Positions 1-64,000 of a DNA stretch of 64,000 nt are shown here, piece after piece (position 1 is the stretch's first letter; the number at the start of each line of letters is the position of its first letter). The notes under the pieces are model-generated. The model was not told where the DNA came from and made no database searches. It saw nothing but the letters and a program-made list of their open reading frames with translations. This DNA is from Balaenoptera acutorostrata (taxonomy: Eukaryota; Chordata; Mammalia; Artiodactyla; Balaenopteridae): NCBI RefSeq assembly GCF_949987535.1, contig NC_080082.1, forward strand, positions 43,091,874 to 43,155,873, given 5' to 3'. Position numbers and translations under genes: made by a program.

Positions 1-423
1 AAATGGAAGAACACTATGCTTGGAAGCTTCTTCCATCTAGTTTGAGAGTCGCACTTCCACTGCATCCTAGGATTCCAAGTGTTGCCATGCCGTCACAATT
101 TCCAATTCTTAGGCCTATGACGGCAGAGTGTGTGGCAGTTCTGAAAGAGACCTTAGCAATGCAGGCGTTTTGGCTCCTTCCACCGAGAAACCAGCTCCTC
201 CAGATCCTCTGTCGTTAGGTATTTCATGTTAGAGTATCTCTAGGCGCCCTCTTTCCTCCTGCACGAGGTAAGACACAAACGGAATTGCCCTAAAGGGAAG
301 AAGCCTTCTGAGTCCGGCAGAGAGGCAGTCTCTCCCACTCAGCATTCCCCCACGGCTGAGCCCAGGGTATGGGTCCGAGAGAGGGAGAAAGCCGTAACTC
401 CGAGCTTTTCTACTATGTAGTAT

Positions 424-857
424 AGGCCTCACCCTCAAGCTGAGGTCAGTTTCATAGAGGAAACACCAGGCCTCGGTGTGCTTTCCTGTGGCAAGGAAAC
501 TTTGCTTTCATTCCTTAGGTGGCACATTGGCTCAGGACTGCCCTACCCGAAGGGCTCACGGTGTGCAGCCCTATTTGTTGAGATCAGCCCCTCTGGCTCT
601 TTCTCGGATGAAACCAACTGGGCAAAGAGCCGTTCATAAGCTGGGGACCCTGGGAGCTTTCCCTAGTCTACACCAGAACAGCCCTCTGAGCGAGAGGAGC
701 TGCTGACGTTTGGTAGCAAAATCTCCTATTCTGAAGAGAAACGTTTCGTTGTAACTGGGTTCCATCAGCCTTGCCATATTTTCTCAGCTGGCTAGGATGG
801 AGGGCAGGCAGTCAGTGGGCAGACTCACCTGAGGCCCTGCTTCCCAGACTGTGAAAC
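424..857 (+). repeat. Monomer-like core inside the 1.78-kb unit
   Basis: This segment aligns along its whole length with Array 2 monomers. Shared landmarks are AGGCCTCACCCT, GAAACTTTGCTTTCATTCCT, GATCAGCCC.TCTGGCTCTTTC, GATGAAACCAACTGGG, CAGCCCTCTGAG, AATCTCCTATTCTGAAGAG, GCAGTCAGT and GAGGCCCTGCTTCCCAG. Unlike any Array 2 monomer it carries both junction sequences: the 'long' left end (424-495) and the 'short' right end (817-857). Equivalent segments occur once in each other unit (for example about 2200-2633, 3979-4412 and 12850-13283). Confidence 0.93.
744..760 (+). other. Broken CENP-B-box-like site in Array 1
   Basis: The site reads TTTCGTTGTAACTGGGT: the TTCG half is intact but the essential CGGG is TGGG. 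The same position in the other units is at 2520, 4299, 6074, 7848, 9622, 11396 and 13170, and all read TGGG. The copy at 6074 has also lost the central invariant A (TTAG). C-to-T at a CpG is the simplest change from the Array 2 form, though TGGG could also be ancestral. Confidence 0.85.
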
Positions 858-2199
858 AGACCCCCCCACCCCCGCCTGCTTCAGCCAAAGGGACGGCTTA
901 TGGTAAGGTAAACACACTGTGTTGGAAAGATCCTGCCTAACCCTCGCACAAGCACAAGCATATTGGTCATTGGCCAAAGACTTTCCCCCCAAGTTTAACA
1001 TGTTTGCTCCCATCTAGCCTCCGAAGACCGAGTATACCTAGCTAGGAATCACACTTCAGGAAAGGTACTCAGGCTGCTGGTGAATGCAACTTGTTTCACC
1101 AGGCAGCCCAAATCGAGTACACCCACTTGCATTTTCCAGGGGCAGAGCAAATGGTGTCAACGTACTTGCCTCTAGCCTGGGAGGGGCAACATACACTTTC
1201 TGAATGGGAAAGAAGCCCATGCCTTCAGTGTGAAAGGCCGCTAAGCCTCTTTGCTTTGGCAGCCCAGGGATAGCGTCAGCTCTGAAATGCTTCCATAGGA
1301 GCAGAGTCAGAGAACCTTTGAACCACAGAGCAGGTGCAGCCCAGAACAAGGACTGCTCTTGGCCTGAGAACACCCACTGCCCAGCGCTTCTTTTGGGTAC
1401 ACACGTGTAGAGGAAGGGTGTTGAATTCTGCTGAGTCATAACTTCTCTGGACCCACGTAGTGTGAGGGCAAGGAGAGTGGCCCTCCATCTCATCCTAGTT
1501 TCATGTATCAGTTGTATAAGGCAAACTCCCTGCTTGAATCCCTCCGTGGGCTAGGCAACCTCCAGAGAAAGATGGATGATTGGGACCCAGCGCTGGCATC
1601 TAGGTTAATGTTCTGTGCGTCAACTTCGTAGCTGTTCTCTCTAAGCGGTTCCCAAAGGCTTTCTGGAAGTGTTTCCTTAGAGGGTCAAAAACAGGATATT
1701 AACCGACAGGCCCACGGGGATGCCCGTTCTCTCCAGCAACAAGGCTACCAGCCTCCCACTCTTGGGTTCTCTTTGTAAATGGAAGAACACTATGCTTGGA
1801 AGCTTCTTCCATCTAGTTTGAGAGTCGCACTTCCACTGCATCCTAGGATTCCAAGTGTTGCCATGCCGTCACAATTTCCAATTCTTAGGCCTATGACGGC
1901 AGAGTGTCTGGCAGTTCTGAAAGAGACCTTAGCAATGCAGGCGTTTTGGCTCCTTCCACCGAGAAACCAGCTCCTCCAGATCCTCTGTCGTTAGGTATTT
2001 CATGTTAGAGTATCTCTAGGCGCCCTCTTTCCTCCTGCACGAGGTAAGACACAAACGGAATTGCCCTAAAGGGAAGAAGCCTTCTGAGTCCGGCAGAGAG
2101 GCAGTCTCTCCCACTCAGCATTCCCCCACGGCTGAGCCCAGGGTATGGGTCCGAGAGAGGGAGAAAGCCGTAACTCCGAGCTTTTCTACTATGTAGTAT
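858..2199 (+). repeat. Array 1-specific part of the unit (about 1.34 kb)
   Basis: This part of the unit has no counterpart in Array 2. It begins with a C-rich run at 860-876 (ACCCCCCCACCCCCGCC), and the rest is unremarkable unique-looking sequence. Both strands contain short overlapping open frames (for example antisense 1056-1493 and sense 1091-1273) whose lengths change between units, so I do not call a gene. I see no poly-A tail, LTR ends or SINE-like A/B boxes that would identify it as an inserted element. Confidence 0.85.
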
Positions 2200-3555
2200 A
2201 GGCCTCACCCTCAAGCTGAGGTCAGTTTCATAGAGGAAACACCAGGCCTCGGTGTGCTTTCCTGTGGCAAGGAAACTTTGCTTTCATTCCTTAGGTGGCA
2301 CATTGGCTCAGGACTGCCCTACCCGAAGGGCTCACGGTGTGCAGCCCTATTTGTTGAGATCAGCCCCTCTGGCTCTTTCTCGGATGAAACCAACTGGGCA
2401 AAGAGCCGTTCATAAGCTGGGGACCCTGGGAGCTTTCCCTAGTCTACACCAGAACAGCCCTCTGAGCGAGAGGAGCTGCTGACGTTTGGTAGCAAAATCT
2501 CCTATTCTGAAGAGAAACGTTTCGTTGTAAGTGGGTTCCATCAGCCTTGCCATATTTTCTCAGCTGGCTAGGATGGAGGGCAGGCAGTCAGTGGGCAGAC
2601 TCACCTGAGGCCCTGCTTCCCAGACTGTGAAACAGACCCCCCCACCCCCGCCTGCTTCAGCCAAAGGGACGGCTTATGGTAAGGTAAACACACTGTGTTG
2701 GAAAGATCCTGCCTAACCCTCGCACAAGCACAAGCATATTGCTCATTGGCCAAAGACTTTCCCCCCAAGTTTAACATGTTTGCTCCCATCTAGCCTCCGA
2801 AGACCGAGTATACCTAGCTAGGAATCACACTTCAGGAAAGGTACTCAGGCTGCTGGTGAATGCAACTTGTTTCACCAGGCAGCCCAAATCGAGTACACCC
2901 ACTTGCATTTTCCAGGGGCAGAGCAAATGGTGTCAACGTACTTGCCTCTAGCCTGGGAGGGGCAACATACACTTTCTGAATGGGAAAGAAGCCCATGCCT
3001 TCAGTGTGAAAGGCCGCTAAGCCTCTTTGCTTTGGCAGCCCAGGGATAGCGTCAGCTCTGAAATGCTTCCATAGGAGCAGAGTCAGAGAACCTTTGAACC
3101 ACAGAGCAGGTGCAGCCCAGAACAAGGACTGCTCTTGGCCTGAGAACACCCACTGCCCAGCGCTTCTTTTGGGTACACACGTGTAGAGGAAGGGTGTTGA
3201 ATTCTGCTGAGTCATAACTTCTCTGGACCCACGTAGTGTGAGGGCAAGGAGAGTGGCCCTCCATCTCATCCTAGTTTCATGTATCAGTTGTATAAGGCAA
3301 ACTCCCTGCTTGAATCCCTCCGTGGGCTAGGTAACCTCCTCCAGAGAAAGATGGATGATTGGGACCCAGGGCTGGCATCTAGGTTAATGTTCTGTGCATC
3401 AACTTCGTAGCTGTTCTCTCTAAGCGGTTCCCAAAGGCTTTCTGGAAGTGTTTCCTTAGAGGGTCAAAAACAGGATATTAACCGACAGGCCCACGGGGAT
3501 GCCCGTTCTCTCCAGCAACAAGGCTACCAGCCTCCCACTCTTGGGTTCTCTTTGT
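1777..3555 (+). repeat. Array 1 unit 2 (type A)
   Basis: Type A throughout. At 1,779 bp it is the longest unit, because of a 3-bp expansion near 3,338 (CCTCCTCCAGAG where sister units have CCTCCAGAG). The broken CENP-B-like site is at 2520-2536. Confidence 0.95.
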
Positions 3556-5330
3556 AAATGGAAGAACACTATGCTTGGAAGCTTCTTCCATCTAGTTTGA
3601 GAGTCGCACTTCCACTGCATCCTAGGATTCCAAGTGTTGCCATGCCGTCACAATTTCCAATTCTTAGGCCTATGACGGCAGAGTGTGTGGCAGTTCTGAA
3701 AGAGACCTTAGCAATGCAGGCGTTTTGGCTCCTTCCACCGAGAAACCAGCTCCTCCAGATCCTCTGTCGTTAGGTATTTCATGTTAGAGTATCTCTAGGC
3801 GCCCTCTTTCCTCCTGCACGAGGTAAGACACAAACGGAATTGCCCTAAAGGGAAGAAGCCTTCTGAGTCCGGCAGAGAGGCAGTCTCTCCCACTCAGCAT
3901 TCCCCCACGGCTGAGCCCAGGGTATGGGTCCGAGAGAGGGAGAAAGCCGTAACTCCGAGCTTTTCTACTATGTAGTATAGGCCTCACCCTCAAGCTGAGG
4001 TCAGTTTCATAGAGGAAACACCAGGCCTCGGTGTGCTTTCCTGTGGCAAGGAAACTTTGCTTTCATTCCTTAGGTGGCACATTGGCTCAGGACTGCCCTA
4101 CCCGAAGGGCTCACGGTGTGCAGCCCTATTTGTTGAGATCAGCCCCTCTGGCTCTTTCTCGGATGAAACCAACTGGGCAAAGAGCCGTTCATAAGCTGGG
4201 GACCCTGGGAGCTTTCCCTAGTCTACACCAGAACAGCCCTCTGAGCGAGAGGAGCTGCTGACGTTTGGTAGCAAAATCTCCTATTCTGAAGAGAAACGTT
4301 TCGTTGTAAGTGGGTTCCATCAGCCTTGCCATATTTTCTCAGCTGGCTAGGATGGAGGGCAGGCAGTCAGTGGGCAGACTCACCTGAGGCCCTGCTTCCC
4401 AGACTGTGAAACAGACCCCCCCACCCCCGCCTGCTTCAGCCAAAGGGACGGCTTATGGTAAGGTAAACACACTGTGTTGGAAAGATCCTGCCTAACCCTC
4501 GCACAAGCACAAGCATATTGCTCATTGGCCAAAGACTTTCCCTCCAAGTTTAACATGTTTGCTCCCATCTAGCCTCCGAAGACCGAGTATACCTAGCAAG
4601 GAATCACACTTCAGGAAAGGTACTCAGGCTGCTGGTGAATGCAACTTGTTTCACCAGGCAGCCCAAATCGAGTACACCCACTTGCATTTTCCAGGGGCAG
4701 AGCAAATGGTGTCAACGTACTTGCCTCTAGCCTGGGAGGGGCAACATACACTTTCTGAATGGGAACGAAGCCCATGCCTTCAGTGTGAAAGGCCGCTAAG
4801 CGTCTTTGCTTTGGCAGCCCAGGTATAGCGTCAGCTCTGAAATGCTTCCATAGGAGCAGAGTCAGAGAACCTTTGAACCACAGAGCAGGTGCAGCCCAGA
4901 ACAACGACTGCTCTTGGCCTGAGAACACTCACTGCCCAGCGCTTCTTTTGGGTACACACGTGTAGAGGAAGGGTGTTGAATTCTGCTGCGCGATAACTTC
5001 TCCGGGCCACGTAGTGTGAGGGCAAGGAGAGTGGCCCTCCAACTCATCCCAGTTTCATGTGTCAGTTGTATAAGGCAAACTCCCTGCTTGAATCCCTCCG
5101 TGGGCTACGTAACCTCCAGAGAAAGGTGGATGATTGGGACCCAGGGCTTGTATCTAGGTTAATGTTCTGTGCATCAACTTCGTAGCTGTTCTCTCTAAGC
5201 GGGTCCCAAAGGCTTTCTGGAAGAGTTTCCTTAAAGGGTCAGAAACAGGAAATTAACCGACAGGCCCACGGGGATGCCAGTTCTCTCCAGCAACAAGGCT
5301 ACCAGCCTCACAGTCTTGGGTGCTCTTTGT
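3556..5330 (+). repeat. Array 1 unit 3 (A-to-B chimera)
   Basis: The unit starts as type A and switches to type B between about 4,545 and 4,600 (CTAGCAAGGAATC). All later diagnostic sites are B (GCGCGATAAC, GGGCTTGTATC, CCTCACAGTCTTGGGTGC). The broken CENP-B-like site is at 4299-4315. Confidence 0.93.
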
Positions 5331-7104
5331 AAATGGAAGAACACTACGCTTGGAAGCTTCTTCCGTCCAGTTTGTGAGTCGAACTTCCACTGCATCCTAG
5401 GATTCCAAGTGTTGCCATGCCGTCACAATTTCCAATTCTTAGGCCTATGATGGCAGAGTGTGTGGCAGTTCTGAAAGAGACCTTAGCAATGCAGGTGTTT
5501 GGGCTCCTTCCACCGAGATACCAGCTCCTCCAGATCCTCTGTCGTTAGGTATTTCATGTTAGAGTATCTCTAGGCGCCCTCTTTCCTCCTCCACGAGGTA
5601 AGACACAAACGGAATTGCCCTAAAGGGAAGAAGCCTTCTGAGTCTGGCAGAGAGGCAGTCTCTCCCACTCAGCATGCCCCCACGGCTGAGCCCAGGGTAT
5701 GGGTCCGAGAGAGGGAGAAAGCCGTAACTCCGAGCTTTTCTACTATGTAGTATAGGCCTCACCCTCAAGCTGAGGTCAGTTTCATAGAGGAAACACCAGG
5801 CCTCGGTGTGCTTTCCTGTGGCAAGGAAACTTTGCTTTCATTCCTTAGGTGGCACATTGGCTCAGGACTGCCCTACCCGAAGGGCTCACGGTGTGCAGCC
5901 CTATTTGTTGAGATCAGCCCCTCTGGCTCTTTCTCGGATGAAACCAACTGGGCAAAGAGCCGTGCATAAGCTGGGGACCCTGGGAGCTTTCCCTAGTCTA
6001 CACCAGAACAGCCCTCTGAGCGAGAGGAGCTGCTGACGTTTGGTAGCAAAATCTCCTATTCTGAAGAGAAACGTTTCGTTGTTAGTGGGTTCCATCAGCC
6101 TTGCCATATTTTCTCAGCTGGCTAGGATGGAGGGCAGGCAGTCAGTGGGCAGACTCACCTGAGGCCCTGCTTCCCAGACTGTGAAACAGACCCCCCCACC
6201 CCCGCCTGCTTCAGCCAAAGGGACGGCTTATGGTAAGGTAAACACACTGTGTTGGAAAGATCCTGCCTAACCCTCGCACAAGCACAAGCATATTGGTCAT
6301 TGGCCAAAGACTTTCCCCCCAAGTTTAACATGTTTGCTCCCATCTAGCCTCCGAAGACCGAGTATACCTAGCTAGGAATCACACTTCAGGAAAGGTACTC
6401 AGGCTGCTGGTGAATGCAACTTTTTCACCAGGCAGCCCAAATCGAGTACACCCACTTGCATTTTCCAGGGGCAGAGCAAATGTTGTCAACGTACTTGCCT
6501 CTAGCCTGGGAGGGGCAACATACACTTTCTGAATGGGAAAGAAGCCCATGCCTTCAGTGTGAAAGGCCGCTAAGCCTCTTTGCTTTGGCAGCCCAGGGAT
6601 AGCATCAGCTCTGAAATGCTTCCATAGGAGCAGAGTCAGAGAACCTTTGAACCACAGAGCAGGTGCAGCCCAGAACAACGACTGCTCTTGGCCTGAGAAC
6701 ACCCACTGCCCAGCGCTTCTTTTGGGTACACACGTGTAGAGGAAGGGTGTTGAATTCTGCTGAGTCATAACTTCTCTGGACCCACGTAGTGTGAGGGCAA
6801 GGAGAGTGGCCCTCCATCTCATCCTAGTTTCATGTATCAGTTGTATAAGGCAAACTCCCTGCTTGATTCCCTCCGTGGGTTGGTAACCTCCAGAGAAAGA
6901 TGGATGACTGGGACCCAGGGCTGGCATCTAGGTTAATGTTCTGTGCATCAACTTCGTAGCTGTTCTCTCTAAGCGGTTCCCAAAGGCTTTCTGGAAGTGT
7001 TTCCTTAGAGGGTCAAAAACAGGATATTAACCGACAGGCCCACGGGGATGCCCGTTCTCTCCAGCAACAAGGCTACCAGCCTCCCACTCTTGGGTTCTCT
7101 TTGT
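5331..7104 (+). repeat. Array 1 unit 4 (B-to-A chimera)
   Basis: The unit opens as type B (GTGAGTCGAAC, GCAGGTGTTTGGGCTCC, CAGCATGCCCCCAC) and is type A by about 6,360. The CENP-B-like site at 6074-6090 is doubly broken. A 1-bp loss near 6,420 changes the antisense frame and merely lengthens the open frame at 6379-6927, which argues against coding selection. Confidence 0.93.
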
Positions 7105-8880
7105 AAATGGAAGAACACTATGCTTGGAAGCTTCTTCCATCTAGTTTGAGAGTCGCACTTCCACTGCATCCTAGGATTCCAAGTGTTGCCATGCCATCAC
7201 AATTTCCAATTCTTAGGCCTATGACGGCAGAGTGTGTGGCAGTTCTGAAAGAGACCTTAGCAATGCAGGCGTTTTGGCTCCTTCCACCGAGAAACCAGCT
7301 CCTCCAGATCCTCTGTCGTTAGGTATTTCATGTTAGAGTATCTCTAGGCGCCCTCTTTCCTCCTGCACGAGGTAAGACACAAACGGAATTGCCCTAAAGG
7401 GAAGAAGCCTTCTGAGTCCGGCAGAGAGGCAGTCTCTCCCACTCAGCATTCCCCCACGGCTGAGCCCAGGGTATGGGTCCGAGAGAGGGAGAAAGCCGTA
7501 ACTCCGAGCTTTTCTACTATGTAGTATAGGCCTCACCCTCAAGCTGAGGTCAGTTTCATAGAGGAAACACCAGGCCTCGGTGTGCTTTCCTGTGGCAAGG
7601 AAACTTTGCTTTCATTCCTTAGGTGGCACATTGGCTCAGGACTGCCCTACCCGAAGGGCTCACGGTGTGCAGCCCTATTTGTTGAGATCAGCCCCTCTGG
7701 CTCTTTCTCGGATGAAACCAACTGGGCAAAGAGCCGTTCATAAGCTGGGGACCCTGGGAGCTTTCCCTAGTCTACACCAGAACAGCCCTCTGAGCGAGAG
7801 GAGCTGCTGACGTTTGGTAGTAAAATCTCCTATTCTGAAGAGAAACGTTTCGTTGTAAGTGGGTCCCATCAGCCTTGCCATATTTTCTCAGCTGGCTAGG
7901 ATGGAGGGCAGGCAGTCAGTGGGCAGACTCACCTGAGGCCCTGCTTCCCAGACTGTGAAACAGACCCCCCCACCCCCGCCTGCTTCAGCCAAAGGGACGG
8001 CTTATGGTAAGGTAAACACACTGTGTTGGAAAGATCCTGCCTAACCCTCGCACAAGCACAAGCATATTGCTCATTGGCCAAAGACTTTCCCCCCAAGTTT
8101 AACATGTTTGCTCCCATCTAGCCTCCGAAGACCGAGTATACCTAGCTAGGAATCACACTTCAGGAAAGGTACTCAGGCTGCTGGTGAATGCAACTTGTTT
8201 CACCAGGAAGCCCAAATCGAGTACACCCACTTGCATTTTCCAGGGGCAGAGCAAATGGTGTCAACGTACTTGCCTCTAGCCTGGGAGGGGCAACATACAC
8301 TTTCTGAATGGGAAAGAAGCCCATGCCTTCAGTGTGAAAGGCCGCTAAGCCTCTTTGCTTTGGCAGCCCAGGGATAGCGTCAGCTCTGAAATGCTTCCAT
8401 AGGAGCAGAGTCAGAGAACCTTTGAACCACAGAGCAGGTGCAGCCCAGAACAACGACTGCTCTTGGCCTGAGAACACCCACTGCCCAGCGCTTCTTTTGG
8501 GTACACACGTGTAGAGGAAGGGTGTTGAATTCTGCTGAGTCATAACTTCTCTGGACCCACGTAGTGTGAGGGCAAGGAGAGTGGCCCTCCATCTCATCCT
8601 AGTTTCATGTATCAGTTGTATAAGGCAAACTCCCTGCTTGAATCCCTCCGTGGGCTAGGTAACCTCGAGAGAAAGATGGATGATTGGGACCCAGGGCTGG
8701 CATCTAGGTTAATGTTCTGTGCATCAACTTCGTAGCTGTTCTCTCTAAGCGGTTCCCAAAGGCTTTCTGGAAGTGTTTCCTTAGAGGGTCAAAAACAGGA
8801 TATTAACCGACAGGCCCACGGGGATGCCCGTTCTCTCCAGCAACAAGGCTACCAGCCTCCCACTCTTGGGTTCTCTTTGT
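7105..8880 (+). repeat. Array 1 unit 5 (type A)
   Basis: Type A throughout. It carries private variants GCCATCACAA (about 7,195), GGTAGTAAAATC (about 7,817) and GGGTCCCATC (about 7,861), all shared with unit 7 exactly 3,548 bp downstream. These mark it as the source or product of a recent two-unit duplication. Broken CENP-B-like site at 7848-7864. Confidence 0.95.
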
Positions 8881-10652
8881 AAATGGAAGAACACTATGCT
8901 TGGAAGCTTCTTCCATCTAGTTTGAGAGTCGCACTTCCACTGCATCCTAGGATTCCAAGTGTTGCCATGCCGTCACAATTTCCAATTCTTAGGCCTATGA
9001 CGGCAGTGTGTGGCAGTTCTGAAAGAGACCTTAGCAATGCAGGCGTTTTGGCTCCTTCCACCGAGAAACCAGCTCCTCCAGATCCTCTGTCGTTAGGTAT
9101 TTCATGTTAGAGTATCTCTAGGCGCCCTCTTTCCTCCTGCACGAGGTAAGACACAAACGGAATTGCCCTAAAGGGAAGAAGCCTTCTGAGTCCGGCAGAG
9201 AGGCAGTCTCTCCCACTCAGCATTCCCCAACGGCTGAGCCCAGGGTATGGGTCCGAGAGAGGGAGAAAGCCGTAACTCCGAGCTTTTCTACTATGTAGTA
9301 TAGGCCTAACCCTCAAGCTGAGGTCAGTTTCATAGAGGAAACACCAGGCCTCGGTGTGCTTTCCTGTGGCAAGGAAACTTTGCTTTCATTCCTTAGGTGG
9401 CACATTGGCTCAGGACTGCCCTACCCGAAGGGCTCACGGTGTGCAGCCCTATTTGTTGAGATCAGCCCCTCTGGCTCTTTCTCGGATGAAACCAACTGGG
9501 CAAAGAGCCGTTCATAAGCTGGGGACCCTGGGAGCTTTCCCTAGTCTACACCAGAACAGCCCTCTGAGCGAGAGGAGCTGCTGACGTTTGGTAGCAAAAT
9601 CTCCTATTCTGAAGAGAAACGTTTCGTTGTAAGTGGGTTCCATCAGCCTTGCCATATTTTCTCAGCTGGCTAGGATGGAGGGCAGGCAGTCAGTGGGCAG
9701 ACTCACCTGAGGCCCTGCTTCCCAGACTGTGAAACAGACCCCCCCACCCCCGCCTGTTCAGCCAAAGGGACGGCTTATGGTAAGGTAAACACACTGTGTT
9801 GGAAAGATCCTGCCTAACCCTCGCACAAGCACAAGCATATTGCTCATTGGCCAAAGACTTTCCCCCCAAGTTTAACATGTTTGCTCCCATCTAGCCTCCG
9901 AAGACCGAGTATACCTAGCAAGGAATCACACTTCAGGAAAGGTACTCAGGCTGCTGGTGAATGCAACTTGTTTCACCAGGCAGCCCAAATCGAGTACACC
10001 CACTTGCATTTTCCAGGGGCAGAGCAAATGGTGTCAACGTACTTGCCTCTAGCCTGGGAGGGGCAACATACACTTTCTGAATGGGAACGAAGCCCATGCC
10101 TTCAGTGTGAAAGGCCGCTAAGCCTCTTTGCTTTGGCAGCCCAGGGATAGCGTCAGCTCTGAAATGCTTCCATAGGAGCAGAGTCAGAGAACCTTTGAAC
10201 CACAGAGCAGGTGCAGCCCAGAACAACGACTGCTCTTGGCCTGAGAACACCCACTGCCCAGCGCTTCTTTTGGGTACACACGTGTAGAGGAAGGGTGTTG
10301 AATTCTGCTGCGCGATAACTTCTCCGGGCCACGTAGTGTGAGGGCAAGGAGAGTGGCCCTCCAACTCATCCCAGTTTCATGTGTCAGTTGTATAAGGCAA
10401 ACTCCCTGCTTGAATCCCTCCGTGGGCTACGTAACCTCCAGAGAAAGGTGGATGATTGGGACCCAGGGCTTGTATCTAGGTTAATGTTCTGTGCATCAAC
10501 TTCGTAGCTGTTCTCTCTAAGCGGGTCCCAAAGGCTTTCTGGAAGAGTTTCCTTAAAGGGTCAGAAACAGGAAATTAACCGACAGGCCCACGGGGATGCC
10601 AGTTCTCTCCAGCAACAAGGCTACCAGCCTCACAGTCTTGGGTGCTCTTTGT
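8881..10652 (+). repeat. Array 1 unit 6 (A-to-B chimera)
   Basis: The unit switches from A to B at about 9,915. A 2-bp loss near 9,006 (GGCAGTGTGTGG) and a 1-bp loss near 9,757 (CCTGTTCAGCC) are shared with unit 8 at +3,548, confirming the duplication. Broken CENP-B-like site at 9622-9638. Confidence 0.95.
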
Positions 10653-12428
10653 AAATGGAAGAACACTACGCTTGGAAGCTTCTTCCGTCCAGTTTGTGAG
10701 TCGAACTTCCACTGCATCCTAGGATTCCAAGTGTTGCCATGCCATCACAATTTCCAATTCTTAGGCCTATGACGGCAGAGTGTGTGGCAGTTCTGAAAGA
10801 GACCTTAGCAATGCAGGCGTTTTGGCTCCTTCCACCGAGAAACCAGCTCCTCCAGATCCTCTGTCGTTAGGTATTTCATGTTAGAGTATCTCTAGGCGCC
10901 CTCTTTCCTCCTGCACGAGGTAAGACACAAACGGAATTGCCCTAAAGGGAAGAAGCCTTCTGAGTCCGGCAGAGAGGCAGTCTCTCCCACTCAGCATTCC
11001 CCCACGGCTGAGCCCAGGGTATGGGTCCGAGAGAGGGAGAAAGCCGTAACTCCGAGCTTTTCTACTATGTAGTATAGGCCTCACCCTCAAGCTGAGGTCA
11101 GTTTCATAGAGGAAACACCAGGCCTCGGTGTGCTTTCCTGTGGCAAGGAAACTTTGCTTTCATTCCTTAGGTGGCACATTGGCTCAGGACTGCCCTACCC
11201 GAAGGGCTCACGGTGTGCAGCCCTATTTGTTGAGATCAGCCCCTCTGGCTCTTTCTCGGATGAAACCAACTGGGCAAAGAGCCGTTCATAAGCTGGGGAC
11301 CCTGGGAGCTTTCCCTAGTCTACACCAGAACAGCCCTCTGAGCGAGAGGAGCTGCTGACGTTTGGTAGTAAAATCTCCTATTCTGAAGAGAAACGTTTCG
11401 TTGTAAGTGGGTCCCATCAGCCTTGCCATATTTTCTCAGCTGGCTAGGATGGAGGGCAGGCAGTCAGTGGGCAGACTCACCTGAGGCCCTGCTTCCCAGA
11501 CTGTGAAACAGACCCCCCCACCCCCGCCTGCTTCAGCCAAAGGGACGGCTTATGGTAAGGTAAACACACTGTGTTGGAAAGATCCTGCCTAACCCTCGCA
11601 CAAGCACAAGCATATTGCTCATTGGCCAAAGACTTTCCCCCCAAGTTTAACATGTTTGCTCCCATCTAGCCTCCGAAGACCGAGTATACCTAGCTAGGAA
11701 TCACACTTCAGGAAAGGTACTCAGGCTGCTGGTGAATGCAACTTGTTTCACCAGGAAGCCCAAATCGAGTACACCCACTTGCATTTTCCAGGGGCAGAGC
11801 AAATGGTGTCAACGTACTTGCCTCTAGCCTGGGAGGGGCAACATACACTTTCTGAATGGGAAAGAAGCCCATGCCTTCAGTGTGAAAGGCCGCTAAGCCT
11901 CTTTGCTTTGGCAGCCCAGGGATAGCGTCAGCTCTGAAATGCTTCCATAGGAGCAGAGTCAGAGAACCTTTGAACCACAGAGCAGGTGCAGCCCAGAACA
12001 ACGACTGCTCTTGGCCTGAGAACACCCACTGCCCAGCGCTTCTTTTGGGTACACACGTGTAGAGGAAGGGTGTTGAATTCTGCTGAGTCATAACTTCTCT
12101 GGACCCACGTAGTGTGAGGGCAAGGAGAGTGGCCCTCCATCTCATCCTAGTTTCATGTATCAGTTGTATAAGGCAAACTCCCTGCTTGAATCCCTCCGTG
12201 GGCTAGGTAACCTCGAGAGAAAGATGGATGATTGGGACCCAGGGCTGGCATCTAGGTTAATGTTCTGTGCATCAACTTCGTAGCTGTTCTCTCTAAGCGG
12301 TTCCCAAAGGCTTTCTGGAAGTGTTTCCTTAGAGGGTCAAAAACAGGATATTAACCGACAGGCCCACGGGGATGCCCGTTCTCTCCAGCAACAAGGCTAC
12401 CAGCCTCCCACTCTTGGGTTCTCTTTGT
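10653..12428 (+). repeat. Array 1 unit 7 (short B start, then a copy of unit 5)
   Basis: B-type sequence runs only to about 10,707 (GTGAGTCGAAC). From there the unit matches unit 5, private variants included. The switch marks the join between the two copies of the 3,548-bp block. Broken CENP-B-like site at 11396-11412. Confidence 0.95.
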
Positions 12429-14200
12429 AAATGGAAGAACACTATGCTTGGAAGCTTCTTCCATCTAGTTTGAGAGTCGCACTTCCACTGCATCCTAGGA
12501 TTCCAAGTGTTGCCATGCCGTCACAATTTCCAATTCTTAGGCCTATGACGGCAGTGTGTGGCAGTTCTGAAAGAGACCTTAGCAATGCAGGCGTTTTGGC
12601 TCCTTCCACCGAGAAACCAGCTCCTCCAGATCCTCTGTCGTTAGGTATTTCATGTTAGAGTATCTCTAGGCGCCCTCTTTCCTCCTGCACGAGGTAAGAC
12701 ACAAACGGAATTGCCCTAAAGGGAAGAAGCCTTCTGAGTCCGGCAGAGAGGCAGTCTCTCCCACTCAGCATTCCCCAACGGCTGAGCCCAGGGTATGGGT
12801 CCGAGAGAGGGAGAAAGCCGTAACTCCGAGCTTTTCTACTATGTAGTATAGGCCTCACCCTCAAGCTGAGGTCAGTTTCATAGAGGAAACACCAGGCCTC
12901 GGTGTGCTTTCCTGTGGCAAGGAAACTTTGCTTTCATTCCTTAGGTGGCACATTGGCTCAGGACTGCCCTACCCGAAGGGCTCACGGTGTGCAGCCCTAT
13001 TTGTTGAGATCAGCCCCTCTGGCTCTTTCTCGGATGAAACCAACTGGGCAAAGAGCCGTTCATAAGCTGGGGACCCTGGGAGCTTTCCCTAGTCTACACC
13101 AGAACAGCCCTCTGAGCGAGAGGAGCTGCTGACGTTTGGTAGCAAAATCTCCTATTCTGAAGAGAAACGTTTCGTTGTAAGTGGGTTCCATCAGCCTTGT
13201 CATATTTTCTCAGCTGGCTAGGATGGAGGGCAGGCAGTCAGTGGGCAGACTCACCTGAGGCCCTGCTTCCCAGACTGTGAAACAGACCCCCCCACCCCCG
13301 CCTGTTCAGCCAAAGGGACGGCTTATGGTAAGGTAAACACACTGTGTTGGAAAGATCCTGCCTAACCCTCGCACAAGCACAAGCATATTGCTCATTGGCC
13401 AAAGACTTTCCCCCCAAGTTTAACATGTTTGCTCCCATCTAGCCTCCGAAGACCGAGTATACCTAGCAAGGAATCACACTTCAGGAAAGGTACTCAGGCT
13501 GCTGGTGAATGCAACTTGTTTCACCAGGCAGCCCAAATCGAGTACACCCACTTGCATTTTCCAGGGGCAGAGCAAATGGTGTCAACGTACTTGCCTCTAG
13601 CCTGGGAGGGGCAACATACACTTTCTGAATGGGAACGAAGCCCATGCCTTCAGTGTGAAAGGCCGCTAAGCCTCTTTGCTTTGGCAGCCCAGGGATAGCG
13701 TCAGCTCTGAAATGCTTCCATAGGAGCAGAGTCAGAGAACCTTTGAACCACAGAGCAGGTGCAGCCCAGAACAACGACTGCTCTTGGCCTGAGAACACCC
13801 ACTGCCCAGCGCTTCTTTTGGGTACACACGTGTAGAGGAAGGGTGTTGAATTCTGCTGCGCGATAACTTCTCCGGGCCACGTAGTGTGAGGGCAAGGAGA
13901 GTGGCCCTCCAACTCATCCCAGTTTCATGTGTCAGTTGTATAAGGCAAACTCCCTGCTTGAATCCCTCCGTGGGCTACGTAACCTCCAGAGAAAGGTGGA
14001 TGATTGGGACCCAGGGCTTGTATCTAGGTTAATGTTCTGTGCATCAACTTCGTAGCTGTTCTCTCTAAGCGGGTCCCAAAGGCTTTCTGGAAGAGTTTCC
14101 TTAAAGGGTCAGAAACAGGAAATTAACCGACAGGCCCACGGGGATGCCAGTTCTCTCCAGCAACAAGGCTACCAGCCTCACAGTCTTGGGTGCTCTTTGT
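12429..14200 (+). repeat. Array 1 unit 8 (copy of unit 6)
   Basis: This is a near-exact copy of unit 6 at +3,548 bp. The two differences I found are at about 9,308 versus 12,856 (GGCCTAAC against GGCCTCAC) and at about 13,200 (CCTTGTCAT against CCTTGCCAT). Broken CENP-B-like site at 13170-13186. Confidence 0.95.
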
Positions 14201-14678
14201 AAATGGAAGAACACTACGCTTGGAAGCTTCTTCCGTCCAGTTTGTGAGTCGAACTTCCACTGCATCCTAGGATTCCAAGTGTTGCCATGCCGTCACAATT
14301 TCCAATTCTTAGGCCTATGACGGCAGAGTGTCTGGCAGTTCTGAAAGAGACCTTAGCAATGCAGGTGTTTGGGCTCCTTCCACCGAGATACCAGCTCCTC
14401 CAGATCCTCTGTTGTTAGGTATTTCATGTTAGAGTATCTCTAGGCGCCCTCTTTCCTCCTCCACGAGGTAAGACACAAACGGAATTGCCCTAAAGGGAAG
14501 AAGCCTTCTGAGTCTGGCAGAGAGGCAGTCTCTCCCACTCAGCATGCCCCCACGGCTGAGCCCAGGGTATGGGTCCGAGAGAGGGAGAAAGCCGTAACTC
14601 CGAGCTTTTCTACTATGTAGTATAGGCCTCACCCTCAAGCTCACGTCAGTTTCAGAGAGGAAACACCAGGCCTCGGAG
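14201..14678 (+). repeat. Array 1 unit 9, truncated
   Basis: A B-type start like unit 4 (GCAGGTGTTTGGGCTCC, CATGCCCCCAC) runs as far as the CACCAGGCCTCGG of the monomer-like core and is then cut by Array 2. It has private changes near the end (CTCACGTCAGTTTCAGAGAGG where other units read CTGAGGTCAGTTTCATAGAGG). The cut lies inside the segment homologous between the arrays. Confidence 0.93.
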
Positions 14679-14690
14679 GACCCCAAGGAT
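14671..14690 (+). other. Junction between Array 1 and Array 2
   Basis: CCTCGG (Array 1) is followed by AGGA and then CCCCAAGGAT (Array 2). Relative to a complete monomer, the stretch from TGTGCTTTCC to GCCCTA (about 85 bp) is missing. The join is therefore an out-of-register fusion within homologous sequence rather than a clean monomer boundary. Confidence 0.85.
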
Positions 14691-15350
14691 TCAGGAATGT
14701 TCATCCCGATTGTTTGAGAACAGCTTTTCTGGCTCTTTCATGGATGAAACCAACTGGGAAAAGAGCCGTCCTAAGCTGGAGACCATGGTGTCTTTCCCTA
14801 GTCTACACAGAAACAGCACTCTGAGTGAAACGAGCTGCTGGCATTTGGTAGCAAATCTCCTATTCTGAAGAGAAACATTTCGTTGTAAGCGGGTTGTATC
14901 AGCATTGCCACGTTTTCTCAACTGGGTATAAAGGAGGGCAGTCAGTAGTCCTCACCCTTCAAACCTACTCCAATTTCATAGAGGAAACACCAAGCCTCGG
15001 TATGGTCTCCTGTGGCAAGGAAACTTTGCTTTCATTCCTTAGGTGGCACATTGGCTCAGAACTGCCCTACCCCAAGGATTCAGGGATGTGCAGCCCGATT
15101 ACTTGAGATCAGCCCTTCTGGCTCTTTCATGGCTGAAACCAACTGGGAAAAGAGCCGTTCTAAGCTGGGGACCATGGTGTCTTACCCTAGTCTACACAGA
15201 AACAGCACTCTGAGGGAGAGGAGCTGCTGGTGTTTGGTAGCACAATCTCCTATTCTGAAGAGAAACATTTCGTTGTAAGCGGGTTGCATCAGCCTTGTCA
15301 CATGTTCTCAACTGGCTTTAAAGAAGGGCAGTCAGTTGGCAGACTTACTT
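14679..15350 (+). repeat. Array 2 entry segment, same subfamily as 43.5-44.1 kb
   Basis: The first monomer is truncated at its left end. It has GTTCATCCCGATTG, CCGTCCTAAGCTGGAGACC and the 1-bp-short GGTAGCAAATCTCC, followed by a long junction that reads CATAGAGGAAACACCAAGCCTCGGTATGG. The same linked pair recurs at about 43,513-43,985 and at nine other places in the array, so the array edge is built from a mainstream subfamily and not from diverged outer monomers. Confidence 0.85.
14878..14894 (+). other. First intact CENP-B box after the array junction
   Basis: TTTCGTTGTAAGCGGGT lies about 200 bp inside Array 2. It has all nine essential positions, and it differs from the YTTCGTTGGAARCGGGA consensus only at positions 9 (T for G) and 17 (T for A), both tolerant sites in the core definition. 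Confidence 0.93.
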
Positions 15351-16189
15351 GAGGCCCTGCTTCCCAGGCTGGAATCTTTGCTTTCATTCCTTAGTTAGCA
15401 CATTGGCTCAGGACGGCCTTACCACAAGGATTCAGGTTTGTGCAGCCCGAATACTTGAGATCAGCCCTTCTGGCTCTTTCATGGATGAAACCAACTGGGA
15501 AAAGAGCCGTTCTAAGCTGGGGACCATGGTGTCTTTCCCTAGTCTACACAGAAAGAGCGCTCTGAGTGAAACGAGATGCTGACGTTTGGTAGCAAAATCT
15601 CCTATTCTGAAGAGAAACATTTCGTTGTAAGCGGGTTGCATCAGCCTTGCCTCATTTTCACAAGTGGCTATAAAGGAGGGCAGTCAGTAGGCCTCACCCT
15701 TCAAGCCCACTCCAATTTCCTAGAGAAAACACCAGGCCTCGGTGTGCTTTCCTGTGGCAAGTAAACTTTGCTTTGATTCCTTAGGGGGCACTTTGGCTCA
15801 GAAATGCCCTACCCCAAGGATTCAGGAATGTTCAGCCCGATTGTTTGAGAACAGCTTTTCTGGCTCTTTCATGGATGAAACCAACTGGGAAAAGAGCCGT
15901 TCTAAGCTGGGGACCATGGTGTCTCTCCCTAGTCTACACAGAAACAGCACTCTGAGAGAGAGGATCTGCTGGCGTTTGGTAGCAAAATCTCCTATTCTGA
16001 AGAGAAACATTTCTTTGCAAGCGGCTTGCATTAGCCTTGCCACATTTTCTCAACTGGCTTTAAAGAAGGGCAGTCAGTTGGTAGACTTCCTTGAGTCCCT
16101 GCTTCCCAGGCTGGAAACTTTGCTTTCATTCCTTAGTTAGCACATAGGCTCAGGACGCCCTTACCCCAAGGATTCAGGGATGTGCAGGC

Positions 16190-17665
16190 TGATTACTTGA
16201 GATCAGCCCTTCTGGCTCTTTCATGGCTGAAACCAACTGGGAAAAGAGCCGTTCTAAGCTGGGGACCATGGTGTCTTACCCTAGTCTACACAGAAACAGC
16301 ACTCTGAGGGAGAGGAGCTGCTGGTGTTTGGTAGCACAATCTCCTATTCTGAAGAGAAACATTTCGTTGTAAGCGGGTTGCATCAGCCTTGTCACATTTT
16401 CTCAACTGGCTTTAAAGAAGGGCTGTCAGGTGGCAGGCAGTCTTACTTGAGGCCCTGCTTCCCAGGCTGGAAATTTTACTTTCATTCCTTAGTTAGCACA
16501 TTGGCTCAGGACGGCCTTACCCCAAGGATTCAGAGATGTGCAGCCCGATTACTTGAGATCAGCTCTTCCGGCTCTTTCATGGATGAAACCACCTGGGAAA
16601 AGAGCCGTTCTTAGCTGGGGACCATGGTGTCTTTCCCTAGTCTACACAGAAACAGCACTCTGAGTGAAACGAGATGCTGCTGTTTGGTAGCAAAATCTCC
16701 TATTCTGAAGAGAAACATTTACTTGTAAGCGGGTTGCCTCAGCCTTGCCTCATTTTCAGAAGTGGCTATAAAGGAGGGCAGTCAGTAGGCCCCACCCTTC
16801 AAGCCCACTCCAATTTCCTAGAGAAAACACCAGGCCACGGTGTGCTTTCCTGTGGCAAGTAAACTTTGCTTTCATTCCTTACGGGGCACTTTGGCTCAGA
16901 AGTGCCCTACCCCAAGGATTCAGGAATGTTCAGCCCGATTTTTGGAGAACAGCTTTTCTGGCTCTTTCATGGAGGAAACCAACTGGGAAAAGAGCCGTTC
17001 TAAGCTGGGCACCATGGTGTCTTACCCTAGTCTAACAGAAACAGCACTCTGAGGGAGACGAGCTGCTGGCGTTTGGTAGGAAAATCTCCTATTCTGAAGA
17101 GAAACATTTCGTTGTAAGCGGGTTGCATCAGCCTTGTCACATTTTCTGAACTGGCTTTAAAGAAGGGCAGTCAGTTGGCAGACTTACTTGAGGCGCTGCT
17201 TCCCAGGCTGGAATCTTTGCTTTCATTCCTTAGTTAGCACATTGGCTCAGGACGGCCTTACCCCAAGGATTCAGGGTTGTGCAGCCCGATTACTTAAGAT
17301 CAGCCCTTCTGGCTCTTTCATGGATGAAACCAACTGGGAAAAGAGCCGTTCTAAGCTGGGGACCATGGTGTCTTTCCCTAGTCTACACAGATACAGCACA
17401 CTGAGGGAGAGGACCTGCTGGCGTTTGGTAGCAAAATCTCCTATCCTGAAGAGAAACATTTCGTTGTAAGCAGGTTGCATCAGCCTTGCCTCATTTTCAC
17501 AAGTAGCTATAAAGGAGGGCAGTCAGTAGGCCTCACCCTTCAAGCCCACTCCAATTTCCTAGATAAAACACCAGGCCTCGGTGTGCTTTCCTGTGGCAAG
17601 TAAACTTTGCTTTGATTCCTTAGGGGGCACTTTGGCTCAGAAATGCCCTACCCCAAGGATTCAGG
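16190..17665 (+). repeat. Segmental copy a (2,970-bp offset)
   Basis: Four monomers nearly identical to 19,160-20,635. Differences noticed include GGCAGTCTTAC (about 16,436) against GGCAGACTTAC, and AGCTGGGGACC (about 17,355) against AGCTGGAGACC. At the right edge the copies part at GATTCAGG|AATG versus GATTCAGG|GATG. Confidence 0.88.
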
Positions 17666-19159
17666 AATGTTCAGCCCGATTGTTTGAGAACAGCTTTTCT
17701 GGCTCTTTCATGGATGAAACCAACTGGGAAAAGAGCCGTTCTAAGCTGGGGACCATGGTGTCTTTCCCTAGTCTACACAGAAAGAGCACTCTGAGGGAGA
17801 CGAGCTGCTGGCGTTTGGTAGCACAATCTCCTATTCTGAAGAGAAACATTTCGTTGTAAGCGGGTTGCATCAGCCTTGCCACATGTTCTCAACTGGCTTT
17901 AAAGAAGGGCAGTCAGTTGGCAGACTTCCTTGAGGCCCTGCTTCCCAGGCTGGAAACTTTGCTTTCATTCCATAGTTAGCACATTGGCTCAGGACGGCCT
18001 TACCACAAGGATTCAGGGATGTGCAGCCCGATTACTTGAGATCAGCCCTTCCGGCTCTTTCATGGATGAAACCACCTGGGAAAAGAGCCGTTCTTAGCTG
18101 GGGACCATGGTGTCTTTCCCTAGTCTACACAGAAACAGCACTCTGAGTGAAACGAGATGCTGCTGTTTGGTAGCAAAATCTCCTATTCTGAAGAGAAACA
18201 TTTACTTGTAAGCGGGTTGCCTCAGCCTTGCCTCATTTTCACAAGTGGCTATAAAGGAGGGCAGTCAGTAGGCCTCACCCTTCAAGCCCACTCCAATTTC
18301 CTAGAGAAAACACCAGGCCACGGTGTGCTTTCCTGTGGCAAGTAAACTTTGCTTTCATTCCTTACGGGGCACTTTGGCTCAGAAGTGCCCTACCCCAAGG
18401 TTTCAGGAATGTTCAGCCCGATTTTTGGAGAACAGCTTTTCTGGCTCTTTCATGGATGAAACCAACTGGGAAAAGAGCCGTTCTAAGCTGGGCACCATGG
18501 TGTCTTACCCTAGTCTAACAGAAACAGCACTCTGAGTGAAACGAGATGCTGGCGTTTGGTAGCAAAATCGCGTCTTCTGAAGAGAAACATTTCGTTGTAA
18601 GCGGGTTGCATCAGCCTTGCCTCATTTTCACAAGTGGCTATAAAGCAGGGCAGTCAGTAGGCCTCACCCTTCAAGCCCACTCCAATTTCCTAGAGAAAAC
18701 ACCAGGCCACGGTGTGCTTTCCTGTGGCAAGTAAACTTTGCTTTCATTCCTTAGAGGGCACTTTGGCTCAGAACTGCCCTATCCCAAGGATTCTGGAATG
18801 TTCAGCCCGATTGTTTGAGAACAGCTTTTCTGGCTCTTTCATGGATGAAACCAACTGGGAAAAGAGCCGTTCTAAGCTGGGGACAATGGTGTCTTTCCCT
18901 AGTCTACACAGAAACAGCACTCTGAGGGAGAGGAGCTGCTGGCGTTTGGTAGCAAAATCTCCTATTCTGAAGAGAAACATTTCTTTGCAAGCGGGTTGCA
19001 TCAGCCTTGCCACATTTTCTCAACTGGCTTTCAAGAGGGGCAGTCAGTTGGCAGACTTCCTTGAGGCCCTGCTTCCCAGGCTGGAAACTTTGCTTTCATT
19101 CCTTAGTTAGCACATTGGCTCAGGACGGCCTTACCCCAAGGATTCAGGGATGTGCAGCC

Positions 19160-20635
19160 CGATTACTTGAGATCAGCCCTTCTGGCTCTTTCATGGCTGA
19201 AACCAACTGGGAAAAGAGCCGTTCTAAGCTGGGGACCATGGTGTCTTACCCTAGTCTACACAGAAACAGCACTCTGAGGGAGAGGAGCTGCTGGTGTTTG
19301 GTAGCACAATCTCCTATTCTGAAGAGAAACATTTCGTTGTAAGCGGGTTGCATCAGCCTTGTCACATTTTCTCAACTGGCTTTAAAGAAGGGCTGTCAGG
19401 TGGCAGGCAGACTTACTTGAGGCCCTGCTTCCCAGGCTGGAAATTTTACTTTCATTCCTTAGTTAGCACATTGGCTCAGGACGGCCTTACCCCAAGGATT
19501 CAGAGATGTGCAGCCCGATTACTTGAGATCAGCTCTTCCGGCTCTTTCATGGATGAAACCACCTGGGAAAAGAGCCGTTCTTAGCTGGGGACCATGGTGT
19601 CTTTCCCTAGTCTACACAGAAACAGCACTCTGAGTGAAACGAGATGCTGCTGTTTGGTAGCAAAATCTCCTATTCTGAAGAGAAACATTTACTTGTAAGC
19701 GGGTTGCCTCAGCCTTGCCTCATTTTCAGAAGTGGCTATAAAGGAGGGCAGTCAGTAGGCCCCACCCTTCAAGCCCACTCCAATTTCCTAGAGAAAACAC
19801 CAGGCCACGGTGTGCTTTCCTGTGGCAAGTAAACTTTGCTTTCATTCCTTACGGGGCACTTTGGCTCAGAAGTGCCCTACCCCAAGGATTCAGGAATGTT
19901 CAGCCCGATTTTTGGAGAACAGCTTTTCTGGCTCTTTCATGGAGGAAACCAACTGGGAAAAGAGCCGTTCTAAGCTGGGCACCATGGTGTCTTACCCTAG
20001 TCTAACAGAAACAGCACTCTGAGGGAGACGAGCTGCTGGCGTTTGGTAGGAAAATCTCCTATTCTGAAGAGAAACATTTCGTTGTAAGCGGGTTGCATCA
20101 GCCTTGTCACATTTTCTGAACTGGCTTTAAAGAAGGGCAGTCAGTTGGCAGACTTACTTGAGGCGCTGCTTCCCAGGCTGGAATCTTTGCTTTCATTCCT
20201 TAGTTAGCACATTGGCTCAGGACGGCCTTACCCCAAGGATTCAGGGTTGTGCAGCCCGATTACTTAAGATCAGCCCTTCTGGCTCTTTCATGGATGAAAC
20301 CAACTGGGAAAAGAGCCGTTCTAAGCTGGAGACCATGGTGTCTTTCCCTAGTCTACACAGATACAGCACACTGAGGGAGAGGACCTGCTGGCGTTTGGTA
20401 GCAAAATCTCCTATCCTGAAGAGAAACATTTCGTTGTAAGCAGGTTGCATCAGCCTTGCCTCATTTTCACAAGTAGCTATAAAGGAGGGCAGTCAGTAGG
20501 CCTCACCCTTCAAGCCCACTCCAATTTCCTAGATAAAACACCAGGCCTCGGTGTGCTTTCCTGTGGCAAGTAAACTTTGCTTTGATTCCTTAGGGGGCAC
20601 TTTGGCTCAGAAATGCCCTACCCCAAGGATTCAGG
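19160..20635 (+). repeat. Segmental copy b (2,970-bp offset)
   Basis: This is the partner of 16,190-17,665. It keeps the same unusual variants: GGCTGTCAGGTGGCAGGCAG, a short-unit spacing of 356 instead of 352 bp, and GAGGCGCTGC at the next junction. Confidence 0.88.
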
Positions 20636-22302
20636 GATGTGCAGCCCGATTACTTGAGATCAGCCCTTCTGGCTCTTTCATGGCTGAAACCAACTGGGAA
20701 AAGAGCCGTTCTAAGCTGGGGACCATGGTGTCTTACCCTAGTCTACACAGAAACAGCACTCTGAGGGAGAGGAGCTGCTGGTGTTTGGTAGCACAATCTC
20801 CTATTCTGAAGAGAAACATTTCGTTGTAAGCGGGTTGCATCAGCCTTGTCACATTTTCTCAACTGGCTTTAAAGAAGGGCAGTCAGGTGGCAGACTTACT
20901 TGAGGCCCTGCTTCCCAGGCTGGAAATTTTACTTTCATTCCTTAGTTAGCACATTGGCTCAGGACGGCCTTACCCCAAGGATTCAGGGATGTGCAGCCCG
21001 AATACTTGAGATCAGCCCTTCCGGCTCTTTCATGGATGAAACCACCTGGGAAAAGAGCCGTTCTTAGCTGGGGACCATGGTGTCTTTCCCTAGTCTACAC
21101 AAAAAACAGCACTCTGAGTGAAACGAGATGCTGGCGTTTGGTAGCAAAATCTCCTATTCTGAAGAGAAACATTTCCTTGTAAGCGGGTTGTCTCAGCCTT
21201 GCCTCATTTTCACAAGTGGCTATAAAGGAGGGCAGTCAGTAGGCCTCACCCTTCAAGCCGACTCCAATTTCCTAGAGAAAACACCAGGCCACGGTGTGCT
21301 TTCCTGTGGCAAGTAAACTTTGCTTTCATTCCTTACGGGGCACTTTGGCTCAGAAGTGTCCTACCCCAAGGATTCAGGAATGTTCAGCCCGATTTTTGGA
21401 GACCAGCTTTTCTGGCTCTTTCATGGATGAAACCAACTGGGAAAGGAGCCGTTCTAAGCTGGGCACCATGGTGTCTTACCCTAGTCTAACAGAAACAGCA
21501 CTCTGAGGGAGACGAGCTGCTGGCGTTTGGTAGCAAAATCTCCTATTCTGAAGAGAAACATTTCGTTGTAAGCGGGTTGCATCAGCCTTGTCACATTTTC
21601 TGAACTGGCTTTAAAGAAGGGCAGTCAGTTGGCAGACTTACTTGAGGCGCTGCTTCCCAGGCTGGAATCTTTGCTTTCATTCCTTAGTTAGCACATTGGC
21701 TCAGGATGGCCTTACCCCAAGGATTCAGGGTTGTGCAGCCCGATTACTTAAGATCAGCCCTTCTGGCACTTTCATGGATGAAACCGACTGGGAAAAGAGC
21801 CGTTCTAAGCTGGGGACCATGGTGTCTTTCCCTAGTCTACACAGAAACAGCACACTGAGGGAGAGGACCTGCTGGCGTTTGGTAGCAAAATCTCCTATCC
21901 TGAAGAGAAACATTTCGTTGTAAGCAGGTTGCATCAGCCTTGCCTCATTTTCACAAGTGGCTATAAAGGAGGGCAGTCAGTAGGCCTCACCCTTCAAGCC
22001 CACTCCAATTTCCTAGAGAAAACACCAGGCCTCGGTGTGCTTTCCTGTGGCAAGTAAACTTTGCTTTCATTCCTTAGGGGGCACTTTGGCTCAGAATTTC
22101 CCTACCCCAAGGATTCAGGAATGTTCAGCACGATTGTTTGAGAACAGCTTTTCTGGCTCTTTCATGGATGAAACCAACTGGGAAAAGAGCCGTTCTAAGC
22201 TGGGGACCATGGTGTCTTTCCCTAGTCTACACAGAAAGAGCACTCTGAGGGAGACGAGCTGCTGGCGTTTGGTAGCACAATCTCCTATTCTGAAGAGAAA
22301 CA

Positions 22303-22319
22303 GTTCGTTGTAAGCGGGT
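22303..22319 (+). other. Variant CENP-B box GTTCGTTGTAAGCGGGT
   Basis: The first, non-essential base is G instead of T; all nine essential positions are kept. The same variant occurs at 29679, as expected from the 7,376-bp segmental copy. Confidence 0.88.
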
Positions 22320-23394
22320 TGCATCAGCCTTGCCACATGTTCTCAACTGGCTTTAAAGAAGGGCAGTCAGTTGGCAGACTTCCTTGAGGCCCTGCTTCCC
22401 AGGCTGGAAACTTTGCTTTCATTCCATAGTTAGCACATTGGCTCAGGACGGCCTTGCCACAAGGATTCAGGGATGTGCAGCCCGATTACTTGAGATCAGC
22501 CCTTCTGGCTCTTTCATGGATGAAACCAACTGGGAAAAGTGCCGTTCTAAGCAGGGGACCATGGTGTCTTTCCCTAGTCTACACAGAAACAGCGCTCTGA
22601 GGGAAACGAGCTTCTGGCATTTGGTAGCAAAATCTGCTATGTGAAGAGAAACATTTCGCTGTAAGTGGGTTGCATCAGCCTTGCTACATTTTCTCAACTG
22701 GCTTTAAAGTAGGGTAGTCATTTGGCAAACTTACTTGAGGCCCTGCTTCCCAGGCTGGAAATTTTGCTTTCATTCCTTAGGTAGCACATTGGCTCAGGAC
22801 GGCCTTACCCCAAGGATTCACGGATGTGCAGCCCGATTACATGAGATCAGCCCTTCTGGCTCTTTCATGGCTGAAACCAACTGGGAAAAGAGCCGTTCTA
22901 AGCTGGGGACCATGGTGTCTTTCCCTAGTCTACACAGAAACAGCACTCTGAGTGAGACGAGCTGCTGGCGTTTGGTAGCAAAATCTCCTATTCTGAAGAG
23001 AAACATTTCATTGTAAGCGGGGTGCATCAGCCTTGCCTCATTTTCACAAGTGGCTATAAAGGAGGGCAGTCAGTAGGCCTCACCTTTCAAGCCCACTCCA
23101 ATTTCCTAGAGAAAACACTAGGTCACGGTGTGCTTTCCTGTGGCAAGTAAACTTTGCTTTTATTCCTTAGGGGGCACTTTGGCTCAGAACTGCCCTACCC
23201 CAAGGATTCAGGAATGTTCATCCCGATTGTTTGAGAACAGCTTTTCTGGCTCTTTCATGGATGAAACCAACTGGGAAAAGAGCCGTCCGAAGCTGGAGAC
23301 CATGGTGTGTTTCCCTAGTCTACACAGAAACAGCACTCTGAGTGAAACGAGCTGCTGGCATTTGGTAGCAAATCTCCTATTCTGAAGAGAAACA

Positions 23395-23411
23395 TTTCGT
23401 TCTAAGCGGGT
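23395..23411 (+). other. Variant CENP-B box TTTCGTTCTAAGCGGGT
   Basis: G-to-C at position 8, inside the variable spacer, leaves the core intact. Also found at 27102 and 30771. All three belong to the monomer class that precedes the CATAGAGGAAACACC junction. Confidence 0.88.
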
Positions 23412-24519
23412 TGTATCAGCCTTGCCACGTTTTCTCAACTGGGTGTAAAGGAGGGCAGTCAGTAGTCCTCACCCTTCAAACCTACTCCAATTTCATAGAG
23501 GAAACACCAAGCCTCGGTATGGTCTCCTGTGGCAAGGAAACTTTGCTTTCATTCCTTAGGTGGCACATTGGCTCAGAACTGCCCTTCCCCAAGGATTCAG
23601 GGATGTGCAGCCCGATTACTTGAGATCTGCCCTTCTGGCTCTTTCATGGCTGAAACCAACTGGGAAAAGAGCCGTTCTAAGCTGGGGACCATGGTGTCTT
23701 ACCCTAGTCTACACAGAAACAGCACTCTGAGGGAGAGGAGCTGCTGGTGTTTGGTAGCACAATCTCCTATTCTGAAGAGAAACATTTCGTTGTAAGCGGG
23801 TTGCATCAGCCTTGTCACAATTTCTGAACTGGCTTTAAAGAAGGGCAGTCAGTTGGCAGACTTACTTGAGGCCCTGCTTCCCAGGCTGGGATCTTTGCTT
23901 TCATTCCTTAGTTAGCACATTGGCTCAGGACGGCCTTACCCCAAGGATTCAGGGTTGTGCAGCCCGATTACTTGAGATCAGCCTTTCTGGCTCTTTCATG
24001 GATGAAACCAACTGGGAAAAGAGCCGTTCTAAGCTGGGGACCATGGTGTCTTTCCCTAGTCTACACAGAAACAGCACTCTGAGTGAAACGAGATGCTGGA
24101 GTTTGGTAGCAAAATCTCCTATTCTGAAGAGAAACATTTCCTTGTAAGCGGGTTGCCTCAGCCTTGCCTCATTTTCACAAGTGGCTATAAAGGAGGGCAG
24201 TCAGTAGGCCTCACCCTTTAAGCCCACTCCAATTTCCTAGAGAAAACACCAGGCCACAGTGTGCTTTCCTGTGGCAAGTAAACTTTGCTTTCATTCCTTA
24301 CGGGGCACTTTGCCTCAGAACTGCCCTACCCCAAGGATTCAGGAATGTTCAGCCCGATTGTTGGAGAACAGCTTTTCTGGCTCTTTCATGGATGAAACAA
24401 ACTGGGAAAAGAGCCGTTCTAAGCTGGGCACCATGGTGTCTTACCCTAGTCTAACAGAAACAGCACTCTGAGGGAGACGAGCTTCTGGCGTTTGGTAGCA
24501 AAATCTCCTATTCTGAAGA

Positions 24520-26646
24520 GAAACATTTCGTTGTAAGCGGGTTGCATCAGCCTAGTCACATTTTCTGAACTGGCTTTAAAGAAGGGCAGTCAGTTGGCAG
24601 ACTTCCTTGAGGCCCTGCTTCCCAGGCTGGAATCTTTGCTTGCATTCCTTAGTTAGCACATTGGCTCAGGACGGCCTTACCCCAAGGATTCAGGGTTGTG
24701 CAGCCCGATTACTTAAGATCAGCCCTTCTGGCTCTTTCCTGGATGAAACCAACTGGGAAAAGAGCCATTCTAAGCTGGGGACCATGGTGTCTTTCCCTAG
24801 TCTACACAGAAAGAGCACTCTGAGGGAGACGAGCTGCTGACGTTTGGTAGCAAAATCTCCTATTCTGAAGAGAAACATTTCGTTGTAAGCGGGTTGAATC
24901 AGCCTTGCCTCATTTTCACAAGTGGCTATAAAGGAGGGCAGTCAGTAGGCCTCACCCTTCAAGCCCACTCCAATTTCCTAGAGAAAACACCAGGCCTCGG
25001 TGTGCTTTCCTCTGGCAAGTAAACTTTGCTTTCATTCCTTAGAGGGCACTTTGGCTCAGAACTGCACTATCCCATGGATTCTGGAATGTTCAGCCCGATT
25101 GTTTGAGAACAGCTTTTCTGGCTCTTTCATGGATGAAACCAACTGGGAAAAGAGCCGTTCTAAGCTGGGGACAATGGTGTCTTTCCCTAGTCTACACAGA
25201 AACAGCACTGTGAGGGAGAGGAGCTGCTGGCGTTTGGTAGCAAAATCTCCTATTCTGAAGAGAAACATTTCTTTGCAAGCGGGTTGCATCAGCCTTGCCA
25301 CATTTTCTCAACTGGCTTTAAAGAAGGGCAGTCAGTTGGCAGACTTCCTTGAGGCCCTGCTTCCCAGGCTGGAAAGTTTGCTTTCATTCCTTCTTTAGCA
25401 CATTGACTCAGGACGGCCTTAACCCAAGGATTCAGGGATGTGCAGCCCGATTACTTGAAATCAGCCCTTCTGGCTCTTTCATGGATGAAACCAACTGGGA
25501 AAAGAGCCGTTCTAAGCTGGGGACCTAGGTGTTTTTCCCTAGTCTACACAGAAACCGCACTCAGAGGGAGACGAGCTGCTGGCGTTTGGTAGCAAAATCT
25601 CCTATTCTGAAGAGAAACATTTCATTGTAAGTGGGTTGCATCAGCCTTGCCACATTTTCTCAACTGGCTTTAAAGGAGGGCTGTCAGTTAGCAGACTTCC
25701 TTGAGGCCCTGCTTCCCAGGCTGGAAACTTTGCTTTCATTCCTTAGGTGGCACATTGGCTCAGGACTGCCTTACCCCAAGGATTCCGGGATGTGCAGCCC
25801 GATTACTTGAGATCAGCCCTTCAGGCTCTTTCATGGCTGAAACCAACTGGGAAAAGTGCCGTTCTAAGCAGGGGACCATGGTGTCTTTCCCTAGTCTACA
25901 CAGAAACAGCGCTCTGAGTGAAACGAGCTTCTGGCATTTGGTAGCAAAATCTGCTATGTGAAGAGAAATATTTCGCTGTAAGTGGGTTGCATCAGCCTTG
26001 CTACATTTTCTCAACTGGCTTTAAAGTAGGGTAGTCATTTGGCAAACTTACTTGAGGCCCTGCTTCCCAGGCTAGAAATTTTGCTTTCATTCCTTAGGTA
26101 GCACATTGGCTCAGGACGGCCTTACCCCAAGGATTCAGGGATGTGCAGCCCGATTACTTGAGATCAGCCCTTCTGGCTCTTTCATGGATGAAACCAACTG
26201 GGAAAAGAGCCGTTCTAAGCTGGGGACCATGGTGTCTTTCCCTAGTCTACACAGAAACAGCACACTGAGGGAGAGGACCTGCTGGCGTTTGGTAGCAACA
26301 TCTCCTATCCTGAAGAGAAACATTTCGTTGTAAGCAGGTTGCATCAGCCTTGCCTCATTTTCACAAGTGGCTATAAAGGAGGGCAGTCAGTAGGCCTCAC
26401 CCTTCAAGCCCACTCCAATTTCCTAGAGAAAACACCAGGCCTCGGTGTGCTTTCCTGTGGCAAGTAAACTTTGCTTTCATTCCTTAGGGGGCACTTTGGC
26501 TCAGAACTTCCCTACCCCAAGGATTCAGGAATGTTCAGCCCGATTGTTTGAGAACAGCTTTTCTGGCTCTTTCATGGATGAAACCAACTGGGAAAAGAGC
26601 CGTTCTAAGCTGGGGACCATGGTGTCTTTCCCTAGTCTACACAGAA
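24520..26646 (+). repeat. Segmental copy (2,966-bp offset), first
   Basis: This region matches about 27,486-29,612. Shared private features are CAGCCTAGTCAC, GAGCCATTCTAAGC, GTGCTTTCCTCTGGCAAG, GCACTATCCCATGGATTC and a box-less run of five monomers (TTCT, TTCA/GTGGG, CGCTG/GTGGG, CAGG, TTCA). The run has no intact box from 24,895 to 27,101, one of the longest such gaps in Array 2. Confidence 0.83.
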
Positions 26647-26712
26647 ACAGCACTCTGAGTGAGACGAGCTGCTGGCGTTTGGTAGCAAAATCTCCTATTC
26701 TGAAGAGAAACA

Positions 26713-28930
26713 TTTCATTGTAAGCGGGGTGCATCAGCCTTGCCTCATTTTCACAAGTGGCTATAAAGGAGGGCAGTCAGTAGGCCTCACCTTTCAAGCC
26801 CACTCCAATTTCCTAGAGAAAACACTAGGTCACGGTGTGCTTTCCTGTGGCAAGTAAACTTTGCTTTTATTCCTTAGGGGGCACTTTGGCTCAGAACTGC
26901 CCTACCCCAACGATTCAGGAATGTTCATCCCGATTGTTTGAGAACAGCTTTTCTGGCTCTTTCATGGATGAAACCAACTGGGAAAAGAGCCGTCCGAAGC
27001 TGGAGACCATGGTGTCTTTCCCTAGTCTACACAGAAACAGCACTCTGAGTGAAACGAGCTGCTGGCATTTGGTAGCAAATCTCCTATTCTGAAGAGAAAC
27101 ATTTCGTTCTAAGCGGGTTGTATCAGCCTTGCCACGTTTTCTCAACTGGGTGTAAAGGAGGGCAGTCAGTAGTCCTCACCCTTCAAACCTACTCCAATTT
27201 CATAGAGGAAACACCAAGCCTCGGTATGGTCTCCTGTGGCAAGGAAACTTTGCTTTCATTCCTTAGGTGGCACATTGGCTCAGAACTGCCCTTCCCCAAG
27301 GATTCAGGGATGTGCAGCCCGATTACTTGAGATCTGCCCTTCTGGCTCTTTCATGGCTGAAACCAACTGGGAAAAGAGCCGTTCTAAGCTGGGGACCATG
27401 GTGTCTTACCCTAGTCTACACAGAAACAGCACTCTGAGGGAGAGGAGCTGCTGGTGTTTGGTAGCACAATCTCCTATTCTGAAGAGAAACATTTCGTTGT
27501 AAGCGGGTTGCATCAGCCTAGTCACATTTTCTGAACTGGCTTTAAAGAAGGGCAGTCAGTTGGCAGACTTCCTTGAGGCCCTGCTTCCCAGGCTGGAATC
27601 TTTGCTTTCATTCCTTAGTTAGCACATTGGCTCAGGACGGCCTTACCCCAAGGATTCAGGGTTGTGCAGCCCGATTACTTAAGATCAGCCCTTCTGGCTC
27701 TTTCCTGGATGAAACCAACTGGGAAAAGAGCCATTCTAAGCTGGGGACCATGGTGTCTTTCCCTAGTCTACACAGAAAGAGCACTCTGAGGGAGACGAGC
27801 TGCTGACGTTTGGTAGCAAAATCTCCTATTCTGAAGAGAAACATTTCGTTGTAAGCGGGTTGCATCAGCCTTGCCTCATTTTCACAAGTGGCTATAAAGG
27901 AGGGCAGTCAGTAGGCCTCACCCTTCAAGCCCACTCCAATTTCCTAGAGAAAACACCAGGCCTCGGTGTGCTTTCCTCTGGCAAGTAAACTTTGCTTTCA
28001 TTCCTTAGAGGGCACTTTGGCTCAGAACTGCACTATCCCATGGATTCTGGAATGTTCAGCCCGATTGTTTGAGAACAGCTTTTCTGGCTCTTTCATGGAT
28101 GAAACCAACTGGGAAAAGAGCCGTTCTAAGCTGGGGACAATGGTGTCTTTCCCTAGTCTACACAGAAACAGCACTCTGAGGGAGAGGAGCTGCTGGCGTT
28201 TGGTAGCAAAATCTCCTATTCTGAAGAGAAACATTTCTTTGCAAGCGGGTTGCATCAGCCTTGCCACATTTTCTCAACTGGCTTTAAAGAAGGGCAGTCA
28301 GTTGGCAGACTTCCTTGAGGCCCTGCTTCCCAGGCTGGAAAGTTTGCTTTCATTCCTTCGTTAGCACATTGGCTCAGGACGGCCTTACCCCAAGGATTCA
28401 GGGATGTGCAGCCCGATTACTTGAAATCAGCCCTTCTGGCTCTTTCATGGATGAAACCAACTGGGAAAAGAGCCGTTATAAGCTGGGGACCTAGGTGTTT
28501 TTCCCTAGTCTACACAGAAACCGCACTCAGAGGGAGACGAGCTGCTGGCGTTTGGTAGCAAAATCTCCTATTCTGAAGAGAAACATTTCATTGTAAGTGG
28601 GTTGCATCAGCCTTGCCACATTTTCTCAACTGGCTTTAAAGGAGGGTTGTCAGTTAGCAGACTTCCTTGAGGCCCTGCTTCCCAGGCTGGAAACTTTGCT
28701 TTCATTCCTTAGGTGGCACATTGGCTCAGGACTGCCTTACCCCAAGGATTCCGGGATGTGCAGCCCGATTACTTGAGATCAGCCCTTCAGGCTCTTTCAT
28801 GGCTGAAACCAACTGGGAAAAGTGCCGTTCTAAGCAGGGGACCATGGTGTCTTTCCCTAGTCTACACAGAAACAGCGCTCTGAGTGAAACGAGCTTCTGG
28901 CATTTGGTAGCAAAATCTGCTATGTGAAGA
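26713..28930 (+). repeat. Segmental copy (3,669-bp offset), first
   Basis: This region matches about 30,382-32,599, except around 27.5-27.95 kb where another subfamily is spliced in (CCTAGTCAC against CTTGTCACAA; GGCTGGAATC against GGCTGGGATC). Six to ten monomers are shared. It overlaps the other duplicated segments, so this part of the array is a patchwork of several copying events. Confidence 0.8.
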
Positions 28931-30381
28931 GAAACATTTCGCTGTAAGTGGGTTGCATCAGCCTTGCTACATTTTCTCAACTGGCTTTAAAGTAGGGTAG
29001 TCATTTGGCAAACTTACTTGAGGCCCTGCTTCCCAGGCTAGAAATTTTGCTTTCATTCCTTAGGTAGCACATTGGCTCAGGACGGCCTTACCCCAAGGAT
29101 TCAGGGATGTGCAGCCCCATTACTTGAGATCACCCCTTCTGGCTCTTTCATGGATGAAACCAACTGGGAAAAGAGCCGTTCTAAGCTGGGGACCATGGTG
29201 TCTTTCCCTAGTCTACACAGAAACAGCACACTGAGGGAGAGGACCTGCTGGCGTTTGGTAGCAACATCTCCTATCCTGAAGAGAAACATTTCGTTGTAAG
29301 CAGGTTGCATCAGCCTTGCCTCATTTTCACAAGTGGCTATAAAGGAGGGCAGTCAGTAGGCCTCACCCTTCAAGCCCACTCCATTTTCCTAGAGAAAACA
29401 CCAGGCCTCGGTGTGCTTTCCTGTGGCAAGTAAACTTTGCTTTCATTCCTTAGGGGGCACTTTGGCTCAGAACCTCCCTACCCCAAGGATTCAGGAATGT
29501 TCAGCCCGATTGTTTGAGAACAGCTTTTCTGGCTCTTTCATGGATGAAACCAACTGGGAAAAGAGCCGTTCTAAGCTGGGGACCATGGTGTCTTTCCCTA
29601 GTCTACACAGAAAGAGCACTCTGAGGGAGACGAGCTGCTGGCGTTTGGTAGCACAATCTCCTATTCTGAAGAGAAACAGTTCGTTGTAAGCGGGTTGCAT
29701 CAGCCTTGCCACATGTTCTCAACTGGCTTTAAAGAAGGGAAGTCAGTTGGCAGACTTCCTTGAGGCCCTGCTTCCCAGGCTGGAAACTTTGCTTTTATTC
29801 CATAGTTAGCACATTGGCTCAGGACGGCCTTGCCACAAGGATTCAGGGATGTGCAGCCCGATTACTTGAGATCAGCCCTTCTGGCTCTTTCATGGATGAA
29901 ACCAACTGGGAAAAGTGCCGTTCTAAGCAGGGGACCATGGTGTCTTTCCCTAGTCTACACAGAAACAGCGCTCTGAGGGAAACGAGCTTCTGGCATTTGG
30001 TAGCAAAATCTGCTATGTGAAGAGAAACATTTCGCTGTAAGTGGGTTGCATCAGCCTTGCTACATTTTCTCAACTGGCTTTAAAGTAGGGTAGTCATTTG
30101 GCAAACTTACTTGAGGCCCTGCTTCCCAGGCTGGAAATTTTGCTTTCATTCCTTAGGTAGCACATTGGCTCAGGACGGCCTTACCCCAAGGATTCAGGGA
30201 TGTGCAGCCCGATTACTTGAGATCAGCCCTTCTGGCTCTTTCATGGCTGAAACCAACTGGGAAAAGAGCCGTACTAAGCTGGGGACCATGGTGTCTTTCC
30301 CTAGTCTACACAGAAACAGCACTCTGAGTGAGACGAGCTGCTGGCGTTTGGTAGCAAAATCTCCTATTCTGAAGAGAAACA

Positions 30382-32599
30382 TTTCATTGTAAGCGGGGTG
30401 CATCAGCCTTGCCTCATTTTCACAAGTGGCTATAAAGGAGGGCAGTCAGTAGGCCTCACCTTTCAAGCCCACTCCAATTTCCTAGAGAAAACACTAGGTC
30501 ACGGTGTGCTTTCCTGTGGCAAGTAAACTTTGCTTTTATTCCTTAGGGGGCACTTTGGCTCAGAACTGCCCTACCCCAAGGATTCAGGAATGTTCATCCC
30601 GATTGTTTGAGAACAGCTTTTCTGGCTCTTTCATGGATGAAACCAACTGGGAAAAGAGCCGTCCGAAGCTGGAGACCATGGTGTCTTTCCCTAGTCTACA
30701 CAGAAACAGCACTCTGAGTGAAACGAGCTGCTGGCATTTGGTAGCAAATCTCCTATTCTGAAGAGAAACATTTCGTTCTAAGCGGGTTGTATCAGCCTTG
30801 CCACGTTTTCTCAACTGGGTGTAAAGGAGGGCAGTCAGTAGTCCTCACCCTTCAAACCTACTCCAATTTCATAGAGGAAACACCAAGCCTCGGTATGGTC
30901 TCCTGTGGCAAGGAAACTTTGCTTTCATTCCTTAGGTGGCACATTGGCTCAGAACTGCCCTTCCCCAAGGATTCAGGGATGTGCAGCCCGATTACTTGAG
31001 ATCTGCCCTTCTGGCTCTTTCATGGCTGAAACCAACTGGGAAAAGAGCCGTTCTAAGCTGGGGACCATGGTGTCTTACCCTAGTCTACACAGAAACAGCA
31101 CTCTGAGGGAGAGGAGCTGCTGGTGTTTGGTAGCACAATCTCCTATTCTGAAGAGAAACATTTCGTTGTAAGCGGGTTGCATCAGCCTTGTCACAATTTC
31201 TGAACTGGCTTTAAAGAAGGGCAGTCAGTTGGCAGACTTACTTGAGGCCCTGCTTCCCAGGCTGGGATCTTTGCTTTCATTCCTTAGTTAGCACATTGGC
31301 TCAGGACGGCCTTACCCCAAGGATTCAGGGTTGTGCAGCCCGATTACTTGAGATCAGCCCTTCTGGCTCTTTCATGGATGAAACCAACTGGGAAAAGAGC
31401 CGTTCTAAGCTGGGGACCATGGTGTCTTTCCCTAGTCTACACAGAAACAGCACTCTGAGTGAAACGAGATGCTGATGTTTGGTAGCAAAATCTCCTATTC
31501 TGAAGAGAAACATTTCCTTGTAAGCGGGTTGCCTCAGCCTTGCCTCATTTTCACAAGTGGCTATAAAGGAGGGCAGTCAGTAGGCCTCACCCTTCAAGCC
31601 CACTCCAATTTCCTAGAGAAAATACCAGGCCACGGTGTGCTTTCCTGTGGCAAGTAAACTTTGCTTTCATTCCTTAGAGGGCACTTTGGCTCAGAACTGC
31701 ACTATCCCATGGATTCTGGAATGTTCAGCCCGATTGTTTGAGAACAGCTTTTCTGGCTCTTTCATGGATGAAACCAACTGGGAAAAGAGCCGTTCTAAGC
31801 TGGGGACAATGGTGTCTTTCCCTAGTCTACACAGAAACAGCACTCTGAGGGAGAGGAGCTGCTGGCGTTTGGTAGCAAAATCTCCTATTCTGAAGAGAAA
31901 CATTTCTTTGCAAGCGGGTTGCATCAGCCTTGCCACATTTTCTCAACTGGCTTTAAAGAAGGGCAGTCAGTTGGCAGACTTCCTTGAGGCCCTGCTTCCC
32001 AGGCTGGAAAGTTTGCTTTCATTCCTTCGTTAGCACATTGGCTCAGGACGGCCTTACCCCAAGGATTCAGGGATGTGCAGCCCGATTACTTGAAATCAGC
32101 CCTTCTGGCTCTTTCATGGATGAAACCAACTGGGAAAAGAGCCGTTCTAAGCTGGGGACCTAGGTGTTTTTCCCTAGTCTACACAGAAACCGCACTCAGA
32201 GGGAGACGAGCTGCTGGCGTTTGGTAGCAAAATCTCCTATTCTGAAGAGAAACATTTCATTGTAAGTGGGTTGCATCAGCCTTGCCACATTTTCTCAACT
32301 GGCTTTAAAGGAGGGTAGTCACTTAGCAGACTTCCTTGAGGCCCTGCTTCCCAGGCTGGAAACTTTGCTTTCATTCCTTAGGTGGCACATTGGCTCAGGA
32401 CTGCCTTACCCCAAGGATTCCGGGATGTGCAGCCCGATTACTTGAGATCAGCCCTTCAGGCTCTTTCATGGCTGAAACCAACTGGGAAAAGTGCCGTTCT
32501 AAGCAGGGGACCATGGTGTCTTTCCCTAGTCTACACAGAAACAGCGCTCTGAGGGAAACGAGCTTCTGGCATTTGGTAGCAAAATCTGCTATGTGAAGA
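30382..32599 (+). repeat. Segmental copy (3,669-bp offset), second
   Basis: Second copy of 26,713-28,930, carrying intact boxes at 30771 and 31161 and then a long box-less stretch. No intact box occurs from 31,178 to 34,438, nine monomers in a row. The boxes there are broken by TTCC, TTCT, TTCA, TGGG and a 1-bp loss (CGGTT at about 33,359). Confidence 0.8.
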
Positions 32600-33369
32600 G
32601 AAACATTTCGCTGTAAGTGGGTTGCATCAGCCTTGCTACATTTTCTCAACTGGCTTTAAAGTAGGGTAGTCATTTGGCAAACTTACTTGAGGCCCTGCTT
32701 CCCATGCTGGAAATTTTGCTTTCATTCCTTAGGTAGCACATTGGCTCAGGACGGCCTTACCCCAAGGATTCAGGGATGTGCAGCCCGATTACTTGAGATC
32801 AGGCCTTCTGGCTCTTTCATGGATGAAACCAACTGGGAAAAGAGCCGTTCTAACCTGGGGACCATGGTGTCTTTCCCTAGTCTACACAGAAACAGCACTC
32901 TGAGTGAGACGAGCTGCTGGCGTTTGGTAGCAAAATCTCCTATTCTGAAGAGAAACATTTCATTGTAAGCGGGTTGCATCAGCCTTGCCTCATTTTCACA
33001 AGTGGCTATAAAGGAGGGCAGTCAGTAGGCCTCACCCTTCAAGCCCACTCCAATTTCCTAGAGAAAACACTAGGTCACGGTGTGCTTTCCTGTGGCAAGT
33101 AAACTTTGCTTTCATTCCTTATAGGGGAATTTGGCTCAGAACTGCCCTATCCCAAGGATTCTGGAATGTTCAGCCCGATTGTTTGAGAACAGCTTTTCTG
33201 GCTCTTTCATGGATGAAACCAACTGGGAAAAGAGCCGTTCTAAGCTGGGGACCATGGTGTCAACCTAGTCTACCCAGAAACAGCACTCTGAGTGAAACGA
33301 GATGCTGGCATTTGTTAGCAAATTCGCCTCTTCTGAAGAGAAACATTTCGTTGTAAGCGGTTGCATCAG

Positions 33370-34560
33370 CCTTGCCTCATTTTCACAAGTGGCTATAAAG
33401 GAGGGCAGTCAGTAGGCCTCACCCTTCAAGCCCACTCCAATTTCCTAGAGAAAACACCAGGCCTCGGTGTGCTTTCCTGTGGCAAGTAAACTTTGCTTTC
33501 ATTCCTTAGGGGGCACTTTGGCTCAGAACTGGCCTATCCCAAGGATTCAGGAATGTTCAGCCCGATTGTTTGAGAACAGCTTTTCTGGCTCTTTCATGGA
33601 TGAAACCAACTGGGAAAAGAGCCGTTCTAAGCTGGGGACCATGGTGTCTTTCCCTAGTCTACACAGAAACAGCACTCTGAGGGAGAGGAGCTGCTGGCGT
33701 TTGGTAGCAAAATCTCCTATTCTGAAGAGAAACATTTCTTTGCAAGCGGGTTGCATCAGCCCTGCCACATTTTCTCAACTGGCTTTAAAGGAGGGTAGTC
33801 AATTGGCAAACTTCCTTGAGGCCCTGCTTCCCAGGCTGGAAACTTTGCTTTCATTCCTTAGTTGGCACATTGGCTCAGGACTGCATTACCCCAAAGATTC
33901 AGGGATGTGCAGCCCGATTACTTGAGATCAGCCATTCTGGCTCTTTCATGGATGAAACCAACTGGGAAAAGAGCCGTTCTAAGCTGGGGACCATGCTGTC
34001 TTACCCTAGTCTACACAGAAACAGCACTCTGAGGGAGAGGAGCTGCTGGCGTTTGGTAGCACAATCTCCTATTCTGAAGAGAAACATTTCGCTGTAAGTG
34101 GGATGCATCAGCCTTGCCACATTTTCTCAACTGGCTTTAAAGAAGGGCAGTCAGTTGGCAGACTTCCTTGAGGCCCTGCTTCCCAGGCTGGAAACTTTGC
34201 TTTCATTCCTTCGTTAGCACATTGGCTCAGGACGGCCTTACCCCAAGGATTCAGGGATGTGCAGCCCGATTACTTGAGATCAGCCCTTCTGGCTCTTTTA
34301 TGGCTGAAACCAACTGTGAAAAGAGCCGTTCTAAGCTGGGGACCATGGTGTCTTACCCTAGTCTACACAGAAACAGCACTCTGAGGGAGAGGAGCTGCTG
34401 GCGTTTGGTAGCACAATCTCCTATTCTGAAGAGAAACATTTCGTTGTAAGCGGGTTGCATCAGCCTTGTCACATTTTCTCAACTGGCTTTAAAGAAGGGA
34501 AGTCAGGTGGCAGACTTCCTTTTGTCCCTGCGTCCCAGGCTGGAAACTTTGCTTTCATTC
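33370..34560 (+). repeat. Dispersed copy (10,756-bp offset) of 44.13-45.32 kb
   Basis: Three consecutive monomers match 44,126-45,316 with a modest number of substitutions. Shared variants include GGAGGGTAGTCAATTGG/GGAGGGCAGTCAATTGG, CTGCATTACCCCAAAGATTC and CATTCCTTCGTTAGC. These copies look older than the adjacent tandem duplications. Confidence 0.78.
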
Positions 34561-34979
34561 CTTAGTTAGCACATTGGCTCAGGACGGCCTTACCCCAAGG
34601 ATTCAGGGATGTGCAGCCCGATTACTTGAGATCAGCCCTTCTGGCTCTTTCATGGATGAAACCAACTGGGAAAAGAGCCGTTCTAAGCTGGGGACCATGA
34701 TGTCTTTCCCTAGTCTACACAGAAACAGCACACTGAGGGAGAGGAGCTGCTGGCGTTTGGTAGCATAATCTCCTATCCTGAAGAGAAACATTTCGTTGTA
34801 AGCAGGTTGCATCAGCCTTGCCTCATTTTCACAAGTGGCTATAAAGGAGGGCAGTCAGTAGGCCTCACCCTTCAAGCCCACTCCAATTTCCTAGAGAAAA
34901 CACCAGGCCTCGGTGTGCTTTCCTGTGGCAAGTAAACTTTGCTTTCATTCCTTAGAGGGCACTTTGGCTCAGAAATGCC

Positions 34980-37900
34980 CTACTCCAAGGATTCAGGAAT
35001 GTTCAGCCCGATTTTTTGAGAACAGCTTTTCTGGCTCTGTCATGGATGAAACCAACTGGGAAAAGAGCCGTTCTAAGCTGGGGACCATGCTGTCTTACCC
35101 TAGTCTACACAGAAACAGCCTTCTGAGGGAGAGGAGCTGCTGGCGTTTGGTAGCACAATCTCCTATTCTGAAGAGAAACATTTCGTTGTAAGTGGGATGC
35201 ATCAGCCTTGCCAAATTTCTCAACTGGCTTTAAAGAAGGGCAGTCAGTTGGCAGACTTCCTTGAGGCCCTGCTTCCCAGGCTGGAAACTTTGCTTTCATT
35301 CCTTCGTTAGCACATTGGCTCAGGACGGCCTTACCCCAAGGATTCAGGGATGTGCAGCCTGATTACTTGAGATCAGCCCTTCTGGCTCTTTCATGGCTGA
35401 AACCAACTGTGAAAAGAGCCGTTCTAAGCTGGGCACCATGGTGTCTTACCCTAGTCTACACAGAAACAGCACTCTGAGGGAGAGGAGCTGCTGGCGTTTG
35501 GTAGCACAATCTCCTATTCTGAAGAGAAACATTTCGTTGTAAGCGGGTTGCATCAGCCTTGTCACATTTTCTCAACTGGCTTTAAAGAAGGGCAGTCAGT
35601 TGGCAGACTTCCTTGAGTCCCTGCGTCCCAGGCTGGAAACTTTGCTTTCATTCCTTAGTTAGCAAATTGGCTCAGGACGGCCTTACCCCAAGGATTCAGG
35701 GATGTGCAGCCCGATTACTTGAGATCAGCCCTTCTGGCTCTTTCATGGATGAAACCAACTGGGAAAAGAGCCGTTCTAAGCTGGGGACCATGGTGTCTTT
35801 CCCTAGTCTACACAGAAACAGCACTCTGAGGGAGAAGAGCTGCTGGCGTTTGGTAGCAAAATCTCTTATTCTGAAGAGAAACATTTCTTTGCAAGCGGGT
35901 TGCATCAGCCTTGCCACATTTTCTCAACTGGCTTTAAAGGAGGGCAGTCAATTGGCAAACTTCCTTGAGGCCCTGCTTCCCACGCTGTAAACTTTGCTTT
36001 CATTCCTTAGTTGGCACATTGGCTCAGGACTGCCTTACCACAAGGATTCAGGGATGTGCAGCCCGATTACTTGAGATCAGCCCTTCTGGCTCTTTCATGG
36101 ATGAAACCAACTGGGAAAAGAGCCATTCTAAGCTGGGGATCATGGTGTCTTTCCCTAGTCTACACAGAAAGAGCGCTCTGAGGAAGACGAGCTGCTGACG
36201 TTTGGTAGCAAAATCTCCTATTCTGAAGAGAAACATTTCGTTGTAAGCGGGTTGCATCAGCCTTGCCTCATTTTCACAAGTGGCTATAAAGGAGGGCAGT
36301 CAGTAGGCCTCACCCTTCAAGCCCACTCCAATTTCCTAGAGAAAACACCAGGCCTCGGTGTGCTTTCCTGTGGCAAGTAAACTTTGCTTTCTTTCCTTAG
36401 AGGGCACTTTGGCTCAGAACTGCCCTATCCCAAGGATTCTGGAATGTTCAGCCCGATTGTTTGAGAACAGCTTTTCTGGCTCTTTCATGGATGAAACCAA
36501 CTGGGAAAAGAGCCGTTCTAAGCTGGGGACCATGGTGTCAACCTAGTCTACCCAGAAACAGCACTCTGAGTGAAACGAGATGCTGGCATTTGTTAGCAAA
36601 TTCGCCTCTTCTGAAGAGAAACATTTCGTTGTAAGCTGTTGCATCAGCCTTGCCTCATTTTCACAAGTGGCTATAAAGGAGGGCAGTCAGTAGGCCTCAC
36701 CCTTCAAGCCTACTCCAATTTCCTAGAGAAAACACCAGGCCTCGGTGTGCTTTCCTGTGGCAAGTAAACTTTGCTTTCATTCCTTAGGGGGCACTTGCCT
36801 CAGAACTGGCCTATCCCAAGGATTCAGGAATGTTCAGCCCGATTGTTTGAGAACAGCTTTTCTGGCTCTTTCATGGATGAAACCAACTGGGAAAAGAGCC
36901 GTTCTAAGCTGGGGACCATGGTGTCTTTCCCTAGTCTACACAGAAACAGCACACTGAGGGAGAGGAGCTGCTGGCGTTTGGTAGCAAAATCTCCTATCCT
37001 GAAGAGAAACATTTCGTTGTAAGCGGGTTGCATCAGCCTTGCCTCATTTTCACAAGTGGCTATAAAGGAGGGCAGTCAGTAGGCCTCACCCTTCAAACCC
37101 ACTCCAATTTCCTAGAGAACACACCAGGCCTCGGTGTGCTTTCCTGTGGCAAGTAAACTTTGCTTTCATTCCTTAGGGGGCAATTTGGCTCAGAACTGGC
37201 CTATCCCAAGGATTCAGGAATGTTCAGCCCGATTGTTTGAGAACAGCTTTTCTGGCTCTTTCATGGATGAAACCACCTGGGAAAAGAGCCGTTCTAAGCT
37301 GGGGACCATGGTGTCTTTCCCTAGTCTACACAGAAACAGCACTCTGAGGGAGAAGAGCTGCTGGCGTTTGGTAGCAAAAACTCTTATTCTGAAGAGAAAC
37401 ATTTCTTTGCAAGCGGGTTGCATCAGCCTTGCCACATGTTCGCAACTGGCTTTAAAGAAGGGCAGTCAGTTGGCAGACTTCCTTGAGGCACTTCTTCCCA
37501 GGCTGGAAACTTTGCTTTCATTCCATATTTAGCACATTGGCTCAGGACGGCCTTACCACAAGGATTCAGGGATGTGCAGCCCGATTACTTGAGATCAGCC
37601 CTTCTGGCTCTTTCATGGATGAAACCAACTGGGAAAAGAGCCGTTCTAAGCTGGGGACCATGGTGTCTTTCCCTACTCTACACAGAAACAGCACTCTGAG
37701 GGAGACGAGCTGCTGGCGTTTGGTAGCAAAGTCTCCTATTCTGAAGAGAAACATTTCGTTGTAAGCGGGTTGCATCAGCCTTGTCACATTTTCTGAACTG
37801 GCTTTAAAGAAGGGCAGTCAGTTGGCAGACTTACTTGAGGCCCTGCTTCCCAGGCTGGAAACTTTGCTTTCATTCCATAGTTAGCACATTGGCTCAGGAC

Positions 37901-38680
37901 GGCCTTACCACAAGGATTCAGGGATGTGCAGCCCGATTACTTGAGATCAGCCCTTCTGGCTCTTTCATGGATGAAACCAACTGGGAAAAGAGCCATTCTA
38001 AGCTGGGGATCATGGTGTCTTTCCCTAGTCTACACAGAAAGAGCGCTCTGAGGGAGACGAGCTGCTGACGTTTGGTAGCAAAATCTCCTATTCTGAAGAG
38101 AAACATTTCGTTGTAAGCGGGTTGCATCAGCCTTGCCTCATTTTCACAAGTGGCTATAAAGGAGGGCAGTCAGTAGGCCTCACCCTTCAAGCCCACTCCA
38201 ATTTCCTAGAGAAAACACCAGGCCTCGGTGTGCTTTCCTGTGGCAAGTAAACTTTGCTTTCTTTCCTTAGAGGGCACTTTGGCTCAGAACTGCCCTATCC
38301 CAAGGATTCTGGAATGTTCAGCCCGATTGTTTGAGAACAGCTTTTCTGGCTCTTTCATGGATGAAACCAACTGGGAAAAGAGCCGTTCTAAGCTGGGGAC
38401 CATGGTGTCAACCTAATCTACCCAGAAACAGCACTCTGAGTGAAACGAGATGCTGGCATTTGTTAGCAAATTCGCCTCTTCTGAAGAGAAACATTTCGTT
38501 GTAAGCGGTTGCATCAGCCTTGCCTCATTTTCACAAGTGGCTATAAAGGAGGGCAGTCAGTAGGCCTCACCCTTCAAGCCTACTCCAATTTCCTAGAGAA
38601 AACACCAGGCCTCGGTGTGCTTTCCTGTGGCAAGTAAACTTTGCTTTCATTCCTTAGGGGGCACTTGCCTCAGAACTGGC
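34980..38680 (+). repeat. 3,701-bp tandem duplication, copy 1
   Basis: Ten monomers, directly followed by a second copy. All translated frames compared across the block are identical, and the one mismatch I found is 38416 (A) against 42117 (G). Intact boxes at 35532, 36236, 37012, 37754 and 38106 reappear at +3,701. A nested five-monomer period of 1,870 bp is visible inside (36,358 and 38,228). Confidence 0.92.
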
Positions 38681-41600
38681 CTACTCCAAGGATTCAGGAA
38701 TGTTCAGCCCGATTTTTTGAGAACAGCTTTTCTGGCTCTGTCATGGATGAAACCAACTGGGAAAAGAGCCGTTCTAAGCTGGGGACCATGCTGTCTTACC
38801 CTAGTCTACACAGAAACAGCCTTCTGAGGGAGAGGAGCTGCTGGCGTTTGGTAGCACAATCTCCTATTCTGAAGAGAAACATTTCGTTGTAAGTGGGATG
38901 CATCAGCCTTGCCAAATTTCTCAACTGGCTTTAAAGAAGGGCAGTCAGTTGGCAGACTTCCTTGAGGCCCTGCTTCCCAGGCTGGAAACTTTGCTTTCAT
39001 TCCTTCGTTAGCACATTGGCTCAGGACGGCCTTACCCCAAGGATTCAGGGATGTGCAGCCTGATTACTTGAGATCAGCCCTTCTGGCTCTTTCATGGCTG
39101 AAACCAACTGTGAAAAGAGCCGTTCTAAGCTGGGCACCATGGTGTCTTACCCTAGTCTACACAGAAACAGCACTCTGAGGGAGAGGAGCTGCTGGCGTTT
39201 GGTAGCACAATCTCCTATTCTGAAGAGAAACATTTCGTTGTAAGCGGGTTGCATCAGCCTTGTCACATTTTCTCAACTGGCTTTAAAGAAGGGCAGTCAG
39301 TTGGCAGACTTCCTTGAGTCCCTGCGTCCCAGGCTGGAAACTTTGCTTTCATTCCTTAGTTAGCAAATTGGCTCAGGACGGCCTTACCCCAAGGATTCAG
39401 GGATGTGCAGCCCGATTACTTGAGATCAGCCCTTCTGGCTCTTTCATGGATGAAACCAACTGGGAAAAGAGCCGTTCTAAGCTGGGGACCATGGTGTCTT
39501 TCCCTAGTCTACACAGAAACAGCACTCTGAGGGAGAAGAGCTGCTGGCGTTTGGTAGCAAAATCTCTTATTCTGAAGAGAAACATTTCTTTGCAAGCGGG
39601 TTGCATCAGCCTTGCCACATTTTCTCAACTGGCTTTAAAGGAGGGCAGTCAATTGGCAAACTTCCTTGAGGCCCTGCTTCCCACGCTGTAAACTTTGCTT
39701 TCATTCCTTAGTTGGCACATTGGCTCAGGACTGCCTTACCACAAGGATTCAGGGATGTGCAGCCCGATTACTTGAGATCAGCCCTTCTGGCTCTTTCATG
39801 GATGAAACCAACTGGGAAAAGAGCCATTCTAAGCTGGGGATCATGGTGTCTTTCCCTAGTCTACACAGAAAGAGCGCTCTGAGGAAGACGAGCTGCTGAC
39901 GTTTGGTAGCAAAATCTCCTATTCTGAAGAGAAACATTTCGTTGTAAGCGGGTTGCATCAGCCTTGCCTCATTTTCACAAGTGGCTATAAAGGAGGGCAG
40001 TCAGTAGGCCTCACCCTTCAAGCCCACTCCAATTTCCTAGAGAAAACACCAGGCCTCGGTGTGCTTTCCTGTGGCAAGTAAACTTTGCTTTCTTTCCTTA
40101 GAGGGCACTTTGGCTCAGAACTGCCCTATCCCAAGGATTCTGGAATGTTCAGCCCGATTGTTTGAGAACAGCTTTTCTGGCTCTTTCATGGATGAAACCA
40201 ACTGGGAAAAGAGCCGTTCTAAGCTGGGGACCATGGTGTCAACCTAGTCTACCCAGAAACAGCACTCTGAGTGAAACGAGATGCTGGCATTTGTTAGCAA
40301 ATTCGCCTCTTCTGAAGAGAAACATTTCGTTGTAAGCTGTTGCATCAGCCTTGCCTCATTTTCACAAGTGGCTATAAAGGAGGGCAGTCAGTAGGCCTCA
40401 CCCTTCAAGCCTACTCCAATTTCCTAGAGAAAACACCAGGCCTCGGTGTGCTTTCCTGTGGCAAGTAAACTTTGCTTTCATTCCTTAGGGGGCACTTGCC
40501 TCAGAACTGGCCTATCCCAAGGATTCAGGAATGTTCAGCCCGATTGTTTGAGAACAGCTTTTCTGGCTCTTTCATGGATGAAACCAACTGGGAAAAGAGC
40601 CGTTCTAAGCTGGGGACCATGGTGTCTTTCCCTAGTCTACACAGAAACAGCACACTGAGGGAGAGGAGCTGCTGGCGTTTGGTAGCAAAATCTCCTATCC
40701 TGAAGAGAAACATTTCGTTGTAAGCGGGTTGCATCAGCCTTGCCTCATTTTCACAAGTGGCTATAAAGGAGGGCAGTCAGTAGGCCTCACCCTTCAAACC
40801 CACTCCAATTTCCTAGAGAACACACCAGGCCTCGGTGTGCTTTCCTGTGGCAAGTAAACTTTGCTTTCATTCCTTAGGGGGCAATTTGGCTCAGAACTGG
40901 CCTATCCCAAGGATTCAGGAATGTTCAGCCCGATTGTTTGAGAACAGCTTTTCTGGCTCTTTCATGGATGAAACCACCTGGGAAAAGAGCCGTTCTAAGC
41001 TGGGGACCATGGTGTCTTTCCCTAGTCTACACAGAAACAGCACTCTGAGGGAGAAGAGCTGCTGGCGTTTGGTAGCAAAAACTCTTATTCTGAAGAGAAA
41101 CATTTCTTTGCAAGCGGGTTGCATCAGCCTTGCCACATGTTCGCAACTGGCTTTAAAGAAGGGCAGTCAGTTGGCAGACTTCCTTGAGGCACTTCTTCCC
41201 AGGCTGGAAACTTTGCTTTCATTCCATATTTAGCACATTGGCTCAGGACGGCCTTACCACAAGGATTCAGGGATGTGCAGCCCGATTACTTGAGATCAGC
41301 CCTTCTGGCTCTTTCATGGATGAAACCAACTGGGAAAAGAGCCGTTCTAAGCTGGGGACCATGGTGTCTTTCCCTACTCTACACAGAAACAGCACTCTGA
41401 GGGAGACGAGCTGCTGGCGTTTGGTAGCAAAGTCTCCTATTCTGAAGAGAAACATTTCGTTGTAAGCGGGTTGCATCAGCCTTGTCACATTTTCTGAACT
41501 GGCTTTAAAGAAGGGCAGTCAGTTGGCAGACTTACTTGAGGCCCTGCTTCCCAGGCTGGAAACTTTGCTTTCATTCCATAGTTAGCACATTGGCTCAGGA

Positions 41601-42381
41601 CGGCCTTACCACAAGGATTCAGGGATGTGCAGCCCGATTACTTGAGATCAGCCCTTCTGGCTCTTTCATGGATGAAACCAACTGGGAAAAGAGCCATTCT
41701 AAGCTGGGGATCATGGTGTCTTTCCCTAGTCTACACAGAAAGAGCGCTCTGAGGGAGACGAGCTGCTGACGTTTGGTAGCAAAATCTCCTATTCTGAAGA
41801 GAAACATTTCGTTGTAAGCGGGTTGCATCAGCCTTGCCTCATTTTCACAAGTGGCTATAAAGGAGGGCAGTCAGTAGGCCTCACCCTTCAAGCCCACTCC
41901 AATTTCCTAGAGAAAACACCAGGCCTCGGTGTGCTTTCCTGTGGCAAGTAAACTTTGCTTTCTTTCCTTAGAGGGCACTTTGGCTCAGAACTGCCCTATC
42001 CCAAGGATTCTGGAATGTTCAGCCCGATTGTTTGAGAACAGCTTTTCTGGCTCTTTCATGGATGAAACCAACTGGGAAAAGAGCCGTTCTAAGCTGGGGA
42101 CCATGGTGTCAACCTAGTCTACCCAGAAACAGCACTCTGAGTGAAACGAGATGCTGGCATTTGTTAGCAAATTCGCCTCTTCTGAAGAGAAACATTTCGT
42201 TGTAAGCGGTTGCATCAGCCTTGCCTCATTTTCACAAGTGGCTATAAAGGAGGGCAGTCAGTAGGCCTCACCCTTCAAGCCTACTCCAATTTCCTAGAGA
42301 AAACACCAGGCCTCGGTGTGCTTTCCTGTGGCAAGTAAACTTTGCTTTCATTCCTTAGGGGGCACTTGCCTCAGAACTGGC
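38681..42381 (+). repeat. 3,701-bp tandem duplication, copy 2
   Basis: Second copy, with intact boxes at 39233, 39937, 40713, 41455 and 41807. The left edge is set by CTACTCCAAGG (38,681 and 34,980). The right edge is where this copy continues TATCCCAAGG at 42,383 instead. Confidence 0.92.
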
Positions 42382-43430
42382 CTATCCCAAGGATTCAGGA
42401 ATGTTCAGCCCGATTGTTTGAGAACAGCTTTTCTGGCTCTTTCATGGATGAAACCAACTGGGAAAAGAGCCGTTCTAAGCTGGGGACCATGGTGTCTTTC
42501 CCTAGTCTACACAGAAACAGCACTCTGAGGGAGAGGAGCTGCTGGCGTTTGGTAGCAAAATCTCCTATCCTGAAGAGAAACATTTCGTTGTAAGCGGGTT
42601 GCATCAGCCTTGCCTCATTTTCACAAGTGGCTATAAAGGAGGGCAGTCAGTAGGCCTCACCCTTCAAACCCACTCCAATTTCCTAGAGAACACACCAGGC
42701 CTCGGTGTGCTTTCCTGTGGCAAGTAAACTTTGCTTTCATTCCTTAGGGGGCAATTTGGCTCAGAACTGGCCTATCCCAAGGATTCAGGAATGTTCAGCC
42801 CGATTGTTTGAGAACAGCTTTTCTGGCTCTTTCATGGATGAAACCAACTGGGAAAAGAGCCGTTCTAAGCTGGGGACCATGGTGTCTTTCCCTAGTCTAC
42901 ACAGAAACAGCACTCTGAGGGAGAAGAGCTGCTGGCGTTTGGTAGCAAAAAGTCTTATTCTGAAGAGAAACATTTCTTTGCAAGCGGGTTGCATCAGCCT
43001 TGCCACATGTTCGCAACTGGCTTTAAAGAAGGGCAGTCAGTTGGCAGACTTCCTTGAGGCACTTCTTCCCAGGCTGGAAACTTTGCTTTCATTCCATATT
43101 TAGCACATTGGCTCAGGACGGCCTTACCACAAGGATTCAGGGATGTGCAGCCCGATTACTTGAGATCAGCCCTTCTGGCTCTTTCATGGATGAAACCAAC
43201 TGGGAAAAGAGCCGTTCTAAGCTGGGGACCATGGTGTCAACCTAGTCTACCCAGAAACAGCACTCTGAGTGAAACGAGATGCTGGCATTTGTTAGCAAAT
43301 TCGCCTCTTCTGAAGAGAAACATTTCGTTGTAAGCGGTTGCATCAGCCTTGCCTCATTTTCACAAGTGGCTATAAAGGAGGGCAGTCAGTAGGCCTCACC
43401 CTTCAAGCCTACTCCAATTTCCTAGAGAAA
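42382..43430 (+). repeat. Partial further copy of the 1,870-bp sub-repeat
   Basis: Monomers at 42,316, 42,705 and 43,054 match those at 40,446, 40,835 and 41,184 (offset 1,870). The phase then changes at 43,238, where GGTGTCAACC is reached one monomer early. One intact box is at 42583. The monomer at about 43,230-43,340 has the 1-bp-deleted box TTTCGTTGTAAGCGGTT. Confidence 0.83.
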
Positions 43431-46400
43431 ACACTAGGTCACGGTGTGCTTTCCTGTGGCAAGTAAACTTTGCTTTCATTCCTTAGGGGGCACTTTGGCT
43501 CAGAACTGCCCTACCCCAAGGATTCAGGAATGTTCATCCCGATTGTTTGAGAACAGCTTTTCTGGCTCTTTCATGGATGAAACCAACTGGGAAAAGAGCC
43601 GTCCTAAGCTGGAGACCATTGTGTCTTTCCCTAGTCTACACAGAAACAGCACTCTGAGTGAAACGAGCTGCTGGCATTTGGAAGCAAATCTCCTATTCTG
43701 AAGAGAAACATTTCGTTGTAAGCGGGTTGTATCAGCCTTGCCACGTTTTCTCAACTGGGTATAAAGGAGGGCAGTCAGTAGTCCTCACCCTTCAAACCTA
43801 CTCCAATTTCATAGAGGAAACACCAAGCCTCGGTATGGTCTCCTGTGGCAAGGAAACTTTGCTTTCATTCCTTAGGTGGCACATTGGCTCAGAACTGCCC
43901 TACCCCAAGGATTCAGGGATGTGCAGCCCGATTACTTGAGATCAGCCCTTCTGGCTCTTTCATGGCTGAAACCAACTGGGAATAGAGCCGTTCTAAGCTG
44001 GTGACCATGGTGTCTTACCCTAGTCTACACAGAAACAGCACTCTGAGGGAGAGGAGCTGCTGGTGTTTGGTAGCACAATCTCCTATTCTGAAGAGAAACA
44101 TTTCGTTGTAAGCGGGTTGCATCAGCCTTGCCTCATTTTCCCAAGTGGCTATAAAGGAGGGCAGTCAGTAGGCCTCACCCTTCAAGCCTACTCCAATTTC
44201 CTAGAGAAAACACCAGGCCTCGGTGTGCTTTCCTGTGGCAAGTAAACTTTGCTTTCATTCCTTAGGGGGCACTTTGGCTCAGAACTGGCCGATCCCAAGG
44301 ATTCAGGAATGTTCAGCCCGATTGTTTGAGAACAGCATTTCTGGCTCTTTCATGGATGAAACCAACTGGGAAAAGAGCCGTTCTAAGCTGGGGACCATGG
44401 TGTCTTTCCCTAGTCTACACAGAAACAGCACTCTGAGGGAGAGGAGCTGCTGGCGTTTGGTAGCAAAATCTCCTATTCTGAAGAGAAACATTTCTTTGCA
44501 AGTGGGTTGCATCAGCCTTGCCACATTTTCTCAACTGGCTTTAAAGGAGGGCAGTCAATTGGCAAACTGCCTTGAGGCCCTGCTTCCCAGGCTGGAAACT
44601 TTGCTTTCATTCCTTAGTTGGCACATTGGCTCAGGACTGCATTACCCCAAAGATTCAGGGATGTGCAGCCCGATTACTTGAGATCAGCCCTTCTGGCTCT
44701 TTCATGGATGAAACCCACTGGGAAAAGAGCCGTTCTAAGCTGGGGACCATGGTGTCTTACCCTAGTCTACACAGAAACAGCACTCTGAGGGAGAGGAGCT
44801 GCTGGCGTTTGGTAGCACAATCTCCTATTCTGAAGAGAAACATTTCGTTGTAAGTGGGATGCATCAGCCTTGCCACATTTTCTCAACTGGCTTTAAAGAA
44901 GGGCAGTCAGTTGGCAGACTTCCTTGAGGCCCTGCTTCCCAGGCTGGAAACTTTGCTTTCATTCCTTCGTTAGCACATTGGCTCAGGACGGCCTTACCCC
45001 AAGGATTCAGGGATGTGCAGCCCGATTACTTGAGATCAGCCCTTCTGGCTCTTTCATGGCTGAAACCAACTGGGAAAAGAGCCGTTCTAAGCTGGGGACC
45101 ATGGTGTCTTACCCTAGTCTACACAGAAACAGCACTCTGAGGGAGAGGACCTGCTGGTGTTTGGTAGCACAATCTCCTATTCTGAAGGAAACATTTCGTT
45201 GTAAGCGGGTTGCATCAGCCTTGTCACATTTTTTAACTGGCTTTAAAGAAGGGCAGTCAGGTGGCAGACTTCCTTGAGGCCCTGCTTCCCAGGCTGGAAA
45301 TTTTACTTTCATTCCTTAGTTAGCACATTGGCTCAGGACGGCCTTACCCCAAGGATTCAGGGATGTGCAGCCCGATTACTTGAGATCAGCCCTTCCGGCT
45401 CTTTCATGGATGAAACCACCTGGGAAAAGAGCCGTTCTTAGCTGGGGACCATGGTGTCTTTCCCTAGTCTACACAGAAACAGCACTCTGAGTGAAACGAG
45501 ATGCTGGCGTTTGGTAGCAAAATCTCCTATTCTGAAGAGAAACATTTCCTTGTAAGCGGGTTGCCTCAGCCTTGCCTCATTTTCACAAGTGGCTATAAAG
45601 GAGGGCAGTCAGTAGGCCTCACCCTTCAAGCCCACTCCAATTTCCTAGAGAAAACACCAGGCCTCGGTGTGCTTTCCTGTGGCAAGTAAACTTTGCTTTC
45701 ATTCCTTAGAGGGCACTTTGGCTCAGAACTGCCCTATCCCAAGGATTCTGGAATGTTCAGCCCGATTGTTTGAGAACAGCTTTTCTGGCTCTTTCATGGC
45801 TGAAACCAACTGGGAAAAGTGCCGTTCTAAGCAGGGGACCATGGTGTCTTTCCCTAGTCTACACAGAAACAGCGCTCTGAGGGAAACGAGCTTCTGGAAT
45901 TTGGTAGCAAAATCTGCTATGTGAAGAGCAACATTTCGCTGTAAGTGGGTTGCATCAGCCTTGCTACATTTTCTCAACTGGCTTTAAAGTAGGGTAGTCA
46001 TTTGGCAAACTTACTTGAGGCCCTGCTTCGCAGGCTGGAAATTTTGCTTTCATTCCTTAGGTAGCACATTGGCTCAGGACGGCCTTACCCCAAGGATTCA
46101 GGGTTGTGCAGCCCGATTACTTGAGATCAGCCCTTCTGGCTCTTTCATGGATGAAACCAACTGGGAAAAGAGCCATTCTAAGCTGGGGACCATGGTGTCT
46201 TTCCCTACTCTACACAGAAAGAGCGCTCTGAGGGAGACGAGCTGCTGACGTTTGGTAGCAAAATCTCCTATTCTGAAGAGAAACATTTCGTTGTAAGCGG
46301 GTTGCATCAGCCTTGCCTCATTTTCACAAGTGGCTATAAAGGAGGGCAGTCAGTAGGCCTCACCCTTCAAGCCCACTCCAATTTCCTAGAGAAAACACCA

Positions 46401-49400
46401 GGCCTCGATGTGCTTTCCTGTGGCACGTAAACTTTGCTTTCATTCCTTAGGGGGCACTTTGGCTCAGAACTGCCGTACCCCAACGATTCAGGAATGTTCA
46501 GCCCGATTGTTTGAGAACAGCTTTTCTGGCTCTTTCATGGACGAAACCAACTGGGAAAAGAGCCGTTCTAAGCTGGGGACCATGGTGTCTTTCCCTACTC
46601 TACACAGAAACAGCACTCTGAGGGAGACGAGCTGCTGGCGTTTGGTAGCAAAATCTCCTATTCTGAAGAGAAACATTTCGTTGTAAACGGGTTGCATCAG
46701 CCTTGCCACATGTTCTCAACTGGCTTTAAAGGAGGGCAGTCAATTGGCAAACTGCCTTAAGGCCCTGCTTCCCAGGCTGGAAACTTTGCTTTCATTCCTT
46801 AGTTGGCACATAGGCTCAGGACTGCATTACCCCAAAGATTCAGGGATGTGCAGCCCGATTACTTGAGATCAGCCCTTCTGGCTCTTTCATGGATGAAACC
46901 AACTGGGAAAAGAGCCGTTCTAAGCTGGGGACCATGGTGTCTTACCCTAGTCTACACAGAAACAGCACTCTGAGGGAGAGGAGCTGCTGGCGTTTGGTAG
47001 CACAATCTCCTATTCTGAAGAGAAACATTTCGTTGTAAGTTGGATGCATCAGCCTTGCTACATTTTCTCAACTGGCTTTAAAGTAGGGTAGTCATTTGGC
47101 AAACTTATTTGAGGCCCTGCTTCCCAGGCTGGAAAGTTTGCTTTCATTCCTTAGGTAGCACATTGGCTCAGGACGGCCTTACCCCAAGGATTCAGGGATG
47201 TGCAGCCCGATTACTTGAGATCAGCCCTTCTGGCTCTTTCATGGATGAAACCAACTGGGAAAAGAGCCGTTCTAAGCTGGGGACCATGGTGTCTTTCCCT
47301 AGTCTACACAGAAACAGCACTCTGAGTGAAACGAGCTGCTGGCATTTCGTAGCAAATCTCCTATTCTGAAGAGAAACATTTCGTTGTAAGCGGGTTGTAT
47401 CAGCCTTGCCACGTTTTCTCAACTGGGTATAAAGGAGGGCAGTCAGTAGTCCTCACCCTTCAAACCTACTCCAATTTCATAGAGGAAACACCAAGCCTCG
47501 GTATGGTCTCCTGTGGCAAGGAAACTTTGCTTTCATTCCTTAGGTGGCACATTGGCTCAGAACGGCCCTACCCCAAGGATTCAGGGATGTGCAGCCCGAT
47601 TACTTGAGATCAGCCCTTCTGGCTCTTTCATGGCTGAAACCAACTGGGAAAAGAGCCGTTCTAAGCTGGGGACCATGGTGTCTTACCCTAGTCTACACAG
47701 AAACAGCACTCTGAGGGAGAGGAGCTGCTGGTGTTTGGTAGCACAATCTCCTATTCTGAAGGAAACATTTCGTTGTAAGCGGGTTGCATCAGCCTTGTCA
47801 CATTTTTTAACTGGCTTTAAAGAAGGGCAGTCAGGTGGCAGACTTACTTGAGGCCCTGCTTCCCAGGCTGGAAATTTTACTTTCATTCCTTAGTTAGCAC
47901 ATTGGCTCAGGACGGCCTTACCCCAAGGATTCAGGGATGTGCAGCCCGATTACTTGAGATCAGCCCTTCCGGCTCTTTCATGGGTGAAACCACCTGGGAA
48001 AAGAGCCGTTCTTAGCTGGGGACCATGGTGTCTTTCCCTAGTCTACACAGAAACAGCACTCTGAGTGAAACGAGATGCTGGCGTTTGGTAGCAAAATCTC
48101 CTATTCTGAAGAGAAACATTTCCTTGTAAGCGGGTTGCCTCAGCCTTGCCTCATTTTCACAAGTGGCTATAAAGGAGGGCAGTCAGTAGGCCTCACCCTT
48201 CAAGCCCACTCCAATTTCCTAGAGAAAACCCCAGGCCTCGATGTGCTTTCCTGTGGCAAGTAAACTTTGCTTTCATTCCTTAGGGGGCACTTTGGCTCAG
48301 AACTGCCCTACCCCAAGGATTCTGGAATGTTCAGCCCGATTGTTTGAGAACAGCTTTTCTGGCTCTTTCATGGATGAAATCAACTGGGAAAAGAGCCATT
48401 CTAAGCTGGGGACCATGGTGTCTTTCCCTACTCTACACAGAAACAGCACTCTGAGGGAGACGAGCTGCTGGCGTTTGGTAGCACAATCTCCTATTCTGAA
48501 GAGAAACATTTCGTTGTAAGCGGGTTGCATCAGCCTTGCCACATGTTCTCAACTGGGTTTAAAGAAGGGCAGTCAGTTGGCAGACTTCCTTGAGGCCCTG
48601 CTTCCCAGGCTGGAAACTTTGCTTTCATTCCATAGTTAGCACATTGGCTCAGGACGGCCTTACCACTAGGATTCAGGGATGTGCAGCCCAATTACTTGAG
48701 ATCAGCACTTCTGGCTCTTTCATGGATGAAACCAACTGGGAAAAGAGCCGTTCTAAGCTGGGGACCATGGAGTCAACCTAGTCTACCCAGAAACAGCACT
48801 CTGAGTGAAACGAGATGCTGGCATTTGGTAGCAAAATCGCCTCTTCTGAAGAGAAACATTTCGTTGTAAGCGGGTTGCCTCAGCCTTGCCTCATTTTCAC
48901 AAGTGGCTATAAAGGAGGGCAGTCAGTAGGCCTCACCCTTCAAGCCTACTCCAATTTCCTAGAGAAAACACCAGGCCTCGGTGTGCTTTCCTGTGGCAAG
49001 TAAACTTTGCTTTCATTCCTTAGGGGGCACTTTGGCTCAGAACTGGCCTATCCCAAGGATTCAGGAATGTTCAGCCCGATTGTTTGAGAACAGCTTTTCT
49101 GGCTCTTTCATGGATGAAACCAACTGGGAAAAGAGCCGTTCTAAGCTGGGGACCATGGTGTCTTTCCCTAGTCTACACAGAAACAGCACTCTGAGGGAGA
49201 GGAGCTGCTGGCGTTTGGTAGCACAATCTCCTATTCTGAAGAGAAACATTTCGTTGTAAGTGGGATGCATCAGCCTTGCCACATTTTCTCAACTGGCTTT
49301 AAAGAAGGGCAGTCAGTTGGCAGACTTCCTTGAGGCCCTGCTTCCCAGGCTGGAAACTTTGCTTTCATTCCTTCGTTAGCACATTGACTCAGGACGGCCT

Positions 49401-50339
49401 TACCCCAAGGATTCAGTTATGTGCAGCCCGATTACTTGAGATCAGCCCTTCAGGCTCTTTCATGGCTGAAACCAACTGGGAAAAGTGCCGTTCTAAGCAG
49501 GGGACCATGGTGTCTTTCCCTAGTCTACACAGAAACAGCGCTCTGAGGGAAACGACCTGCTGGCATTTGGTAGCAAAATCTGCTATGTGAAGAGAAACAT
49601 TTCGCTGTAAGTGGGTTGCATCAGCCTTGCTACATTTTCTCAACTGGCTTTAAAGTAGGGTAGTCATTTGGCAAACTTATTTGAGGCCCTGCTTCCCAGG
49701 CTGGAAAGTTTGCTTTCATTCCTTAGGTAGCACATTGGCTCAGGACGGCCTTACCCCAAGGATTCAGGGATGTGCAGCCCGATTACTTGAGATCAGCCCT
49801 TCTGGCTCTTTCATGGATGAAACCAACTGGGAAAAGAGCCGTTCTAAGCTGGGGACCATGGTGTCTTTCCCTAGTCTACACAGAAACAGCACTCTGAGTG
49901 AAACGAGCTGCTGGCATTTCGTAGCAAATCTCCTATTCTGAAGAGAAACATTTCGTTGTAAGCGGGTTGTATCAGCCTTGCCACGTTTTCTCAACTGGGT
50001 ATAAAGGAGGGCAGTCAGTAGTCCTCACCCTTCAAACCTACTCCAATTTCATAGAGGAAACACCAAGCCTCGGTATGGTCTCCTGTGGCAAGGAAACTTT
50101 GCTTTCATTCCTTAGGTGGCACATTGGCTCAGAACGGCCCTACCCCAAGGATTCAGGGATGTGCAGCCCGATTACTTGAGATCAGCCCTTCTGGCTCTTT
50201 CATGGCTGAAACCAACTGGGAAAAGAGCCGTTCTAAGCTGGGGACCATGGTGTCTTACCCTAGTCTACACAGAAACAGCACTCTGAGGGAGAGGAGCTGC
50301 TGGTGTTTGGTAGCACAATCTCCTATTCTGAAGGAAACA
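43431..50339 (+). repeat. Mosaic segment of mixed monomer subfamilies
   Basis: This stretch contains pieces shared with 14.7-15.3 kb, 33.4-34.6 kb and 52.9-53.6 kb, but no single period covers it. About 47,053-47,780 matches 49,625-50,352 (offset 2,572), and 48,535-49,415 matches 50,366-51,246 (offset 1,831). Eleven intact boxes occur, including the only TTTCGTTGTAAACGGGT (46676). Monomers near 45,188 and 47,765 share a 2-bp-short GAAGGAAACATT. Confidence 0.8.
46676..46692 (+). other. Variant CENP-B box TTTCGTTGTAAACGGGT
   Basis: This is the only intact-core box in the window with AAACGGG instead of AAGCGGG. Both fit the R of the full consensus, and this copy equals the A-form found in many human alpha-satellite boxes at that position. 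Confidence 0.88.
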
Positions 50340-53300
50340 TTTCGTTGTAAGCGGGTTGCATCAGCCTTGCCACATGTTCTCAACTGGGTTTAAAGAAGGG
50401 CAGTCAGTTGGCAGACTTCCTTGAGGCCCTGCTTCCCAGGCTGGAAACTTTGCTTTCATTCCATAGTTAGCACATTGGCTCAGGACGGCCTTACCACTAG
50501 GATTCAGGGATGTGCAGCCCAATTACTTGAGATCAGCACTTCTGGCTCTTTCATGGATGAAACCAACTGGGAAAAGAGCCGTTCTAAGCTGGGGACCATG
50601 GAGTCAACCTAGTCTACCCAGAAACAGCACTCTGAGTGAAACGAGATGCTGGCATTTGGTAGCAAAATCGCCTCTTCTGAAGAGAAACATTTCGTTGTAA
50701 GCGGGTTGCCTCAGCCTTGCCTCATTTTCACAAGTGGCTATAAAGGAGGGCAGTCAGTAGGCCTCACCCTTCAAGCCTACTCCAATTTCCTAGAGAAAAC
50801 ACCAGGCCTCGGTGTGCTTTCCTGTGGCAAGTAAACTTTGCTTTCATTCCTTAGGGGGCACTTTGGCTCAGAACTGGCCTATCCCAAGGATTCAGGAATG
50901 TTCAGCCCGATTGTTTGAGAACAGCTTTTCTGGCTCTTTCATGGATGAAACCAACTGGGAAAAGAGCCGTTCTAAGCTGGGGACCATGGTGTCTTTCCCT
51001 AGTCTACACAGAAACAGCACTCTGAGGGAGAGGAGCTGCTGGCGTTTGGTAGCACAATCTCCTATTCTGAAGAGAAACATTTCGTTGTAAGTGGGATGCA
51101 TCAGCCTTGCCACATTTTCTCAACTGGCTTTAAAGAAGGGCAGTCAGTTGGCAGACTTCCTTGAGGCCCTGCTTCCCAGGCTGGAAACTTTGCTTTCATT
51201 CCTTCGTTAGCACATTGACTCAGGACGGCCTTACCCCAAGGATTCAGGGATGTGCAGCCCGATTACTTGAGATCAGCCCTTCTGGCTCTTTCATGGCTGA
51301 AACCAACTGGGAAAAGAGCCGTTCTAAGCTGGGGACCATGGTGTCTTTCCCTAGTCTACACAGAAACAGCACTCTGAGGGAGAGGAGCTGCTGGCGTTTG
51401 GTAGCAAAATCTCCTATTCTGAAGAGAAACATTTCTTTGCAAGCGGGTTGCATCAGCCTTGCCACATTTTCTCAACTGGCTTTAAAGAAGGGCAGTCAGG
51501 TGGCAGACTTACTTGAGGCCCTGCTTCCCACCTGGAAATTTTACTTTCATTCCTTAGTTAGCACATTGGCTCAGGACGGCCTTACCCCAAGGATTCAGGG
51601 ATGTGCAGCCCGATTACTTGAGATCAGCCCTTCCGGCTCTTTCATGGGTGAAACCACCTGGGAAAAGAGCCGTTCTTAGCTGGGGACCATGGTGTCTTTC
51701 CCTAGTCTACACAGAAACAGCACTCTGAGTGAAACGAGATGCTGGCGTTTGGTAGCAAAATCTCCTATTCTGAAGAGAAACATTTCCTTGTAAGCGGGTT
51801 GCCTCAGCCTTGCCTCATTTTCACAAGTGGTTATAAAGGAGGGCAGTCAGTAGGCCTCACCCTTCAAGCCCACTCCAATTTCCTTGAGAAAACACCAGGC
51901 CTCGGTGTGCTTTCCTGTGGCAAGTAAACTTTGCTTTCATTCCTTAGAGGGCACTTTGGCTCAGAACTGCCCTATCCAAAGGATTCTGGAATGTTCAGCC
52001 CGATTGTTTGAGAAGAGCTTTTCTGGCTCTTTCATGGATGAAACCAACTGGGAAAAGAGCCGTTCTAAGCTGGGGACCATGGTTTCTTTCCCTAGTCTAC
52101 ACAGAAACAGCACTCTGAGTGAAACGAGCTGCTGGCATTTGGTAGCAAATCTCCTATTCTGAAGAGAAACATTTCGTTGTAAGCTGGTTGTATCAGCCTT
52201 GCCACGTTTTCTCAACTGGGTATAAAGGAGGGCAGTCAGTAGTCCTCACCCTTCAAACCTACTCCAATTTCATAGAGGAAACACCAAGCCTCGGGATGGT
52301 CTCCTGTGGCAAGGAAACTTTGCTTTCATTCCTTAGGTGGCACATTGGCTCAGAACTGCCTTACCCCAAGGATTCAGGGATGTGCAGCCCGATTACTTGA
52401 GATCAGCCCTTCTGGCTCTTTCATGGCTGAAACCAACTGGGAAAAGAGCCGTTCTTAGCTGGGGACCATGGTGTCTTTCCCTAGTCTACACAGAAACAGC
52501 ACACTGAGGGAGAGGAGCTGCTGGTGTTTGGTAGCACAATCTCCTATTCTGAAGAGAAACATTTCGTTGTAAGCGGGTTGCATCAGCCTTGTCACATTTT
52601 CTCAACTGGCTTTAAAGAAGGGCAGTCAGGTGGCAGACTTACTTGAGGCCCTGCTTCCCAGGCTGGAAACTTGGCTTTCATTCCTTAGGTGGCACATTGG
52701 CTCAGGACTGCCTTACCCCAAGGATTCAGTTATGTGCAGCCCGATTACTTGAGATCAGCCCTTCAGGCTCTTTCATGGCTGAAACCAACTGGGAAAAGTG
52801 CCGTTCTAAGCAGGGGACCATGGTGTCTTTCCCTAGTCTACACAGAAACAGCGCTCTGAGGGAAACGAGCTGCTGGCATTTGGTAGCAAAATCTGCTATG
52901 TGAAGAGAAACCTTTCGCTGTAAGTGGGTTGCATCAGCCTTGCTACATTTTCTCAACTGGCTTTAAAGTAGGGTAGTCATTTGGCAAACTTATTTGAGGC
53001 CCTGCTTCCCAGGCTGGAAAGTTTGCTTTCATTCCTTAGGTAGCACATTGGCTCAGGACGGCCTTACCCCAAGGATTCAGGGATGTGCAGCCCGATTACT
53101 TGAGATCAGCCCTTCTGGCTCTTTCATGGATGAAACCAACTGGGAAAAGAGCCGTTCTAAGCTGGGGACCATGGTGTCTTTCCCTAGTCTACACAGAAAC
53201 AGCACTCTGAGTGAAACGAGCTGCTGGCATTTCGTAGCAAATCTCCTATTCTGAAGAGAAACATTTCGTTGTAAGCGGGTTGTATCAGCCTTGCCACGTT

Positions 53301-54784
53301 TTCTCAACTGGGTATAAAGGAGGGCAGTCAGTAGTCCTCACCCTTCAAACCTACTCCAATTTCATAGAGGAAACACCAAGCCTCGGTATGGTCTCCTGTG
53401 GCAAGGAAACTTTGCTTTCATTCCTTAGGTGGCACATTGGCTCAGAACGGCCCTACCCCAAGGATTCAGGGATGTGCAGCCCGATTACTTGAGATCAGCC
53501 CTTCTGGCTCTTTCATGGCTGAAACCAACTGGGAAAAGAGCCGTTCTAAGCTGGGGACCATGGTGTCTTACCCTAGTCTACACAGAAACAGCACTCTGAG
53601 GGAGAGGAGCTGCTGGTGTTTGGTAGCAAAATCTCCTATTCTGAAGAGAAACGTTTCGTTGTAAGCGGGTTGCATCAGCCTTGCCTCATTTTCACAAGTG
53701 GCTATAAAGGAGGGCAGTCAGTAGGCCTCACCCTTCAAGCCCACTCCAATTTCCTTGAGAAAACACCAGGCCTCGGTGTGCTTTCCTGTGGCAAGTAAAC
53801 TTTGCTTTCATTCCTTAGAGGGCACTTTGGCTCAGAACTGCCCTATCCCAAGGATTCTGGAATGTTCAGCCCGATTGTTTGAGAACAGCTTTTCTGGCTC
53901 TTTCATGGATGAAACCAACTGGGAAAAGAGCCGTTCTAAGCTGGGGACCATGGTGTCTTTCCCTAGTCTACACAGAAACAGCACTCTGAGGGAGAGGAGC
54001 TGCTGGCGTTTGGTAGCAAAATCTCCTATTCTGAAGAGAAACATTTCTTTGCAAGCGGGTTGCATCAGCCTTGCCACATTTCTCAACTGGCTTTAAAGAA
54101 GGGCAGTCAGGTGGCAGACTTACTTGAGGCCCTGCTTCCCAGGCTGGAAATTTTACTTTCATTCCTTAGTTAGCACATTGGCTCAGGACGGCCTTACCCC
54201 AAGGATTCAGGGATGTGCAGCCCGATTACTTGAGATCAGCCCTTCCGGCTCTTTCATGGGTGAAACCACCTGGGAAAAGAGCCGTTCTTAGCTGGGGACC
54301 ATGGTGTCTTTCCCTAGTTTACACAGAAACAGCACTCTGAGTGAAACGAGATGCTGGCGTTTGGTAGCAAAATCTCCTATTCTGAAGAGAAACATTTCCT
54401 TGTAAGCGGGTTGCCTCAGCCTTGCCTCATTTTCACAAGTGGCTATAAAGGAGGGCAGTCAGTAGGCCTCACCCTTGAAGCCCACTCCAATTTCCTAGAG
54501 AAAACACCAGGCCTCGATGTGCTTTCCTGTGGCAAGTAAACTTTGCTTTCATTCCTTAGGGCGCACTTTGGCTCAGAACTGCCCTACCCCAAGGATTCAG
54601 GAATGTTCAGCCCGATTGTTTGAGAACAGCTTTTCTGGCTCTTTCATGGATGAAACCAACTGGGAAAAGAGCCGTTGTAAGCTGGGGACCATGGTGTCTT
54701 TCCCTACTCTACACAGAAACAGCACTCTGAGGGAGACGAGCTGCTGGCGTTTGGTAGCACAATCTCCTATTCTGAAGAGAAACA
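50340..54784 (+). repeat. 4,446-bp higher-order repeat (12 monomers), copy 1
   Basis: Twelve monomers repeated almost exactly at 54,785-59,230 and partly at 59,231-60,838. Counting from the box at 50690, the order is + - - - - + - + + - - +. Copy 1 is 1 bp shorter because of CTTCCCACCTGG (about 51,529) where copy 2 has CTTCCCAGGCTGG. That slip fuses two frames into the longest open frame of Array 2 (51161-51679). Confidence 0.92.
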
Positions 54785-57700
54785 TTTCGTTGTAAGCGGG
54801 TTGCATCAGCCTTGCCACATGTTCTCAACTGGGTTTAAAGAAGGGCAGTCAGTTGGCAGACTTCCTTGAGGCCCTGCTTCCCAGGCTGGAAACTTTGCTT
54901 TCATTCCATAGTTAGCACATTGGCTCAGGACGGCCTTACCACTAGGATTCAGGGATGTGCAGCCCAATTACTTGAGATCAGCACTTCTGGCTCTTTCATG
55001 GATGAAACCAACTGGGAAAAGAGCCGTTCTAAGCTGGGGACCATGGAGTCAACCTAGTCTACCCAGAAACAGCACTCTGAGTGAAACGAGATGCTGGCAT
55101 TTGGTAGCAAAATCGCCTCTTCTGAAGAGAAACATTTCGTTGTAAGCGGGTTGCCTCAGCCTTGCCTCATTTTCACAAGTGGCTATAAAGGAGGGCAGTC
55201 AGTAGGCCTCACCCTTCAAGCCTACTCCAATTTCCTAGAGAAAACACCAGGCCTCGGTGTGCTTTCCTGTGGCAAGTAAACTTTGCTTTCATTCCTTAGG
55301 GGGCACTTTGGCTCAGAACTGGCCTATCCCAAGGATTCAGGAATGTTCAGCCCGATTGTTTGAGAACAGCTTTTCTGGCTCTTTCATGGATGAAACCAAC
55401 TGGGAAAAGAGCCGTTCTAAGCTGGGGACCATGGTGTCTTTCCCTAGTCTACACAGAAACAGCACTCTGAGGGAGAGGAGCTGCTGGCGTTTGGTAGCAC
55501 AATCTCCTATTCTGAAGAGAAACATTTCGTTGTAAGTGGGATGCATCAGCCTTGCCACATTTTCTCAACTGGCTTTAAAGAAGGGCAGTCAGTTGGCAGA
55601 CTTCCTTGAGGCCCTGCTTCCCAGGCTGGAAACTTTGCTTTCATTCCTTCGTTAGCACATTGACTCAGGACGGCCTTACCCCAAGGATTCAGGGATGTGC
55701 AGCCCGATTACTTGAGATCAGCCCTTCTGGCTCTTTCATGGCTGAAACCAACTGGGAAAAGAGCCGTTCTAAGCTGGGGACCATGGTGTCTTTCCCTAGT
55801 CTACACAGAAACAGCACTCTGAGGGAGAGGAGCTGCTGGCGTTTGGTAGCAAAATCTCCTATTCTGAAGAGAAACATTTCTTTGCAAGCGGGTTGCATCA
55901 GCCTTGCCACATTTTCTCAACTGGCTTTAAAGAAGGGCAGTCAGGTGGCAGACTTACTTGAGGCCCTGCTTCCCAGGCTGGAAATTTTACTTTCATTCCT
56001 TAGTTAGCACATTGGCTCAGGACGGCCTTACCCCAAGGATTCAGGGATGTGCAGCCCGATTACTTGAGATCAGCCCTTCCGGCTCTTTCATGGGTGAAAC
56101 CACCTGGGAAAAGAGCCGTTCTTAGCTGGGGACCATGGTGTCTTTCCCTAGTCTACACAGAAACAGCACTCTGAGTGAAACGAGATGCTGGCGTTTGGTA
56201 GCAAAATCTCCTATTCTGAAGAGAAACATTTCCTTGTAAGCGGGTTGCCTCAGCCTTGCCTCATTTTCACAAGTGGTTATAAAGGAGGGCAGTCAGTAGG
56301 CCTCACCCTTCAAGCCCACTCCAATTTCCTTGAGAAAACACCAGGCCTCGGTGTGCTTTCCTGTGGCAAGTAAACTTTGCTTTCATTCCTTAGAGGGCAC
56401 TTTGGCTCAGAACTGCCCTATCCAAAGGATTCTGGAATGTTCAGCCCGATTGTTTGAGAAGAGCTTTTCTGGCTCTTTCATGGATGAAACCAACTGGGAA
56501 AAGAGCCGTTCTAAGCTGGGGACCATGGTTTCTTTCCCTAGTCTACACAGAAACAGCACTCTGAGTGAAACGAGCTGCTGGCATTTGGTAGCAAATCTCC
56601 TATTCTGAAGAGAAACATTTCGTTGTAAGCTGGTTGTATCAGCCTTGCCACGTTTTCTCAACTGGGTATAAAGGAGGGCAGTCAGTAGTCCTCACCCTTC
56701 AAACCTACTCCAATTTCATAGAGGAAACACCAAGCCTCGGGATGGTCTCCTGTGGCAAGGAAACTTTGCTTTCATTCCTTAGGTGGCACATTGGCTCAGA
56801 ACTGCCTTACCCCAAGGATTCAGGGATGTGCAGCCCGATTACTTGAGATCAGCCCTTCTGGCTCTTTCATGGCTGAAACCAACTGGGAAAAGAGCCGTTC
56901 TTAGCTGGGGACCATGGTGTCTTTCCCTAGTCTACACAGAAACAGCACACTGAGGGAGAGGAGCTGCTGGTGTTTGGTAGCACAATCTCCTATTCTGAAG
57001 AGAAACATTTCGTTGTAAGCGGGTTGCATCAGCCTTGTCACATTTTCTCAACTGGCTTTAAAGAAGGGCAGTCAGGTGGCAGACTTACTTGAGGCCCTGC
57101 TTCCCAGGCTGGAAACTTGGCTTTCATTCCTTAGGTGGCACATTGGCTCAGGACTGCCTTACCCCAAGGATTCAGTTATGTGCAGCCCGATTACTTGAGA
57201 TCAGCCCTTCAGGCTCTTTCATGGCTGAAACCAACTGGGAAAAGTGCCGTTCTAAGCAGGGGACCATGGTGTCTTTCCCTAGTCTACACAGAAACAGCGC
57301 TCTGAGGGAAACGAGCTGCTGGCATTTGGTAGCAAAATCTGCTATGTGAAGAGAAACCTTTCGCTGTAAGTGGGTTGCATCAGCCTTGCTACATTTTCTC
57401 AACTGGCTTTAAAGTAGGGTAGTCATTTGGCAAACTTATTTGAGGCCCTGCTTCCCAGGCTGGAAAGTTTGCTTTCATTCCTTAGGTAGCACATTGGCTC
57501 AGGACGGCCTTACCCCAAGGATTCAGGGATGTGCAGCCCGATTACTTGAGATCAGCCCTTCTGGCTCTTTCATGGATGAAACCAACTGGGAAAAGAGCCG
57601 TTCTAAGCTGGGGACCATGGTGTCTTTCCCTAGTCTACACAGAAACAGCACTCTGAGTGAAACGAGCTGCTGGCATTTCGTAGCAAATCTCCTATTCTGA

Positions 57701-59230
57701 AGAGAAACATTTCGTTGTAAGCGGGTTGTATCAGCCTTGCCACGTTTTCTCAACTGGGTATAAAGGAGGGCAGTCAGTAGTCCTCACCCTTCAAACCTAC
57801 TCCAATTTCATAGAGGAAACACCAAGCCTCGGTATGGTCTCCTGTGGCAAGGAAACTTTGCTTTCATTCCTTAGGTGGCACATTGGCTCAGAACGGCCCT
57901 ACCCCAAGGATTCAGGGATGTGCAGCCCGATTACTTGAGATCAGCCCTTCTGGCTCTTTCATGGCTGAAACCAACTGGGAAAAGAGCCGTTCTAAGCTGG
58001 GGACCATGGTGTCTTACCCTAGTCTACACAGAAACAGCACTCTGAGGGAGAGGAGCTGCTGGTGTTTGGTAGCAAAATCTCCTATTCTGAAGAGAAACGT
58101 TTCGTTGTAAGCGGGTTGCATCAGCCTTGCCTCATTTTCACAAGTGGCTATAAAGGAGGGCAGTCAGTAGGCCTCACCCTTCAAGCCCACTCCAATTTCC
58201 TTGAGAAAACACCAGGCCTCGGTGTGCTTTCCTGTGGCAAGTAAACTTTGCTTTCATTCCTTAGAGGGCACTTTGGCTCAGAACTGCCCTATCCCAAGGA
58301 TTCTGGAATGTTCAGCCCGATTGTTTGAGAACAGCTTTTCTGGCTCTTTCATGGATGAAACCAACTGGGAAAAGAGCCGTTCTAAGCTGGGGACCATGGT
58401 GTCTTTCCCTAGTCTACACAGAAACAGCACTCTGAGGGAGAGGAGCTGCTGGCGTTTGGTAGCAAAATCTCCTATTCTGAAGAGAAACATTTCTTTGCAA
58501 GCGGGTTGCATCAGCCTTGCCACATTTCTCAACTGGCTTTAAAGAAGGGCAGTCAGGTGGCAGACTTACTTGAGGCCCTGCTTCCCAGGCTGGAAATTTT
58601 ACTTTCATTCCTTAGTTAGCACATTGGCTCAGGACGGCCTTACCCCAAGGATTCAGGGATGTGCAGCCCGATTACTTGAGATCAGCCCTTCCGGCTCTTT
58701 CATGGGTGAAACCACCTGGGAAAAGAGCCGTTCTTAGCTGGGGACCATGGTGTCTTTCCCTAGTTTACACAGAAACAGCACTCTGAGTGAAACGAGATGC
58801 TGGCGTTTGGTAGCAAAATCTCCTATTCTGAAGAGAAACATTTCCTTGTAAGCGGGTTGCCTCAGCCTTGCCTCATTTTCACAAGTGGCTATAAAGGAGG
58901 GCAGTCAGTAGGCCTCACCCTTGAAGCCCACTCCAATTTCCTAGAGAAAACACCAGGCCTCGATGTGCTTTCCTGTGGCAAGTAAACTTTGCTTTCATTC
59001 CTTAGGGGGCACTTTGGCTCAGAACTGCCCTACCCCAAGGATTCAGGAATGTTCAGCCCGATTGTTTGAGAACAGCTTTTCTGGCTCTTTCATGGATGAA
59101 ACCAACTGGGAAAAGAGCCGTTGTAAGCTGGGGACCATGGTGTCTTTCCCTACTCTACACAGAAACAGCACTCTGAGGGAGACGAGCTGCTGGCGTTTGG
59201 TAGCACAATCTCCTATTCTGAAGAGAAACA
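54785..59230 (+). repeat. 4,446-bp higher-order repeat, copy 2
   Basis: Intact boxes at 54785, 55135, 57008, 57710 and 58100 fall at +4,445 or +4,446 from those of copy 1. The only other difference I noticed is GGGCGCAC near 54,560 against GGGGGCAC near 59,006. Confidence 0.92.
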
Positions 59231-60838
59231 TTTCGTTGTAAGCGGGTTGCATCAGCCTTGCCACATGTTCTCAACTGGGTTTAAAGAAGGGCAGTCAGTT
59301 GGCAGACTTCCTTGAGGCCCTGCTTCCCAGGCTGGAAACTTTGCTTTCATTCCATAGTTAGCACATTGGCTCAGGACGGCCTTACCACTAGGATTCAGGG
59401 ATGTGCAGCCCAATTACTTGAGATCAGCACTTCTGGCTCTTTCATGGATGAAACCAACTGGGAAAAGAGCCGTTCTAAGCTGGGGACCATGGAGTCAACC
59501 TAGTCTACCCAGAAACAGCACTCTGAGTGAAACGAGATGCTGGCATTTGGTAGCAAAATCGCCTCTTCTGAAGAGAAACATTTCGTTGTAAGCGGGTTGC
59601 ATCAGCCTTGCCTCATTTTCACAAGTGGCTATAAAAGAGGGCAGTCAGTAGGCCTCACCCTTCAAGCCTACTCCAATTTCCTAGAGAAAACACCAGGCCT
59701 CGGTGTGCTTTCCTGTGGCAAGTAAACTATGCTTTCATTCCTTAGGGGGCACTTTGGCTCAGAACTGGCCTATCCCAAGGATTCAGGAATGTTCAGCCCG
59801 ATTGTTTGAGAACAGCTTTTCTGGCTCTTTCATGGATGAAACCAACTGGGAAAAGAGCCGTTCTAAGCTGGGGACCATGGTGTCTTTCCCTAGTCTACAC
59901 AGAAACAGCACTCTGAGGGAGAGGAGCTGCTGGCGTTTGGTAGCACAATCTCCTATTCTGAAGAGAAACATTTCGTTGTAAGTGGGATGCATCAGCCTTG
60001 CCACATATTCTCAACTGGCTTTAAAGAAGGGCAGTCAGTTGGCAGACTTCCTTGAGGCCCTGCTTCCCAGGCTGGAAACTTTGCTTTCATTCCTTCGTTA
60101 GCACATTGGCTCAGGACGGCCTTACCCCAAGGATTCAGGGATGTGCAGCCCGATTACTTGAGATCAGCCCTTCTGGCTCTTTCATGGCTGAAACCAACTG
60201 GGAAAAGAGCCGTTCTAAGCTGGGGACCATGGTGTCTTTCCCTAGTCTACACAGAAACAGCACTCTGAGGGAGAGGAGCTGCTGGCGTTTGGTAGCAAAA
60301 TCTCCTATTCTGAAGAGAAACATTTCTTTGCAAGCTGGTTGCATCAGCCTTGCCACATTTTCTCAACTGGCTTTAAAGAAGGGCAGTCAGGTGGCAGACT
60401 TACTTGAGGCCCTGCTTCCCAGGCTGGAAATTTTACTTTCATTCCTTAGTTAGCACATTGGCTCAGGACGGCCTTACCCCAAGGATTCAGGGATGTGCAG
60501 CCCGATTACTTGAGATCAGCCCTTCCGGCTCTTTCATGGGTGAAACCACCTGGGAAAAGAGCCGTTCTTAGCTGTGGACCATGGTGTCTTTCCCTAGTCT
60601 ACACAGAAACAGCACTCTGAGTGAAACGAGATGCTGGCGTTTGGTAGCAAAATCTCCTATTCTGAAGAGAAACATTTCCTTGTAAGCGGGTTGCCTCAGC
60701 CTTGCCTCATTTTCACAAGTGGTTATAAAGGAGGGCAGTCAGTAGGCCTCAACCTTCAAGCCCACTCCAATTTCCTTGAGAAAACACCAGGCCTCGGTGT
60801 GCTTTCCTGTGGCAAGTAAACTTTGCTTTCATTCCTTA
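59231..60838 (+). repeat. 4,446-bp higher-order repeat, partial copy 3
   Basis: About 4.5 monomers continue the same order (boxes at 59231 and 59581 intact, then three broken). The match ends near 60,838, where TTAGGGGGCAC replaces the TTAGAGGGCAC expected from copy 2. A few private changes are present (CTATAAAAGAGG, AAACTATGCTTTC, AGCTGTGGACC), so this copy is slightly more diverged. Confidence 0.87.
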
Positions 60839-62005
60839 GGGGGCACTTTGGCTCAGAACTGCCCTACCCCAAGGATTCAGGAATGTTCAGCCCGATTGTT
60901 TGAGAACAGCTTTTCTGGCTCTTTCATGTATGAAACCAACTGGGAAAAGAGCCGTTCTAAGCTGGGGACCATGGTGTCTTACCCTAGTCTACACCGAAAC
61001 AGCACTCTGAGGGAGAGGAGCTGCTGGTGTTTGGTAGCACAATCTCCTATTCTGAAGGAAACATTTCATTGTAAGCGGGTTGCATCAGCCTTGTCACATT
61101 TTTTAACTGGCTTTAAAGAAGGGCAGTCAGGTGGCAGACTTACTTGAGGCCCTGCTTCCCAGGCTGGAAATTTTACTTTCATTCCTTAGTTAGCACATTG
61201 GCTCAGGACGGCCTTACTCCAAGGATTCAGGGATGTGCAGCCCGATTACTTGAGATCAGCCCTTCTGGCTCTTTCATGGATGAAACCAACTGGGAAAAGA
61301 GCCGTTCTAAGCTGGGGACCATGGTGTCTTTCCCTAGTCTACACAAAAACAGCACTCTGAGGGAGAGGAGCTGCTGGCGATTGGTAGCAAAATCTCCTAT
61401 TCTGAAGAGAAACATTTCTTTGCAAGCGGGTTGCATCAGCCTTGCCACATTTTCTCAACTGGCTTTAAAGGAGGGCAGTCAATTGGCAAACTTCCTTGAG
61501 GCCCTGCTTCCCAAGCTGTAAAATTTGCTTTCATTCCTTAGTTGGCACATTGGCTCAGGACTGCCTTACCCCAAAGATTCAGGGATGTGCAGCCCTATTA
61601 GTTGAGATCAGCCCTTCTGGCTCTTTCATGGATGAAACCAACTGGGAAAAGAGCCGTTCTTAGCTGGGGACCATGGTGTCTTTCCCTAGTCTACACAGAA
61701 ACAGCACTCTGAGTGAAACGAGATGCTGGCGTTTGGTAGCAAAATCTCCTATTCTGAAGAGAAACGTTTCGTTGTAAGCGGGTTGCATCAGCCTTGCCTC
61801 ATTTTCACAAGTGGCTATAAAGGAGGGCAGTCAGTAGGCCTCACCCTTCAAGCCCACTCCAATTTCCTAGAGAAAACACCAGGCCTCGGTGTGCTTTCCT
61901 GTGGCAAGTAACCTTTGCTTTCATTCCTTAGAGGGCACTTTGGCTCAGAACTGCCGTATCCCAAGGATTCTGGAATGTTCAGCCCGATTGTTTGAGAACA
62001 GCTTT
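60839..62005 (+). repeat. Array 2 monomers without a clear higher-order partner
   Basis: About three monomers, mostly box-less (TTCA at about 61,067; TTCT at about 61,412) apart from the intact box at 61767. I could not place this stretch in any of the long-period copies of the window. Confidence 0.75.
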
Positions 62006-64000
62006 TCTGGCTCTTTCATGGATGAAACCAACTGGGAAAAGAGCCGTTCTAAGCTGGGGACCATGGTGTCTTTCCCTAGTCTACACAGAAACAGCACTCT
62101 GAGGGAGAGGAGCTGCTGGCGTTTGGTAGCAAAATCTCCTATTCTGAAGAGAAACATTTCTTTGCAAACGGGTTGCATCAGCCTTGCCACATTTCCTCAA
62201 CTGGCTTTAAAGAAGGGCAGTCACTTGGCAGACTTCCTTGAGTCCCTGCTTCCCAGGCTGGAAACTTTGCTTTCATTCCTTAGTTAGCACATTTGGTCAG
62301 GACGGCCTTATCCCAAGGATTCAGGGATGTGCAGCCCGATTACTTGAGATCAGCCCTTCTGGCTCTTTCATGGCTGAAGCCAACTGGGAAAAGAGCCGTT
62401 CTAAGCTGGGTACCATGGTGTCTTACCCTAGTCTACACAGAAACAGCGCCCTGAGGGAAACGAGCTGCTGGCATTTGGTAGCACAATCTCCTATTCTGAA
62501 GAGAAACATTCCGTTGTAAGCGGGTTACATCAGCCTTGTCACATTTTCTCAACTGGCTTTAAAGAAGGGCAGTCAGGTGGCTGACTTACTCGAGGCCCTG
62601 CTTCCCAGGCTGGAAATTTTACTTTCATTCCTTAGTTAGCACATTGGCTCAGGACGGCCTTACCCCAAGGATTCAGGGATGTGCAGCCCGATTACTTGAG
62701 ATCAGCCCTTCCGGCTCTTTCATGGATGAAACCACCTGGGAAAAGAGCCGTTCTTAGCTGGGGACCATGGTGTCTTTCCCTAGTCTACACAGAAACAGCG
62801 CTCTGAGGGAAACGAGATGCTGGCGTTTGGTAGCAAAATCTCCTATTCTGAAGAGAAACATTTCCTTGTAAGCGGGTTGCCTCAGCCTTGCCTCATTTTC
62901 ACAAGTGGCTATAAAGGAGGGCAGTCAGTAGGCCTCACCCTTCAAGCCCACTCCAATTTCCTAGAGAAAACACCAGGCCACGGTGTGCTTTCCTGTGGCA
63001 AGTAAACTTTGCTTTCATTCCTTACGGGGCACTTTGGCTCAGAACTGCCAACCCCAAGGATTCAGGAATGTTCATCCCGATTGTTTCAGAACAGCTTTTC
63101 TAGCTCTTTCATGGATGAAACCAACTGGGAAAAGAGCCGTTCTAAGCTGGGCACCATGGTGTCTTACCCTGGTCTAACAGAAACAGCACTCTGAGGGAGA
63201 CGAGCTGCTGGCGTTTGGTAGCAAAATCTCCTATTCTGAAGAGAAACATTTCGTTGTAAGCGGGTTGCATCAGCCTTGTCACATTTTCTGAACTGGCTTT
63301 AAAGAAGGGCAGTCAGTTGGCAGACTTCCTTGAGTCCCTGCGTCCCAGGCTGGAAACTTTGCTTTCATTCCTTAGTTAGCACATTGGCTCAGGACGGCCT
63401 TACCCCAAGGATTCAGGGATGTGCAGCCCGATTATTTGAGATCAGCCCTTCTGGCTCTTTCATGGATGAAACCAACTGGGAAAAGAGCCGTTCTAAGCTG
63501 GGGACCATGGTGTCTTTCCCTAGTCTACACAGAAACAGCACTCTGAGGGAGAGGACCTGCTGGCGTTTGGTAGCAAAATCTCCTATTCTGAAGAGAAACA
63601 TTTCTTTGCAAACGGGTTGCATCAGCCTTGCCACATTTCCTCAACTGGCTTTAAAGAAGGGCAGTCACTTGGCAGACTTCCTTGAGTCCCTGCTTCCCAG
63701 GCTGGAAACTTTGCTTTCATTCCTTAGTTAGCACATTTGGTCAGGACGGCCTTATCCCAAGGATTCAGGGATGTGCAGCCCGATTACTTGAGATCAGCCC
63801 TTCTGGCTCTTTCATGGCTGAAGCCAACTGGGAAAAGAGCCGTTCTAAGCTGGGTACCATGGTGTCTTACCCTAGTCTACACAGAAACAGCGCCCTGAGG
63901 GAAACGAGCTGCTGGCATTTGGTAGCACAATCTCCTATTCTGAAGAGAAACATTCCGTTGTAAGCGGGTTACATCAGCCTTGTCACATTTTCTCAACTGG
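62006..64000 (+). repeat. Tandem copy at the window end, offset 1,444 bp
   Basis: About 62,006-62,556 is repeated at 63,450-64,000, and the match runs off the window. Shared private variants are CACATTTCCTCAACTGG, CAGTCACTTGGCAG, CACATTTGGTCAGG, GGCTGAAGCCAACTGG and a box with TTCG changed to TCCG (CATTCCGTTG). One mismatch is GGAGCTGC (about 62,110) against GGACCTGC. The only intact box in this segment is at 63249. Confidence 0.85.

Follow-up and report, generated by a model that had tools for sequence, protein, structure and literature searches.

The window analysed here, a stretch of 64 kb at 43.09–43.16 Mb of C25 (a 67-Mb chromosome contig in a genome of 2.77 Gb), contains two adjoining tandem arrays. 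Array 1 (positions 1–14676, plus strand) is built of units of ~1,775 bp (1,774–1,779 bp on C25), seven of which are complete from core to core, and carries eight segments that correspond to the box site described below. Array 2 (14680–64000, plus strand) comprises 134 monomers, the first and last of which are incomplete, and extends past the end of the window. A BLAST search with one monomer as the query detected 142 homologous segments in the window: eight in array 1, one per unit of ~1,775 bp, and 134 in array 2. The junction of the two arrays lies approximately at 14677–14688 and consists of a deletion within the homologous segment, across which the orientation is unchanged. An array-2 monomer is composed of a 315-bp core and either a short linker of 36–41 bp (n = 72) or a linker of 75 bp (n = 61), and the array proceeds in steps of ~352 and 390 bp with a 742-bp dimer; the monomer at 16107–16458 (plus strand, 352 bp) serves as the reference. 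These periods bear out the initial annotation, which had regarded the monomer as unlike the 171-bp alpha or 120-bp minor satellite. Neighbouring monomers are ~90% alike, and some higher-order copies reach 95–100%; a 12-monomer higher-order repeat at 51177–60067 (plus strand) is present in two tandem copies (51177–55621 and 55622–60067), which are 99.84% identical and each retain 5 of 12 boxes intact.

Many array-2 monomers carry an intact CENP-B box. The intact core nTTCGnnnnAnnCGGGn, with all nine essential bases, is present in 58 of the 134 array-2 monomers, the number given in the initial annotation, always on the plus strand; the corresponding 17-mers span 14878–63265 (first core at 14879–14893, last at 63250–63264), and the box of the reference monomer lies at 16362–16378. 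The site occupies a single block of alignment columns across the monomers, so that the earlier description of one fixed place on one strand stands; the exact letters TTTCGTTGTAAGCGGGT, however, occur in only 52 of the 134 monomers, and the remaining six intact cores differ at non-essential positions (TTTCGTTCTAAGCGGGT, n = 3; GTTCGTTGTAAGCGGGT, n = 2; TTTCGTTGTAAACGGGT, n = 1). The nine essential bases are those of the recognised CENP-B box core, according to the available text of PMC4904201, and 15 of the 17 bases agree with YTTCGTTGGAARCGGGA, as had been claimed; the full canonical human/mouse box has no copy in the genome. At the 76 broken sites, one essential base is altered in 64 and two in 12, and 83 of the 88 lesions fall in the two CpGs. 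Box-plus and box-minus monomers mostly alternate at 15620–22320 (plus strand), in keeping with the 742-bp dimer, and over the whole array adjacent box-box pairs number 19 against 24.6 expected (P = 0.033, a value that ignores copied blocks). In array 1 none of the eight box sites is intact; the first unit bears a relic at 744–760 (plus strand, TTTCGTTGTAACTGGGT), which has counterparts in the other seven units, and all eight have T at position 13.

The motif scan with a shuffled control that had been proposed with the initial annotation gave 58 matches to nTTCGnnnnAnnCGGGn in the window, compared with a mean of 0.14 and a maximum of 1 in 100 shuffled windows. Since the copies in an array are not independent, the chance figure at the level of the consensus is the fairer one: among dinucleotide shuffles of the 427-bp monomer consensus, a 9/9 core on either strand appeared in 8 of 20,000, and a fit of at least 15/17 was reached by 2 of 2,000. 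Single-strand folding around the box revealed nothing notable (z of 1.25 and −1.30).

Sequence comparison shows that array 2 is made up wholly of sequence corresponding to a segment of ~430 bp of the adjoining 1,775-bp unit. In the first unit of array 1, every part of array 2 has its match within 423–853 (plus strand), a segment that includes the long linker (423–495), the core (497–811), and the short linker (818–851). Related units of ~1,760 bp, organised as a 3,521-bp dimer, were found with intact boxes on C19, where sampling indicates a megabase cluster; they bear the box at the same place as array 2, in the form TTTCGGTGTAAGCGGGT, and are 83.5–84.8% like the core of the array-2 consensus. 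The existence of this relative with intact boxes implies that the box is older than array 2. Neither the extraction of array 2 from the neighbouring satellite nor the greater age of the box formed part of the first reading of this DNA. An older satellite of ~1.76–1.78 kb probably gave rise to array 2 through tandem amplification of a box-bearing segment of ~430 bp. In the whole genome the exact 17-mer has 7,036 copies; among the matches listed, apparently in contig order, the first is on C19 and none is on C1–C18, and therefore the box may not mark every chromosome of the assembly. Two other box patterns have few matches, which lie on C26 (34.97–35.62 Mb), C27 (1.8–2.1 Mb), C19, and C25.

A species lacking CENP-B, which had been named as an objection to a centromeric role, is not what the genome presents: a single CENPB locus was found on C21, and it is intact, with 601 codons from the ATG. 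The DNA-binding domain of the host protein is identical to that of PDB 1hlv at 128 of 129 aligned residues, only the last being different, and the dimerisation domain matches 1ufi. Judged from these domains, host CENP-B should bind a site that keeps all nine essential bases.

Array 2 is plausibly a new satellite, predicted from its sequence to be CENP-B-binding and centromeric. The reading preferred here, to which a probability of about 0.62 is assigned, is that it is a higher-order repeat satellite in a centromeric cluster, in which a box-bearing segment has been amplified and the boxes are bound by host CENP-B. Array 2 would probably lie within the centromeric satellite cluster of C25, and host CENP-B, occupying the boxes as predicted, would dimerise and help to retain CENP-A and CENP-C on the array. 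A megabase array with many intact boxes is a good candidate for part of a working centromere. Several points stand against this reading: conservation within array 2 is no higher at the box than around it, 76 of the 134 sites are broken, C1–C18 are missing from the matches listed for the 17-mer, and the genome has no copy of the full human/mouse form. The centromeric interpretation of the initial annotation is thus partly supported.

The distribution of array 2 along C25, which was examined by sampling 46 stretches, bears on the main alternative. Array-2 blocks extend over 41.99–42.49 Mb and from 43.107 to ~44.31 Mb, all on the plus strand in the samples. Between them the 1,775-bp satellite occupies 0.6 Mb, a block that was box-free in 9 of 9 samples and would more likely be heterochromatin. 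Next to the C25 cluster lies a 40-bp satellite that extends for at least 1.2 Mb, and this satellite also neighbours the cluster on C19. Such a neighbourhood would suit a satellite that flanks the true centromere as pericentromeric heterochromatin, which CENP-B would bind and help to recruit, with the kinetochore formed at another site, such as different repeats on C25; PMC7438015, in its accessible part, describes CENP-B as able to tip the balance to CENP-A chromatin or to heterochromatin marked by H3K9me3. Boxes are sparse in the 36 kb sampled at the array's right end (26 boxes) and in 12 kb immediately beyond the right edge of the window (9 boxes), which agrees with this alternative; the denser boxes of the left block and the interior (43 in 28 kb and 38 in 24 kb sampled) speak against it, on a grouping defined after the data were seen. 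Furthermore, a repeat with a 2,967-bp offset is 99.6–100% identical among samples at 42.29–42.39 Mb, which resembles a centromere core more than a flank; this is a weak argument, because the thin parts show such identity as well (99.7% between two right-end samples). On balance, a purely pericentromeric role seems rather unlikely.

The other alternative is that a nine-base core arose by chance in the ancestral unit, was copied by amplification, and has been decaying, unused, at its CpGs. Excess conservation of the box within array 2 was sought in three ways and none was found: the 17-bp window ranks 172nd of 299 along the monomer, the nine-base mask lies at the 19th percentile, where it stays after near-copies are collapsed to 40 groups, and a test confined to the non-CpG essential sites, five in number, returned P = 0.16. 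In the comparison with C19, the box is identical at 17/17 bases to C19a and at 16/17 to C19b, levels reached by 14 and 95 of 299 windows, and complete identity across the nine-base mask occurs at 61 and 76 of the 299 placements, respectively. The failure to find excess conservation, the 76 boxes broken mostly at CpGs, the loss of the box at all eight sites of array 1, and the expectation that box cores often arise by chance in satellites (PMC4904201, as far as its available text goes) all suit such a neutral by-product, which is nevertheless improbable in view of the predicted binding of a 9/9 site by an intact host CENP-B and, more weakly in the light of the C19 figures above, of the intact box with both CpGs in C19 units that are 15–17% diverged from the array-2 consensus.

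It may be speculated, as a possible but doubtful reading, that centromere drive concentrated the box. The ancient satellite of ~1.76 kb would have had no more than a single box in each unit, as that on C19 still does, and would have been followed on C25 by a satellite made of the box-bearing 430-bp segment only, in which boxes became denser and come at about one per 630–850 bp in the denser parts and one per ~1,330–1,390 bp in the thinner parts. The remnant of the older satellite inside the C25 cluster would have lost its boxes. Ancestral and derived satellites would then be neighbours on C25, with the box-minus old form between box-plus blocks.

Like array 2, the higher-order repeats of human alpha satellite, as described in the accessible part of PMC8997354, have a fixed CENP-B box in some monomers, partly in alternation, and diverged monomers inside near-identical higher-order copies, and some boxes are mutated in the longer ones. 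Array 2 is set apart by its monomer length of 352/390 bp instead of 171 bp, by the likeness of its neighbouring monomers (~90%, compared with 50–70% in human alpha), and by box letters that differ at positions 9 and 17. The alpha satellite of New World monkeys with functional CENP-B boxes resembles array 2 in its unit of 340–350 bp, its 9/9 core, and boxes whose place varies between species; its occupancy by CENP-A and CENP-B has been established by staining and ChIP-qPCR (PMC4904201, available text), whereas array 2 is known from sequence alone. TMAsat of manatees is centromeric, its 687-bp unit divides into a 332-bp and a 355-bp half that are related to each other, and its CENP-B-box-like motifs keep only 5–6 of the nine essential bases (PMC8421680, in the part available), in contrast to nine of nine in array 2. 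The centromere monomers predicted by software in the finless porpoise T2T assembly (99–201 bp; PMC11403816, available part) do not fit array 2 in size.

A literature search by repeat lengths yielded no paper recognised as describing the array-2 satellite, and no mention of a cetacean CENP-B box was found in the literature searched, which consisted mostly of papers free of subscription. The common cetacean satellite has a unit of ~1,760 bp. Compared by description, it and the array-1 and C19 units are all of kilobase scale; reviews and reference lists, in the portions available, note that it resembles the L1 3′ end and mention neither CENP-B boxes nor a 352/390-bp derivative. The host of the DNA analysed here is probably a cetacean. 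A 27-base SINE word, with up to two errors allowed, matches in 3 of 11 flanking loci, as a raw count. If the host is indeed a cetacean, array 2 adds an instance in which all nine essential bases are kept and the host protein has a DNA-binding domain almost the same as that of PDB 1hlv. In addition, C25 provides a natural comparison, in which box-bearing blocks of related sequence and like orientation flank the 0.6-Mb box-free block on both sides, and would allow CENP-A, CENP-C, and heterochromatin to be compared directly.

Searches of the window for other functions gave little. Rfam had no match at the gathering threshold. Ten ORFs, seven of them from the array-1 unit, were compared with Pfam; nine had no match, no L1 domain was found, and the two weak matches of the remaining ORF were both below the cut-offs, so that a coding function was rejected. 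Window positions 8000–15400 had no match among phages and plasmids, three DNA patterns had none in viral_contigs and one had none in genome_contigs, and one translated ORF had no confirmed match in either of the latter two collections. The satellite family is present in public metagenome assemblies, the protein searches having returned 9, 8, and 5 partly overlapping clusters from ENA metagenomes.

Array 1 (positions 1 to about 14676 of the window) is built of 1,774-1,779-bp units, of which seven are complete from core to core and share 97.1-99.9% identity; the rest is array 2, with 134 monomers, those at either end being incomplete. A scan of the window for the CENP-B box core yielded 58 matches, exclusively on the + strand, versus a mean of 0.14 in 100 window shuffles. 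The fixed place that the initial annotation had assigned to the box is borne out, as the 58 intact cores occur one per monomer at the same position. All nine essential bases are kept in these monomers, as had been claimed, but the exact 17-mer given for them (the commonest letters among the intact boxes of array 2) occurs in only 52, the other six being changed solely at non-essential positions. Because array-2 copies are not independent, the 427-bp consensus was also randomised; the nine-base core was present in 8 of 20,000 such shuffles, and at least 15 of the 17 box bases in 2 of 2,000. Genome-wide, the 17-mer has 7,036 copies (5,686 + 1,350), and neither the reversed 17-mer, used as a control, nor the full human/mouse form has any.

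In the array-2 monomer, a 315-bp core precedes either a short linker (36-41 bp, mostly 37; 72 cases) or a 75-bp linker (61 cases). The core, the long linker and the short linker have counterparts at 497-811, 423-495 and 818-851, respectively, of the array-1 unit (~88% identity each); therefore, one contiguous 430-bp stretch of the longer unit accounts for all of array 2. The junction of the two arrays is a deletion inside a homologous segment, with the same orientation on both sides. Array 1 contains eight segments homologous to array-2 monomers, and none of these eight has an intact box, all carrying T at position 13.

A related satellite lies on contig C19 (94 Mb) of the host genome, where the box copies among the matches listed, from 32.32 Mb onward, are mostly spaced by 3,521 bp. 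It consists of ~1,760-bp units spanning 32.3-33.3 Mb (sampled stretches L051, L059 and L070-L074), which are 84.5% identical to array 1 outside the core, 81% to a single array-2 monomer core and 83.5-84.8% to the array-2 consensus. In L051 (7 kb), which was sited on listed box matches, all four units carry a box with the nine essential bases, TTTCGTTGTAAGCGGGT alternating with TTTCGGTGTAAGCGGGT, and in this stretch both units of the 3,521-bp dimer are box-bearing. Eight further samples (32.70-33.50 Mb) included five with one box each; of the others, L074 contains the satellite without a box, L058 a satellite fragment only, and L060 no satellite. The array switches strand between 32.70 and 32.90 Mb. 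Matches to two rarer box patterns (6 and 13 places) are confined to C19, C25 (the contig of the window), C26 (34.97-35.62 Mb) and C27 (1.8-2.1 Mb). If the matches listed follow contig order, as they seem to, the exact 17-mer is absent from C1-C18. In the core alignment, array 2 is closest to array 1 of C25 (89.2%), and both are farther from C19 (81.6-84.8%). Together with the C19 boxes, this alignment is most simply explained if the box predated array 2 and was lost by array 1, array 2 having arisen from the long unit on C25, although derivation in the reverse direction may apply instead.

The window was placed at C25:43,091,874-43,155,873 (contig, 67.3 Mb; genome, 2.77 Gb), and its surroundings were mapped from 46 sampled stretches of C25. 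A 40-bp satellite, present by 40.74 Mb at the latest, extends to ~41.99 Mb (L027, L028, L047, L048 and part of L064), followed by a left array-2-type block (~41.99-42.49 Mb), an array-1-type block (~42.49-43.107 Mb) and a right array-2-type block (43.107 to ~44.31 Mb); all three satellites are absent from the six C25 samples at 44.326 Mb onward. None of the nine samples lying fully within the array-1-type block contains a box. The short-linker junction has 602 matches on the + strand, the first at C25:41,989,335, and one on the opposite strand. Two of these junctions, isolated inside the array-1 block (42,914,033 and 42,914,761), may represent a small insertion of array-2 sequence. Sampled box counts, in four density groups defined post hoc with the numbers already known, were 43 in 28 kb in the left block, 9 in the 12 kb sampled next to the window on its right, 38 in 24 kb at 43.256-43.706 Mb and 26 in 36 kb in the right part; instances of high identity between samples are found in box-dense and box-thin parts alike. 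At 42.286-42.390 Mb, a repeat with a 2,967-bp offset (L044, L043 and L042) is 99.6-100% identical between samples up to 100 kb apart. On C25 as on C19, the box-bearing cluster has a 40-bp-unit satellite of at least ~1 Mb to its left (on C19 at ~31.0-32.3 Mb; L052-L056).

The CENP-B-binding satellite proposed in the initial annotation presupposes a host with CENP-B, and PF09026 gives one locus, at C21:59,061,616, with a stop-free frame of 601 codons from the ATG. An alignment with PDB 1hlv, the DNA-binding domain of CENP-B, covers 129 residues, 128 of them identical and only the last different; the dimerisation domain matches 1ufi. Since the host domain is nearly identical to 1hlv, a site with all nine bases of the recognised core, as outlined in PMC4904201, should be bindable by the host protein. 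CENP-B is described in PMC8997354 and PMC7438015 as a box-bound dimer that helps to maintain CENP-A/CENP-C but may promote heterochromatin as well. Most likely, the box-bearing blocks of C25 would provide a CENP-B platform and be candidates for the kinetochore site; the block lacking boxes could serve as their natural control.

Adjacent array-2 monomers are ~90% identical, and at spacings of 8, 10 or 12 monomers identity rises locally to 95-99.9%; two 12-mer copies differ by six substitutions and one gap over 4,446 columns. Among 40 monomer groups (3% distance), 16 are entirely box-plus, 23 entirely box-minus and one mixed; box state goes with monomer lineage. The two states mostly alternate in the initial part of array 2, forming a 742-bp dimer, and neighbouring box-plus pairs number 19 versus 24.6 expected (P = 0.033, with copied blocks counted as independent). 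The lack of special conservation of the box within array 2 counts against function: the box window ranks 172nd of 299 by major-allele frequency, and the nine-base mask, intact in 43%, stands at the 19th percentile among all placements, and similarly once near-copies are collapsed. Parsimony changes average 0.6 at the five non-CpG essential bases versus 1.6 at non-CpG sites generally (P = 0.16). The 76 broken sites carry 88 lesions, 83 of them at the two CpGs; the two arrays have CpG observed/expected ratios of 0.29-0.37, a level like that of methylated vertebrate DNA.

The host is probably a cetacean, judging by SINE words and satellite unit length. SINE words, presumably typical of cetaceans, hippos and ruminants, occur in the flanks, the longest at 3 of 11 loci with up to two errors, as counted without a shuffled control. 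The common cetacean satellite has a unit of ~1.76 kb, a length shared by the units found here. Its existence and its link to L1 are described in PMC9659126, PMC5615363 and PMC4107277. The one point against a cetacean host is that a finless porpoise paper (PMC11403816) predicts other centromere monomers. Chance ORFs of both arrays (window 1056-1493 on the - strand and array-2 ORFs; protein records P0001-P0017) match unnamed ENA metagenome protein clusters, so public metagenome assemblies seem to contain DNA of the same or a kindred host, predicted as protein.
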